DNA of 64,000 nucleotides, from assembly GCA_032595685.2 (NCBI GenBank), contig CP159373.1, positions 1,695,001-1,759,000 on the forward strand, written 5' to 3'. Of the stretch, positions 1-64,000 are shown one piece after another; positions within the stretch are counted from its first letter, which is position 1, and every line of letters starts with the position of its first letter. The notes under the pieces were generated by a model. That model saw only the letters and a list, made by a program, of their open reading frames with translations. It did not search any database and was not told the origin of the DNA. A program made the position numbers and the translations under genes. The DNA comes from Candidatus Electrothrix aestuarii. Lineage in GTDB: Bacteria > Desulfobacterota > Desulfobulbia > Desulfobulbales > Desulfobulbaceae.

Positions 1-558
1 AGATTGGATTCCCCGTTATTTACCTTTATCGGTCGACTGACAGCGCAAAAGGGTGTGGATATTCTTTTACAGGCTGTTTCGCTGCTGATTACTACGGATT
101 TTCAGCTCCTCGTACTTGGAAGCGGTGATCGAGTCGTAGAGCAAAAGTTGCAAGATTTGGCAGAGGATGATACCTTTCGAGGACAGATCTGTTTTCTGAA
201 AGGGTATGATCCAGATTTGGCCCTGAAAATTTACGCAGCCGGGGATTTTTTTCTTATCCCCTCTTTGTACGAACCCTGTGGCCTGACGGATTACATTGCC
301 CAACTTTACGGCAATCTTCCCATTGTCCATCAGGTCGGTGGACTGGTGAAGGTATTAGATGGAGAAACCGGCTTTGCTTATCAGGGACATACACCAGAGG
401 CTCTTGCAGAGACCATGCGCAAGACCCTGGGAATATACCAGGATGCACCGGATCAGCTGGCCGAGATGCGAAGGGCTGCTGTGGAAAATATCCGCAGGCA
501 TCATAGCTGGCAGCATGTGATGGAAGATTACCTCTCGCTCTATCAAAAGGCCTTGTAA
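1..558 (+). CDS. glgA: Glycogen synthase, C-terminal part (cut by window edge)
   Basis: This is the C-terminal Rossmann half of a GT5-family glycogen/starch synthase, which transfers glucose from ADP- or UDP-glucose to growing alpha-1,4-glucan in the cytoplasm. Visible family motifs are FIGRLTAQKGVDIL near the left edge, a GSGD turn, and SLYEPCGLTDYIAQLYG, which carries the conserved glutamate and the loop contacting the sugar nucleotide. The stop is at 556-558. The frame is open to base 1, so the N-terminal donor half and the real start lie outside the window. The family is about 480 residues and roughly 185 are present. The usual acceptor-loop glutamine after CGLT is replaced here by aspartate. 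I am confident of the family; which nucleotide sugar is used cannot be read from this part. Confidence 0.9.
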   Translation, partial: RLDSPLFTFIGRLTAQKGVDILLQAVSLLITTDFQLLVLGSGDRVVEQKLQDLAEDDTFRGQICFLKGYDPDLALKIYAAGDFFLIPSLYEPCGLTDYIAQLYGNLPIVHQVGGLVKVLDGETGFAYQGHTPEALAETMRKTLGIYQDAPDQLAEMRRAAVENIRRHHSWQHVMEDYLSLYQKAL

Positions 559-653
559 ACTACTGTGCCTGACTTGTACGTGATCTTTTTGCTATGAAGA
601 CAGCGGAAAAAAGTGGCGCCTATAATACAGAGACCGGGCAGGAAAGGGTGGTC

Positions 654-1547
654 ATGGGGGGGCGTCGGCACCGGAAGAGCTGGTTTGACCGGCAACGTAA
701 TTTCTTCGTTCGCCAGTTTTTTGCAGATTTTTTCACTCTGACCTTTTCATTCCAGAAATTATATAATTCCTATTGTGAGTGCCGTGGAACTGCGATGGGG
801 AGCAGCTGTTATCTTCTCCATAATAACGGTGAGAACTCCCATTGCCGGATTTGGGATCGCTTGAACTGGATGATCGGGGAAGAAAGTGATAAGGGACCGT
901 TGTGGAGTTTGCGAGAGCTTTGCCGTCTGGTTTGGCCGGAAGGGGAGCACGAAGAGAATGTCGAGGGCTCCTTGGTGGACTGGCTCATAGGGTCTATTTT
1001 TCATGAGGCCATACGGCTGCGAGAGGATGTGCATATTCTTAATAATTACGGGAATGCCGCTTTTAAGAATCGTCAGCTGGCAGCCGCCCAGGAAAATGGT
1101 TCCCTGCCGAAAAATCTTCCTGCCTCCCGTTTAGCAAAGGTCATGGATCGCAAAAATCTCATCAAGCGCGTGGCTGTTGATGTCATGCAGCAGATGGAGC
1201 AATTAGCCTTTCTTTTTGGCCAGACCAATAATATGTTGCGCACCATGCTGTCCGGTCTTTCGGATAATTTTCTTCTGGTTCGTTTCCTGGTGGAACAGGA
1301 GGATGTTGTTGAGGAACTCTGGAGTGAGACTCTGGCTGAGGTCTTTGCTGATATGTATTTAGGGGTTCCGGCACAGGGATTTTGCGCTGCTGGTCAGAGT
1401 TATATGAGTGGTCAGTGGTATACCCGCGCTCTGATTATGTATAAGCGGGCCTTGGAGTTTGACGATGGATGCGGCGAGGCGGAAAGGAAAATCGAGGAAT
1501 TGGAAAGTTTGATTCAGAAAAACAGTACATTTTTAGGCGCAGCATAG
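654..1547 (+). CDS. Uncharacterised protein with a C-terminal TPR-like motif
   Basis: I do not recognise this family. I place the start at ATG 654 because AGGAAAGG sits six to seven bases upstream; an in-frame ATG at 594 has no ribosome-binding site. The product is about 297 residues, soluble, without a signal peptide or membrane segment. Tryptophan- and arginine-rich sequence at the N-terminus is followed by a mostly helical body. Near the C-terminus a stretch containing YMSGQWYTRALIMYKRALEF looks like a single tetratricopeptide-type helix pair, often a protein-interaction element. It lies between glgA and gap in the same direction with 95 bp or more on each side, so co-transcription is possible but not shown. 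No function is proposed. Confidence 0.6.
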   Translation: MGGRRHRKSWFDRQRNFFVRQFFADFFTLTFSFQKLYNSYCECRGTAMGSSCYLLHNNGENSHCRIWDRLNWMIGEESDKGPLWSLRELCRLVWPEGEHEENVEGSLVDWLIGSIFHEAIRLREDVHILNNYGNAAFKNRQLAAAQENGSLPKNLPASRLAKVMDRKNLIKRVAVDVMQQMEQLAFLFGQTNNMLRTMLSGLSDNFLLVRFLVEQEDVVEELWSETLAEVFADMYLGVPAQGFCAAGQSYMSGQWYTRALIMYKRALEFDDGCGEAERKIEELESLIQKNSTFLGAA

Positions 1548-1673
1548 AAACGGAGCGAGCAGGTTGCTGGCACGGGGTACTCCTTTTTCTGCACCTGACG
1601 TTCTCTTGAAAAAGGAATATCTCTTGGCCGGAGAAGTGATTTTCCAGGAAATAACAGAAAAAAGGAAGACATC

Positions 1674-2678
1674 ATGAGCGTAAAGATAGGTATTAACGGA
1701 TTTGGGCGCATCGGAAGAAATATCTTTCGGGCCCTTAGTGAAGATGAGGCCTTTGCAGGTATTGAAGTTGTCGGGATCAATGATCTCACTGATAACAAGA
1801 CCATTGCCCATTTATTGAAATACGATTCGGTTATGGGCGTGAGCCGGTCCGATATCAAGAGCAGTGACGAGGGTATTATTGTTGATGGTCGGGAAATCCC
1901 GGTCACCAGCCATCGCAGCCCGGCAGATATTCCCTGGAAGGAAATGGGTGCGGAGTACGTTCTCGAATGTACAGGACTTTTCCGGGACCTGGAAACAGCA
2001 GGTGGTCATATTGATGCTGGTGCTTCCAAGGTGATTATCTCCGCGCCAGCCAAGGGGGGGGTCAAGACCTTTGTTATGGGCGTTAATGAGGATGAGTACG
2101 ATCCCACAGAGCATCATATTGTTTCCAATGCCTCCTGTACCACCAACTGTCTTGCACCTGTAGCCCAGGTTATCCTCAATAATTTTGGCATTAAACAGGG
2201 ACTGATGACCACGGTGCATGCCTATACCGGTGATCAGCGTTTGCTGGATTTCCCGCACTCTGACCTGCGTCGGGCCCGGGCCGCTGCCATGTCCATGATC
2301 CCCACCAAGACCGGTGCTGCCTCAGCTGTGGCCCTGGTTATTCCAGAGCTGAAAAACAAATTTGACGGACTGGCTGTCCGGGTTCCCACCCCTGATGTCT
2401 CCCTGGTGGACGTGGTTATAGAAGTTGAACGCGAGACCACTGTCACCGAGGTCAATAAGGCCCTTCAGGAGGCAGATGGACGTTTCCTCCGCTATTGCGA
2501 TGAGCCCTTGGTCTCCATTGACTTTCAGGGCGATCCCCATTCTTCCATCGTTGATAGTCTCTGTACCCGCGTTTTGGGTACCACCGTCAAGATCATGACC
2601 TGGTATGACAACGAGTGGGGGTACTCCAACCGGATGCTGGATCTGGTCCTGCACATGGAAACAAATAAGCCATTATAA
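1674..2678 (+). CDS. gap: Glyceraldehyde-3-phosphate dehydrogenase (type I)
   Basis: This enzyme oxidises glyceraldehyde 3-phosphate with NAD and phosphate to 1,3-bisphosphoglycerate in glycolysis and the reverse reaction in gluconeogenesis. At 334 residues it has the normal family length. The N-terminal Rossmann motif INGFGRIGRN is followed by INDLTDN, where the acidic residue favours NAD over NADP. The catalytic motif SNASCTTNCLAP holds the nucleophilic cysteine, and HAYTGDQRLLD and WYDNEWGYSNRM are both present. The start is well placed: AGGAAG lies just upstream of ATG 1674. It follows the 654-1547 gene by 126 bp and precedes a carbonic anhydrase gene. A perfect 7-bp hairpin (CCGGTGC/GCACCGG, 2694-2725) lies between gap and that gene. 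Confidence 0.97.
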   Translation: MSVKIGINGFGRIGRNIFRALSEDEAFAGIEVVGINDLTDNKTIAHLLKYDSVMGVSRSDIKSSDEGIIVDGREIPVTSHRSPADIPWKEMGAEYVLECTGLFRDLETAGGHIDAGASKVIISAPAKGGVKTFVMGVNEDEYDPTEHHIVSNASCTTNCLAPVAQVILNNFGIKQGLMTTVHAYTGDQRLLDFPHSDLRRARAAAMSMIPTKTGAASAVALVIPELKNKFDGLAVRVPTPDVSLVDVVIEVERETTVTEVNKALQEADGRFLRYCDEPLVSIDFQGDPHSSIVDSLCTRVLGTTVKIMTWYDNEWGYSNRMLDLVLHMETNKPL

Positions 2679-2693
2679 GAAAAAGTCACGGAT

Positions 2694-2725
2694 TCCGGTG
2701 CGCGCCCTTTGGGATGAGCACCGGC
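2694..2725 (+). other. Hairpin between gap and the carbonic anhydrase gene
   Basis: CCGGTGC and GCACCGG form a perfect 7-bp stem with an 18-base loop, directly before the ribosome-binding site of the carbonic anhydrase gene. No T-run follows, so it is not a clear terminator. It could moderate read-through or stabilise a transcript end. Confidence 0.35.
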
Positions 2726-2746
2726 GTTCTGAAGAGGAGAGATGAT

Positions 2747-3484
2747 ATGAAAAAGATAATGTCAGCTGTCACGGCAGCGCTGACTTTACTGGCAGGAAAT
2801 GCCTTGGCCTCCGGTGGACACTGGGGATATACCGGTGAAGGTGCTCCAGAGCATTGGGGGGCATTGGACCCTGCTTATGCGCTCTGTGCCTCCGGGGTAA
2901 ATCAGTCACCAATCAATTTGACTGACTTTATTGAGTCTGAGTTAGAGCCTGTCAGCTTGAACTATACTGGCCTGGCGACAGAAGTGGTGCATAACGGGCA
3001 TGCTATCCAAGCCGATTACACGGCGGGCTCAACCATGACTGTGAACGGAAAGACCTTTGCGCTGAAGCAATTTCATTTCCATACTCCCAGTGAAAACCAA
3101 ATTAACGGCGAGCAATTCCCTATGGAAGCCCATTTTGTCCATGCCGATACAGACGGTAACCTTGCTGTTATCGCGGTGATGTACACTGTTGGCGAGGAAA
3201 ATGCTGAGCTGAAAAAGATCTGGCAACAGATGCCGACTGAGGCTGGCAAAAAGGTGGGAATGTCCTCTCAGGTCAAGGCTGAGCATCTGATGCCGGAGAA
3301 TAAAGAGTATTACCGTTTTAATGGCTCGCTGACCACACCGCCCTGTACCGAGGGGGTACTCTGGATGGTTATGAAAAATCCGGTTTCCGTTTCAGAAGAG
3401 CAGGTCAAGCAACTTGCCGAGGCTCTGGAGCATCCCAATAATCGTCCGGTGCAGCCGGTCAATGCTCGTCCGGTTTTGCAGTAA
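2747..3484 (+). CDS. cah: Periplasmic alpha-carbonic anhydrase
   Basis: This is an alpha-class carbonic anhydrase, a zinc enzyme interconverting CO2 and bicarbonate, expected in the periplasm. ATG 2747 is preferred over the in-frame ATG 2714 because GAGGAG lies upstream and the product then begins with a clean signal peptide (MKKI, hydrophobic core, NALAS). The mature protein begins with the family pattern GxHWGYTG. The zinc ligands are the two histidines of FHFHTPSEN and the first histidine of AHFVH. The substrate-pocket motif SLTTPPCTEGVLW is intact. The product is about 245 residues, normal for the family. The last 31 codons are present again at 20731-20823 as an isolated relic. A terminator hairpin follows at 3506-3540. 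Confidence 0.95.
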   Translation: MKKIMSAVTAALTLLAGNALASGGHWGYTGEGAPEHWGALDPAYALCASGVNQSPINLTDFIESELEPVSLNYTGLATEVVHNGHAIQADYTAGSTMTVNGKTFALKQFHFHTPSENQINGEQFPMEAHFVHADTDGNLAVIAVMYTVGEENAELKKIWQQMPTEAGKKVGMSSQVKAEHLMPENKEYYRFNGSLTTPPCTEGVLWMVMKNPVSVSEEQVKQLAEALEHPNNRPVQPVNARPVLQ

Positions 3485-3505
3485 CTATTGATTCTTGAGG
3501 AACAA

Positions 3506-3540
3506 GGGGGGCTGAAAAAGGTAAAACAGTCCCTTTTTTA
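3506..3540 (+). terminator. Rho-independent terminator after carbonic anhydrase
   Basis: GGGGCTG pairs with CAGTCCC (one G-U pair) around a loop, followed directly by a run of six T. It lies 22 bp after the stop codon of the carbonic anhydrase gene. Confidence 0.65.
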
Positions 3541-3734
3541 ACTTTGTGTACCGCATGATGACGGGGCAGTGAGAGGGTGGGAGTCTCCTGAAAACGTGGT
3601 GCGGAATTTTATAGCCTATGAAGGGTGGAGAAAAGTTCAGAGATAACTATTTGACAGAGGAGTTATTTTTAGGCCGTACCCGAACGGGTGCTGTCGCTTG
3701 TCACCATTCGGGAAAGATTATTCATGACAAACAA
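3541..3734. other. Intergenic space between convergent genes
   Basis: About 190 bp between the carbonic anhydrase terminator and the last gene of the minus-strand cassette. I see no ORF with support and no tRNA-like fold. A small GC-rich partial inverted repeat (CCCGAACGGG, 3678-3687) lies here and may belong to a terminator region, but it lacks a clear T-run on either strand. Confidence 0.3.
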
Positions 3735-4373
3735 TCAGTATCCTCCGACTCTTCCGTAACCTGTTATGTTTTTCAATCTGCGGATTGAATGGTCAAGTTC
3801 TTGTATTTGTCCCTCCAGTTGTCCTATTTGGTTTTGATAAATCCTTCGCTGATTGGGATTAGGTGTCCGTTGTGCTGCCTGACGTTCTCGCGCAAGAACG
3901 GACAATAACCCGTTATATGCATTCTGTGCTTTCCTTAGCTCTTCCCCAGCTACCCCGCGACGATCTATATTTCTCCTGATATCTCTTTCGTATTGCTCAA
4001 TATCCCTTTTCAATCGGCGATTATAGTTGACCATGACAGCAATTTGTTGTTGCAGGCTGTTGATGGTCTGCTTCCTTACAAGATGACTCTGATCCATTTG
4101 ATCAATATGATTTACATGCTGGTTTCCTATAATGGCTCCCACTCCCAAGCCAAGAAGTCCACCGCCAGCGGCGCATGCAGCTCTGTTATCCTTACACGCC
4201 GCAGCACCAATTCCTGCTCCAATTCCTCCACTTATAGCCATAGGTTCCGCATACATCCTATGCTGTCTCGACATGTTCGCACAAGCGGATAAAGAGAACG
4301 CCGCTACAAAAAAAATAATATTTTTACAATAAGTTCCTCTGGTCCCCGATGCCATGCCAACAGGTAGTTTCAT
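3735..4373 (-). CDS. Glycine-zipper lipoprotein with coiled coil (last gene of cassette)
   Basis: The 212-residue protein has a hydrophobic N-terminal segment ending in LSAC, a good lipobox, so it is probably lipid-anchored in the envelope. Next comes a glycine-rich stretch (AISGGIGAGIGAAAC, then GGGLLGLGVGAIIG) of the glycine-zipper kind that can insert in or pack against membranes. The remainder is charged, helical and probably coiled coil, rich in Q, R and N, with a repeated RDIxQYERDIRR character. The start ATG overlaps the stop of the upstream gene as ATGA (4370-4373), indicating translational coupling. Exact function unknown. The context (last gene of the tubulin-like/vWA cassette) suggests an envelope structural part. 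The long basic leader before the hydrophobic core (MKLPVGMASGTRGTYCKN) leaves the start slightly uncertain. Confidence 0.75.
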   Translation of the reverse strand: MKLPVGMASGTRGTYCKNIIFFVAAFSLSACANMSRQHRMYAEPMAISGGIGAGIGAAACKDNRAACAAGGGLLGLGVGAIIGNQHVNHIDQMDQSHLVRKQTINSLQQQIAVMVNYNRRLKRDIEQYERDIRRNIDRRGVAGEELRKAQNAYNGLLSVLARERQAAQRTPNPNQRRIYQNQIGQLEGQIQELDHSIRRLKNITGYGRVGGY

Positions 4374-4810
4374 CGCAACTTCTCCTTTAATTTATCGAAT
4401 TCTTTTGTCCTTTCTTCTAACTCTTGCTCTTTATCCTCGATTTTTCTTTTGAATTCATTTAGTTCTTTTTCTACCTTGCGCAGTTCTTTTTTACGTTCCT
4501 TGAGCTGTCTTTTTTCTGCATACAGTTTATTTATTTTGTTTTCTTTCTCTTTCTTGCGCCGTTTCAGATCATTAATCTCTCCCTCTATTTCAGTTATCTG
4601 TTTTTTCAGTTCATCCCGTTGAGCTTCTCGCTCCGGTATTTCTGTCGATAATCTTTCGGTTTTACTCAAAAGTTCCTGTATTTTTTTTTTCGCTTGTACC
4701 TCTCTTACGGTCTTCTCTTCTAAAGTATCGTAGTATGTACAGCCTGATACGGTCATCGCAACGAGAAGTGACCAACTGGTCGCAAACAAAATTCTTTTGA
4801 TGATACGCAT
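4370..4810 (-). CDS. Small coiled-coil lipoprotein
   Basis: The 146-residue protein starts with a basic-hydrophobic signal ending in VSGC, a lipobox, and is otherwise almost entirely charged heptad-like sequence (KKKIQELLSKTERL through the C-terminus, very rich in E and K). It should be a lipid-anchored, long helical rod, in shape comparable to Lpp-like or spacer lipoproteins but with no detectable homology to them. AAGGAG sits six bases before ATG 4810. It follows the SUMF1-like/coiled-coil gene by 19 bp and overlaps the next lipoprotein gene by four bases. Its length as a straight helix would be enough to span much of the periplasm. Function inferred only from shape and context. Confidence 0.78.
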   Translation of the reverse strand: MRIIKRILFATSWSLLVAMTVSGCTYYDTLEEKTVREVQAKKKIQELLSKTERLSTEIPEREAQRDELKKQITEIEGEINDLKRRKKEKENKINKLYAEKRQLKERKKELRKVEKELNEFKRKIEDKEQELEERTKEFDKLKEKLR

Positions 4811-4829
4811 TGTTTTCTCCTTAACCTGA

Positions 4830-7061
4830 TTACTGAAATTCGGGTTGATCTATAAAACTATCAATAAGGTCATCCGGCAGGCGAGAACGACCATTGCGTA
4901 CCTGCCTGACATGACGTTCGATAAGGCCGAGGGACTTCCGCTGGATAGGGGAAAGAAATTGCTGACCATCCTGTGTTTTGCATTCACCGGAAAACAAGTT
5001 TTCCTTTTCGCCCTTTCGTAGCCACTCGGATACGTCCTGTTTGACTTCTGGAAATAAGGCAGGCTGGGTTTGAGCCATTTTTACCACCAGTTGCCAGTAG
5101 TCATGAATATATTGACAAGCCTGAGAATATGCTTTTTCCGCCTGTATCTGTGAAGCAGAATCTTTTTCTGGAAGATAAATCACTTGCCGTTTGACAAGTT
5201 CCTCATAGGCATTATAGGCATTGGTATATGCCTGTCGCATTAAAGCTTCAAGGTAGCGTTTCTCCGCTATCTTGGCAAAATTGGCATTTTCAGCAATTTT
5301 CTTTTCACTGTCAGATAGTCTGCGTTCAAGATCCTCAACCGTCTGCTGTTTTTGCTTCAAGTTCTGCTCAAGCTCTGCAATCTTCTGTTGTTTCCGGTTT
5401 CCTTCGTCGATAAAAAATCGTTCTTTCACCTGCTTTTTTGATAGATTCAGCTCAGAAGCTTGATTTTCCTTCTGCAATTTATCAAAATCTTGTTGTAATT
5501 TCTCCCATTCTTTGAGGGAAGGCAGAACAGCAATCTGTTGTTTCAGGTCTTTTATCTGCTGTCTCTGTTTGCTGACCTCACTTTCATTCTCAAAAAAAGG
5601 TAGCGGGCCGGAATCAATTGCTATCTTTTTTAATCTCACCAGGTCTTCTCTTAAACCTTGTTTTTCCACTTCAGCCTGCCTGAGTTTCTGTTGCAATGCC
5701 TTTGCCACATCAGGAGTCGGTCTTGCCTTGAGTTGCTTCTGCAAATCATGAATTTGTGCTTCCAGTTCTTTCTTACGGTTCTGGAGTTCCAAGTTATTTT
5801 GTTCTTTTTCCGAAAGTGCCACTTGGTCCTTGTTGCGTAGCCTCAGTAAGCGAGAAATTTCAGATTTTTTGTCCTCTATGTCTGTTTTGAATCTATCTGC
5901 TTCTCTTTTGGAATATTCCCTGCAATTGTCTTCCGCCTGTTGCGCCGGACTAGAGTGCCCAGTCAAACCCGGCTTTGGTAAGGCAAGGGAGCTTACATAG
6001 TTATCAAACTCCTTATCCAGCTCCCGGCCCAATTTTCCTGTTGAAGCAATTGAGGTGCTTAATGCAAGACGAAAACCAACCTTGGAGGGATGACGTAATT
6101 TTCCTTGCTGATCATGACTTGCAAACTCGGTACGATGAGCAACGTTAAAATCACCAGAAAAATCGCTATAGTTATTTCCACGGATAACAAATTGTCCAAA
6201 GCGGCCCTGTTGGTATTCCGGACTAAATAAGCTGACCGTGAGTTCCTCAACATTACCTAGCATATCTTTCAGCCCGACTGGATTTGCAAGCTCAATACTA
6301 CCGCATTTCCTCATAGTCCCCGACGAATTGCCCTTATGCCATTCATGTTTTCCAAGATCCTCGCTATAGGGATGCGGACGGTCAAAAACGTTCTTATTAA
6401 CTTCAATGCCTCCCCGTGCGGCAAAAGCCCATTCCGCTTCTGTGGGCAGACGACAAAAGGCTTTTGCATTATAAAGTTTCGGCAACCTGCTGCTCTGCTC
6501 CTGCAACATCCATGTATTTAATCCCTCAATGAAGCGATAAATTTCAGCCACTGTTGCGCCTGTTTGCGGTAATAAAGGATTATCCGAACCTTGAGCTGAC
6601 AGTGACTTTCCTTTCTGTCGATTCATCCAGCGCATAATGCTGTTCCACTGACCACGCGATACCTCTGTTTCTCCCAGATAATAGAGCCAGTCGGATTTCC
6701 CGTTCTTCCGTTTTCCGATAAAGGAACCAGAAAGCATGGTGTCCACCAGCCGTTCTTTATATGACTGACTCCCTTCGCGGGAACCCAGCGTAATTTTTTT
6801 CGAGGCAAAAAAGTTTTTTTCACTGATACCCAGATGAACCGCCTTGAAGCGCATCTCTGGCCCGTCATAAGGCAATTTGATGGTTACAGTGTCCGGGGCA
6901 TTCTGGGCTGCAAGGGGATTAGAGCAGAGCAGGAGCAGGAGGGCGGCTACGAGCAGAGGTAGGGTGGTACGAATAAAAGATGATATGAGGCGACCGTTGA
7001 TTTTCGCTGTTGAAATTACAACATTATCTTCTTTCTTAATATTACTCATAAATTTATCCAT
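4830..7061 (-). CDS. Secreted/anchored SUMF1-like domain protein with long coiled coil
   Basis: A 743-residue product from ATG 7061; a TTG three codons earlier would overlap the previous stop. Order of parts: cytoplasmic tail and hydrophobic segment at about 32-52 (signal or anchor), then a formylglycine-generating-enzyme-fold (FGE-sulfatase, SUMF1) domain at about 55-350 with YYLGETEVSRGQW, CRLPTEAEWAFAARGG, DMLGNVEELT and VGFRLALS. Next is a long heptad-rich coiled coil (about 375-600), then a C-terminal domain (about 602-743) shared with the neighbouring 7067-7807 product. The position where true FGE enzymes carry their active-site cysteines reads FVIRGNNYSD without cysteine, so it is probably a binding or structural module. 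It starts 5 bp after the previous gene stops. A paralogous SUMF1-like domain is encoded at 14543-15583. Confidence 0.82.
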   Translation of the reverse strand: MDKFMSNIKKEDNVVISTAKINGRLISSFIRTTLPLLVAALLLLLCSNPLAAQNAPDTVTIKLPYDGPEMRFKAVHLGISEKNFFASKKITLGSREGSQSYKERLVDTMLSGSFIGKRKNGKSDWLYYLGETEVSRGQWNSIMRWMNRQKGKSLSAQGSDNPLLPQTGATVAEIYRFIEGLNTWMLQEQSSRLPKLYNAKAFCRLPTEAEWAFAARGGIEVNKNVFDRPHPYSEDLGKHEWHKGNSSGTMRKCGSIELANPVGLKDMLGNVEELTVSLFSPEYQQGRFGQFVIRGNNYSDFSGDFNVAHRTEFASHDQQGKLRHPSKVGFRLALSTSIASTGKLGRELDKEFDNYVSSLALPKPGLTGHSSPAQQAEDNCREYSKREADRFKTDIEDKKSEISRLLRLRNKDQVALSEKEQNNLELQNRKKELEAQIHDLQKQLKARPTPDVAKALQQKLRQAEVEKQGLREDLVRLKKIAIDSGPLPFFENESEVSKQRQQIKDLKQQIAVLPSLKEWEKLQQDFDKLQKENQASELNLSKKQVKERFFIDEGNRKQQKIAELEQNLKQKQQTVEDLERRLSDSEKKIAENANFAKIAEKRYLEALMRQAYTNAYNAYEELVKRQVIYLPEKDSASQIQAEKAYSQACQYIHDYWQLVVKMAQTQPALFPEVKQDVSEWLRKGEKENLFSGECKTQDGQQFLSPIQRKSLGLIERHVRQVRNGRSRLPDDLIDSFIDQPEFQ

Positions 7062-7066
7062 CTGTT

Positions 7067-7807
7067 TCAATTGTCAAATTCTTGGGACTCAAGTTGTTCC
7101 ATAAGGGTATTGATCAGATTTTTTGGCAACTGCGAGTTACCGGCACGTACTTGGGCAACGTGAAGCTCAATAAGATCAAGGGACTTGCGTCGGATGGGGG
7201 AAAGAAGCAGCGGTTCGTTTCCTGTCCTGCATTCCTCGGGGCAAATATTTTTTTCTTCGCCTTCTTTGAGCCAGGAAGCTACTTTTTCCTTCACCTCTGG
7301 CAACAGCCCCTCTTGGGTTTCAGTAGCTATTTCAATCACTATCTGCCAGTAGTCATGAAGTAAATAACAGGCTTGGGAATATGCCGTTGCCGCCTTCTCC
7401 TCTGAATGATATTTACTTGTTTTATCAAGATAGATATAATTCCGTCTAGCGAGTCCTGCATAGGCTTGAAAGGCATTGGCACTGGCAATCCGCATCAGCT
7501 TCTCCAAGTAGTGTTTTTCAAATTCTATCTTCTTATCTTCAAGCTTTTCTATTTTGTACGAATTTATATCATAAAGAATTTTAAATGTATCAAGATATAA
7601 ATGGATTGCCACGGGAACGAAAATTATACCAGCAATGCCATACTTAATAATAATACGAATCCATGATCTATTGAAATGTCTTGCCTCAGCTTCCATCTTC
7701 TTCGCTTCGGCTTCGATCTTTTCTGCTTCGGCAATATTCTTTCTGATTTCCGACTGAATTCTTTCCTGTTCAAGTTCTCGTAATACTCTTTCTCTTAACG
7801 TTGTCAT
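7067..7807 (-). CDS. Membrane coiled-coil protein with shared C-terminal domain
   Basis: A 246-residue protein; ATG 7807 is preferred over the adjacent GTG 7810, with AAGGA upstream. The N-terminus is a charged coiled coil rich in E, A and K (IAEAEKIEAEAKKMEAEARH), followed by one membrane segment (about 50-70). A second helix leads into a C-terminal domain of about 148 residues, closely similar to the end of the 4830-7061 product. Shared landmarks are YLE-LMR, AYSQAC, HDYWQ, PEVK--V--WL--GE, LSPI-RKSL-LIE-HV-QVR and LP--LI. The two adjacent genes probably make partner proteins that meet through this domain. It is not a family I can name. 15 bp separate it from the permease gene upstream. Confidence 0.78.
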   Translation of the reverse strand: MTTLRERVLRELEQERIQSEIRKNIAEAEKIEAEAKKMEAEARHFNRSWIRIIIKYGIAGIIFVPVAIHLYLDTFKILYDINSYKIEKLEDKKIEFEKHYLEKLMRIASANAFQAYAGLARRNYIYLDKTSKYHSEEKAATAYSQACYLLHDYWQIVIEIATETQEGLLPEVKEKVASWLKEGEEKNICPEECRTGNEPLLLSPIRRKSLDLIELHVAQVRAGNSQLPKNLINTLMEQLESQEFDN

Positions 7808-7825
7808 CACAGCGTTCCTTTCATT

Positions 7826-9667
7826 CTATTCTCGAATATACTCGCCCGGTTCAATGCGCGTCACAGCAACGGCGGCAATCAATGAAGCCAGAGAAGCTGT
7901 TCCGTAAAGACCTGCAATAAGGTATATAATCTGTTTCCTGTCCAGGCGGGTGAGTGAATCAGCAGCACCGATCACGTTTTTAAACAGCACGTCTGTCTCA
8001 TAACTGAATATTTCATAAGCAAGAAATGCACTTGCAAGGGCCGCACTGACAAGAACGAGGCTCTTTATAAACGGAAAGAGCACCAGTGAGACAGGATGCA
8101 ATCCGTAGAGTTGCAAATAGGCTATATCTTTTCGCTTGCGTTGAATTCCGGCATAGACGTTCGCCAGGATGGCAAAAAAGCCGGAAACCCCGGAAACCGC
8201 AAGAATGAGCAGGTACAATTTCTCCATATAGCCTGCCAATTGCCGAATATTACGTACCTCGGCAATTCTGGAAACCGGTTCCATCAGGGCCTCGCTGGCC
8301 TGCTTTTTTCCTTGCTCGCGGATAACATCCACAAGTTTTTCCAGATCATCAATAGTTTTCGCATAAGCGCGAAAAAAACGTGTTCCCTGCTCAACCGGCC
8401 TGAATTCCCCGGCCTGCGGATCATACATTGCGTTCTGACGGCGGGCGGCGTTCATCTTACCGGCAAAATCTGGATCGGTTGCGATAGAACCCTGGGGAAC
8501 GCTTTCCGAGGGATGAATTCGCACCGGAATTATCAATTTTTCTTCGCCGGTCGTTGTAGAAAAAGCCAGTTCCGCCTCGGGATAGGGGAAGAAAATCTTG
8601 TCATCCTGGGATATCCAAACATGCCGGGCAGAATCTGTTGCAACAGGCGGTTTGCTTTTTTCTTTCGGAAGAAGGCAAGAAAGACGTAACGGTATGTTTT
8701 TTCTATCAGACCGCAACGTCACCTTGAAGTTATCAATATAGGGAATTGTTTCAAGTTGATACCCCATCTCGTGGTGCCGATTGACAAGCGAGGTGAAATT
8801 ATCCTCAAATACCCTGCTTTTGATCGGTTTCCAGAGCCGAGCCTGCTGTTCCGCAGGATACCCCCAGGAAGATATCTCATTATCAAAACGTTCAGGCAAT
8901 TGACTGAACCCTATTCCGCGCCCTATCATGGTACGATATTCGGCATCCGAAGGAACTTTGTCCAGAAGGGTGACAATGCCGTCATATTCAGGGGTAAGTA
9001 TTGTTCCGCCTCCGGGAAGTCCAAGTTCCGGGATAGCCCCGCCCCTGCGCCATTGATGGAGCCGCTTGAACAACCGGGCATCCAGCCATATTTTACTGTC
9101 CTGACTGGCCGTTATAGGTAATACACCGGATACCTTCATGTCCACGGGCCTGCGTTCTTCCTGACCTGTAGAACGAATCAAGGTCAGGGTGATGGAATCG
9201 CCTTGTTTTTTTCCGAGGGCCTTTGCCAGTGGGGTTGACAGGACAAGCTCGTCTTGCCAGCTTGTCAACGTGATATGATTCTCCTTGAGGAGCGGATCAA
9301 TGTTGCTTGTGGGCAGGGCATTGACCGGATCATTCTTTCCCTCAACATCCAGGAGCAGAAACGCGGTGGGTGACTTGATAAGGGCGGCAGTCTGCTTGCG
9401 TAAGTCTGCAAGCCAGACATCATCAAGCGAGGTCTCCCATTTCGGTAGAACCAGACGACTGACCGGGTCTTTTTGTAGATCATCAAGCATATTGCCGATA
9501 ATTCCGCCCTGAAGACCGAGCAGAATAAACAGGGGGGCGAACACCGCCCCCAGAGCAAGGACCATGCAGAGCGAGAGTATCCATTCAAAACGCAGATCGG
9601 CAAAGACCAGGCCGATTACATGCAGAAAATCCAAGCCGTTGGGCTGATTTTTTGTTTTCACATTCAC
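7826..9667 (-). CDS. FtsX-like ABC transporter permease
   Basis: A 613-residue inner-membrane protein in the general plan of FtsX/MacB/LolC-type permeases: one transmembrane segment near the N-terminus (about 30-55), a large extracytoplasmic domain of about 400 residues, and three C-terminal segments. The first of these is the FtsX-like stretch LILAVSGVSGFFAILANVYAGIQRKRKDIAYLQLYG split over about 485-520, where the RKRKDIAYLQLYG loop is the typical coupling helix. Such permeases work with a cytosolic ATPase to transmit force to periplasmic partners rather than to move solutes through a pore. The likely partner ATPase is encoded at 11485-12201. The start is GTG 9667, with a poor ribosome-binding site. 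A diverged relic of another permease start lies just upstream at 9755-9860. Confidence 0.85.
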   Translation of the reverse strand: MNVKTKNQPNGLDFLHVIGLVFADLRFEWILSLCMVLALGAVFAPLFILLGLQGGIIGNMLDDLQKDPVSRLVLPKWETSLDDVWLADLRKQTAALIKSPTAFLLLDVEGKNDPVNALPTSNIDPLLKENHITLTSWQDELVLSTPLAKALGKKQGDSITLTLIRSTGQEERRPVDMKVSGVLPITASQDSKIWLDARLFKRLHQWRRGGAIPELGLPGGGTILTPEYDGIVTLLDKVPSDAEYRTMIGRGIGFSQLPERFDNEISSWGYPAEQQARLWKPIKSRVFEDNFTSLVNRHHEMGYQLETIPYIDNFKVTLRSDRKNIPLRLSCLLPKEKSKPPVATDSARHVWISQDDKIFFPYPEAELAFSTTTGEEKLIIPVRIHPSESVPQGSIATDPDFAGKMNAARRQNAMYDPQAGEFRPVEQGTRFFRAYAKTIDDLEKLVDVIREQGKKQASEALMEPVSRIAEVRNIRQLAGYMEKLYLLILAVSGVSGFFAILANVYAGIQRKRKDIAYLQLYGLHPVSLVLFPFIKSLVLVSAALASAFLAYEIFSYETDVLFKNVIGAADSLTRLDRKQIIYLIAGLYGTASLASLIAAVAVTRIEPGEYIRE

Positions 9668-9754
9668 AAGATAAACATTGTACCGCCCCTCCAGGGCGTT
9701 AAATAAAGGAAAGAACCCTGCAAGGGGTAAACAACCTCAGCTCGGGGGACACCC

Positions 9755-9860
9755 AGAGCGAGAGTATCCATTCAAAACGCAGGTCGGCAAAGGCGAGGCC
9801 GACGATATGCAAAAAGTCTAAGCTGTTGGAAGTTTTTTTTGGTTACACGTTTACGAATCT
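9755..9860 (-). pseudogene. Relic: 5' end of a second permease gene
   Basis: Read on the minus strand, about 75 bases align closely with the first codons of the permease gene at 7826-9667 and translate to LDFLHIVGLAFADLRFEWIL, against LDFLHVIGLVFADLRFEWIL in the intact gene. The reading frame is broken just before this by a stop (TAA after GTG) and the homology ends after the first membrane segment begins. The differences are largely synonymous or conservative. This suggests a diverged paralogue that was later truncated rather than a fresh copy. Confidence 0.75.
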
Positions 9861-9868
9861 GGCGATCA

Positions 9869-10975
9869 TTAAAATATTATCCCAAGACTGACGTATGCTT
9901 TGAGCAGTAGGTCTTCATTGATATCGCCCGTGTCATCTGAATCGTGAACACTGAAGCCTCGATAGTCTCCTGAGAGAAAGGCATCAAAAACAATATGTTT
10001 TGAAGTGCCAAAGAACTCTCTGTAGCCGATTTCCACTTTGGGATTTAAATAGATTATGTTTTGATAGTCTTCACGATCACCATAGGAGCGAATAAGATCA
10101 GACATTTTATATTTATCTGTCAACTCAACCTCTCCATATCCAATCTTGAGTGAAAAATCTAACCTTGCTCCCCTTTTATCTAAAGGGGTAATTCTTTCTA
10201 TAAGCAAGCCGTAGCCTTTAAAACGTGAATAAAAAATGTAGTCTGTTTTTATATCGTTGTATAATTCCCTGTTTAGACTTTCATCAATATTGTATGGCTT
10301 TTGGTATTCCGAGTAAGAAAGACCAATAAATATATCAGCATTTTTCGCCAGACTATAACTACCTCTGTTCACCTTATAAAGAAGTGAGTAATCATGAAAG
10401 ACTGTTTCATGGTACAGAGTATCTCCTTTCTGGAATCTCTGATAATTTTCTCCTGAATTCGGTGCATAATACAAATCTGTTTCTGAGCTTAATTTTGAAA
10501 CAAATCGTTCTGTTTCGTAACGAAATGCAATGGGAAAGAAAGCCTGCACCATCCCTACGAAATAATGATAATATTCATTCATCTCATGATGAGAATATAT
10601 TACCTCCTCATCAGAAAAATTGTTTTCTGTCAATGAAGTTTCAAAACGCATTCGGGGTATTGAAAAGTATTTGCTGAGCCCCCCTATTGTTTGTGATTGA
10701 AGCTCAATCCAAGCAAGATTTAATCCCTGAGTTTCTACTTCTGTTCCTGAAATTTTTTCAGGATTCCAGTGAGTATAGGTATATCCGGCTTCAAGAAGAA
10801 ATAACCCGCTAAAAGGAGAAGGGCCCTGACTCTGTGCAGGCGGCGGAAGGTCCTTTCCGGGAGAAGGAGCCTGTTCCGTTGACTGAGCGACTGATGCACC
10901 AAGGCATGAGGTAAACAAAAAAAAACCTGCCAATATTGATGACTTACTGAATTTGTTTTTTTTTCTGGAAATCAT
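9869..10975 (-). CDS. Outer-membrane beta-barrel-like protein
   Basis: A 368-residue protein with an N-terminal signal peptide (basic start, core AGFFLFTSCLGASVAQ) and a proline-rich linker. The body consists of alternating aromatic/polar strands (for example LLEAGYTYTHW, FPIAFRYETERF, LDFSLKIGYGEVEL) and a terminal strand ending YVSLGIIF. A C-terminal phenylalanine preceded by alternating hydrophobics is the standard signal for outer-membrane barrel insertion. AAGGAG lies six bases before ATG 10975. I cannot assign a family. The gene looks more AT-rich than its neighbours and is bounded by inverted-repeat elements on one side and the truncated permease on the other, so it may have been inserted into the cassette. 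Confidence 0.75.
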   Translation of the reverse strand: MISRKKNKFSKSSILAGFFLFTSCLGASVAQSTEQAPSPGKDLPPPAQSQGPSPFSGLFLLEAGYTYTHWNPEKISGTEVETQGLNLAWIELQSQTIGGLSKYFSIPRMRFETSLTENNFSDEEVIYSHHEMNEYYHYFVGMVQAFFPIAFRYETERFVSKLSSETDLYYAPNSGENYQRFQKGDTLYHETVFHDYSLLYKVNRGSYSLAKNADIFIGLSYSEYQKPYNIDESLNRELYNDIKTDYIFYSRFKGYGLLIERITPLDKRGARLDFSLKIGYGEVELTDKYKMSDLIRSYGDREDYQNIIYLNPKVEIGYREFFGTSKHIVFDAFLSGDYRGFSVHDSDDTGDINEDLLLKAYVSLGIIF

Positions 10976-11017
10976 TTTTTCTCCTTTAATGAGTTTGTTG
11001 AATTTTAAAAATCCTGA

Positions 11018-11201
11018 TTATAACGGATTCTGTTGATTTTTATTTCGCATAGAAAACAAGCTGTTGTAAATGCAATTAAGTCCAGATGAATCTGTTTTAG
11101 ACGCCCCTGGAGTGATATTCGTCGAAAGAAAAATGCACTATCAGCAGTTCTGTTAATTTATAGAAAACAGTCAGTTGACGTATCAACAGAATCCGTTATA
11201 A
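11018..11201. mobile_element. 184-bp inverted-repeat element (MITE-like)
   Basis: TTATAACGGATTCTGTTGAT at 11018-11037 is repeated exactly in reverse complement at 11182-11201. The interior has no coding capacity. Perfect 20-bp ends around a short non-coding core fit a non-autonomous transposable element. The outermost bases TTATAA make a TA duplication possible but not provable here. Confidence 0.6.
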
Positions 11202-11270
11202 ACAGTAAAAATAGACTTAATTAACAGCCTTTTTAATACCCAAAGTGCTTCTCTAGGCGGATATATTTTT

Positions 11271-11439
11271 GGCTCATCGCAGATTAGTGGGGAGAAAAGC
11301 CTTTTTCGTTTAACTGCTCTCTCCAAACATTATGCGTTCACAAGCCGTAACGAAGGATTATCGCGACAGGTGATCCAATATTCCGGGATTGAGAGCCTGA
11401 ATTACGTGAGCACCTTTCCCCACTAATCTGCGAAGAGCC
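11271..11439. mobile_element. 169-bp MITE with 8-bp target duplication (ISL3-like ends)
   Basis: The ends 11271-11292 and 11418-11439 are inverted repeats with one mismatch (GGCTCATCGCAGATTAGTGG against GGCTCTTCGCAGATTAGTGG). They are flanked by the direct repeat ATATTTTT at 11263-11270 and 11440-11447. An 8-bp duplication and ends starting GGCTCTTCG resemble the ISL3 family, from general knowledge; no transposase is present, so this is a non-autonomous copy. Confidence 0.8.
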
Positions 11440-11484
11440 ATATTTTTTTAATTCTATCTCCGGGTAATACCCCGAGAATCCTAT

Positions 11485-12201
11485 TTAGGTTGGAAAAAGA
11501 GTGGATCGCACACCACCAGGTCTTTTCTCTGTTGTAAAGCGATAGATGCTGTCCGCACTTCCTCTGGCTAGATCCTGATCATGGGTCACCATAATCAGGC
11601 TGGCCTCTTTTTCACGGGCCAATTCTTTAAACGTTTTCATGAGTTCCCTGGCACTTTCTGTATCCAAAGCAGAAGAAGGCTCATCGGCAAGGATGATCGG
11701 AGAATCCTGAATCAAGGCACGGGCGATTGCCGCTTTCTGTCGCTGTCCTCCCGATACCTTTCCTGGTCGTTTATCCAAGATATCGGTAATTCCCAGCTGC
11801 CCGGCCAGAATCTGAGTCATTGGGGTAATACTATTTTTCTTTCCCCGAAGCCGGGCCGCAAAACGGATATTTTCCCGGATAGTGAGAAACTCCAGCAAGC
11901 CGCCGGTTTGAAGGACGTAGGAAATATACTTACGACGAATTCGTGTCTTTTCCCGGCCTTTCAAATCATGAAGATGAATTGCCGTACCGCTCCCCATATC
12001 CAGCAGAAAATGGCCGACTGTATCTGCGGACAAAATAAGACCGAGAAGATCAAGAAAGGTACTTTTCCCGCTCCCGTTTGATCCCACGATGACTGTAAAA
12101 GAGGCAGAGGAGACCTCGAATTTCGGAATGTTGATTTCGACTTTTCGGGTATTGTCCCCGCGTGTTTTCCACATATCGCGAATGGATATCCTGTGTTCCA
12201 T
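11485..12201 (-). CDS. ABC transporter ATP-binding protein (MacB/LolD-like)
   Basis: A 238-residue cytosolic ATPase. Walker A is GSNGSGKST (about 41-49), the Q-loop is in YVLQTG, the signature is VSGGQRQ (about 152-158), Walker B is PIILADEPSSALD, and the switch histidine is in VTHD. The size and the SSALDTES pattern fit the LolD/MacB/FtsE group that pairs with FtsX-like permeases. The matching permease is encoded three genes later at 7826-9667, separated by two MITEs and the outer-membrane gene, an unusual gap for such a pair. This supports the idea that the interval was enlarged by insertions. It follows the vWA gene by 75 bp, in which a perfect 30-bp palindrome sits. Confidence 0.93.
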   Translation of the reverse strand: MEHRISIRDMWKTRGDNTRKVEINIPKFEVSSASFTVIVGSNGSGKSTFLDLLGLILSADTVGHFLLDMGSGTAIHLHDLKGREKTRIRRKYISYVLQTGGLLEFLTIRENIRFAARLRGKKNSITPMTQILAGQLGITDILDKRPGKVSGGQRQKAAIARALIQDSPIILADEPSSALDTESARELMKTFKELAREKEASLIMVTHDQDLARGSADSIYRFTTEKRPGGVRSTLFPT

Positions 12202-12242
12202 ACTCTTCGGTCATTTGTTAGGAATTCAAGGAAAAAAGAGAC

Positions 12243-12272
12243 GGTAGGGGCACAGCATGCTGTGCCCCTACC
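12243..12272. repeat. Perfect 30-bp palindromic repeat
   Basis: GGTAGGGGCACAGCA and its exact reverse complement abut each other. Related palindromes with the GTAGGGRCAC core occur at 53828-53855, and a partial one at 55399-55421. The position between two cassette genes suggests an mRNA-level role or a REP-like element. Confidence 0.75.
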
Positions 12273-12276
12273 CTGA

Positions 12277-14559
12277 TTATGGTAGCTGATTCAGTTCAAC
12301 ACCGACAACACGATCCCTGTCCCGAGCACCGGCACTGAGCTTTTTCCAAACCGTTGTATCACCTCGCTTGCGCATAAGATCTTCATAATGCAGGAGTTTG
12401 TTGTTCATTGCGCGAATGAAACGCTGAACCCGATCCGGGTTATCAAAATCACTCCGGTCAGCCGCCATGATATCGCTTTTGTAGGGAAGTTCGCTGATCC
12501 CCAGAGGCACTGCAAAGGCATCCCGGAACGTAACCGCTGTCGGGTCCACCATAGTGAACTTTGTGTTTTGAGAAACCAACTCAAAAAAGTCACGGGTGGT
12601 TCCGCCGTCGCCGCGCAAGGCCCTTTCACCGATTGCTTTGAGCTCCCGAACCCTGGCGGTCAGCTCTTCCAGTTCGGTTTCGGTGAGCAGGATCATCGGA
12701 GTTAATGCCTCGCGGTCCGGGTTGGTCAGCACCTTGTCGCAGACCCAGCCGGTTATATCCTGGGCAGGAAGAGTGTTGTCGGAATACATCAAGGTTGCCT
12801 GTTGAAAGATGAGTTCACTGAGAGACCCCGGTTCCGCTGACGGCAACGGCTTTCCGGAGCGTGCGTATTCCTGTACATCAGGAAGGCGTTTCAATGTTTC
12901 CTGGAATTCATTTGCTATGAGTTGACGGAACTGAGCTGCTCCGGCATCTATGCTGCGCCAATAGTTCTGTGCCTGTGCTGTTCCTTTGATTCCCTCGGAA
13001 ATAGAAGAAAGTTCGGCATACTGTTTCCATGACTCTTTGTCCCTGTTCCTGATATGAAAGGCAAACAAACGAATTTTTCTGGTTCTGGCTTTATCGCGCA
13101 GGATTGTCGTTTTATTCACACGGTCTTCCTCTCTGCCCGGAGCATCTCCCACCAAAAAAATGATTTTGATAGCTTCCTGCCGCCATTGGCTGCTGTCTAA
13201 GGCGGTCTCCACTCCGTCAAAAACAGCTTCAGCAAAATCGTCCCCCTGCTCGGAGTTCTCATCTATGTTAACCTGCTCCAAGGCATCAACAAACTCAGAA
13301 GCCAGCAGGGTACGGGAGGTGAATTCTTTGGTTGATTTATTGCCGTTATCCTGATATCCGATACTCCTATCCTGATATCCGATAAAACCGAAGCGTAGCC
13401 CGTCGTCCGTATGTTGGTCGGCGAATGCCTCAGTAGCTGCCAGCACGTTTTCCAGATACGGTCGCATGGAATGCGTAGTGTCCATGACAAAGATAATGTC
13501 AATGGCCGCAGAATGAGTCCTGCTCTCGGATGCACTGTTTCTCGTTCGGGCTGCAACTTCCAGCAAGCGGGCGAACTTGCCGTCAATGAAGAGATCGTCT
13601 TTGCCGCCGCTGGCGTGAAAATCCAGAACCGGGTACATAATCATCTGTTCCTGTCCGGCACCGACTTTGGGTTCCATAGCCACAACACCGCTTGCCCCGC
13701 CTCTGCCGTTTTCCAACTGTTCCCGAATACTTTGCAGCTCCCGCCGCCGAACATCCTTCGCCTCTTGCATCAGGTCAAGGATCGGTTGAGGGGGGTCGAA
13801 AAAAAGTGAAGGTTCACGATTATAGGGATTGGTAAAGCGCATCACCACGGCTCGCCGCCAAGGAATAACCTGGTCTTCGGCAACCCAGCCGATGGGTTTC
13901 GGTGACCAGTTGCGCGGCTTGATCTTGGGAACATATTCTTCAGTCACCTGATACCAACGTGTTCCGCTGTTATCTTCTATGCTGCCAAGAACACCAAAGG
14001 CTTCGTATTGCTGCACGTTATCGCGAGCGACAGCACTATATGAGTTTGGCTCTGCATATAGTGTTGCACCTTTCAGGGTAAGAATCCGTGAAATTTCGGT
14101 TTTACGAGGATCAGGAGGGTAGCCATCCCACCAGGTTGTTTCTCCTGTATCGGGAACTTTTACCTCACGGTGAACACCTTTCACCAGATTTTCCTGCCTC
14201 TTTATTGCAAATTCTTTTCCTATTTCTTCCGAAGTTTTATTTATCATCTTCGGATTGTTAGACATCCTTTCAAAAACAGCTATGCGATCATGGTTCTCAG
14301 CTTCCGCAAGCCTGCGTTCCTCGTCAGAGCAGTTATATTTATTGACGAGCAAAAGTCCACCAAGTCCTTCACCGATACAATGCCTAGGACTTCTGAGTAG
14401 TTGTTCAATTTTACCTCGTCTTGCCATCATTCTTTCACACAACTCTATTCCGTAACATCCATTTTGGGCAAACACAGCATCTGCTATAAGATGCAAGAAT
14501 AGTAGGATGGCAAGAATAATTTGACAAGATAACAGCATCTTCTTATCTATCAGAATCAT
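12277..14559 (-). CDS. Secreted von Willebrand factor A domain protein with SH3-like region
   Basis: A 760-residue protein with a signal peptide or N-terminal anchor (about 8-31, ending DAVFAQ). A cysteine-containing helical region (35-130) is followed by an SH3-like stretch (about 157-235: TLKGATLYAEPNSYSAVARD through GWVAEDQVIPWR). The vWA domain spans about 350-545. Its metal-adhesion site reads DTTHS (residues 360-364), with QGDDFAEAV and LVGDAP supplying the later ligands. vWA domains bind protein partners through a divalent metal. A helical C-terminal region of about 200 residues follows. AAGGAG precedes ATG 14559, which overlaps the end of the upstream SUMF1-like gene by 17 bp. Linkage of vWA proteins to FtsZ/tubulin-superfamily proteins has been noted before by genome-context studies, as I recall, which fits this neighbourhood. 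Confidence 0.85.
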   Translation of the reverse strand: MILIDKKMLLSCQIILAILLFLHLIADAVFAQNGCYGIELCERMMARRGKIEQLLRSPRHCIGEGLGGLLLVNKYNCSDEERRLAEAENHDRIAVFERMSNNPKMINKTSEEIGKEFAIKRQENLVKGVHREVKVPDTGETTWWDGYPPDPRKTEISRILTLKGATLYAEPNSYSAVARDNVQQYEAFGVLGSIEDNSGTRWYQVTEEYVPKIKPRNWSPKPIGWVAEDQVIPWRRAVVMRFTNPYNREPSLFFDPPQPILDLMQEAKDVRRRELQSIREQLENGRGGASGVVAMEPKVGAGQEQMIMYPVLDFHASGGKDDLFIDGKFARLLEVAARTRNSASESRTHSAAIDIIFVMDTTHSMRPYLENVLAATEAFADQHTDDGLRFGFIGYQDRSIGYQDNGNKSTKEFTSRTLLASEFVDALEQVNIDENSEQGDDFAEAVFDGVETALDSSQWRQEAIKIIFLVGDAPGREEDRVNKTTILRDKARTRKIRLFAFHIRNRDKESWKQYAELSSISEGIKGTAQAQNYWRSIDAGAAQFRQLIANEFQETLKRLPDVQEYARSGKPLPSAEPGSLSELIFQQATLMYSDNTLPAQDITGWVCDKVLTNPDREALTPMILLTETELEELTARVRELKAIGERALRGDGGTTRDFFELVSQNTKFTMVDPTAVTFRDAFAVPLGISELPYKSDIMAADRSDFDNPDRVQRFIRAMNNKLLHYEDLMRKRGDTTVWKKLSAGARDRDRVVGVELNQLP

Positions 14560-15583
14560 CTTTTTCTCCTTGAATTTTTACACCATAAACTTTTTCCAAT
14601 ATCACACTAGGGTTGCGGTCTTGTTGATAGTCTCCGTCTGCATTTAAAATATCACCGCCAATACTTGCGCTGACAGAAGTGGTCAAGACGAGTCTGAAAC
14701 CAACATTTTTAGGGCGGCGAAGCTTGCCATTTTCGGTATGGGAAGCGAATTCTGTACGATGAAGAACTGTAAAATCCTCACTGGCATCAGAATAATTATT
14801 ACCGCAAATAACAAACTGTCCGAAGCGTCCCCGTTGATATTCAGGGCTGAATAAGCTGATTGTGAGTTCCTCCACATTTCCCAGCATATCTTTCAATCCT
14901 ATTTTGTTCGGTTTTAATTGCCCACATTGATTTATTTTTCCTCCTGAGTTTCCTTTGTACCATTCATATTTTCCAAGGTGCTGCTTTCCGCCATAGGGAT
15001 TCCAGCAATTAAAATATTTATTCTTAATGCCTTCTTGGGCAGCAAACACCCATTCCGCCTCTGTAGGCAAGCGACAATGTGCCTTTGCATATCCAAACGT
15101 TGGAAGTTCTCCTTCTTGCCTTTGCAGTATCCAGCTATTCAGTGATTCTATAAACTGGAAGACTTCTGCATAGGTTATTTCCGTTTTGGGATATTTCGTT
15201 TTATCTACAGGAGATAACAAACTCTGTTCTCTTCTGTCCGGCCATTGCATAATGCTATGCCACTGACTGCGTTGTACCTCTGTTTCGCCAAGATAATAAA
15301 GACAATCCGATTGACCGTTTCGTTTGCCAAAAAATCCCCCGGAAATAGTTGCTCTCCCAGGTTGTTTTTTATAATTCGGTGTGTTCTCATAAGACCCGAG
15401 TTCAATTTCACGAGATGCAAAACGACAGTCCGGTGTTCCTGTCAGACCCAAATAGACGGCATGAAAACGCATCTGAGAGTGATCAGGTAATGTTATGGTT
15501 ACGGTGTCAGGTGCCTCCTGTGCCAGCAGAACAGGAGAGAAGAGACAGCTCAATATTATTGTGAAAACGGTTGTTTTATACAC
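14543..15583 (-). CDS. Secreted SUMF1-like (FGE-sulfatase fold) protein
   Basis: A 346-residue protein starting at GTG 15583, with a signal peptide ending LLAQ followed by EAPDTVTITLP, nearly the same mature start as the 4830-7061 product (NAPDTVTIKLP). Family motifs are CLYYLGETEVQRSQW, CRLPTEAEWVFAAQEG, DMLGNVEELTISLFSPEYQ and NVGFRLVL. In true formylglycine-generating enzymes the C-terminal motif carries catalytic cysteines. Here the matching segment FVICGNNYSD has only one, which is not conserved in the paralogue, so sulfatase-type activation is unlikely. Many such domains act as binding modules. It sits 11 bp after the zinc-ribbon gene and overlaps the vWA gene by 17 bp, indicating tight coupling. 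Confidence 0.83.
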   Translation of the reverse strand: MYKTTVFTIILSCLFSPVLLAQEAPDTVTITLPDHSQMRFHAVYLGLTGTPDCRFASREIELGSYENTPNYKKQPGRATISGGFFGKRNGQSDCLYYLGETEVQRSQWHSIMQWPDRREQSLLSPVDKTKYPKTEITYAEVFQFIESLNSWILQRQEGELPTFGYAKAHCRLPTEAEWVFAAQEGIKNKYFNCWNPYGGKQHLGKYEWYKGNSGGKINQCGQLKPNKIGLKDMLGNVEELTISLFSPEYQRGRFGQFVICGNNYSDASEDFTVLHRTEFASHTENGKLRRPKNVGFRLVLTTSVSASIGGDILNADGDYQQDRNPSVILEKVYGVKIQGEKDDSDR

Positions 15584-15594
15584 AGGAACGGAAG

Positions 15595-16296
15595 TTATTT
15601 ATTGTTATCTTGATATCTCCTTGATTCATCCTCAAGAAGATCTAATATCCACCAAGGATCTGCCGGTTCAGATTCATCCTGTTTTGGCTCTACATCCTTT
15701 TTCTTTACAATCAGACGAATAGTAACCGATTCGTTGTTTGGATCATTCGTTTGAAATTGAAGCATTCCTTCCCGTGTATCGCCGCCAATCGAAGAATCAA
15801 AAACAACCAGTAAGCTTACGGGGTTTCCGGGAACTACTTCTAATTCCTGTCTTTGGGAAATAAACTGAGCAGGAGAGGCTCTGATTTTCCTGATAAGCAA
15901 TTTCTCTTCGCCTTTGTTGCTGATCAATATGCTTCCTTTCGCAGTTCCATCATCTGCTATGGAAAAGACCAGTGTCGCCGGTACCACTTCGAAAGATGGG
16001 TTAGATTTTTTTTGAAACATGGGAAGTAGAACAAACCAGACAAGTGCAATAGCTCCAAGGACTCCACCTGCGATCATTAATGATATTTTTTTAGGTACTT
16101 TTCCCCAGCTTCCAGATCCTTCAATAGGAACCAGTTTCCGCTCGCAAGGCTTCCCAGACACAGTTCTTCCAGGACATTTTGCTCCGCTTCCGTCCATGCT
16201 CGGGATAGCTTCTTCGACGGAAATCGAACGATTGGCTTGAGCAAAGGTACAAGGATCACCCCCAAACTCATTTTCACATCGATAAAAAGAAGGCAT
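15595..16296 (-). CDS. Membrane protein: zinc-ribbon-like head, one TM segment, Ig-like tail
   Basis: A 233-residue protein. ATG 16296 is chosen because GAGAGGA precedes it; a TTG six codons earlier lacks support. The cytoplasmic N-terminus has four spaced cysteines (YRCEN, DPCTF, AKCPGR, KPCER), suggesting metal binding. One membrane segment lies at about 74-95 (KISLMIAGGVLGAIALVWFV). The C-terminal part contains the pattern LISNKGEEKLLIRKI and LQFQTNDPNNESVTIRL, typical of ASPM/SPD-2/Hydin-type immunoglobulin-like domains, which bind other proteins. Such a protein could link the cytoplasmic tubulin-like product (encoded 14 bp upstream) to the periplasmic vWA and SUMF1-like proteins. That link is inference. 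Confidence 0.72.
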   Translation of the reverse strand: MPSFYRCENEFGGDPCTFAQANRSISVEEAIPSMDGSGAKCPGRTVSGKPCERKLVPIEGSGSWGKVPKKISLMIAGGVLGAIALVWFVLLPMFQKKSNPSFEVVPATLVFSIADDGTAKGSILISNKGEEKLLIRKIRASPAQFISQRQELEVVPGNPVSLLVVFDSSIGGDTREGMLQFQTNDPNNESVTIRLIVKKKDVEPKQDESEPADPWWILDLLEDESRRYQDNNK

Positions 16297-16310
16297 ATTC
16301 TTTATTCCTC

Positions 16311-19300
16311 TCAAACAAGTTCTTCAGTAAGACGATGCCATTGCTCAATGGCATCTTTTACGCTTTCCTTAAAAAGGATGAAAGTCTCGTCATCCCGCTT
16401 TTTATGAGAGAGTAGGAAAGCGTCATTTCTGATTTTTTTCAGGTCTTCTTCAAGATTAGGTATTTTATCACCTTCTTTACACCTCTCAACGACCAAGGAC
16501 TCAACAGCGTCTAAGCAATTCTCGGCAAACTGCGTTAAATAAAGAGAGTGCAACATAAAGGTTTCAAATGAGATACCGTTATCCAGTGCTTTAATTTTTT
16601 CTAGGAGTTCAGTTGTAGTATACATTCCGCTTTCCACCATATCTCCTCCCGTGCTATGAGCTTCTTCTGTTCCAAAAACAATCTGCTCGTCGGCTTTTTC
16701 TCCCCCATACATCAGCCCTAAGACAGTTGCCAAAAGCACTGTGGAAAATCGTTCTGTAAGGACCTCAGTCCGTCCCTGCTTCATCAAATTAGGCAGGCGT
16801 GGACGATGGCTTTCCGTATGCACTTCAAAATACGCTCTCCGGGCGTCCTTTTCCTTGAGTTGATCCAAACGTTTGCGATATTCTTCCTGAAGACCATGTA
16901 CGGTATGGGTAAAACGGGCTGGAAAAAAGAAAGCCACGGACAAAATACTTATCTCGCTTGAATTACGGTCTTCTGGAATATCCTGACAATAGGTTTCCAC
17001 TACCCCGCCACCTTTCAGGTCGCCTGTAATAGACTCAATAGTCTGCCGGAGATCTTGAGAAAATTGTTGGGGCACAGCCTTGCACTTGGGAATAAAGACG
17101 CAACGACGAAGCACCGGTGCCCTGACATTGCTTCCCAGATCCATCGACTCTTCATTGGCCTCAAACGAAACCATAGGCATTGCCTTGCTCATAATTTCAC
17201 GCAGCCAATGGAGCATCTCGTCGTTCACCTGCCCGCCGTAGTCGTTGTACAATTTCTGGATGATATTCTGTCCAAAGATACCGTGAAAATCCTTGTCTTC
17301 TTCCCGAATCCTTCGATGCGCTTCCCCGGCACTGCGGTCCGCCACCCGACGCAGCTCATCAACCAGCGGGCCGCCCACCTGCTCGGAATTATCCACTGGC
17401 ATGATTTCTGTGTAGGCAGCAAACTCTGCCCGATTCTGTCGCAGTTGGGCCAGGGCTTCGGTGGTGGTCAGTGCATGATGATCCTGCACCGATTTATTGC
17501 ACTCAAAGCGTTCGTGGATCATTGCATTGACATATTTGGCATCAACAAGATAATCAACCTCTTCCTTGCTGCTTTCCTCTTTGCTTTCCACAATCCGGGA
17601 ATGCATTTCTGCTTCAAAATTTTTCGCCACCAGCAGCAGTCTGGATTTAAACAGTACCACCTGTCGATTGAGCGATTTGAGTTCAGAGGTCAGGGCAGCA
17701 CAAAATTCCTGTCCGTATTGGGCGGCCAAAGAGATAGTGCGCCAATAATAATACCGGGTGGAGGCTTCTCTATACTGGTTAAACAGGCTGCCCGGTTTAT
17801 TTCCGATTATACCGGAGAAACGACCGCATTTCAGATATTCCCTTTTCGTTTCCTCACGACGATGGTCAGACTCATCTATCTGTTTTTTAGCTTTTTCTGC
17901 AAGTTCGCCAAAATGCTCGCTGTCCTGAGCAATGCGATCAAGGAGAATATCCAAAGCATCAGGAAGATAATAGAGCACATATTTTTGATCACCGCGCTCC
18001 ATGCCCTCCAGCAGAGCCGTCTCTACAATGGCACGGATATCCCGGGCACGAGATCGTAAGGTCATGGGATCCCTGCGGTTGGCAAAGTAATTTTCCACCC
18101 CGCCGCCAGCCCCGACAGCACGGAAGCCGTTTTCCCAAAACGCTTCAGCCCGTCTGTCGAAATCAGTCAACCATCGTTGCCGTGCTTCAAAAGCATCACC
18201 AAGTTGTTCCTTTACCCTGGTTTCCTGCCGCACCAGTTCTTCCCGCCACTCGATTTCATAGCTTGGATGCGTTGCCTGACCAATTGCCTCCTCAACCCGA
18301 TCAAGATAGAGATGTTCTCTGGTGACCCGCCAGTTTTCACGGCGGGTATCAACAAAATCATTGGCGGAAAAACTGCGTGCATTGGGGAGAAAACAACCGT
18401 CCCAATTATTGTACAGAATCTTCAGAACCACCTGCCGCCCAAAGGAGTAGGCCAATTTTTCCCGGATTTCTTTTTCCGGGATAGCTATCCGCTGCACACC
18501 GTAGCTGATAAAGGCCGTGGAACGGTTGCCGCCGTCAACATCGGCAGGATACTGATCCCGGTCCTCCATAGTCAGGGCCTGGCGAAGCTCATTGGGCATA
18601 TCGCCCATCTGGCGAACAGAGAGCTGAAAAATAAACTCAGCAGCATTTTCTATCTGCTGTTCCAGAGCAACGCTGGTGCCCCGTTCTGTTGTTTCTGAAA
18701 TCAGCGCAACAGAACGGAAGGTATTTTTCAGCTGTATTCGTTCCGGTCGGGCCGGTCCCATGATGTCCCAGGGGGTATAATTGCCTAAGCGAAAGGCGTT
18801 CAGCTCAGTCAATGCGCCGTACTGATTTGCATAAAAATTGCCGGTATTAATCGTGCCCACATCCTTGGCCGTGACAAAACCGTGGATATAGACGTTGAAA
18901 TCACCGGGCTGGTTTTGAAGATAACGTTGCAATTGGGCCACAACATCCAGCACGGTTCCGCTGCCGGTTCCTGCTGCCAGAGTACAGGCAATATGGATTT
19001 CTGCCCCAACATTGCCCCCTTTTCCGCTCAATTCGTTGATGCGGTTAGAGATAGCGGAAATAACGTTTTCAATATTCTTTCCATTGGCCAAAGCAAGCCG
19101 TCCCATGCGACGAATCTGGTTGCAGCCCGCAGGCCCGGAACAGCCGCGCGTAATATCACGGACAAATTCTATCTCGTCTTTCACCCAGGGTTCGACACCA
19201 GTATATCGTTGCAGGTTATCAAGAATCTTATGTATTCCTGTGGGACTGACCAGCACCTTTTCCCGGTCACCAAGACTCAGGGTCTCCCCGAAAACCCGCC

Positions 19301-19535
19301 ATTTCCGGGCACGTTCTCCCTGTCCTTCAAGATCAGCCTCATTGGAATCCATGCTCAGGGTGGCGATTTTGGAACTCACCACCTGACCGCCCAGTTTTTC
19401 TTCAAAAGTATATATTTCCGGAGGCATACCCGTGTTGCCTCGTGATCGCCACTCAATATAGAGGCTTTTTTTCAGCTCACGAACAACTGCGCAGCCTGTA
19501 CCGCCAAGACCAATTAAGAGAAAGTTTTTTGCCAT
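16311..19535 (-). CDS. Large tubulin/FtsZ-superfamily protein (Tubulin_2-like)
   Basis: A 1074-residue cytoplasmic protein. The N-terminal nucleotide-binding half has the loop LLIGLGGTG at 6-14 and the tubulin signature as LAAGTGSGTVLD (186-197), a variant of the GGGTGSG phosphate loop. GFVTAKDVGT and FYANQYGALTELN follow, at positions where FtsZ and tubulin contact the base. About 600 further residues, helical and charged, extend beyond the tubulin core with no match that I recognise. The family known as tubulin-like (Tubulin_2) has this length and these motifs. Expected properties are GTP binding and possibly filament formation, neither demonstrable from sequence. It begins 41 bp after the membrane-protein gene. 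No plasmid or phage partition gene (TubR/TubY) is nearby, so a TubZ role is unlikely. Confidence 0.85.
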   Translation of the reverse strand: MAKNFLLIGLGGTGCAVVRELKKSLYIEWRSRGNTGMPPEIYTFEEKLGGQVVSSKIATLSMDSNEADLEGQGERARKWRVFGETLSLGDREKVLVSPTGIHKILDNLQRYTGVEPWVKDEIEFVRDITRGCSGPAGCNQIRRMGRLALANGKNIENVISAISNRINELSGKGGNVGAEIHIACTLAAGTGSGTVLDVVAQLQRYLQNQPGDFNVYIHGFVTAKDVGTINTGNFYANQYGALTELNAFRLGNYTPWDIMGPARPERIQLKNTFRSVALISETTERGTSVALEQQIENAAEFIFQLSVRQMGDMPNELRQALTMEDRDQYPADVDGGNRSTAFISYGVQRIAIPEKEIREKLAYSFGRQVVLKILYNNWDGCFLPNARSFSANDFVDTRRENWRVTREHLYLDRVEEAIGQATHPSYEIEWREELVRQETRVKEQLGDAFEARQRWLTDFDRRAEAFWENGFRAVGAGGGVENYFANRRDPMTLRSRARDIRAIVETALLEGMERGDQKYVLYYLPDALDILLDRIAQDSEHFGELAEKAKKQIDESDHRREETKREYLKCGRFSGIIGNKPGSLFNQYREASTRYYYWRTISLAAQYGQEFCAALTSELKSLNRQVVLFKSRLLLVAKNFEAEMHSRIVESKEESSKEEVDYLVDAKYVNAMIHERFECNKSVQDHHALTTTEALAQLRQNRAEFAAYTEIMPVDNSEQVGGPLVDELRRVADRSAGEAHRRIREEDKDFHGIFGQNIIQKLYNDYGGQVNDEMLHWLREIMSKAMPMVSFEANEESMDLGSNVRAPVLRRCVFIPKCKAVPQQFSQDLRQTIESITGDLKGGGVVETYCQDIPEDRNSSEISILSVAFFFPARFTHTVHGLQEEYRKRLDQLKEKDARRAYFEVHTESHRPRLPNLMKQGRTEVLTERFSTVLLATVLGLMYGGEKADEQIVFGTEEAHSTGGDMVESGMYTTTELLEKIKALDNGISFETFMLHSLYLTQFAENCLDAVESLVVERCKEGDKIPNLEEDLKKIRNDAFLLSHKKRDDETFILFKESVKDAIEQWHRLTEELV

Positions 19536-19576
19536 ATCAATTACCCTAAGTATATGATGAAGTGTTATTTGAAATA

Positions 19577-20395
19577 TTATCGCACTTTAATATCCGCAAG
19601 AGCTGAACGTATCAGCAAAGAAAATATAACCCCCTGTATCAGGAGAAAAATCAGGACAAGTACAGTCCGGGAAATAAGCATAACCCGTGGAATCTGTCCG
19701 ATCATACTTTGCCGCATCACATTTTTTGCCAGCTGAACAGCCTCCATAACCGGATAAGTTTTCTCTCCGGTTTCTGAAGAGCTGGAAAAAAACTGTTCGA
19801 TATCTTTATAAATCGCCTGGGCTGTCTCTTTCGCGTAGACCCGGAGAATTTTGCTCAACAGAGGATGATGCACGGTAAAGTGTTTCACCGCTTCTTCGGC
19901 GTAGACCCGTGCAGCCACCAGCTTGGACTCCTCATGAGTAGTAGGTATCATGACCTGTTGGCCGGAGTCAGGATGCGGCTTGCCGGTAAAATTCTCCAGC
20001 CGGTTTCCTGCCGCATCGCGAAGTTCGTACACCGCCTCGTAGGCTTTTCGAAAGGTGTCGTCACTCCATTGCGTATCAACTTCAAGGGCCTTCTCCCAGC
20101 TTGTCACGATGCGTTCCGCTACATCGCCGGTGAAACGAAAGGCGAAGAAGAGCAGGGTGCAACACAGAGTGATTATCCCGGCAGTTCCGCAAAAAACATA
20201 ACGCTGCGGCTTGGAAAAATATCGGCGGTTAAAATTCAGGGCCACATAATAAGTCAGCCAACCAACAAGCACGGCAAGGACAATGCCGACAGCGCAGGCG
20301 ATAAAGAATTCGTTGCGGGCACTGCTCCATAACTGAACGATGAGGCTGCTAAGGAGAAGGGAGAGGTCGCTGAGGTGAGAGATTGTTTGGTTCAT
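19577..20395 (-). CDS. Integral membrane protein, first gene of the cassette
   Basis: A 272-residue protein not recognised as a family member. Two hydrophobic segments lie near the N-terminus (about 33-56 and 66-88) and one near the C-terminus (about 240-262). Between them is a helical, soluble domain of about 150 residues (KALEVDTQWSDDTFRKAYEA onwards), probably in the periplasm or cytoplasm depending on topology. The start ATG 20395 has only a weak ribosome-binding site. It is the most upstream gene of the twelve-gene minus-strand series and lies 41 bp before the tubulin-like gene, so it is a candidate membrane anchor for that protein. The function is unknown. Confidence 0.72.
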   Translation of the reverse strand: MNQTISHLSDLSLLLSSLIVQLWSSARNEFFIACAVGIVLAVLVGWLTYYVALNFNRRYFSKPQRYVFCGTAGIITLCCTLLFFAFRFTGDVAERIVTSWEKALEVDTQWSDDTFRKAYEAVYELRDAAGNRLENFTGKPHPDSGQQVMIPTTHEESKLVAARVYAEEAVKHFTVHHPLLSKILRVYAKETAQAIYKDIEQFFSSSSETGEKTYPVMEAVQLAKNVMRQSMIGQIPRVMLISRTVLVLIFLLIQGVIFSLLIRSALADIKVR

Positions 20396-20989
20396 GGCAG
20401 AATGCTATTGAGTTGGCGTTTTAAAAAAGTAAAGCAGAAAAAGGAGTAGCAGGTGCGCATCACAACTGGTTGAATGCTGAAGCAGATCGGACGATCTTTT
20501 TAGCAGAGGTAACTGTCGGGTGCAGAATGAAGACCGCCAGAACGAGGAATTTTTTTTTGTGTGCGGAGAGAGCGTCATATAGATGCAACCTCAAATAAAT
20601 CCAGCGGTACTTTTGATAACGAACGATCAGACAGGGAACCTCAGATTTCCCGCATAGTTCATAGTATGTAACAAAGAAGAGGTCAAGTATTTTTGTTTCG
20701 CAGTATTCAAAAATACTGTCTGAATTCAGGTCAGAAGAACAAGTCAAACAACTTGCCGAGGCCCTGGAGCATCCCAATAATCGTCCGGTGCAGCCGGTCA
20801 ATGCCCGCCCGGTGTTGCAGTAGGATTATTATTGGATCTGCACGCCTGATTGCCTTCGTATATCAACAAAGGGGTGATATCCTGTTGCCTCTTTGTTGGA
20901 ATGCAAAAGAAATCCTTTTGTTTCTCTGTCGTTTCTTCATCCCCTTGTGCCCCTCTGTTCTCTTTTCGGCCTGTTGAGAGCAACTTTGA
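20396..20989. other. Intergenic region with carbonic-anhydrase relic; likely cassette promoter
   Basis: About 590 bp. It contains the 93-bp carbonic anhydrase tail (20731-20823), a perfect inverted repeat CAGTATT/AATACTG at 20701-20718 just before it, and otherwise no convincing gene. The minus-strand cassette must start transcription from the 20396-20700 part. I could not pick a clear -35/-10 pair. Confidence 0.4.
20731..20823 (+). pseudogene. Relic: C-terminal end of a second alpha-carbonic anhydrase
   Basis: These 93 bp encode SEEQVKQLAEALEHPNNRPV and the following 11 residues plus stop, identical in protein sequence to the last 30 residues of the carbonic anhydrase at 2747-3484. The DNA differs at 8 positions, all synonymous (including TAA to TAG). 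Homology stops abruptly upstream, where an inverted repeat lies (20701-20718). A diverged functional copy was evidently cut down to its tail. Confidence 0.85.
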
Positions 20990-22192
20990 CTATTCATCAT
21001 GTGCGCAGATTTTTTGAGATTCTTTTCGTAATCGCTGTATGGTTTTGAGTTGCAGGCTGTAGATCATAGCGCCATAGAAACTCATGGCAGTCACCACAAT
21101 GATTCGGGAGATATTGATATTCTCTATAGATAAGGAGGCCGTCATAAAGTCTGTGATAAGAGAGATAGTTAAGGCAATAAAACATATCAACGTGAATGTA
21201 CATCCTTGCGAGTCTTCTTTTCTCCCCCTTAACCCTGCAATCATATAGCCCATCAGGGTGTAGGATGCGATCAATTCAACTACGAGAAAAATCACCTCAA
21301 TCCTTTTGTTGAAAGCGACTCCGAGAAAAACTTTATGAATATTTTCTAATTCTGGGGGATTCCACCAATAGGTCACGAGGGCCAAATAAAAGGAATACAG
21401 GGGTAATACGATCTTTAATGTCAACTGCTCTATCCGCCGTTCTTTGATAGTAATTTTTTTTAAGATATGAGGAAGAAAAAGGGCAAAAGCACCGATAAGG
21501 ACAACCTGCCCCATGACCTGTATGGGATATCGAAAAAATGAGGGAGTGACACCGATCATAAACCAGCATACCGTGATCAGAGATATTTTTTTTGGAGAAA
21601 AGGTCTGGTCTCGCATCCAGCGATTTTTCCAGACCATTACAAGGATAAAAACTCCTGATAAACCTAAGATGAAGGGTAATAGTAAGCGAGCAGGATCATC
21701 TCCCTGTGCAAGGCCATTCAACCACAGCAGGGGAATCAGGAGGTACACTTGGCCGAGGAGTGGCAATTCCAGATCAAAAATTTTCGAATTTTCCTTCTCC
21801 TGTATTTTATTGCTCAATATATTAAATGTCATTGCTCCTAGCCACGCCCCAAATCCATTCGTAAGCACATCAACAGGATTGGTGTATCTGCTTGGGGAAA
21901 AGATCTGAACTGTTTCAACAGTAAGACTTAAAAGGGTGCCAAAGAAAAATGTGGGAAGAGCGTACGGAGGGGGCATGCTTCGATGGGTTAGTCTGAAGAG
22001 GAACCCGATGGGAATAAAGAGAAAAATATTCGTTATGGTGTCCGAAAGTCCTATGTTCCAAAAAATCCTTATATGGTCAGCAGGTTGAAAGTCGAACGGG
22101 ACCAATGTGATAATAAAGACAATAAAAATAAAATAGATAAGAAGTGCATTGCTCAAAGTGTTCAATGGGTTATATAGAGAGCTTTTGTTCAT
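20990..22192 (-). CDS. VanZ-family polytopic membrane protein
   Basis: A 400-residue inner-membrane protein with about ten hydrophobic segments. The N-terminal third matches the VanZ-like pattern: LVPFDFQP after the first segment, SDTITNIFLFIPIGFLFRL, ETVQIFSPSRYTNPVDVLTN, and GFGAWLGA. VanZ-like domains occur in teicoplanin resistance and in many proteins of unknown role; this one has an additional membrane domain of about 250 residues. GAGGA precedes ATG 22192. It stands alone between the cassette and the carboxylase genes. Its specific function is not known. Confidence 0.8.
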   Translation of the reverse strand: MNKSSLYNPLNTLSNALLIYFIFIVFIITLVPFDFQPADHIRIFWNIGLSDTITNIFLFIPIGFLFRLTHRSMPPPYALPTFFFGTLLSLTVETVQIFSPSRYTNPVDVLTNGFGAWLGAMTFNILSNKIQEKENSKIFDLELPLLGQVYLLIPLLWLNGLAQGDDPARLLLPFILGLSGVFILVMVWKNRWMRDQTFSPKKISLITVCWFMIGVTPSFFRYPIQVMGQVVLIGAFALFLPHILKKITIKERRIEQLTLKIVLPLYSFYLALVTYWWNPPELENIHKVFLGVAFNKRIEVIFLVVELIASYTLMGYMIAGLRGRKEDSQGCTFTLICFIALTISLITDFMTASLSIENINISRIIVVTAMSFYGAMIYSLQLKTIQRLRKESQKICAHDE

Positions 22193-22571
22193 CAGTCTAT
22201 CCTCAACATGTTAACGTGAACGGTTGAGATGTTGTCTTGTGCAACGTCGTTAATCCAATGAAAAACAAAGAGAGAATGAGATGGTCAGCCTGGTAGGAAG
22301 GAGTACGCCAGCAAGATACCCATCATGGAAATTATACTACATAAAAGCTCCCTGACATACTGATCTCTCCAATTTCAGTTAACCTGTTGTTCCAACAAAA
22401 GGTAAGCCAGATACCTCTATTGGTTTCAGACCTTTCACTTGCTAAAAAGAAGAGTTTCTGTTATCATAACATCCTTCCCTCATATTTTTTCAAAAATACG
22501 ATTGCAGTACCCAGCTTTATTCAACTTGACCTGCCGTCACATTAATTAAAAATCTTAGAAAGGCTAAATCT
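22193..22571. other. Divergent intergenic region, probable promoters
   Basis: About 380 bp between the VanZ-like gene (-) and the biotin carboxylase gene (+). No ORF or RNA fold is recognised. A TTGACC hexamer occurs in the last 50 bases before the carboxylase start and could serve as a -35 element, but the matching -10 is weak. Confidence 0.3.
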
Positions 22572-24014
22572 GTGAAAACAAAAATACTTGTTGCTAACCG
22601 AGGGGAAATAGCTATCCGGATTATCCGGGCTATCCAGGAATTAAATTACGAAGCCATAGCTATTTATGAGACGCCTGATAAGGATTCTAAACATATACGA
22701 ATTGCTGATGAGGCAGTCTGGCTTGGCGACGGTCCCCGTTGTGATTATCTGAATATAGAAAAGGTTGTTAAGGCTGCCCGGAAAGCAGGGGCTACGGCAA
22801 TCCATCCCGGCTATGGATTCTTGGCAGAAAATGCCGATTTTGCCAAGGCCTGTGAAGATGCTGGCATTATCTTTATTGGACCTTCTTCAGATACCATCGA
22901 TAAACTGGGGAATAAGGTCATGGCCCGTAAGATCATGGCCGATGCTGGTATCCCGATGGTACCCGGCACAAATAACCTGAAGGCTGGTGATGAAGGGCTG
23001 GAAGAGGCCAGGGAGTTTGGTCGCAAATACGGATATCCCATCATGCTGAAGGCGACCTCCGGTGGCGGTGGACGCGGTATTCGGCGAGTAGAGAATGAGA
23101 AGGAGCTGGGAGAGCAGTATGGCATCGCTCGTACAGAGGCCAAGGCTGCCTTTAACGACGATTCCGTGTACCTGGAAAAAGTGGTTGTTAATCCCAAGCA
23201 TATTGAGGTCCAGGTTATTGCCGATAAGAGTGGTCATACCGTTCATCTCGGAACCCGCGACTGTTCCATCCAGCGTCGTAACCAAAAGCTGGTCGAAATT
23301 GCGCCAGCCTTCCAGCTGACCCCAGAGCAGCAGGAAGATATCAGCATGACCGCTGTACGAGCTGCTAAGGCAGCCAATTACTTTAATGCAGGGACCGTAG
23401 AGTTCCTCTTTGACAGTGATGGCAGCTATTATTTCATGGAGATTAATACCCGTATCCAGGTGGAGCACACCGTCTCAGAGATGATCACCGGTATTGATAT
23501 TGTTCGGACCCAGATCAAGCTGGCCCTGGGCAAAGAGCTGCTCTTTAATCAGGATGACGTACAATTACGTGGTCATGCCGTGGAGGTGCGCATCAATGCC
23601 GAAGACCCCAAGAACAACTTTATGCCTGAGGGCGGCAAGACTGTTCGGGTATATCGCTCACCAGGTGGGTATGGGGTGCGTCTGGACGGCTTCTGTTACC
23701 AGGGCTACACCATTCCCCAGGTCTATGACTCCTTACTGGTTAAGCTCACCGTCTTTGGCTGGTCCTGGCATGAAACCGTGGATAGGCTCAGGCGCTGTCT
23801 GAATAACTTTGTTATCAGCGGTCCCAAGACGACCATTCCTTTTTTCCTCCGTTTGTTGCAAGAGCCTGATTTCCAAGAAGGCCATTTTGATACCTCTTTC
23901 CTTGACACCCATGACGGGTTGCTGGATTACGAAGAGGATGCCAGTGAAGTGAATAAGCTGGCCCGTCTGATCGCTGAGATTCATCAGAAAGGTGAAAACA
24001 CCTATGCGGCGTAG
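22572..24014 (+). CDS. Biotin carboxylase subunit (pyruvate carboxylase subunit A / AccC-like)
   Basis: This subunit carboxylates biotin using ATP and bicarbonate. Its 480 residues contain the N-terminal LVANRGEIAIRIIRA, the carboxyphosphate-site HPGYGFLAENADFA, the ATP-grasp glycine loop KATSGGGGRGIRRV, and the catalytic EINTRIQVEHTVSEMITGID. The start is GTG 22572 with AAAGG upstream. The next gene (24152-26056) encodes carboxyltransferase plus biotin carrier, so the pair forms a two-subunit pyruvate carboxylase or oxaloacetate-type enzyme rather than acetyl-CoA carboxylase. Such split enzymes supply oxaloacetate in anaerobes. The 137 bp between the two genes carry a dispersed repeat, which is unusual inside an obvious functional pair. 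Confidence 0.93.
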   Translation: MKTKILVANRGEIAIRIIRAIQELNYEAIAIYETPDKDSKHIRIADEAVWLGDGPRCDYLNIEKVVKAARKAGATAIHPGYGFLAENADFAKACEDAGIIFIGPSSDTIDKLGNKVMARKIMADAGIPMVPGTNNLKAGDEGLEEAREFGRKYGYPIMLKATSGGGGRGIRRVENEKELGEQYGIARTEAKAAFNDDSVYLEKVVVNPKHIEVQVIADKSGHTVHLGTRDCSIQRRNQKLVEIAPAFQLTPEQQEDISMTAVRAAKAANYFNAGTVEFLFDSDGSYYFMEINTRIQVEHTVSEMITGIDIVRTQIKLALGKELLFNQDDVQLRGHAVEVRINAEDPKNNFMPEGGKTVRVYRSPGGYGVRLDGFCYQGYTIPQVYDSLLVKLTVFGWSWHETVDRLRRCLNNFVISGPKTTIPFFLRLLQEPDFQEGHFDTSFLDTHDGLLDYEEDASEVNKLARLIAEIHQKGENTYAA

Positions 24015-24017
24015 ACT

Positions 24018-24078
24018 GTAGGGGCAGACCTGCGTGTCTGCCCGGCAGGAAAGGGCGAACACAGAGGTTCGCCCCTAC
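24018..24078. repeat. Dispersed palindromic repeat, copy A
   Basis: A 61-bp unit beginning GTAGGGGCAGACCTGCGTGT and ending GGTTCGCCCCTAC. A diverged copy lies in the opposite orientation after katG at 58283-58345. It sits between the two carboxylase subunit genes. Confidence 0.8.
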
Positions 24079-24151
24079 GTGGGCAAGGATTAAGGATACA
24101 GGATTATCACGGATATTTTACGTTTACCTTTACGTTGACGGATAGAGAGTT

Positions 24152-26056
24152 ATGACACGAGTTACCCAGGACATGGAAACAGCAGCAGTGCTCAAGGCAG
24201 TGCGTGAGGCTGATGGCTATTATATTACCAACACGGCTCGGGATATGTCCCAGTCGGACTATAAAAACAGAATTCTGCTGCATACGGATCTGATGGCAGC
24301 ATCTGCCCGGGAAAAGGCAGGCTACTTCTCCTTGGAGATCACCGGTGGTGCGTCCGTGCATGTGGATATCCTCCGCAAGCAGGTGGACCCCTTCCTCAAG
24401 CTGGAGCTGCTGCGTGAGGCCATGCCGAACACCATGTTCCAGACCCTTTGTCGTGGGTTGAACCTGTTTGGCTACCGTCCTTACCCCCAGAATGTGATCC
24501 GCTTCACGGTTCGGGAATTTGCCAAGTACGTGGATGTTTGGAGAACCTTTGACTTTATGAACCATGTGCCCAATATGCAGGCGGTTTTTGAAGAGGTAGC
24601 CAAGGCTGGCAAGATCAATGAGCCTTGCATCTGTTTCTCCACCGGACCTGAGCATACCAATGAGTACTATGTGAACAAGGTCCAGGAAATCCTGGATGTA
24701 ACCGGGGAAGAGATCACCCTCTGTATCAAAAATCACGGTGGTTTGGGTACTCCGCGCCGCATCGGTGAGTTGGTGGATGCTATTAAGCAGGCCTATCCAG
24801 ACATCATTATTCATTACCACGGCCATAATACCGACGGTAACGACGTGGGCCGCATCGTTGAAGCGGTGATGAACGGCGCCAAGATTGTTGATGCCTCTGA
24901 TCATTCCTTCACCGGTTTCTACGGACCTCCTCCCATCCTGACCGTTATCCAGACCCTGAAGGATCTGGGCAAAACCGCTGTGGGCATTGATGAGGAAGCA
25001 GTGATTGAGTCCTCTGACGTTATCCGTGATGAGCGCCAGCATTATGCCCAGTTTGAATCCCAGATCAAGGGCTTCCAGCCCACAGTGCAGATTCATAAAC
25101 TACCTGGTGGTGCTATGGGCTCCAGTCTGGAGCAGGCAGTCAAAGGTGGCTTTCTGGATAAAATGCCGGATATCCTCCACAAGGAATTGCCTGAGGTACA
25201 GAAAGAGTTGGGGAATTACTGGAGTGTAACCCCTGGTTCGCAGATCCTCTGGACCACAGCGGTTTCCAATGTCCAGAACGGACGCTATGAGTCACCGTCC
25301 GGCGATCTGAAAAACCTCCTTCTTGGTAAGTATGGTCCCTTCCCCTTTTATCAGCCTGCTGAGTGGATCTATGAGAAGGTCTTTGGCGAGAACTGGAAGA
25401 CCATCCTGGAGGAAGAGGGCGGTATCGATGATATCGGCGATATGGATATAGAGCAGGAACGTGCTACCTTGGCAGAGCGCTTGGGCTCTGAACCCACTGA
25501 GCAGCAGTTGGTGCTGTATCTCCAGCATCCCAATGATGCCGTTAATTTCTTAAAGTTTGAAGAAGAGTTTGGTCGGGCCTATGTCCTGCCTCCGTCCATC
25601 TTCCTCCGTCAGGGTGGTTTTGAGCTGGGCGAGAGCATCACCTTCCGCGATCATTCCGGCAAAGAGCATATGCTGGAGGTTGGGCCGGTGCAGAAGACCG
25701 ACGAAGGTGAGACCAATGTTTATCTGAACGTGGATCACCATGAGCGGGTCTATGTCTTTGAGCCTGAGGCTGTTCAGGGCGCCCAGGTAACTGTGACGCT
25801 GTCTAAGGAAGAGATTGAAGAGCTGGCCAGCGCTGGCGACATTCGTGCGCCGTTTGCTGGTAATGTCAGTGCAATCAATGTGAAGGAAGGGCAGGAAATT
25901 GCTGAAGGTGATCAGGTCATGGTCCTGGAAGCCATGAAGATGCAGACGCCGATCCTTTCTGAAGTTGCTGGTGTTGTCAAGACGATCAGCGTCAAGGTGG
26001 GGGATGCCCTCAAGGTCGGTGATAAGCTCTTAAAAATTGAGGTAACTGAAGAGTAA
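24152..26056 (+). CDS. Carboxyltransferase-biotin carrier subunit (pyruvate carboxylase subunit B / OadA-like)
   Basis: A 634-residue protein with a TIM-barrel carboxyltransferase domain (about 15-300), a conserved central domain, and a C-terminal biotinyl domain with the biotinylation motif VLEAMKMQTPI. Barrel landmarks include EITGGASVHVD, NMFQTLCRGLN-like sequence, CIKNHGGLGTP and HYHGHNTDGNDVGRIVEA, which carries metal-binding histidines. It accepts the carboxyl group from biotin charged by the 22572-24014 product and transfers it to pyruvate, or the reverse as in oxaloacetate decarboxylase. No membrane decarboxylase beta subunit or OadG lies nearby, favouring a soluble pyruvate carboxylase. 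The barrel N-terminus (ARDMSQSDYKNRILL) departs from the common RDxHQS signature, so the substrate is not certain. Confidence 0.88.
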   Translation: MTRVTQDMETAAVLKAVREADGYYITNTARDMSQSDYKNRILLHTDLMAASAREKAGYFSLEITGGASVHVDILRKQVDPFLKLELLREAMPNTMFQTLCRGLNLFGYRPYPQNVIRFTVREFAKYVDVWRTFDFMNHVPNMQAVFEEVAKAGKINEPCICFSTGPEHTNEYYVNKVQEILDVTGEEITLCIKNHGGLGTPRRIGELVDAIKQAYPDIIIHYHGHNTDGNDVGRIVEAVMNGAKIVDASDHSFTGFYGPPPILTVIQTLKDLGKTAVGIDEEAVIESSDVIRDERQHYAQFESQIKGFQPTVQIHKLPGGAMGSSLEQAVKGGFLDKMPDILHKELPEVQKELGNYWSVTPGSQILWTTAVSNVQNGRYESPSGDLKNLLLGKYGPFPFYQPAEWIYEKVFGENWKTILEEEGGIDDIGDMDIEQERATLAERLGSEPTEQQLVLYLQHPNDAVNFLKFEEEFGRAYVLPPSIFLRQGGFELGESITFRDHSGKEHMLEVGPVQKTDEGETNVYLNVDHHERVYVFEPEAVQGAQVTVTLSKEEIEELASAGDIRAPFAGNVSAINVKEGQEIAEGDQVMVLEAMKMQTPILSEVAGVVKTISVKVGDALKVGDKLLKIEVTEE

Positions 26057-26080
26057 CTCCCCGTTAGCACGAGTGAGCTG

Positions 26081-26115
26081 GATACCCTTCCTCCTCTGGG
26101 TATCTGGCTTGCTCC
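26081..26115 (+). terminator. Probable terminator after the carboxylase genes
   Basis: GATACCC and GGGTATC form a perfect 7-bp stem, extendable by flanking TG/AGC pairs, followed by a pyrimidine-rich stretch (TGCTCCTTTTC). It lies 24 bp after the stop. Confidence 0.5.
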
Positions 26116-26300
26116 TTTTCTCTCCTTCCTCCTCGCCCTTGTTTTTGTTTACTTTTTTGCAAAAACATGGTTAAGATTTCCATTCAGCTGGTACCTGAGT
26201 GACCTTTCTTTGCTTTCCCGTATTCCTCCATTCAGGTTCCCAAGCGCAGTCCCACAGGCCTAAGCACCTTATCAGCAGTTTAAAAATCCACGTGAAAATA

Positions 26301-27170
26301 ATGCAAGAGACATTAAGGAAGTATGCAGCAGATTTGAGAAGCTCGGAAGAGCTGATTGAAGCTCATCGCCAGGAAATGAATTCTGAGCAGGATACCCGTG
26401 AGGCCATAGGTATCCTCCATTCTCGCGGCGGATGGAAGGAGTTTGAGCTGGGAAAACAGCTCACCGAGAGTGGGAATCCAGAGGATCGCATCATAGGGGC
26501 AGACATTCTTTCTCAGCTGGGTTTGGACAAACGCTCATTCCATGAGGAATCGCTTGCCGTCCTGATTAACCTGCTCCGTGACCCTGACCACCAGGTTATT
26601 CATTATGCCGCGATTGGTTTGGGCCATCGCAACGATGCCCGAGCCATTCCTCCCTTGGTTGAGTTGGCGGAGCATGAGGACGCTTTGGTACGCTTTGGCG
26701 TGACCTTCGGCCTCAGCTGTCATGATGATGAGCAGGCCATAGCCGCCTTGATGCAACTCTGCAAGGATGAGGACTATGATGTCCGCAACTGGGCCATGTT
26801 CGATCTTGCCTGCCAGACTGATATGGACGGACCGGAGATCCGCGAGGCCTTGGCTGCGGGCTTGCAGGATGTTGAGGCAGAGATTCGTGGTGAGGCCCTG
26901 GTTGGGCTGGCCAGGAGAAAGGACGCTCGGGCCTTTCCTGCCATAGTTAAGGAATGGGCAGCCCATGATGTCAGCATTCTGAGTATTGAAGCGGCTGAGG
27001 AACTGGCTGATCCTGATCTGGTACCCCATCTGATGAACCTGCAGGAAAGCCTGGAGTTCACCGAAGATGATTTATATTTTCAGGACAGGATAGAAGATGC
27101 CCTGATGGCCTGTGAGAAAAATACCGAGCCTGTCTTTAATCCAGGTGAGGATGAGCTGGAAGAGGAGTGA
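26301..27170 (+). CDS. HEAT-repeat protein
   Basis: A 289-residue soluble protein built of tandem helix pairs: units such as LAVLINLLRDPDHQVIHYAA, IPPLVELAEHEDALVRFGVT, AIAALMQLCKDEDYDVRNWA and REALAAGLQDVEAEIRGEAL share the HEAT pattern with proline or acidic turns and a repeated DxxVR. HEAT repeats form curved scaffolds for protein or nucleic-acid binding. The start is chosen at ATG 26301 (MQETLRKYAADLR). An upstream in-frame ATG at 26199 would add a low-complexity leader without a ribosome-binding site. It precedes an hsdS gene by 134 bp. A link to that gene is possible but nothing in the sequence proves it. Confidence 0.8.
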   Translation: MQETLRKYAADLRSSEELIEAHRQEMNSEQDTREAIGILHSRGGWKEFELGKQLTESGNPEDRIIGADILSQLGLDKRSFHEESLAVLINLLRDPDHQVIHYAAIGLGHRNDARAIPPLVELAEHEDALVRFGVTFGLSCHDDEQAIAALMQLCKDEDYDVRNWAMFDLACQTDMDGPEIREALAAGLQDVEAEIRGEALVGLARRKDARAFPAIVKEWAAHDVSILSIEAAEELADPDLVPHLMNLQESLEFTEDDLYFQDRIEDALMACEKNTEPVFNPGEDELEEE

Positions 27171-27199
27171 GGGGCAGGGGATTGCGTGCTGCTTTTGTA

Positions 27200-27247
27200 C
27201 CCCGCGATGAATCCGGGGCTATTATCGGGTGTCCCTCCGGGACAGGG
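27200..27247. repeat. Dispersed repeat family B, copy 1
   Basis: A 48-bp unit starting CCCCGCGATGAATCCGGGG and ending TCCCTCCGGGACAGGG. A near-identical unit is at 53749-53797. Both contain two short palindromes (CCCCG/CGGGG and TCCCTCCGGGA) and lie between genes. Confidence 0.8.
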
Positions 27248-27304
27248 CTGGAGATATGAAAATGGGTTGCGGGGCGTAGGTGGGTAGGGTGGAAGGGAGT
27301 TATT

Positions 27305-28705
27305 ATGGAGGATGAGTGGCAAACGACAACCCTAGGAAAAATTGTTAAAGATGGGAGCGGTTTTATTCAAACCGGACCATTTGGTAGTCAGTTGCACGCA
27401 TCAGACTATGTCAAAGATGGTATTCCTGTGGTCATGCCGGTCAACCTTGCTGATAATAGAGTAAATTTAACTGATATTGCTCGTATTACAGAAGAAGATG
27501 CAAGCAGATTATCAAAGCATCTCGTTAAAAAAGGAGATATTCTATATAGTCGACGCGGTGATGTTACACGCAAAGCATTAATTACTGACTCTGAAGTTGG
27601 TATGTTTTGCGGTACAGGCTGTCTCTTAGTTCGTCCTGGTAATAAAATTGATCCAAGATTTCTGGCTTACCACTTGAGTTCTCCCAAAAATCAGGAGTGG
27701 ATAATACGGCATGCTATAGGGGCTACAATGCCGAATTTAAATACAGGAATCCTCTCTGACGTCCCTCTTCGGGTTCCAAGCCGAGCTCTTCAACGTGCCA
27801 TCGCTCACATCCTGGGCAGCCTCGACGACAAAATAAAACTCAACCGCCAGATGAACGCCACGCTGGAAGCGATGGCCCAAGCCCTGTTCAAGAGCTGGTT
27901 CGTTGATTTCGACCCAGTCATCGATAAGGCCTTGGCCGCTGGCAATCCCATTCCTGAACCGCTACGTAAAAAGGTCGAGGCCCGCCAAGCGCTAGGAGAT
28001 AAGCGCAAACCGCTGCCCACTGAAGTTGCTCAGTATTTTCCAGATCGTTTTATTTTCAGCGAGGAAATGGGCTGGGTGCCGGAAGGGTGGGGTGAGAGTG
28101 TTATTGGTGAGGAAGTTGAAACTGTGGGAGGAGGAACGCCAAGCACCAAGGATGCAACTTTTTGGGAAGAGGGCGTCCATCCTTTTTGTACTCCCAAAGA
28201 TATGTCTGCTCTTAACTCTATAGTATTAGTGGATACTATACGTCATCTTACAGATGCGGGCGTAAACAAGATTAGCTCTGGTCAACTCCCAAAAGGTGTT
28301 GTACTGATATCATCAAGAGCGCCAATTGGTTATTTGGCAATCAGTGATATACCCGTGTCAGTAAATCAGGGAATTATCGCTATGTTGCCAAATCAAAAAT
28401 ATGGATCGATCTACTTGTTGTTATGGGTACATTTCAATATGGAGGCGATTCAAGGTCGTGCTAACGGCAGTACATTCCTCGAAATTAGCAAAAAGAACTT
28501 TCGTCCAATTCCTTTTGTGGTTCCGCCAGATGAAATCACCGATTTTTTTAATGAGCAGGGAAAAGGAATCTACAATAAGATGAGTTTTGTGTCAGAGCAA
28601 ATCCAGAAGCTCATAACCCTACGCGACACCCTCCTCCCAAAACTCCTCTCCGGCCAACTCCGCATCCCGGATGCGGAAAAACTGATCAAGGAAGCCATGC
28701 CATGA
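27305..28705 (+). CDS. hsdS: Type I restriction-modification specificity subunit (orphan HsdS)
   Basis: A 466-residue specificity subunit. Two target-recognition domains (about 1-160 and 265-410) each precede a conserved helical spacer: first LQRAIAHILGSLDDKIKLNR with ALFKSWFVDFDPV, then ITLRDTLLPKLLSGQLR. The first half-signature TGPFGSQLHASDY is typical of HsdS. It recognises the two halves of a bipartite DNA site for the HsdM methyltransferase and HsdR nuclease. GGAAGGGAG lies upstream of ATG 27305. Neither hsdM nor hsdR is present in this window; an HEAT-repeat gene precedes it and a broken AlbA_2-type gene follows. The gene is intact, so it may serve a methyltransferase encoded elsewhere or be a remnant of a lost operon. 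Confidence 0.93.
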   Translation: MEDEWQTTTLGKIVKDGSGFIQTGPFGSQLHASDYVKDGIPVVMPVNLADNRVNLTDIARITEEDASRLSKHLVKKGDILYSRRGDVTRKALITDSEVGMFCGTGCLLVRPGNKIDPRFLAYHLSSPKNQEWIIRHAIGATMPNLNTGILSDVPLRVPSRALQRAIAHILGSLDDKIKLNRQMNATLEAMAQALFKSWFVDFDPVIDKALAAGNPIPEPLRKKVEARQALGDKRKPLPTEVAQYFPDRFIFSEEMGWVPEGWGESVIGEEVETVGGGTPSTKDATFWEEGVHPFCTPKDMSALNSIVLVDTIRHLTDAGVNKISSGQLPKGVVLISSRAPIGYLAISDIPVSVNQGIIAMLPNQKYGSIYLLLWVHFNMEAIQGRANGSTFLEISKKNFRPIPFVVPPDEITDFFNEQGKGIYNKMSFVSEQIQKLITLRDTLLPKLLSGQLRIPDAEKLIKEAMP

Positions 28706-30242
28706 TCAACTACAAAATCACCTCCAAACCCTGGAAGATATCAGTCTGCTCCGCTAAACCTCAGACCTGGAGTGCAAACGAGCTGGTGGCCGCGATGGTC
28801 GCGGCGAGTTGCCCAAAGATTTCTGGGAAACCTACTCAGCTATGGCCAACAGCGACGGCGGTACGGTGTTGTTGGGCATCAGCCAGAAAGGAAGCAAATT
28901 TTCGCTGAGCGGTATCGAAAGGACCGATAAGGTCAAGCAAGACCTCTTCAATACAGCAAACAATCCCAGCAAAGTCAGCGTCAACCTGCTCAATAATACC
29001 TCTGTACGTCTCCTGACCATTGAGGGGCGTTCGCTGTTGCAAGTGGAAATTCCCCGTGCCAACCGCGAGATTCGGCCTGTCTACCTGAACGGTAATCCTC
29101 TCGGCAATACCTATGTGCGTATGCATGAAGGAGATCAACGATTATCAGACGAGGCTGTTCGGCGGATGATGGCTGAGCAGACCGAGGACAGCCGCGATGC
29201 ACGTATTCTTAAGGGCTTTGGGCTTGATGATCTATGTACGGAAAGCCTTCGTGTTTATCGACAGATTTTTAATAATTTGAAGCCTGGGCATCCGTGGAAC
29301 GAGCTGAAAACGCTTTCTTTTCTTCAGAGGATCGGGGCGTGGCGCATGGACAGGGAGAGTGGCCAGGATGGTTTGACAGCAGCGGGTCTGCTGATGTTTG
29401 GGTACCACACGACTATTCAGGAGGCATTTCCTTTTTACATGCTTGATTATCAGGAGCGACCGGCAACAGCAAGCGAACAGCGTTGGCTTGATCGGCTCAC
29501 TCTGGACGGAACATGGTCCGGTAATCTCTACGATTTTTATCGCAAAGTTTTTCTCAAGTTGGCGGAGGGTGTCAAGGTTCCTTTTGAGCTCGATGGTGAT
29601 AGAAGGCTGGATGAATCACCAATTCATGTTGCTCTCCGGGAGGCGTTATGCAATGCGCTGGTGCATGCTGATTACTCGGATCGCATTGCTGTCTTGGTGG
29701 TGAAGTCTCCTGCAATGTTTGAGTTCAGAAATCCTGGCATGATGCGAATCCCTGTGGAGCTAGCCCTGCATGGGGGCTATGCAGATTGCCGTAACCGCCT
29801 GCTTCATCAGATGTTTCGTTATGTGGGGATTGGTGATCAATCGGGTTCTGGAATTTCAAAAATTTTCTCCTGCTGGCACAGATACCATTGGCGTGCTCCA
29901 GAGCTGTTTGATAGCCGGGATCCTTGTGATCAAACCATGATCCGCATGCGTATGATTGATCTCTTTCCACAGGAGTTGGTTGTGCAATTGCGGCAAGATT
30001 TTGGTCAGGCCTATGACTCCCTGTCTCATGAAGAACAGGTGGCTCTTGCCATCGCAGTTGTGGAACACACTGTAACTCATCAACGTTTTTGCGTGCTCAG
30101 TAAAACACATCCGGCAGATGCAAGTCGTCTTCTGCATGGGTTAGTGGAGCAGGGATTTCTGGAGCAGACCGGGAGCAGTCGCGGAGTAGTATATCATCTT
30201 GCCGGGACGAACATCCCCGGACCAGAGGATGTATTTGACTCC

Positions 30243-30306
30243 CCGAATTTGGATTCGAGCTCCGGCAATTTGGATTCGAGCTCCGGCAATTTGGATTCGA
30301 GCTCCG
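30243..30306 (+). repeat. 21-bp tandem repeat, three copies, coding NLDSSSG
   Basis: AATTTGGATTCGAGCTCCGG plus one base repeats three times, encoding NLDSSSG each time and forming a serine-rich linker between the ATPase-like part and the C-terminal part of the broken regulator. The unit length is a multiple of three, so copy number can change without frameshift. Confidence 0.85.
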
Positions 30307-30402
30307 GTAGTTTGAAACGTGACACCTTGGGCCGAATTTTTTCATCCACCCATGCATTACCATTCGTGGATGATCTTGATAGGTTGGAGTCGGATTTCCT
30401 AG

Positions 30403-30504
30403 TACATTCGGGCGCAAAATACCCCGTTCTTTTTGAAGCCGCCTTTCCTCTTTTGGTAGGGCATCTTGCTGTAAAAAGTAGCGCGAAACTTACGCCGTAC
30501 TGTA
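30403..30504. mobile_element. 102-bp MITE flanked by CTAG duplication
   Basis: The ends TACATTCGGGCGCAA and (reverse complement) TACAGTACGGCGTAA form imperfect inverted repeats. CTAG lies directly outside both ends (30399-30402 and 30505-30508). Deleting the element and one CTAG (106 bp) exactly restores the reading frame and family-like sequence of the host gene, strong evidence for an insertion. It has no coding capacity. Confidence 0.85.
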
Positions 30505-30826
30505 CTAGGTATATTGAAGGGGAAAGCCGAGGAGCCAAGAAGAAAGAAAAAGATTTCTCGGGCAGTAATGAAGGCGGTGCTGCTGGAATTGCTGAACGGG
30601 CACTTTGTCACCATCAGCTGTCTTGCTGCATTGGTCCACAGGGAGCCCACAACACTTCGTCGTCAATATTTGACCCGGATGGTCCGAGAAGGCGAGCTGG
30701 AAATCGCTTTTCCCCGAACTCCAAATGATCCCCGTCAGGCCTATACAGCAGCAAAGCGAGAACAGCTTGTAGATAATGACCCTGCAACAGAAGTAGTCTG
30801 AATTTTTCCTAAGCAGCTTCTTTTGC

Positions 30827-31909
30827 TCAATGATGTTGCCCACAGGCGTCAACCAGGAGTCCCATGAGGTCGTCTGCCGGACCTGGGCCGGGCTCAAAGG
30901 GGCCAAAATCACCAAAACCAGCCACCACCATGTTCATGCTGGGAATCACTGTGACGGTTTCTTTATTCCAGTGTCCATTGGCCTGAAAGGTGTCTTCTGG
31001 CAGGCTGGGCCAGATCCTTTTGCCGGTGTTGAACCACCAATTCATACCATAATTCCCAGGACCGTATGGGGTTTGATTGCCGCTTTGGGCACCATAGGAG
31101 CCAATAGCTAAATAATCACGGGCTGGATAGCGCGACCTGGGGAGTGATTTGGGAACCTGATTTTTGAGGTAGCGATCAAAGAGCTGTCTGTCCAGGAGTT
31201 GTTTGTCCTTCCACCTTCCTTTGTTCAGCCACAACCAACCAATGCGGGCAAAATCCCTGGGAGAAGTGTGGACAGACCAACCATGCTCTTCGATCTGCTC
31301 AAAGACGTCGCCATCCTGGAACTGGAGAAGACCGAGCCGATTTTCTTTCAGGATGATCTGATTTGGGTCATCCGTCGTTGTGAAGACCTTATCAAGCAAG
31401 GTGTCATGATAGAGCTTGATGGCGTAATCGTTATAGGCAAAGGCCTCACCTGGCCATTCATGCCGGGCGTAGCCACTGGTCATATTGGCCAGGTGATAAA
31501 AGGTGATCTTTTTATCTTTGCCCAGGAGGCCGGGCATGAACGGATCAATCTTACCGTGAACCTCTATCTTGCCCTCCTGGGCAGCAAAAAGCATCAGGGT
31601 GCTGAGCACGGGCTTGGTGGCGGATGCCCAGTGCCTGCGCCCTGCAGGATGGCCCCAGGTTTTGATGAGGTACCCGTTTTTTATGATAACGCCTGAGCCA
31701 TCAATTGCTTTAGTGAATTGGCGCAGTGCCTGTGGATTTTTACACAGTGCCTCGGCAGGCAGTTGTCTCCAATTTTTTCCAGGAAAAACAAAATGCTTTG
31801 TTGGGGGCTTTTTCAGAAAGCGTCGTTTTTCCCTTTCCTTAGAATGTGGGGAACAGAATGAAATAAGGAAGAGACAGCCCAACAAAAACAGGAGCGGAGA
31901 ACGACGCAT
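30827..31909 (-). CDS. Serine beta-lactamase-fold hydrolase, probably secreted
   Basis: A 360-residue protein of the beta-lactamase/penicillin-binding (class C-like, Pfam Beta-lactamase) family. An N-terminal hydrophobic signal (LLFLLGCLFLISFC) may be lipidated at the cysteine. The active-site serine and lysine are in SATK within HWASATKPVLSTLM. A second motif, FAYNDYAIKLYH, supplies the tyrosine/asparagine element. The family includes esterases, peptidases and beta-lactamase relatives; substrate cannot be assigned and antibiotic resistance is not implied. It is convergent with the broken regulator gene (26 bp apart). The downstream surface genes run in the same direction, 15 bp from the SGNH hydrolase gene, so they probably share a transcript. 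Confidence 0.87.
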   Translation of the reverse strand: MRRSPLLFLLGCLFLISFCSPHSKEREKRRFLKKPPTKHFVFPGKNWRQLPAEALCKNPQALRQFTKAIDGSGVIIKNGYLIKTWGHPAGRRHWASATKPVLSTLMLFAAQEGKIEVHGKIDPFMPGLLGKDKKITFYHLANMTSGYARHEWPGEAFAYNDYAIKLYHDTLLDKVFTTTDDPNQIILKENRLGLLQFQDGDVFEQIEEHGWSVHTSPRDFARIGWLWLNKGRWKDKQLLDRQLFDRYLKNQVPKSLPRSRYPARDYLAIGSYGAQSGNQTPYGPGNYGMNWWFNTGKRIWPSLPEDTFQANGHWNKETVTVIPSMNMVVAGFGDFGPFEPGPGPADDLMGLLVDACGQHH

Positions 31910-31924
31910 AACGCATATTGAGTG

Positions 31925-32878
31925 TTACTTTGCATCGAGTCGTTTTCTGAAACGGATCAGGAAAAATCCAGAAGAAGAAAGCAGAACCAAGGCTATGATA
32001 AGCTGTTCTGCCGGTGAAAACTCGACAAGAAAAAAGCTGAATGTTAATAAGGGTAAAAGAAAGATCCGAATGATGAAGCGCAGGAAGTTATGTTGACGGA
32101 TAAAATCAGCTACAGGTGGTGAGTAGGTATAATAGAGTTCAACAAAAGAAATACCTAAGCGGTTGGTCATCAGGTAGAGATCACGGAACCTTTTGAGGAG
32201 GACAACCTGGGGTTCCAAAGCTGTACCATAGGCAGCTGTGGCAATAAAGCAACCACCGCCTCCGCCACCACCGCTGCTGGCATTCTGGGTGTTGACCAGC
32301 TGTGAGTAAAATCCTTGGGCTATTTTTACGGAACCATCTTCATTGGGATGGACACCATCGACATTGAGGTTTGACCAATTTGAGACCACATTGGCATAGG
32401 TGTTCACCAACGTGGTCCCTCCGCCTTCAGCGAGATCAATAATACCCGGGTTGTAGTTCTCAGGTTGATAACCTGATTTACTGCTGTTTGGGGTGATGGT
32501 GGAAAGGATAGGTTTGGCTCCAACAGCCACGGCCGCTTTCAACATAATGTTGAGATTAAAGACCGTGGTGGAAGCAGAGATGCCTTCCATGACATCATTG
32601 GCTCCTTCCATAATAACCACATAATTAGGGGCATATTTATCCATCACCCCGCTAATACGAGCGGCCCCTCTATAAGTATTTTCTCCACCTTTACCCGCAT
32701 TGACGATTTGCGTACCCGCAGCGGAACCATACATATTCTGCAAGTTGGTGGGATAAGGGGTCGCTTTGTAGCCAGCAGTGATAGAGTCGCCAAAACAGAC
32801 AATGACATCTGCATGGGAGAGAGAAACAAGGAAAAGTACTGCCGCAATTCCTGCTGAGAATATTCTGAACAGCCTCAT
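31925..32878 (-). CDS. SGNH/GDSL hydrolase with CFI-box C-terminal sorting-type tail
   Basis: A 317-residue secreted hydrolase. Signal peptide to SLSHA, then block [10 protein letters not shown] (serine nucleophile), block II glycine in GKGGENT, block III GANDV and block [10 protein letters not shown] (aspartate and histidine). This is a complete SGNH catalytic set, typical of lipases and acyl-esterases acting on glycans or lipids. After a poly-glycine linker comes [10 protein letters not shown], the CFI-box motif, followed by a region with [13 protein letters not shown] and SPPVADFI, two hydrophobic segments and a basic end RFRKR. That arrangement is known as a CFI-box-CTERM domain and is thought to be a surface-sorting or processing signal. 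GAGGGG precedes the ATG. Confidence 0.9.
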
Positions 32879-32935
32879 CTGACCCCTCTTTTTTTATTAT
32901 CTTAATATGTTGTTATGACCAGGGGTCATAGTTTG

Positions 32936-33694
32936 CTAATAAACTTTGAGAAAATATTGGCTATCGCTGGGGACAAAGGAGGGAAGCTCTATTTCTTGTT
33001 CTTCCTCTTCCTGAACCTCTTCTTCCTTTGTCTCTTCCTGTTTTTCTTGTTCCTCTGACCAGCCTGTTTTTTTCGAATAAACGGAGAAGAGCTTTACGTA
33101 TGCTTCACCCCGGTATCCTACCCAGCTGACTTCGATATTTCCTTCATCGTTATACTGGATTACTGGCTTTATATCCGGAACCTCATTGGCAGCATGAAGA
33201 ACCTGTGGATCAGTCCATTTTTTCCCTTGATAATGGCTATAATAAATATCATCATTGCCCCCGTCATTTCCTGCCCATACTAACCAGACACCTCCTTTTT
33301 TGTCGGCGAGAACAAAGGGAGTTATAGCGGAGTTCTGTTCCAGTGGAAGGTTTTGTGGTTCACTCCATTCCTTGTTTTTAAAGACAGCGTATTGTACGGA
33401 AATCCCGTTGGGACGGACAGCAGACCAGAAAAGCCATTTGGTCCCATTGATTCCAATATCAAGGACAGGATGGAGATTATTTGCGTTATTATCAGTTATC
33501 TGGACAGGGGTGCTCCATTTACCACTTGTCTTGGTGCTGGTGAAAATTTCATAACGAAGCCCATCTGATTGGGACCAGACCAGATCCTGCTGTTCCTCGG
33601 CAGCTTTTCCTTCATTATCCGGGTAAAAAAGAGCCAAGGAAAAAATAAAAAATATAAAGACTTGAACAGCGCGTCGCTTCGATTGCTTATGCAT
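32936..33694 (-). CDS. Secreted beta-propeller-like (sialidase-fold type) protein
   Basis: A 252-residue protein with a signal peptide (about 10-30, ending GKAAE). Repeating units have the pattern LVWSQSDGLRYEIFTSTKTS, WLFWSAVRPNG, WLVWAGNDGGNDDIYYSHYQ and VSWVGYRGEAY, each with a tryptophan and an aspartate/glycine turn. These resemble Asp-box or sialidase-type propeller blades, but only about four are present, so the propeller would be incomplete. The C-terminal 35 residues are a very acidic EEE/QEE tail before a short hydrophobic end. No catalytic set for a sialidase is visible. It lies between the DUF2142-like and SGNH hydrolase genes in the same direction. Probably binds extracellular material; function unknown. 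Confidence 0.6.
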   Translation of the reverse strand: MHKQSKRRAVQVFIFFIFSLALFYPDNEGKAAEEQQDLVWSQSDGLRYEIFTSTKTSGKWSTPVQITDNNANNLHPVLDIGINGTKWLFWSAVRPNGISVQYAVFKNKEWSEPQNLPLEQNSAITPFVLADKKGGVWLVWAGNDGGNDDIYYSHYQGKKWTDPQVLHAANEVPDIKPVIQYNDEGNIEVSWVGYRGEAYVKLFSVYSKKTGWSEEQEKQEETKEEEVQEEEEQEIELPSFVPSDSQYFLKVY

Positions 33695-33761
33695 TTTTTC
33701 AGGGGCTCCTGAGCAAGTATTAAGAAATAAGAAACAATCTCAAACAAACAGCAATTTCTGG

Positions 33762-35717
33762 CTACATAACATATTTACCTATATCACGCAAGCCGACCAG
33801 TACAAAATTATAAATCGAGAGAGAGAAAAGTATAAAAAACAAGGTATAAAAAAGCGGGCGGAAAATAATCCGCCGACAATGATAAAAGAGGACCGCTGCC
33901 ATAGGAATAATAGGGAGAAAATAGCGTCCCTGGGCCTGGAAATCGACTGTCCAGGCATGCCAGCAGGCCACAATGATCAGCAGAAGGGATGATCCTAATG
34001 CTATGGTGAGCAGAGATATGCCCGCCGCCTGCCCCCGGTAGGCTATAGAGCCGATGACGGTCAGGAGCAGGGCCAGACTGACATAGCGGACGTAGTTGTA
34101 GTACACAAAGGAGCCGGAGTATTGGGTGTATCCGTAAACACCAAAAGAGGTGCGGAAGGATTTTTCACCCCAGCGGTCCGCAGCCAGGAAATGCTTGAGC
34201 GTCGTTCCCCGCTTGCGCATTTCCAGATAAAAATGTCTCTTTTCAAGGGGCGTATCCGGGTTAAACAGCTCATCGGCGTACTGCCTGCGTGCTTCGAAGA
34301 GCAGCTCTCCTTTATTAAAATCGTTGACCCAGGCGTCGGTCAGGCGAATACCTGCAAAAACAGAGCAGCCAACAAGAAGTATTGCCGCAATGCGGAATAT
34401 TTTTTTTCTGCTCCATTCTGGGCGCAGGGCCCATACCTTCCAGATAAAGTAGCAGAAAAGGAAGATATAAAGGAAATAAAAATTCTGTTTCAGGAGCAGC
34501 AAAAAGCCGAGAAGCAGCCCTAAGAGGATAATTTTGAGCCAGGCATATTTCGTCTGCTCGGAAACAATCAACGAGTTCAAGGCTGATTGTTTGCCAGCGA
34601 GCTGATACGCTGCCACTAAACTCATGAAGGTGGCAAAGGCATCTGAATTAAAGTAACTAAAAATATACCAGATCTGCGGCGATATCAGAAAGGGGAGGAG
34701 AAAAAAGCGAAAATCCCTTTTCTGAAAGGCAAAAAAGATCAAGGCCCCAAAGAGGAGCACGTTGAAAAATCGAAGGAGGAAAAAGGGCTTTAAATAGAAG
34801 GGTTGCAAAAGCTGGAGGTATTTTCCTGCCAGGAAATAGATAACTTCTCCTGAATGCAGTCGAGAGACGCCGTAATGGCTATAGGTGTGGGTTATAGAGG
34901 GATCTCCGACCTTTGGAGGAAGATTGTGGTTGGTGTAGTATTTTCCAGCAGTTACATGTACATACTCATCAGGGTGGGTGTTGAAATCACTGATCAGGGC
35001 CATTGCCACGATCAGGCCAAGGGCCATAGCTCCCAGAACAGGGAGAAAATATGAGTCATTAAAAAAGTGTCGAAAAAGGAAAAATCCAGCTATTGCGAGG
35101 AAAATAACACAGAAGAAGCGGATGAGTTCTGTGGTGTCTGTCAGAGGAGAGAAGAGCCGTTCTCTCCTGGGAAGAAGGAGTTTGAGCTGCGGGTCCTTGC
35201 TCATAATCTGGAGTTTCACCCCTTGGTCGTGTCGGGTGAGCGCTTCAACGCCACTGAGGATTTCCAGGTTTTGAAAATCTTTACGGCTCTGAACATGGTA
35301 GTCAGGATATCCCCATTGCTTAATATGCAGTGACTTGATGTTGATCCAGGCGGTCTTTTCCCCAGGATCCAGGCGGAGGTAGTCCACATGAGCGGTATTG
35401 CTCACCCGTATGGAATAGCTTGTCTTTCCCGGTTCGATCAACAGCTCCGTCATATGATGTTCGCTGAAATTTCCAGATTTATTTGGCCAGTACACCTTGA
35501 AGACCGTACGGGTATCGGTTTCCAGTTCCAGTTGGAGGAGGCCACTGTTTAACACCAGGAAATAATATCCAGTCATCAGGAGGAGCATGCAGAGAAGAAG
35601 CTGCCACCACCAGTGCTTTTTCTTGGCTGGAGAAGGTGTTGGTATTTCTTCGTCCTGCAGGCCAGTCAGAAGGGCTGGAACGGCAGGTTGCTTGGAAAGA
35701 GAGCGAAACAAATTCAT
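33762..35717 (-). CDS. Polytopic membrane protein, DUF2142-like (predicted glycosyltransferase fold)
   Basis: A 651-residue protein with one N-terminal membrane segment (about 36-56), a soluble periplasmic beta-rich domain (about 60-195), and a membrane domain of about ten segments. After the second segment comes SDFNTHPDEYVHVTAGKYY. A PDE-H motif in this first extracytoplasmic loop is characteristic of DUF2142 and related GT-C glycosyltransferase-like membrane proteins, where the acidic residues act in catalysis with polyprenyl-linked sugars. The substrate is unknown. It is the first gene of a four-gene minus-strand run of envelope genes (35717 down to 30827), 37 bp after nadA, and may take part in making a surface glycan. 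Confidence 0.75.
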   Translation of the reverse strand: MNLFRSLSKQPAVPALLTGLQDEEIPTPSPAKKKHWWWQLLLCMLLLMTGYYFLVLNSGLLQLELETDTRTVFKVYWPNKSGNFSEHHMTELLIEPGKTSYSIRVSNTAHVDYLRLDPGEKTAWINIKSLHIKQWGYPDYHVQSRKDFQNLEILSGVEALTRHDQGVKLQIMSKDPQLKLLLPRRERLFSPLTDTTELIRFFCVIFLAIAGFFLFRHFFNDSYFLPVLGAMALGLIVAMALISDFNTHPDEYVHVTAGKYYTNHNLPPKVGDPSITHTYSHYGVSRLHSGEVIYFLAGKYLQLLQPFYLKPFFLLRFFNVLLFGALIFFAFQKRDFRFFLLPFLISPQIWYIFSYFNSDAFATFMSLVAAYQLAGKQSALNSLIVSEQTKYAWLKIILLGLLLGFLLLLKQNFYFLYIFLFCYFIWKVWALRPEWSRKKIFRIAAILLVGCSVFAGIRLTDAWVNDFNKGELLFEARRQYADELFNPDTPLEKRHFYLEMRKRGTTLKHFLAADRWGEKSFRTSFGVYGYTQYSGSFVYYNYVRYVSLALLLTVIGSIAYRGQAAGISLLTIALGSSLLLIIVACWHAWTVDFQAQGRYFLPIIPMAAVLFYHCRRIIFRPLFYTLFFILFSLSIYNFVLVGLRDIGKYVM

Positions 35718-35754
35718 AGTACGTGCTTTGTATCCATCAAGAAACTGGGGGAAA

Positions 35755-36852
35755 TCAGATTGACAGCATCCTGTCGAGACAGCTCTTGGCCTGGAGGGCG
35801 ATCTCTTCAGGGACCTGGATTTGATTAACTACTCTTCCTTCTGCAAGATTATCCAGTACCCAGAGGAGGTTGGCTGGCTTGACTGCTGACATGGTTGGGC
35901 AAAGGCAGGACGGGGTCAGCGAGTGAATGCTCTTGTCTGGATGTTGCTTGGCCAAGCGCTCCACTAGATTGAGCTCTGTACCGATAACCCAGTGACTGCC
36001 TGCTTGGCTGGCTGCAACAGCGGAGATAATGGCCTCTGTAGACCCGGACATATCGGCCAGACGGAGAACCTCGTTGCGGCATTCTGGATGGACAATGATT
36101 TTTGCTTGAGGATCTTGAGCGCGCCATGAATGCACATGCTCAGGAAAGCTGCGCATATGCACCTCGCAATAGCCATCCCATAGCACAACCCGTGCCTGTT
36201 GCAGCTGCTCTTTACTGCATCCTCCCAGCGGTTCTCCCCGTCGCCAGAGCACAACCTGTTCCTCTGGAAGACCCAGGGCAAAGGAGGCATTACGGCCGAG
36301 GTGCTGGTCCGGGAAAAAGAAGACCAGTTTTCCTCGAGAAAGGGCCCAGTCAAGAACTCGCTCTGCATTGGAGGAAGTGCAGGAGGAACCGCCTTTTTCT
36401 CCAACAAAACTTTTCACAGCAGCTGAGGAATTGACATAGGTAACCGGAGTGATAGCTTCCTCGGCTACCCCGGTTGCCTCCATGAGTTCGGTCCAGGCTG
36501 CGGCAACCGCTCCTCTGGTGGACATGTCTGCCATTGGACAGCCTGCATCAAGGTGAGGGAGGATGACCTGTTGGTGTTCAGCTGAGAGAATATCTGCGGC
36601 TTCAGCCATGAAATGGACTCCGCAGAAAATAAGAAACTGTTTGTCTTTGATTTTTGCCGCGTCAGCAGCCAGCTTCAGGGAATCACCGGTAAGGTCAGCG
36701 AATTGATATATGGAATCGTGCTGGTAATGATGGCTGAGAATGAGCAGATTGTCTGCGAGCTCTTTTTTCCGGGCCGCAATGCGTTCGACAAGTTCTTCTT
36801 CCTGCATCCCTTGGTATAATGATCCGATATCTGGCTGGTGGGCAAATGACAT
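35755..36852 (-). CDS. nadA: Quinolinate synthase A
   Basis: NadA condenses iminoaspartate with dihydroxyacetone phosphate to quinolinate in NAD biosynthesis, using an oxygen-sensitive [4Fe-4S] cluster. At 365 residues it has normal length. Visible motifs: LSHHYQHDSIYQFAD at the N-terminus, FCGVHFMAEAADILS, DAGCPMADM (cluster cysteine), YVNSSAAVKS, CTSSNAERVLDWA, HPECRNEV (cluster cysteine region), GSTEAIISAV and CLCPTMSAVKPANLLW (last cluster cysteine). AAGGAG lies about ten bases before ATG 36852. No nadB or nadC is in the window. A 15-bp palindrome (36930-36944) about 80 bp upstream might be an operator. Confidence 0.96.
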   Translation of the reverse strand: MSFAHQPDIGSLYQGMQEEELVERIAARKKELADNLLILSHHYQHDSIYQFADLTGDSLKLAADAAKIKDKQFLIFCGVHFMAEAADILSAEHQQVILPHLDAGCPMADMSTRGAVAAAWTELMEATGVAEEAITPVTYVNSSAAVKSFVGEKGGSSCTSSNAERVLDWALSRGKLVFFFPDQHLGRNASFALGLPEEQVVLWRRGEPLGGCSKEQLQQARVVLWDGYCEVHMRSFPEHVHSWRAQDPQAKIIVHPECRNEVLRLADMSGSTEAIISAVAASQAGSHWVIGTELNLVERLAKQHPDKSIHSLTPSCLCPTMSAVKPANLLWVLDNLAEGRVVNQIQVPEEIALQAKSCLDRMLSI

Positions 36853-36929
36853 GACGACCGGGCTCCTTTGTTGTTTTCTTAGGTCTTCTTGCTGTGTTTA
36901 TGCTGCTCAGACCGTATTTTAAAGCATAT

Positions 36930-36944
36930 ACAACATAATGTTGT
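36930..36944. promoter_or_regulatory. Palindrome upstream of nadA (possible operator)
   Basis: ACAACAT A ATGTTGT is a perfect 7+1+7 palindrome lying 78 bp before the nadA start. It is close to a possible minus-strand -10 (TAAAAT, read on the minus strand). The regulator is not identifiable. Confidence 0.3.
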
Positions 36945-36988
36945 CGATACATCACTGTATCAAACCAGTTTTTTGGCTTCACAACAAT

Positions 36989-37020
36989 AAAAAAAGCCCC
37001 TGCCCGGTCAGGCAGAGGCT
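36989..37020 (-). terminator. Rho-independent terminator after the HPF/cold-shock gene
   Basis: On the minus strand a 10-bp stem (AGCCTCTGCC/GGCAGGGGCT, one wobble) with a 6-base loop is followed by a T-run. It ends the 37053-37592 gene and separates it from nadA. Confidence 0.8.
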
Positions 37021-37052
37021 TCTCGCTTTTTTCTTCTATGCTTGAGCAATAA

Positions 37053-37592
37053 TCAGGCAGCCTTCACCCATACGGCCTGTAACCCTTTCACACCATCTTC
37101 CATAGCGAGGCTTACAGCAGCACCTTCCTCAAGATCATCCATAGAAAGATCTTTCAATGCATTGGCATGAAAGAAGACTTCCTGGTTATCCTGAGTCATG
37201 ATAAAGCCATACTCAGCAAACATGCGCTGGACAGTTCCACGGGCATCGCCTCCAGGAACGCCGCCCTGATTTTTCGGACTGACCTGATGTTTGTGGTTTT
37301 GTTTTTTCTGAACAATATCTTTTAACTGTAAGCCAAGGACATCAAAGCTCTCAACCAACAGGGCATGTACTTTTTCGCCCCAACGTTTGACCACGACTGT
37401 ATCATTCGGTACAGAAGCAACCAGACTGATTTCGTACCCTCCTTCTTTGTAGCCGGGAGTGGCTGCGATTGTTACGCGAAGATGAAGAACCAGGTTTGCA
37501 TAATGGCGGATAAGTTTTTCTCGTTCTTCTTCTATTTTCTCCTGCCAGCCTTTGCGCATGTCAAGATTTCTGGCCTCAACTTTTAGATCCAT
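37053..37592 (-). CDS. HPF/RaiA-like ribosome-associated domain fused to cold-shock domain
   Basis: A 179-residue protein. ATG 37592 is chosen because GGAGG precedes it by four to five bases, and the product then starts directly in the HPF-like domain (MDLKVEARNLDM). Residues 1-100 resemble the ribosome hibernation/sigma-54 modulation family (LRVTIAATPGYKEGGYEISL, KRWGEKVHALLVESFDVLGLQL). Residues about 115-178 are a cold-shock domain with ARGTVQRMFAEYGFIMTQDN and VFFHANAL, the RNP-1 and RNP-2-like nucleic-acid-binding strands. Such a protein probably binds ribosomes or RNA under stress or starvation. It is monocistronic with its own terminator at 36989-37020. Confidence 0.85.
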   Translation of the reverse strand: MDLKVEARNLDMRKGWQEKIEEEREKLIRHYANLVLHLRVTIAATPGYKEGGYEISLVASVPNDTVVVKRWGEKVHALLVESFDVLGLQLKDIVQKKQNHKHQVSPKNQGGVPGGDARGTVQRMFAEYGFIMTQDNQEVFFHANALKDLSMDDLEEGAAVSLAMEDGVKGLQAVWVKAA

Positions 37593-38081
37593 ATATCCTC
37601 CACAGTTTAGTAGTGCCAGTGACCCTGTGTCACTGTTTTCTAAAAGATTATTTGTACCACTCTTGCCCGAACAGTCCTTCCGAAAGCACGAATACCCCTC
37701 CAATGCCCGAGGGTACCGAAAAATGTTCTGTAAAACCCGCAGAAAGTGCAGAATAAGAAGGGGATGTTTGGCCGTACCGGAAGAAATTCTGAGTGTTTAT
37801 CGTGGAATATAACCTTATCATAGCTTTATTATAGACATTGATCCCTGAATAGACAAGATCTAAAACGACATTTACTTGACGAAAGCTTTCAGGGCCGTGT
37901 AGCATTTATTTTATGTGAAAGTATGAACTTTCATGTTGCGCTGTACCTTCCCCGGAGGGGGGAGCTGAATTCAAGGGAATCCCAGGAGATGGAATTTTCA
38001 TGCACTGTATCCAGTTCGGCCTAATACATCTGATAGATGTAATGGATGCCATAAAGAATGTTATATAAACAGGATAAAATT
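37593..38081. other. Divergent intergenic region (HPF/CSD gene and hemH)
   Basis: About 490 bp. A candidate hemH promoter and an 18-bp palindrome are described separately. A second short palindrome, ACATCT GAT AGATGT, lies at 38027-38041. No convincing gene was seen; an open minus-strand frame at 37648-37905 has no ribosome-binding site or recognisable product. Confidence 0.35.
37876..37933 (+). promoter_or_regulatory. Candidate promoter and operator upstream of hemH
   Basis: TTGACG (37876-37881) and TAGCAT (37900-37905) are 18 bp apart, an acceptable sigma-70 pair. Immediately downstream, TGAAAGT ATGA ACTTTCA (37916-37933) is a perfect 7+4+7 palindrome that would overlap the transcription start, a usual repressor position. 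The regulator is unknown. Confidence 0.4.
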
Positions 38082-39047
38082 ATGGATAAAAAGATAGGCG
38101 TACTCTTGTTGAATATGGGAGGGCCGGAAAAACAAGAGGATGTTCGCTCCTTTCTCTATAACCTCTTCTCGGATCGTCAGATTATCCGCCTTGGCCCTGC
38201 TTTGCTGCAAAAGCCCATTGCTGCCATGATTGCCCGAAAACGTGCCCCGGGGAGTATGGCGAATTACCAGAAACTCGGCGGCGGTTCACCACTGACCCGC
38301 ATAACCGCTGAGCAGGCGCAGGCCCTGGAACAGAGCCTGGCTGATGATGGAGATTTTATCGTACGTTCCTGCATGCGTTATTGGCATCCCTTTGCCGATG
38401 CTGCCTTGCAGGAAATGGTCAATGCCGGAGTACGCCAGTTGATTGCACTTCCTCTCTATCCCCATTATTGCCGGGCAACTACGGAGTCCTCTTTTTCCGA
38501 CCTTCGACGACATAAGGAAAAGCTTAGTTTGGAAGTGCCCCTGCGGGAGATTTCCTCCTGGCCTGATGAGCCGGAGTATATCGATGCCCTGGCTTCCCGT
38601 GTTCGGGATGGATTAGCGCTTTTTTCCTCCGAGGAGCAGGATGCTGTGCAGTTGGTCTATAGTGCTCATAGTTTGCCGAAAAAATTTATTGATCAGGGTG
38701 ATCCCTATGTGGAAGAGTTGCAACGGACTATTGCTGCCCTTGAAGAGCAGGTCGGCAGACAGGGGCGGCTCTGCTTTCAAAGCCGGAGCGGTCCTGTGGA
38801 ATGGCTGGAACCCAGTACGCCGGATATGTTAAAGCAGCTCGCTGAAGAAGGGCAGAAAAACATCTTGATGATACCCATAGCCTTTGTTTCCGATCATATT
38901 GAGACCTTATACGAGATTGATATGCTATACAAGGAGCAGGCAGCAGGATTGGGCATGCGGCTTGAGTCGACCCGAGGCTTGAACGACGATCCGCAATTTA
39001 TCCAGGCCTTGCGGACCTTGGTGTTGCGGGCACGAGATACTGAATAG
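38082..39047 (+). CDS. hemH: Ferrochelatase
   Basis: Ferrochelatase inserts Fe(II) into a porphyrin (protoporphyrin IX, or coproporphyrin in some lineages) at the end of heme synthesis. ATG 38082 with AGGA upstream gives 321 residues; an earlier ATG at 38058 lacks a ribosome-binding site. Motifs: LLLNMGGPEKQEDVRSFLYN, YPHYCRATTESSF, VYSAHSLPKKFIDQGDPY (catalytic histidine) and IPIAFVSDHIETLYEID (catalytic glutamate). The gene stands alone on the plus strand and is convergent with the DUF2062 gene 11 bp downstream. A heme requirement agrees with the heme enzyme KatG encoded at 56063-58270. Confidence 0.95.
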   Translation: MDKKIGVLLLNMGGPEKQEDVRSFLYNLFSDRQIIRLGPALLQKPIAAMIARKRAPGSMANYQKLGGGSPLTRITAEQAQALEQSLADDGDFIVRSCMRYWHPFADAALQEMVNAGVRQLIALPLYPHYCRATTESSFSDLRRHKEKLSLEVPLREISSWPDEPEYIDALASRVRDGLALFSSEEQDAVQLVYSAHSLPKKFIDQGDPYVEELQRTIAALEEQVGRQGRLCFQSRSGPVEWLEPSTPDMLKQLAEEGQKNILMIPIAFVSDHIETLYEIDMLYKEQAAGLGMRLESTRGLNDDPQFIQALRTLVLRARDTE

Positions 39048-39058
39048 GACTTGAGGAT

Positions 39059-39565
39059 TTACTTATTCAACAGGTGTTTGTGCTGTCTTTTTTCCTGCAA
39101 GCGGGTAAAGAGACGGAGCGTGATGAGGTAGGTGATAATGCCCACGGGGATAGCCAGGACAAGACCACCAGTCAGGAGGACCAGGAGAGCATCAACACCC
39201 AAGTTTCCCATGATTTTTATACCATCAAAAAAGGAAGCGTGTCGAACCAGAAGGAGGACGCCATGCAGTTGCTTCCAATCCAGCCTGCCGGGCAGCAGGA
39301 TACTCCCTATCTTCCAGGCCAGATAGTATTGCGGTACAAAGGTCAGAGGATTGCTCACCAGGGCGCTCATCAGGAGGGCGGCTAAGGTGTTAACACGAAA
39401 GAGCAGGGTCATCCCGACAATACAGAGGGTATGCAGGGGAAGGGTAGGAGTCGCAGCGATAGAGGCTCCGAGGGCTGAGCCAAGAGCCAGAGAAAAAGGC
39501 GAATCTTGCAGGCGGATAAAACGGAGATAATAGTACCGGCTTGCCCGTCGAGGATTCAGTTTCAC
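39059..39565 (-). CDS. DUF2062-family membrane protein
   Basis: A 168-residue protein with three to four hydrophobic segments. The family pattern of DUF2062 is clear: SPFSLALGSALGASIAATPT near the first segment, then FRVNTLAALLMSALVSNPLTF and a C-terminal membrane segment (VLLTGGLVLAIPVGIITYLI). DUF2062 proteins are small inner-membrane proteins without an assigned biochemical role, sometimes fused to glycosyltransferases. It is encoded convergent with hemH and upstream of a short spacer to the Pal-like gene terminator. Function unknown. Confidence 0.85.
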   Translation of the reverse strand: MKLNPRRASRYYYLRFIRLQDSPFSLALGSALGASIAATPTLPLHTLCIVGMTLLFRVNTLAALLMSALVSNPLTFVPQYYLAWKIGSILLPGRLDWKQLHGVLLLVRHASFFDGIKIMGNLGVDALLVLLTGGLVLAIPVGIITYLITLRLFTRLQEKRQHKHLLNK

Positions 39566-39659
39566 AGTAATGCCTGCTTAGTACCTATTTAATGCCTGTT
39601 GGTGGACGTGTTGAGAGAGGTTATAGGCGAAAGGAATTCTGTTCGTCTCGGTATGTGAT

Positions 39660-39692
39660 AAAAAAAGACCGAACAGTGAACTGTCCGGTCTT
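39660..39692 (-). terminator. Rho-independent terminator after the Pal-like gene
   Basis: On the minus strand, AAGACCGGACAGT pairs with ACTGTTCGGTCTT (one G-T pair) and is followed by a run of T. It is 24 bp after the stop of the Pal-like gene and is a strong candidate. Confidence 0.88.
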
Positions 39693-39715
39693 GATCAACA
39701 TCTGAGAAGAGAGGG

Positions 39716-40438
39716 TTATTCCAGGACAAAATCATCCCGACGATTATACGAGTAATCGCTTTCTTCAGAACCGGTAAACAGCGGACGCTCTTCGCCATAG
39801 GATACGGTTCTGATTCTGGCACTGTCAACACCGAGCTTTATCAGGTATTTTTTGGCGGTCATTGCCCGGCGTTCTCCCAGGGCTAAGTTATATTCATTGG
39901 TTCCCTGCTCATCACAGTTCCCCTCAATGAGGACATTGCTGGCCACGTTGCTTTTCAGATAGTCCGCGTTATGCTCCATAAAAACAATCTGATCTTTGCG
40001 GATTTCAGATTGATCAAAATTAAAGTACACAGGGCGTAATTGCACAGAGGAACGGCCATGTTCTTTCTTATATGCGGTTGATTTGTTCTCAACCGCCTGG
40101 CTTCCAAAACCTAATTTTTGTTCTCCAGGCCCGCTGCCTGCGTCAAGGGTCTCAACGATAGGGGTATTGTCCCCCTCCTCCTCCTCGGGTAAGGGAAGAT
40201 CTTCTACCAAGGTACCCATATTTTCTTCTTCTATGGCCCCAGGCTCTATGGCCCCCTGCTCTTCTTCCTGAAGGTTTCCATAACTGAGAGGATAAGTGGT
40301 TGCTGTTGCCAGTTCAGGCTTGCTGCTTTCCTCTGTTGTTGCTTGATACGGTTCGATTTCCTTCGGGCCACAACCGGAAAGGATAAGAGGGAGTGTCATA
40401 CAAGCTAATAAAAGCATGCGGGGCATGAAAGTATTCAT
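39716..40438 (-). CDS. pal: Pal-like OmpA-domain lipoprotein
   Basis: A 240-residue protein with a lipoprotein signal (LILSGC), an acidic linker of about 100 residues rich in E and G (30-125), and a C-terminal OmpA/Pal peptidoglycan-binding domain. The domain shows VYFNFDQSEI, LIEGNCDEQGTNEYNLALGE and RRAMTAKKYLIKLGV, and the VSYGEERP motif near the end. Pal-type proteins hold the outer membrane to peptidoglycan and work with Tol proteins at division. The CDEQGT and NLALGERRA signatures are those of Pal specifically. The usual tolB gene is not adjacent; it is a single gene with its own terminator at 39660-39692. The long acidic linker is longer than in classic Pal (about 170 residues). Confidence 0.9.
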   Translation of the reverse strand: MNTFMPRMLLLACMTLPLILSGCGPKEIEPYQATTEESSKPELATATTYPLSYGNLQEEEQGAIEPGAIEEENMGTLVEDLPLPEEEEGDNTPIVETLDAGSGPGEQKLGFGSQAVENKSTAYKKEHGRSSVQLRPVYFNFDQSEIRKDQIVFMEHNADYLKSNVASNVLIEGNCDEQGTNEYNLALGERRAMTAKKYLIKLGVDSARIRTVSYGEERPLFTGSEESDYSYNRRDDFVLE

Positions 40439-40573
40439 GGGAGGATCCTCATCAAGATATTGTTGATAAAAGAGAAGAAAAATATATTTATGTTTGTATA
40501 TTTAACTTGTTCTGTTATAGATCGTCAAGAAAAATTCTGATTCTCAGAATCTTCTTAATCGAGGCTTTTTTTC

Positions 40574-40621
40574 TTGCCAGTAAAAGGCATTCTGCTGGCA
40601 ATAAATGCCTTTTGCTAGCAA
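40574..40621 (+). promoter_or_regulatory. Imperfect hairpin upstream of the nth-xth fusion
   Basis: TTGCCAGTAAAAGGCAT (40574-40590) and ATGCCTTTTGCTAGCAA (40605-40621) pair over 15 of 17 positions with a 14-base loop. It lies about 60 bp before the start codon in the 5' leader or promoter region. It could be an mRNA leader structure or a repressor site. Confidence 0.4.
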
Positions 40622-40678
40622 GGAAAGGGGAACACATATCATGTTACGATTAAAGGATAAAAAATAAGGGTGCAGAGG

Positions 40679-42130
40679 ATGAAGAAAGAAAATTTTTCTA
40701 TAGATTCAGCCATCGCTGCCTTGCAGCAAGAGGTCGTTGATTACGATGTTCCGGTTGTGGACCTGATCGCTGCTCAGACAAAGGACCCTCTCAAGGTTTT
40801 ACTGGCAACTATTTTGTCTGCGCGAACCAAGGATGAGGTCACTGCTGCTGCGGCAAAACGATTATTTGCCAAGGCTGATTCGCTGGAAGCACTGGCCTTG
40901 CTTTCAGTCGATGAGCTGGAAAAAATTATCTATCCTGTGGGGTTCTTTCGCAATAAGGCCCAATATCTTGCCGCGCTGCCCGCTGTTCTGGAGCAAGAGT
41001 TTCAGGGGCACGTCCCGGATACGGTTGATGAGCTGGTGAAGCTTCCTGGTGTGGGGCGAAAAACAGCAAATCTGGTTGTTGCCGTGGCCTTTAATAAACC
41101 GGCCATCTGTGTGGATACTCATGTTCATCGGATTATGAATATCTGGGGCTATGTCGAGACAACAACGCCCTTGCAGACTGAAATGGCCTTGCGGGGAAAA
41201 TTGCCTGAGAAATACTGGATCACCATTAATTCCTTGCTGGTTGCCTTTGGTCAGGGAACCTGTAAACCACGTGCTCCTCATTGTGATCGCTGTATTATTG
41301 CACAAGATTGTCCTCAGATTGGGGTTACTCCCCGAAAAACAACCACGCAAACTGGAAAGAAGGTTGCTATGCCCAAATTTGTCTCCTGGAATGTTAATGG
41401 GTTACGGGCTGTTTTGAAGAAAGGCTTTCTTGATGTTTTGCATGAGCTTGATGCCGATATTTTTGCTGTGCAGGAAATTAAAGCATTACCAGATCAGCTT
41501 CCTGATGAGGTGAAGAATATCCCCGGTTATAGGGCATATTGGTATCCGGCGCAGAAAAAAGGCTATTCCGGAACGGCGATCTTCAGCAAAAAAAAGCCCG
41601 AGGATGTCATCTACGGCATGGGAAAGGAGGAGTTTGACCAAGAGGGAAGAGTGCTCACCCTGGAGTTTGATGACTTCTATTTTATCACTGCATACTTTCC
41701 AAATTCTCAGCATGGTTTGAAGCGGCTTCAATATAAGCTGGATTTTAACAAGGAAATACTGCATTATATGGAGAGGCTTGCAAAAGAAAAATCTGTGGTA
41801 CTCTGCGGAGATCTGAATGTCGCCCATAGGGAGATTGACCTTGCCAATCCTCAGGCCAATGTGAAGAACCCTGGCTTCTGCCCGGAAGAAAGGGCCTGGA
41901 TGGATGAGGCCGTCGGGGCTGGATACATTGATACCTTCCGCTTGTTTCATCAGGAACCAGAGCAATATACCTGGTGGAGCTATCGTTCGAATGCCCGGGC
42001 AAGGAATATTGGCTGGCGTATCGACTATTTCCTGGTGGATCCTGCGAGCCGGGATCGGATCCATTCAGCGGCTATTCATGATGATATCCTCGGATCGGAT
42101 CATTGTCCGATCAGTATTGAATTTACATGA
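40679..42130 (+). CDS. Bifunctional DNA repair fusion: endonuclease III (Nth) plus exonuclease III (Xth)
   Basis: A 483-residue protein from ATG 40679 (AAGGG eight bases upstream; GTG 40670 is an alternative). The N-terminal 215 residues are endonuclease III: helix-hairpin-helix LPGVGRKTANLVV with the catalytic lysine, catalytic aspartate in VDTHVHRIMN, and the four-cysteine iron-sulfur motif C-6-C-2-C-5-C (CKPRAPHCDRC then C). After a short threonine-rich linker, MPKFVSWNVNGLRA begins a complete exonuclease III/ExoA domain with VQEIKA, GDLNVAH, WRIDYFLV and SDHCPI. Both catalytic sets are intact. The fusion would combine glycosylase/lyase cleavage of oxidised pyrimidines with AP-endonuclease and 3' end clean-up. 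An internal ATG at 41369 with AAGAAGG upstream may also make the second enzyme alone. A response-regulator gene starts within 8 bp of the stop. Confidence 0.93.
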   Translation: MKKENFSIDSAIAALQQEVVDYDVPVVDLIAAQTKDPLKVLLATILSARTKDEVTAAAAKRLFAKADSLEALALLSVDELEKIIYPVGFFRNKAQYLAALPAVLEQEFQGHVPDTVDELVKLPGVGRKTANLVVAVAFNKPAICVDTHVHRIMNIWGYVETTTPLQTEMALRGKLPEKYWITINSLLVAFGQGTCKPRAPHCDRCIIAQDCPQIGVTPRKTTTQTGKKVAMPKFVSWNVNGLRAVLKKGFLDVLHELDADIFAVQEIKALPDQLPDEVKNIPGYRAYWYPAQKKGYSGTAIFSKKKPEDVIYGMGKEEFDQEGRVLTLEFDDFYFITAYFPNSQHGLKRLQYKLDFNKEILHYMERLAKEKSVVLCGDLNVAHREIDLANPQANVKNPGFCPEERAWMDEAVGAGYIDTFRLFHQEPEQYTWWSYRSNARARNIGWRIDYFLVDPASRDRIHSAAIHDDILGSDHCPISIEFT

Positions 42131-42137
42131 TTTGGTG

Positions 42138-42785
42138 ATGGGTATGAAACCGTATCGTATCATTATTGCAGACGATCACAGCTTGATCAGGAAAGGGATA
42201 AAGATTTTGATAGCCCAAGACCCTGGACTGGAAGTGATTGCAGAGGCAGCAGACGGTCAGGAGCTTCTAGAAATCCTGAAGGAAAAACGTCCAGACATGG
42301 TGATTCTTGATATTTCCATGCCAGAGCTCAGCGGGATGGAGGCGTTGGGGGAGATTCATGGGCTCTATCCTGATATCAGGGTCCTCATGCTGACCATGCA
42401 CTCTAATGTCCAGTACTGTTATCATGCCATCGTTGCTGGGGCGCATGGGTATTTGCTGAAAGATGATTCGGATACCGAGTTATTACCCGCCATCCGAAGG
42501 ATACGACAAGGAAAGGATTATATGAGTCCGCAGTTGGCATCAGATATTCCTGAAGGGATACGCAATACGACCGAAGTACACTTGACTCCCAGAGAGAAGC
42601 AAGTACTAAAACTGCTCGTTGAGGGCTTGACCACGAAACAGATCGCGGAGAAGCTTTGTATCAGCCCAAGGACCGTTGACCAACATCGTTCAAACCTTCT
42701 CAAGAAGTTTGGCAAGAAAAAAACCGTTGATTTAGTTAATGATGTTATAAAAAATCCGCCCCTGTATGTTGAGCATATTTCTTAA
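42138..42785 (+). CDS. NarL/FixJ-family response regulator
   Basis: About 215 residues: an N-terminal receiver domain (RIIIADDHSLIRKGI, phosphoacceptor aspartate in MVILDISMPEL, switch threonine in MLTMHS, lysine in LLKDD) and a C-terminal LuxR-type helix-turn-helix (LTPREKQVLKLLVEG with KQIAEKLCISPRTVDQHRSN). The start is ATG 42138 or ATG 42144, both in frame; the codons between are few. It begins 7 bp after the repair-fusion stop, so the two are probably co-transcribed. No histidine kinase gene lies nearby, so its signal is unknown. The FixJ/NarL architecture and SPRTVDQHRSN recognition helix are unambiguous. Confidence 0.93.
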   Translation: MGMKPYRIIIADDHSLIRKGIKILIAQDPGLEVIAEAADGQELLEILKEKRPDMVILDISMPELSGMEALGEIHGLYPDIRVLMLTMHSNVQYCYHAIVAGAHGYLLKDDSDTELLPAIRRIRQGKDYMSPQLASDIPEGIRNTTEVHLTPREKQVLKLLVEGLTTKQIAEKLCISPRTVDQHRSNLLKKFGKKKTVDLVNDVIKNPPLYVEHIS

Positions 42786-42839
42786 TATCAGAATGTTACA
42801 TTAAAAAATAAGTGTATGTACCTATAAAAAAATGGGTAT

Positions 42840-42905
42840 TTGTCCCAATTGTTTTTCCCCTTTTTCTTTTATAACTAAAGAAGATGATAGTTGTTTGTCT
42901 TTCTG
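42840..42905 (+). promoter_or_regulatory. Conserved putative promoter of the HU genes
   Basis: The tract TTGTTTTTCCCCTTTTTCTT followed by TATAAC is nearly unchanged in front of both HU genes (second copy about 43646-43711). TATAAC is a good -10; the -35 and spacing (15 bp) are imperfect. Conservation between copies argues for function. Confidence 0.4.
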
Positions 42906-42962
42906 GTGCGTAACAAGCAGAGAGACGTGAAGAATAGTATAAAACTGCTGGAGGGGAAAAGC

Positions 42963-43235
42963 ATGAATAAGCTTGATCTTGTAAAAACACTTGCTCAGTC
43001 CGCAAATATTAGCAAAGCAGATGCAGAGCGCGGTTTAGTGAGCTTACTGCAAACCATGAGAGGCGCGATTGAAGATGGAGAGCGGATAAACCTTGTTGGA
43101 TTTGGCAGCTTTTCTGTAATTGATAGAGCGCCACGCGTGGGGCGCAATCCAAAGACCGGTGAACAGGTCAAAATCCCGTCACGACGAAGTGTTAAGTTCT
43201 GTCCGGGACAAGCGCTGAAAGAAGTATTTTTCTAG
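42963..43235 (+). CDS. hup: HU-family DNA-binding protein, copy 1
   Basis: A 90-residue histone-like protein from ATG 42963 (GGAGGGG upstream). The family fold is plain: N-terminal helices MNKLDLVKTLAQSANISKAD, then VGFGSFSVIDRAPRVGRNPK and EQVKIPSRRSVKF, where the arm motif RxGRNPxTGE enters the DNA minor groove. HU bends and compacts DNA as a dimer. It differs from the second copy at three residues (I/V, K/R, F/V). Two nearly identical HU genes 806 bp apart could give gene dosage or heterodimers. The terminal helix is short (KEVF) compared with some HUs. Confidence 0.93.
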   Translation: MNKLDLVKTLAQSANISKADAERGLVSLLQTMRGAIEDGERINLVGFGSFSVIDRAPRVGRNPKTGEQVKIPSRRSVKFCPGQALKEVFF

Positions 43236-43270
43236 AATCGTTCCAATATATTTGCTGTTATCCGATGTCC

Positions 43271-43339
43271 CCAAATTCTTGGGAACGAGTTTTCCTCCGT
43301 GAAGGCGGCTGTCATCTGTCAGGGTGAACTAGCCGCCTT
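43271..43339 (+). terminator. Terminator hairpins after HU copy 1
   Basis: CCCCAA/TTGGG (stem 1, one mismatch from copy 2) and AAGGCGGCT/AGCCGCCTT (43302-43310 and 43331-43339, perfect 9 bp) followed by TGCTTCTTT. Confidence 0.6.
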
Positions 43340-43550
43340 GCTTCTTTAAATGGTCTCCAGAGGATGCCCCCTCAACCGGCTCAGACCATGCTCTGCATTT
43401 GTCCCATAGTTCAAGAGTTATTCAAGAAAGACCGTATCACCGTATCAAGGTCGAGGTGGGTATCATGCTCGTTGACTAACTATTTGTTGAAATATGATCA
43501 TGATGCCGAGCTGTTAGCTGCCACCGGAAAAGCCACCCGAAAAATACGGC
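43340..43550 (-). pseudogene. Relic of the 3' end of lgt
   Basis: Blocks such as TGTCCCATAGT, CAAGAAAGACCGTA and AGGATG match the end of the intact lgt at 44125-44290 in order, with many substitutions and small gaps. It is the decayed partner of the duplicated segment, on the minus strand, no open frame. Confidence 0.7.
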
Positions 43551-43768
43551 AAGAAAAAAAAGCACCTGTTTGTATTGTATTTATTTATATATATCGATAT
43601 GTTATGTCGAAATATAAGTATATATACCTATAAAAAAATGGGTATTTGTCCCAATTGTTTTTTCCCTTTTTCTTTTATAACTAAAGAAGATGATAGTTGT
43701 TTGTCTTTCTGGTGTGCAACAAGCAGAGAGACGTGAAGAATAGTATAAAACTGCTGGAGGGGAAAAGC

Positions 43769-44041
43769 ATGAATAAGCTTGATCTTGTAAAAACACTTGC
43801 TCAGTCCGCAAATATTAGCAAAGCAGATGCAGAGCGCGGTTTAGTGAGCTTACTGCAAACCATGAGAGGCGCGATTGAAGATGGAGAGCGGGTTAACTTG
43901 GTTGGTTTCGGCAGCTTTTCTGTAATTGATAGAGCGCCACGCGTGGGACGCAATCCAAAGACCGGTGAACAGGTCAGAATCCCGTCACGACGGAGTGTTA
44001 AGTTCTGTCCGGGGCAAGCTCTCAAAGAGGTGTTTGTCTAG
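43769..44041 (+). CDS. hup: HU-family DNA-binding protein, copy 2
   Basis: A 90-residue HU protein, 87 of 90 residues identical to copy 1, with the same ribosome-binding site and upstream tract. The DNA-arm motif VGRNPKTGEQ is present. The replacements are INLV to VNLV, QVKIP to QVRIP and the last residue F to V, all conservative. DNA differences are spread through the gene and are mainly synonymous, so the copies are not brand new and are both kept functional. It is convergent with lgt, and the two share a bidirectional terminator region (44073-44150). Confidence 0.93.
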   Translation: MNKLDLVKTLAQSANISKADAERGLVSLLQTMRGAIEDGERVNLVGFGSFSVIDRAPRVGRNPKTGEQVRIPSRRSVKFCPGQALKEVFV

Positions 44042-44072
44042 GGGCGTTCCAATATATTTGCTGTTATCCGAT

Positions 44073-44150
44073 GTCCCCAAATTCTTGGGGACGAGTTTTC
44101 CTCCGCGAAGGCGGCTGTCATCTGTCAGGATGAACTAGCCGCCTTTCTTC
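44073..44150. terminator. Paired terminator hairpins between HU copy 2 and lgt
   Basis: GTCCCCAA ATTC TTGGGGAC (44073-44092, perfect 8-bp stem) followed by GAGTTTTC, then AAGGCGGCT/AGCCGCCTT (44108-44145, perfect 9-bp stem) followed by TCTTCTTT. The lgt stop codon (44125-44127) lies in the loop of the second hairpin, so it can serve both strands. Confidence 0.7.
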
Positions 44151-44952
44151 TTTGTAGAGTTCTCCAAAGGATGATCCCCAGACCGGCCAAAGCCACGCTC
44201 AGTATCTGTCCCATAGTCATACCAAGAAAGACCGTACCAAGATGGGCATCAGGCTCGCGGACAAATTCGACCAGGGAGCGAAAGATGCCGTAGAGGATCA
44301 TAGCCAGGGCGGTCATGGAGCCATGCGGCCAGAGAGAGTTTTTCTTGCCATCCAGCTCTTCTTGCCAGGGTTTTCCTTTGAGGGACCAGAGGACGATAAA
44401 AATCACCACCCCTTCTAGAAAGGCCTCATAGAGCTGGGAAGGATGCCTGGGGAGGGGGCCGCCATAGGGAAAGACCATACCCCAAGGCACATCGGTTACC
44501 CTGCCGAACAGTTCACCATTAATGAAATTGCCAAGTCTCCCGAATCCTACCCCTATGGGGGCCGTGACTGTGTAGGTATCTATAACCTTCCAGAAGTTGA
44601 GGCCCTTCCTCTTGCTGTAAATCGCCAGCGCGATCAGCACACCCAACGCTCCACCATGAAAAGACATTCCTCCCTGCCAGGTAGCAAAAATTTCCAGGGG
44701 ATGCTGGAGAAAATAGGGAAGGTTATAGAACAGGACATAGCCCAGTCTGCCACCAAGGATGACTCCGGCAATGATGGCGATGTTGATATTATCCAGGTGC
44801 TCTATCAGGCGATCCCACTTGAATTTCTTGGCCTGATAACTCACCAGGAGATAGCAGGCAACAAAGCCGATGATGTACATCAGGCCGTACCAGCGGACAT
44901 GGAACGGGCCGAGAGAAAAGAGGATGGGGTCGATTTTGGGGAAGGTGAGCAT
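44125..44952 (-). CDS. lgt: Prolipoprotein diacylglyceryl transferase
   Basis: Lgt transfers diacylglycerol from phosphatidylglycerol to the lipobox cysteine of prelipoproteins in the inner membrane. The 275-residue protein has about seven hydrophobic segments and the Lgt signature GFGRLGNFINGELFGRVTD, where the arginine and asparagine are essential. PFHVRWYGLMYIIGF (early helix) and PRHPSQLYEAFLEG are also present. It ends the operon 46031-44125 and begins 3 bp after the stop of the 82-residue gene. The window encodes several lipobox proteins that would be its substrates (4370-4810, 3735-4373, 39716-40438). Its 3' end is shared with a decayed copy at 43340-43550. Confidence 0.96.
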   Translation of the reverse strand: MLTFPKIDPILFSLGPFHVRWYGLMYIIGFVACYLLVSYQAKKFKWDRLIEHLDNINIAIIAGVILGGRLGYVLFYNLPYFLQHPLEIFATWQGGMSFHGGALGVLIALAIYSKRKGLNFWKVIDTYTVTAPIGVGFGRLGNFINGELFGRVTDVPWGMVFPYGGPLPRHPSQLYEAFLEGVVIFIVLWSLKGKPWQEELDGKKNSLWPHGSMTALAMILYGIFRSLVEFVREPDAHLGTVFLGMTMGQILSVALAGLGIILWRTLQRRKAASSS

Positions 44953-44955
44953 GAC

Positions 44956-45204
44956 TTATTCGTTGTTGAGGATGAGCTTAGCAAGCTGTTTGAGTTCGTT
45001 TTCTGATACGACGATGGGCAAGAATTGGTAGGAAGCCACCGTGTAGCGCACTATATTTACTCTATAGGTCTTTTCGCTATCTTTTTTTGCTTCGAGTAAA
45101 TCTATTTCCAGGCGGCCCTTGCCCCTCACCGCCTTGATGCTTCCGGTCCTTTTCTTGATTTTGCCTTCAAAAGTCGTTGTCTTGAGCCAATTGATTAGTC
45201 CCAT
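44956..45204 (-). CDS. Small hypothetical protein between the nucleotidyltransferase and lgt
   Basis: An 82-residue soluble protein, not recognised. Charged and beta-rich in the first half (GKIKKRTGSIKAVRGKGRLE), with a VNIVRYTVASYQFLPIVVSE stretch and a C-terminal helix. It has no signal, membrane segment or cysteine. AAGGAG lies about 12 bases before ATG 45204. The spacing to the genes on both sides (23 bp upstream, 3 bp to lgt) supports translation within one operon. Confidence 0.6.
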   Translation of the reverse strand: MGLINWLKTTTFEGKIKKRTGSIKAVRGKGRLEIDLLEAKKDSEKTYRVNIVRYTVASYQFLPIVVSENELKQLAKLILNNE

Positions 45205-45227
45205 AATGATTCTGAGCTCCTTGACGC

Positions 45228-46031
45228 CTAGGCTTCCCTGATTGTCTCACGAAAAATGGCGTTCAACTCTTCAGTGACCTCAGCACGTTCATTAATGTCA
45301 GGGCGTCCTTGCCCATGAAAGGCGGTGCCGTGTCGTTCCGTTTCCGCAGCGATAAAAGCATTGATTGCAGGAATCGGATCGCCAAGGCCAAGTTCCGGGG
45401 TAACTCGTTTTGTTTCCAGAAGCGTGGTGATACCAGGGCGAATCTCCAGCGGGGCAACAGCCTCAACAAGCCGCTCGAATTCCACCGGCGGAATTCCCCT
45501 GCCCTCCTCAATGTAGCGTATGGCAAGCAGCGGACGCAACACGTAAAAGTACTTCTTGAGCTTGACCTTGTCTCGAAAGAGATACTCACGGGCATTTCTC
45601 CGGGCCATATGGCTGTAATGGTAGCAGAGGGCCATGTTGTTGATTACCCGTGGGGCCAGATCACGGAGTTTTTTTGCGAAGTTTCCACGCTCAATATAGC
45701 GGACCGGGCTGTTGAGCCATTCCAATAAGGCCCCGTTTGTGCGGGTGAACAGGTAGAGGGCCTTGCGCAGATCCCAGCCGGAGCAGTCAATTTCATCAAT
45801 GATTGGATACTCAATCACGTCCCGTCGTCGCTCGATGTCAAAGGAGAGATACCAGTCTTCCTCGTGGACGTAAATGAAGCGGACATCATAATCTGAATCC
45901 GCCGAGGCAAAGCCCCAAGCCCGGCTGCCGGATTCGCAGCAATAGAGAATGCGCACCTTGTGCTCGGCACCGGCGAGACGTCGTGAGATTTCCTGAGAAA
46001 TATCAGGGGGAATTGCTCGATTGGAAGGCAT
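45228..46031 (-). CDS. RlaP-like nucleotidyltransferase (predicted RNA repair family)
   Basis: A 267-residue protein. ATG 46031 is chosen because AGAGAGA precedes it; an upstream in-frame start at 46226 would add an unsupported leader. The nucleotidyltransferase site is ESGSRAWGFASADSDYDVRF, with the GS-R and the DYD pair of the polymerase-beta superfamily. The remainder (EYPIIDEIDCSGWDLRKALY, NNMALCYHYSHMARRNARE, KLKKYFYVLRPLLAIRYIEE) follows the pattern of RlaP/DUF2204-type nucleotidyltransferases linked to RNA repair. The specific substrate is not known. It heads the three-gene run ending in lgt. It does not look like a toxin MNT pair, since no HEPN partner is adjacent. Confidence 0.82.
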   Translation of the reverse strand: MPSNRAIPPDISQEISRRLAGAEHKVRILYCCESGSRAWGFASADSDYDVRFIYVHEEDWYLSFDIERRRDVIEYPIIDEIDCSGWDLRKALYLFTRTNGALLEWLNSPVRYIERGNFAKKLRDLAPRVINNMALCYHYSHMARRNAREYLFRDKVKLKKYFYVLRPLLAIRYIEEGRGIPPVEFERLVEAVAPLEIRPGITTLLETKRVTPELGLGDPIPAINAFIAAETERHGTAFHGQGRPDINERAEVTEELNAIFRETIREA

Positions 46032-46134
46032 TGTCTCTCTGGCGTTGTAAACGTATCGTATATTTGGTTTATTTGAGTATGATACAGGATCCAGCACGAG
46101 AACCACAATAAACAAAGGACGCAGAGAGAACCCC

Positions 46135-47640
46135 ATGCACGATATACTCCACGAATTAAAGACCAGCCTGCAAGAGATCAATGACCTGGGCATGGCTGCC
46201 AGCCTGCTCAACTGGGACCAATCCACCTACATGCCCCCGGAAGGCGCTGCGGCCCGCGCTCGCCAACTGGCAACCCTGGCTCGCCTCTCCCAGGAGAAGT
46301 TTGTTGACCCGGCCATCGGCAAGCTCCTTGACCGGCTGGAGCCCTGGGCCGAGGGGCAGCCCTATGACTCCGATGATGCCAGCCTGATCCGGGTGGTCCG
46401 CCGGGATTATGAGGAGGCGATCAAGATCCCCACCGCCTTTATGGCCGAGTTCTCGGAGCACAGCGCCCTCTCCTACCAGGCCTGGGCCAAGGCCCGGCCA
46501 GAGAACGACTTTACCAGCCTGCAACCCATCCTGGAAAAGACCCTGGACTATAGTCGCCAGCTGGCAGACTTCTTCCCTGGCTATGAACACATTGCTGATC
46601 CCCTGATCGACTTTGCCGACTACGGCATGAAGGCCTCGGATGTCCGTGTCCTCTTTGGCGAACTGCGCCAGCAACTCAGCCCCATTGTTCAGGCCATCAC
46701 AGAGCAGGAACCTGCGGATGATACCTGCCTGCGTCAGGTCTTCCCCGAGGCAGAGCAGCTCCAGTTCAGTGAAGAGGTGGTTCGCCAGCTGGGTTATGAT
46801 TTCCAGCGGGGCCGCATGGATAAGACCCATCATCCCTTTATGACCAAGTTCTCCCTGGGGGATGTGCGTATCACCACCCGGGTGAAAGAGGATTTTCTCG
46901 GCGAATGCCTGTACAGCGTGATCCATGAGGGGGGACATGCCATGTATGAGCAGGGGATTCGCAGGGAGCTGGAGGGCCTCCCCTTAGCTGGTGGCACCGG
47001 GACAGGGGTGCATGAAAGCCAGTCCCGCCTCTGGGAGAATATCGTTGGACGGAGCCGCGCCTTTACCGAGTGCTTCTACCCGCGCCTTCAGGCCCTCTTT
47101 CCTGACCAACTTAAGGATGTACCTTTGGAGACCTATTATCGGGCCATCAATAAGGTGGAGCGCTCCCTCATCCGCACCGATGCCGATGAGGTGACCTATA
47201 ACCTGCATGTCATGCTCCGCTTTGACTTTGAGATGGATCTCCTGGAAGGAAAGCTGGCCATCAAGGACCTGCCCGAGGCCTGGCATGCCCGCTTTGAGGA
47301 GGACTTCAGTATGCGTGCCCCGGATGACCGTGACGGGGTACTCCAGGATGTGCATTGGTTTGCTGGTCAGATCGGTGGTGCCTTTCAGGGCTACACCCTG
47401 GGTAACATACTCAGCGCCCAGTTCTACAGCCAGGCGCTCCAGGCCCACCCTGAGATTGCTGAACAGATTAGGCAGGGGCAATTCGACACCCTACGCAGCT
47501 GGCTCACAGAGAACATCTACCAGCATGGCCGCAAATACACCGAACCCGAATTGATTGAGCGGGTTACTGGTGGGCCGGTTACTATCGAGCCTTATATTGC
47601 CTATCTTAAGGCCAAGTACGGGGAGTTGTATGCACTTTGA
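46135..47640 (+). CDS. Carboxypeptidase M32 (Taq-type)
   Basis: A 501-residue zinc metallocarboxypeptidase of family M32. The family hallmarks are complete: YSVIHEGGHAMYEQGI carries the HEXXH zinc site, followed by TGTGVHESQSRLWENIVGRS with the third zinc ligand (glutamate in HESQSRLWEN), then IRTDADEVTYNLHVMLRFD and the C-terminal GYTLGNILSAQFY. The enzyme releases C-terminal residues from peptides in the cytoplasm. It is a single gene, divergent from the nucleotidyltransferase gene (103 bp apart). Codon usage is more GC-rich than surrounding genes. It is of normal length and intact. Confidence 0.95.
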   Translation: MHDILHELKTSLQEINDLGMAASLLNWDQSTYMPPEGAAARARQLATLARLSQEKFVDPAIGKLLDRLEPWAEGQPYDSDDASLIRVVRRDYEEAIKIPTAFMAEFSEHSALSYQAWAKARPENDFTSLQPILEKTLDYSRQLADFFPGYEHIADPLIDFADYGMKASDVRVLFGELRQQLSPIVQAITEQEPADDTCLRQVFPEAEQLQFSEEVVRQLGYDFQRGRMDKTHHPFMTKFSLGDVRITTRVKEDFLGECLYSVIHEGGHAMYEQGIRRELEGLPLAGGTGTGVHESQSRLWENIVGRSRAFTECFYPRLQALFPDQLKDVPLETYYRAINKVERSLIRTDADEVTYNLHVMLRFDFEMDLLEGKLAIKDLPEAWHARFEEDFSMRAPDDRDGVLQDVHWFAGQIGGAFQGYTLGNILSAQFYSQALQAHPEIAEQIRQGQFDTLRSWLTENIYQHGRKYTEPELIERVTGGPVTIEPYIAYLKAKYGELYAL

Positions 47641-47734
47641 GGGGTGAGAAAGAGGAAAGAACGGAGCAGGATGCGACAAGCAAGGCATCAATGATGGGGC
47701 GCCCCGTCCTTCCCTCAGCAGATAAGCAAGATGG

Positions 47735-48391
47735 CTACTGCTGCGTATACTCCTCAACAGCTTCCACCTCCATCACATAACCAATATCCACGTTACCGGT
47801 CCCGTCCCCAAGAAAGAGGTTCTTGCTCCCTGACTTGGCAGTAAGGCGTCCCGTGACAGTTATTGGTTTGAACATATCATTCATCTTATATTTGATTGGC
47901 TTCGCGGAAACACCGTGGACAATCTGGTTGGGCGGAGGAGGAGGAACATGGATGCAGGCCCCCACATAAGGGACCAGCAGGAACTCCCGGATCTCCTTCC
48001 CGGTCAGTTCAAGAGGGAGAAGGTAACCGTCCAAGCGCACCCGTTTCCCGTTCAGTTCCATATTCAGGGAAGTCTCCCGTACCTGACGCTCGGCAATGAT
48101 CTTATCCACATCAATGCCCTTTTCCTTCAACTTGGGCATGGTCGCAACCATCTCATCGTAGAACTCCTGCTCCCTGTCGGTGATTACCTTGGGCAAGTTC
48201 ATACGCAGATAAATAATCCATTCCGCTTCATCCTGCTCCTCCTGCGAAAGAGCAGCCACCGGGTCCACTGTCTGATACTGCGCTGGAATAAGGTCCTTCC
48301 ACTCTATATCCTGTATCTCCTCAGCAAAGGAAAGAACAGGAAGGCAGCAGAGCAGTATGGTACATAACAAGGTCTTCATAAAAATCTTCAT
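47735..48391 (-). CDS. DUF3299 protein, paralogue 1 (last)
   Basis: A 218-residue periplasmic protein from ATG 48391; a TTG at 48406 is not needed. The signal peptide ends LSFAEE. The conserved DUF3299 segment is GKRVRLDGYLLPLELTGKEI, then REFLLVPYVGACIHVPPPPP and QIVHG. Paralogues at 48479-49123 and 49131-50009 show the same blocks. The family occurs with DUF2796 (ZrgA-like) and an ABC transporter in probable zinc-uptake or metal-handling loci, as here. The CIHVPPPPPN turn is the most invariant part. The mechanism is unknown. 87 bp separate it from paralogue 2. Confidence 0.88.
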   Translation of the reverse strand: MKIFMKTLLCTILLCCLPVLSFAEEIQDIEWKDLIPAQYQTVDPVAALSQEEQDEAEWIIYLRMNLPKVITDREQEFYDEMVATMPKLKEKGIDVDKIIAERQVRETSLNMELNGKRVRLDGYLLPLELTGKEIREFLLVPYVGACIHVPPPPPNQIVHGVSAKPIKYKMNDMFKPITVTGRLTAKSGSKNLFLGDGTGNVDIGYVMEVEAVEEYTQQ

Positions 48392-48478
48392 AAGGCTGTA
48401 CCTCAAGGTTCTGACGGTCAGACCGTCGGTGAATGCATAAGCTGAATAAGAATATATTTTCTCCAGGAAAAAAGACAG

Positions 48479-49123
48479 CTAAGGCTTTGTATACTTCTCG
48501 ACAGCTTCCACCTCCATCACATAACCGATCTCCACATCACTAGCCCCATCCCTGAGAAAGAGACTCTTCCTCCCTGACTTCGCCCTAAGGCGCCCTGTGG
48601 CTGCTACTGGCTTGAACATATCATCCATTGCATATGTGATTGGTTTCTCGGAAATGCCGTGGACAATCTGGTTGGGCGGAGGAGGAGGAACATGGATGCA
48701 AGCCCCCACATAAGGAACCAACAAAAACTCCCGGATCTCCTTTCCGGTCTGTTCAAGAGGCAGGAGATAGCCGCCCAGCCGCACCCGTTTTCCGTTCAGT
48801 TCCTCATTCAGGGCGGTCTTCTGCATCTGCCGTCCGGCAATGATCTTGTCCACGTCAATACCCTTTTTCTCCAGCTGGGGCAGGGCTGCTGTCATTTCAT
48901 CAAGAAAGGCCTGGTTTCTCTTGTCAATCTTGCTCTCCGGGTTCTGACGCAGATAGATATTCCATTCCACCTGCTGCCGTTCCTCCTCTGTAAGGGAAGC
49001 CACCGGATCCGCATCTTGATACTGCCGGGGAATAAGATCGCTCCACTCTATGTCCTGTATCATCTCCGCAAAGGAGCAAACAGGGAGGCAGCAGAGAAAC
49101 AGGATGTAAAGAAAGGTCTTCAT
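48479..49123 (-). CDS. DUF3299 protein, paralogue 2
   Basis: A 214-residue periplasmic protein from ATG 49123 (a TTG at 49165 would overlap the previous gene). Signal peptide ending VCSFAEM. The same order of blocks as the neighbours: DLIPRQYQ, GIDVDKIIAGRQ, GKRVRLGGYLLPLEQTGKEI, ACIHVPPPPPNQIVHG and the final IGYVMEVEAVEKY. Sequence is closest to paralogue 1. Tandem copies probably arose by local duplication and have since diverged at the N-terminus. It starts 8 bp after the stop of paralogue 3, so the run is probably one transcript. Confidence 0.88.
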   Translation of the reverse strand: MKTFLYILFLCCLPVCSFAEMIQDIEWSDLIPRQYQDADPVASLTEEERQQVEWNIYLRQNPESKIDKRNQAFLDEMTAALPQLEKKGIDVDKIIAGRQMQKTALNEELNGKRVRLGGYLLPLEQTGKEIREFLLVPYVGACIHVPPPPPNQIVHGISEKPITYAMDDMFKPVAATGRLRAKSGRKSLFLRDGASDVEIGYVMEVEAVEKYTKP

Positions 49124-49130
49124 AAGGGAC

Positions 49131-50009
49131 TTACCATTCAGGCGATCTTTCGAGGTACCTGTCAATAGCTTCCGCCTCCATAACGTAGCCTATATCAATA
49201 TCACTGCTCCCATCGACAAGAAAAAGCTCCTTGCTCCCGGCCTTGGCCGTAAGACGCCCTGTGACAACCACTGACCTGAATATATCGTTAATCGTATAGC
49301 TGATCGGTTCTTCGGACACAGCATAAACAATCTGGTTGGGCGGTGGCGGCGGGACATGGATACAGGCCCCCACAAAGGGGACCAGCAGGAACTCCCGGAT
49401 TTTTTTGCGGCTCTGCTCAAGAGGGAGGATGTAGCCGCCCAGCCGCACCTGCTTGCCATCCAGTTCCTTATTCAGGGCACTCTTCCGCATCTGTCGTTCG
49501 GCAATGATCTTATCAACATCAATTCCTTTCTTTTTCAGCTCGGGCAAAGCCGCTGTCATTTCATTGAACAACTTCTGCTCCCTCTCTTTGTCTTCTTTGG
49601 ACGTTTTTTTAAACAGAGAACTCACCTTCCCCACTATCTCATCGAAAGTCCCCTCGTTATTCTTTTTCGCCAACTCCTGACGCAGGTAAATAATCCATTC
49701 CACATAGTCCCGTTCTTCCCCCGAAAGAGCGGCTAAGGGGTCAACAGTACTGTCCGGTGGGGGAATAAGATCCTTCCACTCTATATTCTGTATTTCCCCG
49801 GCAAGGGCTAGTTTTTCATTTCCCCCTGCTGAATTTTGATCATTTTGCGAGTAAGCATTTGATTCAGAGTCTATATGTTTTGTTTCCCCTCCCCGAGGGG
49901 AGGGATGAGGGGGATAGGAATCCAAATACGGGAGGGGTATGTCAGTCATTACGACAAAAGATACAACAGAGAGAAAAAACAACAGAATGCCACAAAGAAA
50001 TATCTTCAT
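49131..50009 (-). CDS. DUF3299 protein, paralogue 3, with inserted repeat near the N-terminus
   Basis: A 292-residue protein with an N-terminal membrane/signal segment (about 4-20) and the DUF3299 domain (GYILPLEQSRKKI, REFLLVPFVGACIHVPPPPP, NQIVYA). It is about 75 residues longer than its neighbours. Part of the extra length reads YPPHPSPRGGETKHIDSES, encoded by a palindromic tract (CCCTCCCC GA GGGGAGGG, 49887-49904) that looks like a dispersed repeat captured in frame. A second extra piece (KKTSKEDKEREQ region) lengthens the central helix. It follows the permease gene by 11 bp. Role as for the other two; whether the captured repeat affects secretion is unknown. Confidence 0.85.
   Translation of the reverse strand: MKIFLCGILLFFLSVVSFVVMTDIPLPYLDSYPPHPSPRGGETKHIDSESNAYSQNDQNSAGGNEKLALAGEIQNIEWKDLIPPPDSTVDPLAALSGEERDYVEWIIYLRQELAKKNNEGTFDEIVGKVSSLFKKTSKEDKEREQKLFNEMTAALPELKKKGIDVDKIIAERQMRKSALNKELDGKQVRLGGYILPLEQSRKKIREFLLVPFVGACIHVPPPPPNQIVYAVSEEPISYTINDIFRSVVVTGRLTAKAGSKELFLVDGSSDIDIGYVMEAEAIDRYLERSPEW
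49887..49904. repeat. Palindromic repeat inside a coding region
   Basis: CCCTCCCC and GGGGAGGG separated by GA, with adjoining GATGAGGGGGATAGG, inside the DUF3299 paralogue 3 gene and translated as part of PPHPSPRGG. This kind of tract is common between genes in many bacteria but here it is read in frame. Confidence 0.6.
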
Positions 50010-50020
50010 ATCTGTCTATC

Positions 50021-51283
50021 TCAGGTTCTGACAGTCAACCCGTCGGTGAGTGAGTAATAATAGATGCGCCAACCCGGTACGATACCGGCAAGCAGCCCGG
50101 CCAGCCAAACCGCGCCGGTCAGTCCCAGCTCATAGAGCGAGAGGCCGCTCACCCCTATATTAACTCCGAAGCGGGCCAAAAGGATGGGCTGCGCTACCGC
50201 CAGCAGGACATAGAGCAACGCTATACCGAGGAGGATACCTAAGCTGGTGAGCAGGACCGCCTCACCGATAATCAGGGAAAAAACATGCACCGGTCGGGCA
50301 CCCACGGAACGGAGAATAGCCATCTCCCGGCGCCGTTCATTCAGGCTGGTGAGCAGGGCCGTGAGCATACCGAACAAGCCGACAATCACCACAAAGCCGG
50401 AAACAACAAAGAGGGCCTTTTCCGCCACCCCGATGAGTTCCCAGAGCTGCTGAAGGGCCACGCCGGGCAGAATACCGGTCAGAGGTTCATCCTTATACTG
50501 GTTAATCCTTCGTTGTACGCTAAAGGTAGCAATAGGATTCTTCAGTTTAACCAGGAAGGCGGTGATTGCCTGCGGGGTCAGGTCCATCCTCCGAACCAAA
50601 TTAGCGGAAATGTGTTGACCGGGCACGGGTGCGCCCCCTTTCCAGTCGATATGGATGGCCTCTATGGCTTCCAGGCTGACATGCACGGTTCGGTCCACCG
50701 GGGTGCCGGTGGGCCTGAGAATACCCTTCACCTTGAAGGGTTTATCCTCATGGGCGACAAAGGATACCTCGCCAGCTCCGTGGGCAATAATGATTGAGTC
50801 ACCAAGCTGATAGCCCAGAGCACGGGCTGCCTCGGCACCGAGAACAGCATCGTAGAGATCATTAAAGGGCTCCCCCTGAGCAAAGTCGAGCTGCTGTCGG
50901 TCGCCATAGCGAAAATGGGTGAAATAATCAGGGGTGGTTCCCATGACCCGATAGCCCTTATGGGAATCCCCCAGGGAGATGGGAATAGTCCATTCCACAT
51001 CCTTAAAGGCCGCGATCTCCTGGTAGCTCTGCCAGGTAATATTATTGGTGGCATGACCAATCCGGAACACCGCATAGAGCAGGAGCTGGATCGGCCCACT
51101 CCGGGCGCCGACTACCAAATCTGTGCCGGAAACAGTATTGGTAAAGCTGGACCGGGATTCGGTGCGGATACGCTCAACCCCCAGAAGCAGGGTAACACTC
51201 AGGGCTATAGAGAGCAGGGTCAGCCCGGCTGTAAACTTACGATTGCCTAAACTTTTGAGGGCAAGCAGCAGAATAGTCTTCAT
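50021..51283 (-). CDS. FtsX/MacB-type ABC permease (metal-locus)
   Basis: A 420-residue inner-membrane protein: one membrane segment at about 17-37 (KFTAGLTLLSIALSVTLLLG), a periplasmic domain of about 230 residues, and three C-terminal segments with the FtsX-like LFVVSGFVVIVGLFGMLTAL and the coupling-loop sequence ERRREMAILRSVGARPV. It matches the permease that accompanies DUF2796/DUF3299 loci. Its start overlaps the ATPase stop as ATGA (51280-51283). With the ATPase it probably powers release or transfer of a metal-binding or lipid-linked partner. It does not look like a classic ZnuB channel. Confidence 0.92.
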   Translation of the reverse strand: MKTILLLALKSLGNRKFTAGLTLLSIALSVTLLLGVERIRTESRSSFTNTVSGTDLVVGARSGPIQLLLYAVFRIGHATNNITWQSYQEIAAFKDVEWTIPISLGDSHKGYRVMGTTPDYFTHFRYGDRQQLDFAQGEPFNDLYDAVLGAEAARALGYQLGDSIIIAHGAGEVSFVAHEDKPFKVKGILRPTGTPVDRTVHVSLEAIEAIHIDWKGGAPVPGQHISANLVRRMDLTPQAITAFLVKLKNPIATFSVQRRINQYKDEPLTGILPGVALQQLWELIGVAEKALFVVSGFVVIVGLFGMLTALLTSLNERRREMAILRSVGARPVHVFSLIIGEAVLLTSLGILLGIALLYVLLAVAQPILLARFGVNIGVSGLSLYELGLTGAVWLAGLLAGIVPGWRIYYYSLTDGLTVRT

Positions 51284-52026
51284 AGACCTCCTCCTTGCAG
51301 ATTTTCCCTGCCTGCCGCAGCCTTGTTCAGCTCCTGCAGTTTGACTGTCCGGTGAAAGAGTCCTGCCAGAGAAGTATCATGACTGACAAAGATAAGGGTG
51401 GTTCCGGCCAGGGCGCATTCCTCAAAGAGAAGACGGATAAAGGCTTCCCTATGATCACTGTCCAGCGAAGAGGTGGGCTCGTCGGCAATGAGCAGCTCAG
51501 GTGAACCGATCAGGGCACGGGCGGCAGCAACCCGCTGCTGCTGTCCCACGCTCAGTTCTACGACCGGTTTATTGATCAAGGTCGGATCATCCAGGCGAAG
51601 ATGACCGAGTAGGCGTAATGCCTCTTTTCCCAGATCTGGAGACTGACGCAAGGCCGTTTCTTTCCGGCTCCGGGAAAAATGACAGGGGAGCGTGACATTC
51701 TCTATCACACTCAGGTAGGGAATCAGATTGAACATCTGAAAAATAAAGCCGATATGATCAGCCCGGAACCGATCCCCGGCAGCCCGGCCCAGAGAGGCTA
51801 TATTTTCTCCCAAGACCGCTACCTTGCCCTGTTGGGGCCGGATGATTCCTCCCAGGATACCCAGCAGGGTGGTCTTGCCACTGCCGCTGGGCCCCATAAG
51901 AAAAAGCTGTTCCCCCCGTTCGGCCTGAAGCTTTTCAATGTCAAGAACCGGGGCTGTCCGTTTGGGCCAGGTAAAGCGCAGGTCCCGTAGACTGACAACC
52001 GGTTCCGAAGCTGATGCATGTGTCAT
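51280..52026 (-). CDS. ABC transporter ATPase of the metal locus (LolD/MacB-like)
   Basis: A 248-residue ATPase. ATG 52026 with GAGG five bases before it is chosen over TTG 52044. Walker A is GPSGSGKTT, the signature LSVGQQQRVAAARAL replaces the usual SGGQ by SVGQ, Walker B is LLIADEPTSSLD, and the switch histidine lies in FVSHD. It is the partner of the 50021-51283 permease (4-bp overlap) and follows the DUF2796 gene by 7 bp. The variant SVGQ signature is common in the LolD-like group of such loci. Confidence 0.93.
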   Translation of the reverse strand: MTHASASEPVVSLRDLRFTWPKRTAPVLDIEKLQAERGEQLFLMGPSGSGKTTLLGILGGIIRPQQGKVAVLGENIASLGRAAGDRFRADHIGFIFQMFNLIPYLSVIENVTLPCHFSRSRKETALRQSPDLGKEALRLLGHLRLDDPTLINKPVVELSVGQQQRVAAARALIGSPELLIADEPTSSLDSDHREAFIRLLFEECALAGTTLIFVSHDTSLAGLFHRTVKLQELNKAAAGRENLQGGGL

Positions 52027-52033
52027 AGCCGCC

Positions 52034-52672
52034 TCACATATCAAGCTGATGTTTCTTCGGAGTCAGCTCAAGCGCAGTCTGCCCCTTGGGAGTCAGCATC
52101 TGCACATCCAGCTTCTCGAAACCGGGAAAGGCGGAAAAGAGCTGCACATCGATTCCCTTGAGCCGATCTGGATGCTGACACTCAAAGCGGTACTGCGCAT
52201 GAAACTCGCTGTGCGCTCCGTGCTCGTGATGCTCATCTTCATGACCTTCATCTTCGTGGTCATGATCGTCATGGGCATCATGCTCCTCCTCCCCTTCGTG
52301 TTCTTCCTCGGACATATCCTGCTCCACCTCGGCAGCAGCGAGCGTACAGCCAGCTTTTGGGGTCAGAACAAACAGGGTTTCTCCAGCCTTGAGACGCTCC
52401 TCAGCCTTATGCACCGCCTGCTCCTGCTCGGCATTGCCAGGAGCATGTTCAAAGCCGACTATGTTCGCTGCCGGGCTTTCCAACTCCATATAGACTTCTT
52501 TCTCGGTAAAGGCGACATTCAGCGCGGCCTCTCCATGCACATGGGCACCGAGCTGGCGTGTTTCGGCAAAGGCTGGGGAGGATGATAGGCAAAGAGGCAT
52601 CATCAGTACGGCAATCAATAGAGCAGAGGCCCGGAGTACAACTCCGGCTTTGCAGGGTGTTCCATCAATCAT
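52034..52672 (-). CDS. DUF2796 (ZrgA-like) periplasmic histidine-rich protein
   Basis: A 212-residue periplasmic protein from ATG 52672 (AGGAG seven bases before). The signal peptide ends SSPAFA, followed by ETRQLGAHVHGEAALNVAF, the characteristic start of the DUF2796/ZrgA family. A low-complexity His/Asp/Glu block (about 130-165, HDAHDDHDHEDEGHEDEHHE) is a probable zinc sponge. After it comes SEFHAQYRFECQHPDRLKGI. Members in Vibrio (Zrg system) are involved in zinc uptake. It heads the transcript that continues with ATPase, permease and three DUF3299 genes. A Zur-type operator was looked for just upstream and not recognised. Confidence 0.92.
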   Translation of the reverse strand: MIDGTPCKAGVVLRASALLIAVLMMPLCLSSSPAFAETRQLGAHVHGEAALNVAFTEKEVYMELESPAANIVGFEHAPGNAEQEQAVHKAEERLKAGETLFVLTPKAGCTLAAAEVEQDMSEEEHEGEEEHDAHDDHDHEDEGHEDEHHEHGAHSEFHAQYRFECQHPDRLKGIDVQLFSAFPGFEKLDVQMLTPKGQTALELTPKKHQLDM

Positions 52673-52798
52673 GTTTAATCTCCTGTTGTATGGGCAGTCC
52701 AATCCCTTGCTGTTTCGCTCTTCCGAAGTTCTTCGGGAAGGACAGATGAGGATAGGGACTGAAAAAAATACTATATCAGTTATTACGGAGTGTTCTTG

Positions 52799-53194
52799 TT
52801 AACTGAACAGGACAGGAGGACCACGGATGGGATAGGAGGAAAGTTGTGCAGAGCCGAGAACGGCCTGATAGGAAAGAAAAACCTGCTGAAAGCTTGGTAT
52901 AGAAAAGGTGAGTTTCTTTGAGGAGGAAACCAGCAGCCAATTACAGGCAAGAAATTCACAGAGCGGACAGTGGTGTTTCAGCTCTGTCTTGGCAAAGAGG
53001 CCAACAGTTTTCTGCCCACTTGCATCATGCGTGTGGTGGTGCTGATCGTAATGAGTACTACTGTGCTCTGGGGTTGCGCTATGGAGATGGCGATGCACAA
53101 AAGGATGCAGCGCATGAATACCTACAGCCAGATAGAAAACGATCAGGAGCGGAAGGACGGCAATATATTTCTGTGCGGAACGTATCCTGAGCAT
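52799..53194 (-). CDS. Histidine-rich DUF2946-like membrane protein
   Basis: A 131-residue protein from ATG 53194; the longer open frame to 53341 lacks a good start. One N-terminal membrane segment (about 12-30), then a histidine-rich stretch HALHPFVHRHLHSATPEHSS with further THYDQHHHTHDASG, and HHCPLCEFLACN, a CPxC-type motif. This pattern is like DUF2946 proteins found near zinc- or copper-handling genes. It lies 126 bp upstream of the DUF2796 gene in the same direction, fitting a metal-handling locus. Whether it binds metal in the periplasm is inferred. Confidence 0.7.
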   Translation of the reverse strand: MLRIRSAQKYIAVLPLLIVFYLAVGIHALHPFVHRHLHSATPEHSSTHYDQHHHTHDASGQKTVGLFAKTELKHHCPLCEFLACNWLLVSSSKKLTFSIPSFQQVFLSYQAVLGSAQLSSYPIRGPPVLFS

Positions 53195-53291
53195 TCTGAT
53201 CCTGTGGAAGATCGCCTGAGAGATCAATGGAGGTATTGCGTAATCGGAGACCACTGAAGATCCTTCAGTGTAACGAAAAGGAAAAGGAGCG

Positions 53292-53603
53292 TCAAGTGGG
53301 GAATGCGGGCATCGTCCCTTTGAGAGCAGCAAAGCATCCACAGAAGAAAGACAGGTGCCGCTTGCTCCTGCTCATAGGCCGTTCCTGAGGATCAGGAATA
53401 AAGGTGATCGCGTCGAACTGGACCAACATATGGCCTTTGCTGCGGGTGTCCTTGATGAGGCAATGCGAGACAGGATCCCGGCGGTCAAAGAGGAGATTGC
53501 GGCTCGTGATGCGGAGCATGCCGTCTGAGCGCAGCACATCGCGCAGGCCCAGGACGGTATATTCTGCTACGGTAATGACCGGCAGTCTTTCGGTTACCGG
53601 CAA
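53292..53603 (-). other. Weakly supported ORF region upstream of the metal locus
   Basis: A 103-codon open frame on the minus strand (MPVTERLPVITVAEYTVLGL onwards) and a competing one on the plus strand overlap here. Neither has a convincing ribosome-binding site or recognisable family. The stretch is coding-like in base composition and may be a decayed gene. I do not assign a product. Confidence 0.3.
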
Positions 53604-53748
53604 GCGCTTGATTTGGCCCGACCAGACAGTATGTTGCTGTTTTTTTTATGTCTCCATCAAGTCTCGGTTGGTGTAGGCATGAAGTGAAAGCTTGGTGTCT
53701 GTGCATGAAGGAGAATTCGGTGGGGAAACCAAGGTGAGGCGGGTCATG

Positions 53749-53797
53749 CCCCGCGATAAATCACGGGGCTATTATCGGTTGTCCCTCCGGGACAGGG
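53749..53797. repeat. Dispersed repeat family B, copy 2
   Basis: A 49-bp unit starting CCCCGCGATAAATCACGGGG and ending TCCCTCCGGGACAGGG, differing from copy 1 at 27200 in only a few bases. It precedes a family A palindrome by 31 bp. Confidence 0.8.
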
Positions 53798-53827
53798 AAA
53801 ACAGGCCATCCCAGAGGGATGAAGGCT

Positions 53828-53855
53828 GTAGGGACACGGCACGCGGTGTCCCTAC
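53828..53855. repeat. Short palindrome, related to the 12243 repeat
   Basis: TGTAGGGACACGGCACGCGG followed by TGTCCCTACC, near-perfect palindrome with the same core as 12243-12272 (GTAGGGRCAC). A partial third copy (GGGGGCATGGCATGCCGTGT, 55399 on) follows the beta-helix gene. Confidence 0.65.
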
Positions 53856-54050
53856 CGTCCCTTGATCTCCTCCCGCAGCTCTGCCAATGCCTTGCGGTCT
53901 CTCTTCAGATCAGGAAGACTGACCGGGATATATTCCAAAAAACTTGCATTTTCAGAGAGAAACTGGCAGATTCCGATTTGGACAGATCAATACGCGGCAG
54001 TGGATCGCCTCAAACCTGCTGCAGAAACATTCAACTGAAAGGAGGACAGT
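53856..54050. other. Intergenic region before the beta-helix gene
   Basis: About 195 bp. AAAGGAGG at 54038-54045 is the ribosome-binding site for the following gene. No other feature recognised. Confidence 0.4.
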
Positions 54051-55379
54051 ATGAAAGCACGATTGAGGTATTCTTTATTGCTGGTCGCATTGCTTGCGTT
54101 TAGCGTCGTGCAGGCGCAGGCGGCAGAGATTACGGTCGATGGCACCACCTGCACCTTGGCCGATGCTATCATTACCGCTATCAATAATAGAGATGAAGGC
54201 GGGTGCGTAGGCAGCGGGACATACGTATACGGCCATAATAACGTTGTGCTGGAAACGGATGTCCTCCTGACAGCCCCCTTGCCAGAGATCACCACTATCA
54301 TCACTATTGAGGGGCAGGGGCATACCATTAACGGTAATAATGATGCGAACGTTGGCTCTGTGCTGAACATTATCTCCACTGGAGACCTAACTCTGAATGA
54401 GGCCATAGTTACTCACGGCTACACGGCGCTCGGCGGCGGCATTTACAACGACGGCAATGTGGCCCTGACAAACTCTATGGTTAGTGATAATACAGCAACG
54501 TCTCATGGCGGTGGTATTTATGGTTACGGTAATATCACCCTGACCAATTCTACGATCAGCGGAAACACCGCAACGTTGAGCAGCGGCGGTATTGGTAGCA
54601 CCTTCGGGTCAGTCACCCTGATTAGTTCCACGGTCAGTGGCAACACGGCAGGAGAAGCTGGAGGTATTTCTAGCCAGGAGGGCAGTGTCACCCTGCTGAA
54701 CTCTACGGTCAGCAATAATACAGCAGAAAACATCGGTGGAATTAAAAACGTGGATGGCAGCCTCACCCTGGTGAACTCGACAGTCAGCAGCAATACAGCA
54801 ACGGCTCACGTTGTTGGTGGCGTTTATAACCTCCAATATGAAAGCGATGCCATAGTCACCCTTACGCACTCCACGATCAGCAACAATACAGCTGAAGAAA
54901 ACATTGGCGGCATTTATAATTACGATGGTACAGTCACGCTGACCAGCTCATTAATCAGCGGTAATATAGCCCTCGGTTTAGTGAATGAACTTGCTAATGA
55001 CAACATGGGTAGCATCAATGCCAATAGTTATAATGTCTTCGGCCATAATGCCGAGACTAATACCGATGCATTCCTCAATTTTACACCCAGCGGCAACGAT
55101 GTTAATGCCACCAGCGACGGCACGAATACTCCCCTTGCCTCCATACTTGATACGACCCTGACTAACAATGGCGGCCCCACCCAGACCCACGCTCTTCCTT
55201 CGGGCAGCCCGGCTATTGATCTGGATACGACATGCAGTGCCGGTCTGAGCGAAGACCAACGGGGTGAAGTCCGTCCTTCTGGTGCGGGGTGCGATGCAGG
55301 CGCCTTTGAGTTCGAAAGCACTCTCCCGCATGACAACAATACCGGTTTCCTGCCTGCAGTGTATCTGTTGCTGCTTTGA
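54051..55379 (+). CDS. Secreted parallel beta-helix surface protein (choice-of-anchor Q type)
   Basis: A 442-residue exported protein with a signal peptide to QAQAA. The body is a series of parallel beta-helix coils, each with the pattern NGGGIYN-(D)G-x-LTNSTISGNTA, repeated about nine times between residues 110 and 300. The C-terminal part NNGGPTQTHALPSGSPAIDL and GCDAGAFEFE is the signature of choice-of-anchor-Q-domain surface proteins. Such helices form extracellular fibres or adhesive surfaces. AAAGGAGG precedes the ATG. No sortase or PEP-CTERM motif is visible at the C-terminus, which ends in a short hydrophobic tail. The helix repeats are diverged at DNA level. Confidence 0.88.
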   Translation: MKARLRYSLLLVALLAFSVVQAQAAEITVDGTTCTLADAIITAINNRDEGGCVGSGTYVYGHNNVVLETDVLLTAPLPEITTIITIEGQGHTINGNNDANVGSVLNIISTGDLTLNEAIVTHGYTALGGGIYNDGNVALTNSMVSDNTATSHGGGIYGYGNITLTNSTISGNTATLSSGGIGSTFGSVTLISSTVSGNTAGEAGGISSQEGSVTLLNSTVSNNTAENIGGIKNVDGSLTLVNSTVSSNTATAHVVGGVYNLQYESDAIVTLTHSTISNNTAEENIGGIYNYDGTVTLTSSLISGNIALGLVNELANDNMGSINANSYNVFGHNAETNTDAFLNFTPSGNDVNATSDGTNTPLASILDTTLTNNGGPTQTHALPSGSPAIDLDTTCSAGLSEDQRGEVRPSGAGCDAGAFEFESTLPHDNNTGFLPAVYLLLL

Positions 55380-55398
55380 GCATCCTGCCTATCCTGTA

Positions 55399-55421
55399 TA
55401 TGGGGGCATGGCATGCCGTGT
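55399..55421. repeat. Partial short palindrome after the beta-helix gene
   Basis: GGGGGCATGGCATGCCGTGT followed by CCC retains the core of the 12243/53828 repeat family without the first arm end. It is only 20 bases from the beta-helix stop. Confidence 0.4.
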
Positions 55422-55431
55422 CCCTTCACGA

Positions 55432-55803
55432 TCACACCCACCCCATCCTACTGCACCAGATCAAGGCATCCCCTAGCAGCTTGCCCACAGGCAGAGCAGC
55501 CGCCACGGTGCCGGGCACAGCCTTAAGCACCTTCTGAGCGCGGGTCAGCGTAGCCGCGATATCCTCGCCATCCGGTTTATCTCGCTTTACCTCCATCTCC
55601 ACTTCTTCCATTGCATTGCTCAGTTTGAGCTGTTCCCTGTCCGGCAACTCAGGCAGTAGCTTTCTAATCTCCGCCAGCAGGTTAAGCATCTCCTCGGTCG
55701 AGGCCTGCGGTGTATTATAATAGTTGGTTTGCCTGGCAACAGCACCTGTACCCTGGGCAATATTCTGGTCGGTACTGCCCGTATTGATATAGATATCTCC
55801 CAT
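55432..55803 (-). CDS. Small hypothetical protein, low-complexity N-terminus
   Basis: A 123-residue protein from ATG 55803 with a strong GGAGGAGG site; an earlier in-frame ATG at 55875 has none. It begins MGDIYINTGSTDQNIAQGTG, a glycine/asparagine/threonine-rich stretch, then a helical region LAEIRKLLPELPDREQLKLS and a C-terminal part GTVAAALPVGKLLGDALIWC that is mildly hydrophobic. Similar short proteins with an INTG-S-QN-AQG start occur next to effector-type ATPase genes in some genomes, but I cannot name the family. It is convergent with the beta-helix gene and divergent from katG. Confidence 0.65.
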   Translation of the reverse strand: MGDIYINTGSTDQNIAQGTGAVARQTNYYNTPQASTEEMLNLLAEIRKLLPELPDREQLKLSNAMEEVEMEVKRDKPDGEDIAATLTRAQKVLKAVPGTVAAALPVGKLLGDALIWCSRMGWV

Positions 55804-56032
55804 GTCCTCCTCCTTTTTGTTTATGTTTGACTGATAACATCGCGCATCATACCCTGATATCCTGCCTTCCTGCACCTGAAATATCCCTGTTGGGGCACCC
55901 CACCCATCAAGCCAATACCAAAGAAGATGAGTTTATTGACAGGAACATACATTCCCTTTGCAACCTCCCGTGCAACTCTGTATTGTTGTCAGGATGACAA
56001 GAGCAGTATTTGGAACCTTACTTCATGAGTAG

Positions 56033-58270
<2,238 letters not shown>

Positions 58271-58282
58271 TTAAGGTCATGT

Positions 58283-58345
58283 AGCAGGGGCGAACCTGTG
58301 TGTTCGCCCTGTTATGCCGGGCAGACACGCAGGTCTTGCCCCTAC
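58283..58345. repeat. Dispersed palindromic repeat, copy B (opposite orientation to copy A)
   Basis: In reverse complement this reads GTAGGGGCAAGACCTGCGTG and onwards, matching the 24018-24078 unit over its whole length with a few differences. It lies 12 bp after the katG stop and may act as a terminator or mRNA-stabilising element there. Confidence 0.8.
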
Positions 58346-58362
58346 AGTAGTGCTGTACTTTC

Positions 58363-58989
58363 TCAATCCTCAATCACCGCCGTGGTTATCTCTAACACGT
58401 CCTTCTCTGCCACCTCAACTACCCCACCATTTTTGCTGGTAATACGAAGTACAGGTCCATCGTGTTCCAGTTTCTTGCCATAATAGGTTGTGCCGTCCAG
58501 CATAAGAACCACCTGGGTTTCTTCCCTGCCACTGAGATTGGGCATCTTCTCGGCAAGAGGTTCCAGCAAAGTCCCCTTAAGGCTTCCTTGCTGGGTGCTA
58601 AGAAACCAGAATGCACCGCCAACCAAGGCCAGGATGATAATCATCAGGGTGATCAGGATACCTTTCTTGCTTCCCCCACCGCTCTTCTGCGCAAGCTTTC
58701 CGTCCTGAAGCGCAATCTTTGCATACTCCTTATTATCGATTCGTTTTGCCTCATGCCGTTTATTGAGCACCAAATTACATGAGGGACAGACCTTGACTGT
58801 CTCAAGAACCAGCTGCGCACAGTTTTCACAGACAATCTTTGAGTTACCGCTGGCCGAGGAAAAAGCCAGGTTTTCATCAAGAGCAAAGCTATTGCCGCAA
58901 CCATCACAGGGAATGTTGAGAACGTCATCTATGGTATGGGTATTATCGACCTGATAGTTTTTTCCGCATCTTCCGCATTGGAATTTCAT
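58363..58989 (-). CDS. Zinc-ribbon (MJ0042-type) membrane protein
   Basis: A 208-residue protein. The N-terminus MKFQCGRCGKNYQVD and the pair of further CxxC motifs (CDGCG, CENC with CPSCN) form two small zinc ribbons of the MJ0042 kind. A linker with KSGGGSKKG leads to one membrane segment (about 110-130: ILITLMIIILALVGGAFWFL), followed by an extracytoplasmic domain of about 75 residues (LMLDGTTYYGKKLEHDGPVL and VVEVAEKDVLEIT). AAGGAG precedes ATG 58989. Similar architecture to the cassette gene at 15595-16296 but no sequence similarity beyond the zinc ribbons. Function unknown; no partner can be named. Confidence 0.85.
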   Translation of the reverse strand: MKFQCGRCGKNYQVDNTHTIDDVLNIPCDGCGNSFALDENLAFSSASGNSKIVCENCAQLVLETVKVCPSCNLVLNKRHEAKRIDNKEYAKIALQDGKLAQKSGGGSKKGILITLMIIILALVGGAFWFLSTQQGSLKGTLLEPLAEKMPNLSGREETQVVLMLDGTTYYGKKLEHDGPVLRITSKNGGVVEVAEKDVLEITTAVIED

Positions 58990-58998
58990 GATATCTCC

Positions 58999-59241
58999 TT
59001 ACCTATTTTTTTTGAGGGTAAGATACAACCGATGGAGTTTATGTTCAAAAGGGATGATACGTGGAAAAATTATCCTCCCAAAAGTATGGGAAAGCAGGAG
59101 GACTAATAGGCCCTTGAGACGAGCTCCACCGCCCAAATTTCCCAAGGGAATAATCTTGGCGCGGAGAGTCAGGGCAAGTATTCTGCCGATTTCTCCATCA
59201 CCAAGATCGTAATTCTTTCCAGTAATATATTGCTTTTTCAT
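58999..59241 (-). CDS. Small hypothetical protein
   Basis: An 80-residue open frame (MKKQYITGKNYDLGDGEIGR onwards) between the HAD-domain and zinc-ribbon genes. A glycine-rich central stretch (LGNLGGGARLKGLLVLLLSH) is moderately hydrophobic. The ribosome-binding site is poor and no family is recognised. Ends are 9 and 24 bp from its neighbours, which slightly favours a real gene in the same transcript. Confidence 0.4.
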   Translation of the reverse strand: MKKQYITGKNYDLGDGEIGRILALTLRAKIIPLGNLGGGARLKGLLVLLLSHTFGRIIFPRIIPFEHKLHRLYLTLKKNR

Positions 59242-59265
59242 AACAGTATGTATGAGAAGGTGTTC

Positions 59266-63737
<4,472 letters not shown>

Positions 63738-63769
63738 TTTCTTACAACTTGCTGAGTTCTGTCCGTATA

Positions 63770-63815
63770 TTGCGCACGGGATTATAGCACCGGGATGCTG
63801 TAATCCCGTGCGCAA
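63770..63815. repeat. Palindromic repeat upstream of the fused membrane/spermidine-synthase-like gene
   Basis: TTGCGCACGGGATTA and its perfect reverse complement TAATCCCGTGCGCAA surround a 16-base loop. It lies about 30 bp upstream of the chosen start and could be a dispersed repeat or a leader hairpin. Confidence 0.65.
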
Positions 63816-64000
63816 CCGGCGAGAAGAGCCATTACATAATGCCTTGTTTTACAGCCTGTCAATACTTAATCCACATGAGGACAAGAAAAGACTGATTATT
63901 AAGGGAACGAGCAAGGGACAGGTGCTTGGGCAAAACCTTTTGCATCAGCAGAAAGAATAGCCTATACTCTACAAGAAGATACGAAGAGTGCAAGTCCGCA
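63816..64000. other. Window end, no gene recognised
   Basis: About 185 bp with only an open plus-strand frame of low complexity, without a recognisable product. It probably includes a promoter for the minus-strand membrane/spermidine-synthase-like gene. Confidence 0.3.

Follow-up and report, generated by a model that had tools for sequence, protein, structure and literature searches.

Closest described systems

Proteins of the FtsZl1 family are about 1,000 aa long with a coiled-coil middle in Makarova and Koonin's account (2010; PMC2875224), which also describes FtsZl1-vWA operons, in which a long, N-terminally FtsZ-like protein is encoded with a vWA protein and membrane proteins. A different kind of system is TagQRST/PpkA, the threonine-phosphorylation pathway of T6SS, which senses outer-membrane damage, after which local assembly starts (PMC11881912). 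The sensor domain of PpkA is an extracellular vWA domain, and the C-terminal part of PpkA is where TagR works (PMC3224232). SrfABC clusters with Tag genes (PMC3608642, a Leclercia plasmid, and Desulfobacterota loci) share this sensor block, which lies beside cytoplasmic output genes. Tubulin-family proteins are also encoded beside vWA and membrane proteins in the GTPase conflict systems described by Kaur et al. (2020; PMC7159879).

The locus described here couples an FtsZl1 gene to a TagQRST-type block. Each is known separately, but a description of the two coupled was not found in the literature searched, in which no work treated tubulin together with TagT, TagS, and PpkA. The first-pass annotation had called the gene set undescribed, and this stands for the combination but not for the vWA/ABC/FtsX/SUMF1/lipoprotein half, already known as a TagQRST-type sensor of T6SS and SrfABC clusters. 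Its statement that FtsZ/tubulin relatives are linked with vWA proteins is a published theme (PMC2875224).

Organization of the locus

Twelve ORFs, all on the minus strand, are present within the window, the 64,000-nucleotide stretch of DNA from the cable bacterium Candidatus Electrothrix aestuarii that was analyzed (Table 1). Neighboring ORFs overlap by up to 17 bp or lie up to 75 bp apart, with two longer intervals, g6 to g7 (509 bp) and g7 to g8 (201 bp); the first of these contains two MITE copies, the second of which (11270-11440) has four near-identical copies elsewhere in the genome. The compact single-strand layout with a MITE interval is as first annotated, and Pfam matches uphold the Tubulin_2, vWA, ABC ATPase, and two SUMF1-like (FGE) assignments. 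The cassette is two recurrent modules rather than one twelve-part machine. Module A consists of g1 (membrane protein), g2 (FtsZl1/Tubulin_2), and g3 (a transmembrane protein with a zinc ribbon), and module B (g5, g6, g8, g10, and the lipoproteins) codes for a vWA protein, an ABC ATPase, an FtsX-like permease, a SUMF1/FGE protein, and outer-membrane lipoproteins. Relative to the FtsZl1-vWA operons as presented in the portion of PMC2875224 considered here, the extra components are the ABC ATPase, the FtsX-like permease, the SUMF1 proteins, the zinc-ribbon transmembrane adaptor, and g1.

Table 1. Features of the cassette and its borders (positions in the window)
Feature	Position	Strand	Description
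g1	19577..20395	-	Inner-membrane protein, module A
g2	16311..19535	-	FtsZl1/Tubulin_2 protein, 1074 aa, module A
g3	15595..16314	-	N-terminal zinc ribbon, one TM, periplasmic HYDIN/ASH-type Ig domain; predicted module A adaptor
g4	14543..15583	-	SUMF1/FGE-domain protein
g5	12277..14559	-	Exported vWA protein, module B; apparent counterpart of PpkA sensor part
g6	11485..12201	-	ABC ATPase, module B, TagT-like
MITE interval	10976..11484		Two copies, 11014-11205 and 11270-11440; 24-bp terminal inverted repeats
g7	9869..10975	-	Putative outer-membrane barrel; apparent passenger insertion
Decayed copy of ftsX-like 5' end	9711..9866	-	
g8	7826..9667	-	FtsX-like permease, module B, TagS-like
g9	7067..7810	-	Single-TM protein; C-terminal domain common to g10
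g10	4830..7070	-	Exported SUMF1/FGE-domain protein, coiled coil, module B, TagR-like
g11	4370..4810	-	Coiled-coil lipoprotein
g12	3735..4373	-	Glycine-zipper-like lipoprotein; TagQ-like candidate
TPR-gene remnant	20484..20570	-	Upstream gene, complete in G002 and G003
Displaced carbonic-anhydrase 3' end	20731..20824	+	Far island boundary; 95.7% to carbonic-anhydrase end of G007

The tubulin-family protein and its neighbors

The g2 product matches Tubulin_2 (PF13809, E = 6.5e-42) and has a T1-like GLGGTG motif at residue 9 and a T4-like AGTGSG motif at residue 188. A profile search of PDB sequences gave only marginal tubulin matches, and the tubulin assignment needed the predicted fold: in a model with a pLDDT of 84, the N-terminal ∼370 residues match tubulins. 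The predicted model also has long helices at residues 521 to 568 and 580 to 646, consistent with a coiled-coil middle followed by a separate C-terminal domain, although that C-terminal region contains strand as well as helix and is not mostly helical. The protein was initially called giant, but its length is ordinary for FtsZl1.

The g1 protein has three predicted TM segments (hydropathy peaks at residues 30 to 48, 67 to 85, and 244 to 262), and its relatives occur in 21 loci, each adjoining an FtsZl1 gene and only directly upstream of it. The periplasmic part of g3 is a HYDIN-type Ig domain (PF22544, E = 1.5e-6). At least 48 of 97 loci encode a zinc-ribbon transmembrane protein immediately 3' of FtsZl1, and in L067, L082, L099, and L120 the zinc ribbon and TM are fused to vWA, unlike the Ig-like arrangement here. 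Other g3 relatives, as judged by eye, have PstS-like and OmpA-type periplasmic parts.

Kinship of module B with secretion-linked sensor blocks

Compared with a Tistrella T6SS cluster, module B shows one-to-one homology, in a common gene order, to the vWA-ABC-FtsX-SUMF1 block, the TagQRST/PpkA-type envelope sensor. In that cluster the block stands beside a Ser/Thr kinase and a PP2C phosphatase. The order recurs in the plasmid-borne Leclercia SrfABC cluster and in Desulfobacterota loci that are either linked to Srf genes or stand alone; profiles from FtsZl1-linked loci match the proteins of these clusters and loci at 1e-57 to 1e-134. For the individual proteins, g5 (vWA PF00092, 1e-7; MIDAS-like DTTHS at residue 360) matches the Tistrella T6SS vWA protein at 4e-112, and g6 (ABC_tran PF00005, 7e-23; Walker A, signature, Walker B, and H-loop all present) matches the T6SS ABC protein at 1e-60. 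The g8 permease, without a Pfam match, has 1 + 3 TM segments and a large periplasmic domain; its profile matches the Tistrella T6SS permease at 2e-75, and its predicted model matches the LolCDE/MacB/FtsX fold, in agreement with its first description as FtsX-like. The module B SUMF1 protein (g10; FGE PF03781, 2.9e-18) is matched by phmmer at 3e-19 to the T6SS-linked and 7e-30 to the Srf-linked protein. The lipoproteins have lipoboxes at residue 21 (g11) and residue 28 (g12); the g12 profile matches the lipoprotein of the Srf-linked module at 1e-17 (PF13488, only 0.07), and g12 is a candidate TagQ-like protein, with a weak match between the lipoprotein and TagQ.

The cassette shares with TagQRST-PpkA a vWA protein, a SUMF1 protein, and an ABC ATPase with its FtsX-like permease, and it encodes a lipoprotein that may correspond to TagQ. 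It differs in that genes for a kinase, a phosphatase, Fha, and T6SS components are all missing (Pfam-type domain searches of its proteins found no Ser/Thr kinase), and its output gene is FtsZl1. The permease is also longer, 613 aa versus 408 aa for the T6SS-linked one, with a longer periplasmic part. In the SrfABC clusters the outputs are SrfB and SrfC rather than a tubulin; SrfB had no match in the PDB.

A membrane-remodelling or vesicle machine has been proposed for operons in which FtsZl1 and vWA genes accompany those for membrane and OmpA-type proteins (PMC2875224). On this view, filaments of FtsZl1 would deform the inner membrane by pulling or bending it, and the vWA, lipoprotein, and ABC components would be structural couplers, not a sensor. 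The PstS-like and OmpA-type parts seen among g3 relatives fit this arrangement, but module B is homologous by sequence to a signalling module that has non-tubulin outputs elsewhere, and we regard remodelling as unlikely.

Type VII ABC systems (LolCDE, MacB, FtsEX) are alike in permease fold and topology but differ in their partners, and the cassette permease is nearest in sequence to the T6SS-linked permeases. A LolCDE/MacAB-type machine for lipoprotein export or for efflux, with cargo lipoproteins encoded alongside it, would account for a permease model closest to LolCDE and MacB in an operon encoding lipoproteins. It is very unlikely, however: similarity to LolC/E is limited to the last ∼140 residues (∼1e-9, versus 2e-75 for the T6SS-linked permease), g6 scores far under the LolD, MacB, and FtsE cut-offs (for LolD, 130 bits versus 308), and the vWA, SUMF1, and FtsZl1 genes are left unexplained. 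Membership in LolCDE or FtsEX was rejected on these cut-offs.

Accessory genes

Formylglycine-generating enzymes have paired catalytic cysteines in a C-terminal block. No cysteine pair was seen in this block of g4 or g10. The g4 protein (FGE PF03781, 9e-18) is 58% identical to the N-terminal half of g10 (1e-108) and is absent from both congeners, G002 and G003; it appears to be a lineage-specific duplicate of that half. The C-terminal domain common to g9 and g10, reported in the first-pass annotation, is confirmed (50.7% identity over 146 aa, 8e-44), and g9 is kept in G002 and G003. We note that g9 and g11 are host-specific parts. The putative barrel g7 has no Pfam match and no relative among 57 genomes, including both other carriers, and was rejected as a core part; at its position the ABC and FtsX genes are adjacent in G002 and separated by an Rpn-like insert in G003, and g7 is most simply a singleton passenger.

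Recurrence of the pairing

FtsZl1, g1, vWA, ABC, and FtsX genes occur together in ten distinct loci, in three phyla and at five places on the FtsZl1 tree; the pairing of modules A and B recurs in Solidesulfovibrio, Verrucomicrobiota, and Gammaproteobacteria. What had been annotated as a twelve-gene set reaching from the cytoplasm to the outer membrane is conserved and recurrent as modules A and B, but membership of all twelve genes is not supported, g4 being a duplicate and g7 a singleton. Among 80 loci picked by FtsZl1 similarity alone, eight have module B no more than 10 kb from the FtsZl1 gene, compared with an expectation of ∼0.03 (calculated with every FtsX-like match counted, however weak, in 28 of 395 Desulfobacterota genomes, and a 20-kb window in ∼4 Mb). 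The modules linked to FtsZl1 form two or more distinct groups in the FtsX and vWA trees, and modules A and B were joined independently at least twice; some placements in these trees and in the FtsZl1 tree have long branches and come from a quick method. Module B is not required for module A, because FtsZl1 and the zinc-ribbon protein often occur without it (most of the 80 loci); module B elsewhere serves SrfBC or stands alone, and in L052 and L065 it is divergently transcribed from module A.

Genomic island and distribution

The cassette is present in three of eight Electrothrix genomes and absent from five, two of which are single contig. The island lies at the 3' terminus of a carbonic-anhydrase gene, and the site is empty in a closely related sister whose flanks are 97 to 99% identical. 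An upstream TPR gene, a thirteenth gene, is complete in both congeners and truncated to a remnant here. The cassette is not conductive-fibre machinery, because it is absent from five of the eight genomes. The proposal that all twelve proteins form the fibre or envelope structure of a cable bacterium, attractive for its predicted proteins in every compartment and for its host, is barely credible: the cassette is also present in unrelated Verrucomicrobiota, Methylococcaceae, and Chromatiaceae, g4 and g7 are unconserved, and the cable-specific, envelope-fibre role first suggested was rejected.

The patchy, island-borne presence and the empty site in the close sister are also what would be expected of a conflict or defense device, an NTPase system sensing envelope attack and responding via FtsZl1. 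Tubulin-family genes are found in predicted GTPase-centred conflict systems (PMC7159879), and the homologous T6SS sensor sets off retaliation (PMC11881912). We nonetheless consider this role quite unlikely, as the DO-GTPase, GAP1, and HSP70 of the published systems are absent, the cassette has no nuclease, toxin, or variable effector, and PADLOC gave only generic ATPase similarity (g6) and a chance-level coiled-coil match (g10). No PADLOC model set was matched, and identity with a known anti-phage system was rejected.

A VipB gene is present at 4.95 Mb in the same genome, and module B could in principle be the sensor of the host's own T6SS, co-transcribed with an unrelated tubulin operon. This is extremely unlikely: no kinase is encoded in the cassette, and the VipB distribution does not follow that of the carriers, with no match in G002 and G003 and matches in several non-carriers. 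The role was rejected on this distribution.

A proposed trans-envelope signalling device

The identity of the two modules, their common gene order, and their recurrent coupling are established by the comparisons above, as is the attachment of the sensor block to other outputs; the signal, its path through g3, and the output are inferred. We propose, with a probability of roughly one-half, that the cassette serves in signalling across the envelope, as a device in which a TagQRST-type sensor (module B) is coupled to a tubulin-family protein (module A). The outer-membrane lipoproteins (g12 and perhaps g11) would retain the periplasmic SUMF1-domain proteins g10 and g4, which on disturbance of the envelope would engage the exported vWA protein g5. 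Acting across the inner membrane, the ABC ATPase/FtsX-like pair g6/g8 would power the complex or reset it. The zinc-ribbon protein g3, vWA-fused in several relatives, may relay the signal to FtsZl1, which would assemble with GTP at the membrane beside g1. By analogy with Pseudomonas aeruginosa, the signal may be envelope damage or contact. FtsZl1 polymerisation would be the output, probably giving a scaffold that forms locally to repair or remodel the envelope. A bolder version, which we hold tentatively and think somewhat doubtful, is a new class of envelope-to-cytoskeleton signalling: the outer-membrane damage sensor would itself gate, without intermediary, a polymer of the tubulin family at the inner membrane as a wound-response scaffold, with the sensor block reused as a plug-in for different NTPase outputs (kinase/T6SS, SrfBC, and FtsZl1).

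FtsZl1 proteins occur in several bacterial phyla and in archaea, with functions that are predicted but, in the literature searched, never tested. Their repeated tie to a sensor whose stimulus in P. aeruginosa is known (outer-membrane damage) offers both a testable stimulus and a readout. It also hints that TagQRST, instead of being an accessory of T6SS, is a block of general use that brings envelope sensing to whatever output it is plugged into.

Cassette organization and core genes

The first-pass annotation described twelve open reading frames on one strand, and all are found on the minus strand (Table), numbered here in transcription order from g1 to g12. Neighboring genes are closely spaced (-17 to +75 bp); the exception is g7, a putative barrel gene with 509 bp upstream and 201 bp downstream. 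Of the families named earlier, Pfam and NCBIfam bear out Tubulin_2 (g2, FtsZl1), vWA (g5), ABC ATPase (g6), and two SUMF1/FGE proteins (g4 and g10), and add a HYDIN-type Ig domain in g3, a zinc-ribbon transmembrane protein. The first ~370 residues of the g2 model (mean pLDDT, 84) match tubulins, and g2 has T1-like and T4-like motifs; its nucleotide motifs and the ATPase motifs of g6 are intact. The SUMF1 proteins may be non-enzymatic, as the catalytic block of neither g4 nor g10 shows a pair of cysteines. The FtsX-like g8 has no match in Pfam, and its AlphaFold model (mean pLDDT, 83) resembles LolCDE, MacB, and FtsX; a Lol-type exporter is nonetheless unlikely, with an FtsX profile built from FtsZl1-linked proteins matching LolC at just 2e-9, across the last ~140 residues.

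The host of the window is a cable bacterium of the genus Ca. Electrothrix. The g2 gene is present in just three of the eight genomes of this genus, those of the window, G003 (87% identity), and G002 (80%), and the cable-fiber machine implied by the envelope role first proposed is judged unlikely. G002 and G003 share g1, g2, g3, vWA, ABC, FtsX, g9, the long SUMF1, and g12 with the window in identical order. Both lack g4, which duplicates the g10 N-terminal half (58% identity), and the barrel gene, which has no relatives across 57 genomes, so the twelve genes do not hold together as one unit. ABC directly adjoins FtsX in G002, and an unrelated Rpn-like insert occupies this junction in G003. A decayed ftsX-like copy beside the barrel gene hints at recombination between diverged operon copies. 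A TPR gene of ~600 codons lies upstream in G002 and G003, of which the window keeps only a remnant.

Table. Features of the cassette and its insertion site (window positions unless stated)
Feature	Position	Strand	Remarks
Cassette g1 to g12	3735-20395	minus	Twelve genes
g1	19577-20395	minus	Membrane protein
g12	3735-4373	minus	Lipoprotein
Decayed ftsX-like 5' end	9711-9866		Second copy, between barrel gene and g8
MITE-like element 1	11014-11205		Differs from and adjacent to element 2; 24-bp terminal inverted repeats
MITE-like element 2	11270-11440		24-bp terminal inverted repeats; four copies elsewhere in genome, 95-98% identical
Current carbonic-anhydrase gene end	3285-3484		Apparently replaced by donor copy; original end beyond ~17-kb insert
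Second carbonic-anhydrase gene end	20731-20824		Last ~92 bp, at far end of insert
VanZ-family membrane protein	20990-22192		Lies between biotin-carboxylase gene and displaced carbonic-anhydrase end; absent from corresponding site in G007, G004, and G006
Rpn-like gene	8337-9305 of locus L026 (G003)		PD-(D/E)XK type, by eye; same junction as barrel and MITEs in window

Insertion at a carbonic-anhydrase gene

In three sister genomes the carbonic-anhydrase and biotin-carboxylase genes are neighbors, with ~260-300 bp between them, compared with ~19 kb in the window. The sister G007, which has no insert, is 97.5% identical to the window as far as the carbonic-anhydrase stop and 99% identical past the insert. 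The G007 gene end matches the far copy at 95.7% and the window's current gene end at 92.5% (last 200 bp), which is most simply explained if the incoming DNA carried its own carbonic-anhydrase end and displaced the old one. G003 and G002 have degenerate gene-end fragments at the corresponding place, which suggests that insertion recurs at this gene end. No integrase is seen within the window's insert.

Recurrence of modules A and B

The conserved genes fall into module A (g1, g2, and g3) and module B (vWA, ABC, FtsX, SUMF1, and lipoproteins). FtsZl1 loci were chosen solely by g2 similarity, 80 from named genomes together with a Desulfobacterota sample. A g1 relative lies immediately upstream of FtsZl1 in 21 loci, and a zinc-ribbon/transmembrane protein lies just downstream in at least 48 of 97 by a strict pattern. 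The periplasmic half of this adaptor is variable, being Ig-like in the window, PstS/OmpA-like (by eye) in L028 and L032, and vWA in L067, L082, L099, and L120. We note that in six Bacteroidota loci (L073, L080, L089, L110, L112, and L119) the zinc-ribbon protein mostly adjoins FtsZl1 and a SUMF1-domain protein lies a few kb downstream, with no ABC/FtsX module.

The first-pass annotation proposed a test of whether the gene order recurs. Outside the genus, A and B are found together in Solidesulfovibrio (L043; g2 54% identical), two Akkermansiaceae, a Methylococcaceae, and a Chromatiaceae, as they are in this genus; in two Verrucomicrobia carrying both, module B is divergently transcribed. These loci occupy five places in the g2 tree. 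Co-occurrence is observed in 8 of 80 loci versus ~0.03 expected, a rough figure taking module B to be in ~7% of genomes and a 20-kb interval in 4 Mb.

Relatives of module B

Module B is also found without the tubulin gene. Of the Desulfobacterota loci from an FtsX search, fifteen were inspected, most with the full vWA-ABC-FtsX-SUMF1 block; SrfC adjoins it in eight, seven of which also have SrfB, and the others have neither. No T6SS homologs were found in the stretches searched around the Srf-linked loci (L168, L170, L172-L175, L178, and L179). Among plasmid records, a Tistrella mobilis T6SS cluster reads tssJ-tssK-icmH-tssM-tagF-PP2C-kinase-vWA-ABC-FtsX-SUMF1 and a Leclercia cluster SrfA-SrfB-SrfC-hypothetical-vWA-ABC-FtsX-SUMF1-lipoproteins. 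Profiles built from FtsZl1-linked proteins match both (Tistrella and Leclercia, respectively: vWA, 4e-112 and 5e-134; ABC, 1e-60 and 2e-57; FtsX, 2e-75 and 2e-86; SUMF1, 2e-58 and 1e-72). FtsX and vWA trees split the FtsZl1-linked modules into at least two groups: those from Gammaproteobacteria fall with the Leclercia Srf-linked module, and the others lie apart. The A-B coupling has thus arisen or been exchanged more than once.

The Pseudomonas aeruginosa counterpart of module B is the block of TagQ (an outer-membrane lipoprotein), periplasmic TagR, the TagS/TagT ABC transporter, and the kinase PpkA, whose vWA domain is extracellular; the block is needed for local T6SS assembly after the outer membrane has been damaged mechanically or chemically (PMC11881912, PMC6657622, PMC3224232). 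In oral Deltaproteobacteria, Tag genes lie beside SrfABC, mostly without a T6SS (PMC3608642). A sensor for the host T6SS is unlikely here, since the window's genome has the sheath gene VipB but the other two carriers lack it. Five Electrothrix genomes have VipB.

Both FtsZl1-vWA operons and the TagQRST block are already known, and the gene set that was first called undescribed is so only in its combination: in the open-access literature we found no description joining the two, although an earlier mention is possible, and no paper treating tubulin together with TagT, TagS, and PpkA. The giant-cable-bacterium genome paper mentions neither tubulin nor FtsZ.

Proposed function

A membrane-remodeling machine pure and simple, as in PMC2875224, is possible, as is a conflict system (cf. 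PMC7159879). Four relatives carry the zinc-ribbon adaptor and vWA sensor in one polypeptide, which we liken to the joining of kinase and vWA in PpkA. That g2 polymerizes, what the signal is, and what the output serves are what we infer. Most likely, module B would detect disturbance of the envelope and g3, with its zinc ribbon predicted on the cytoplasmic side, would relay this to module A as the output.
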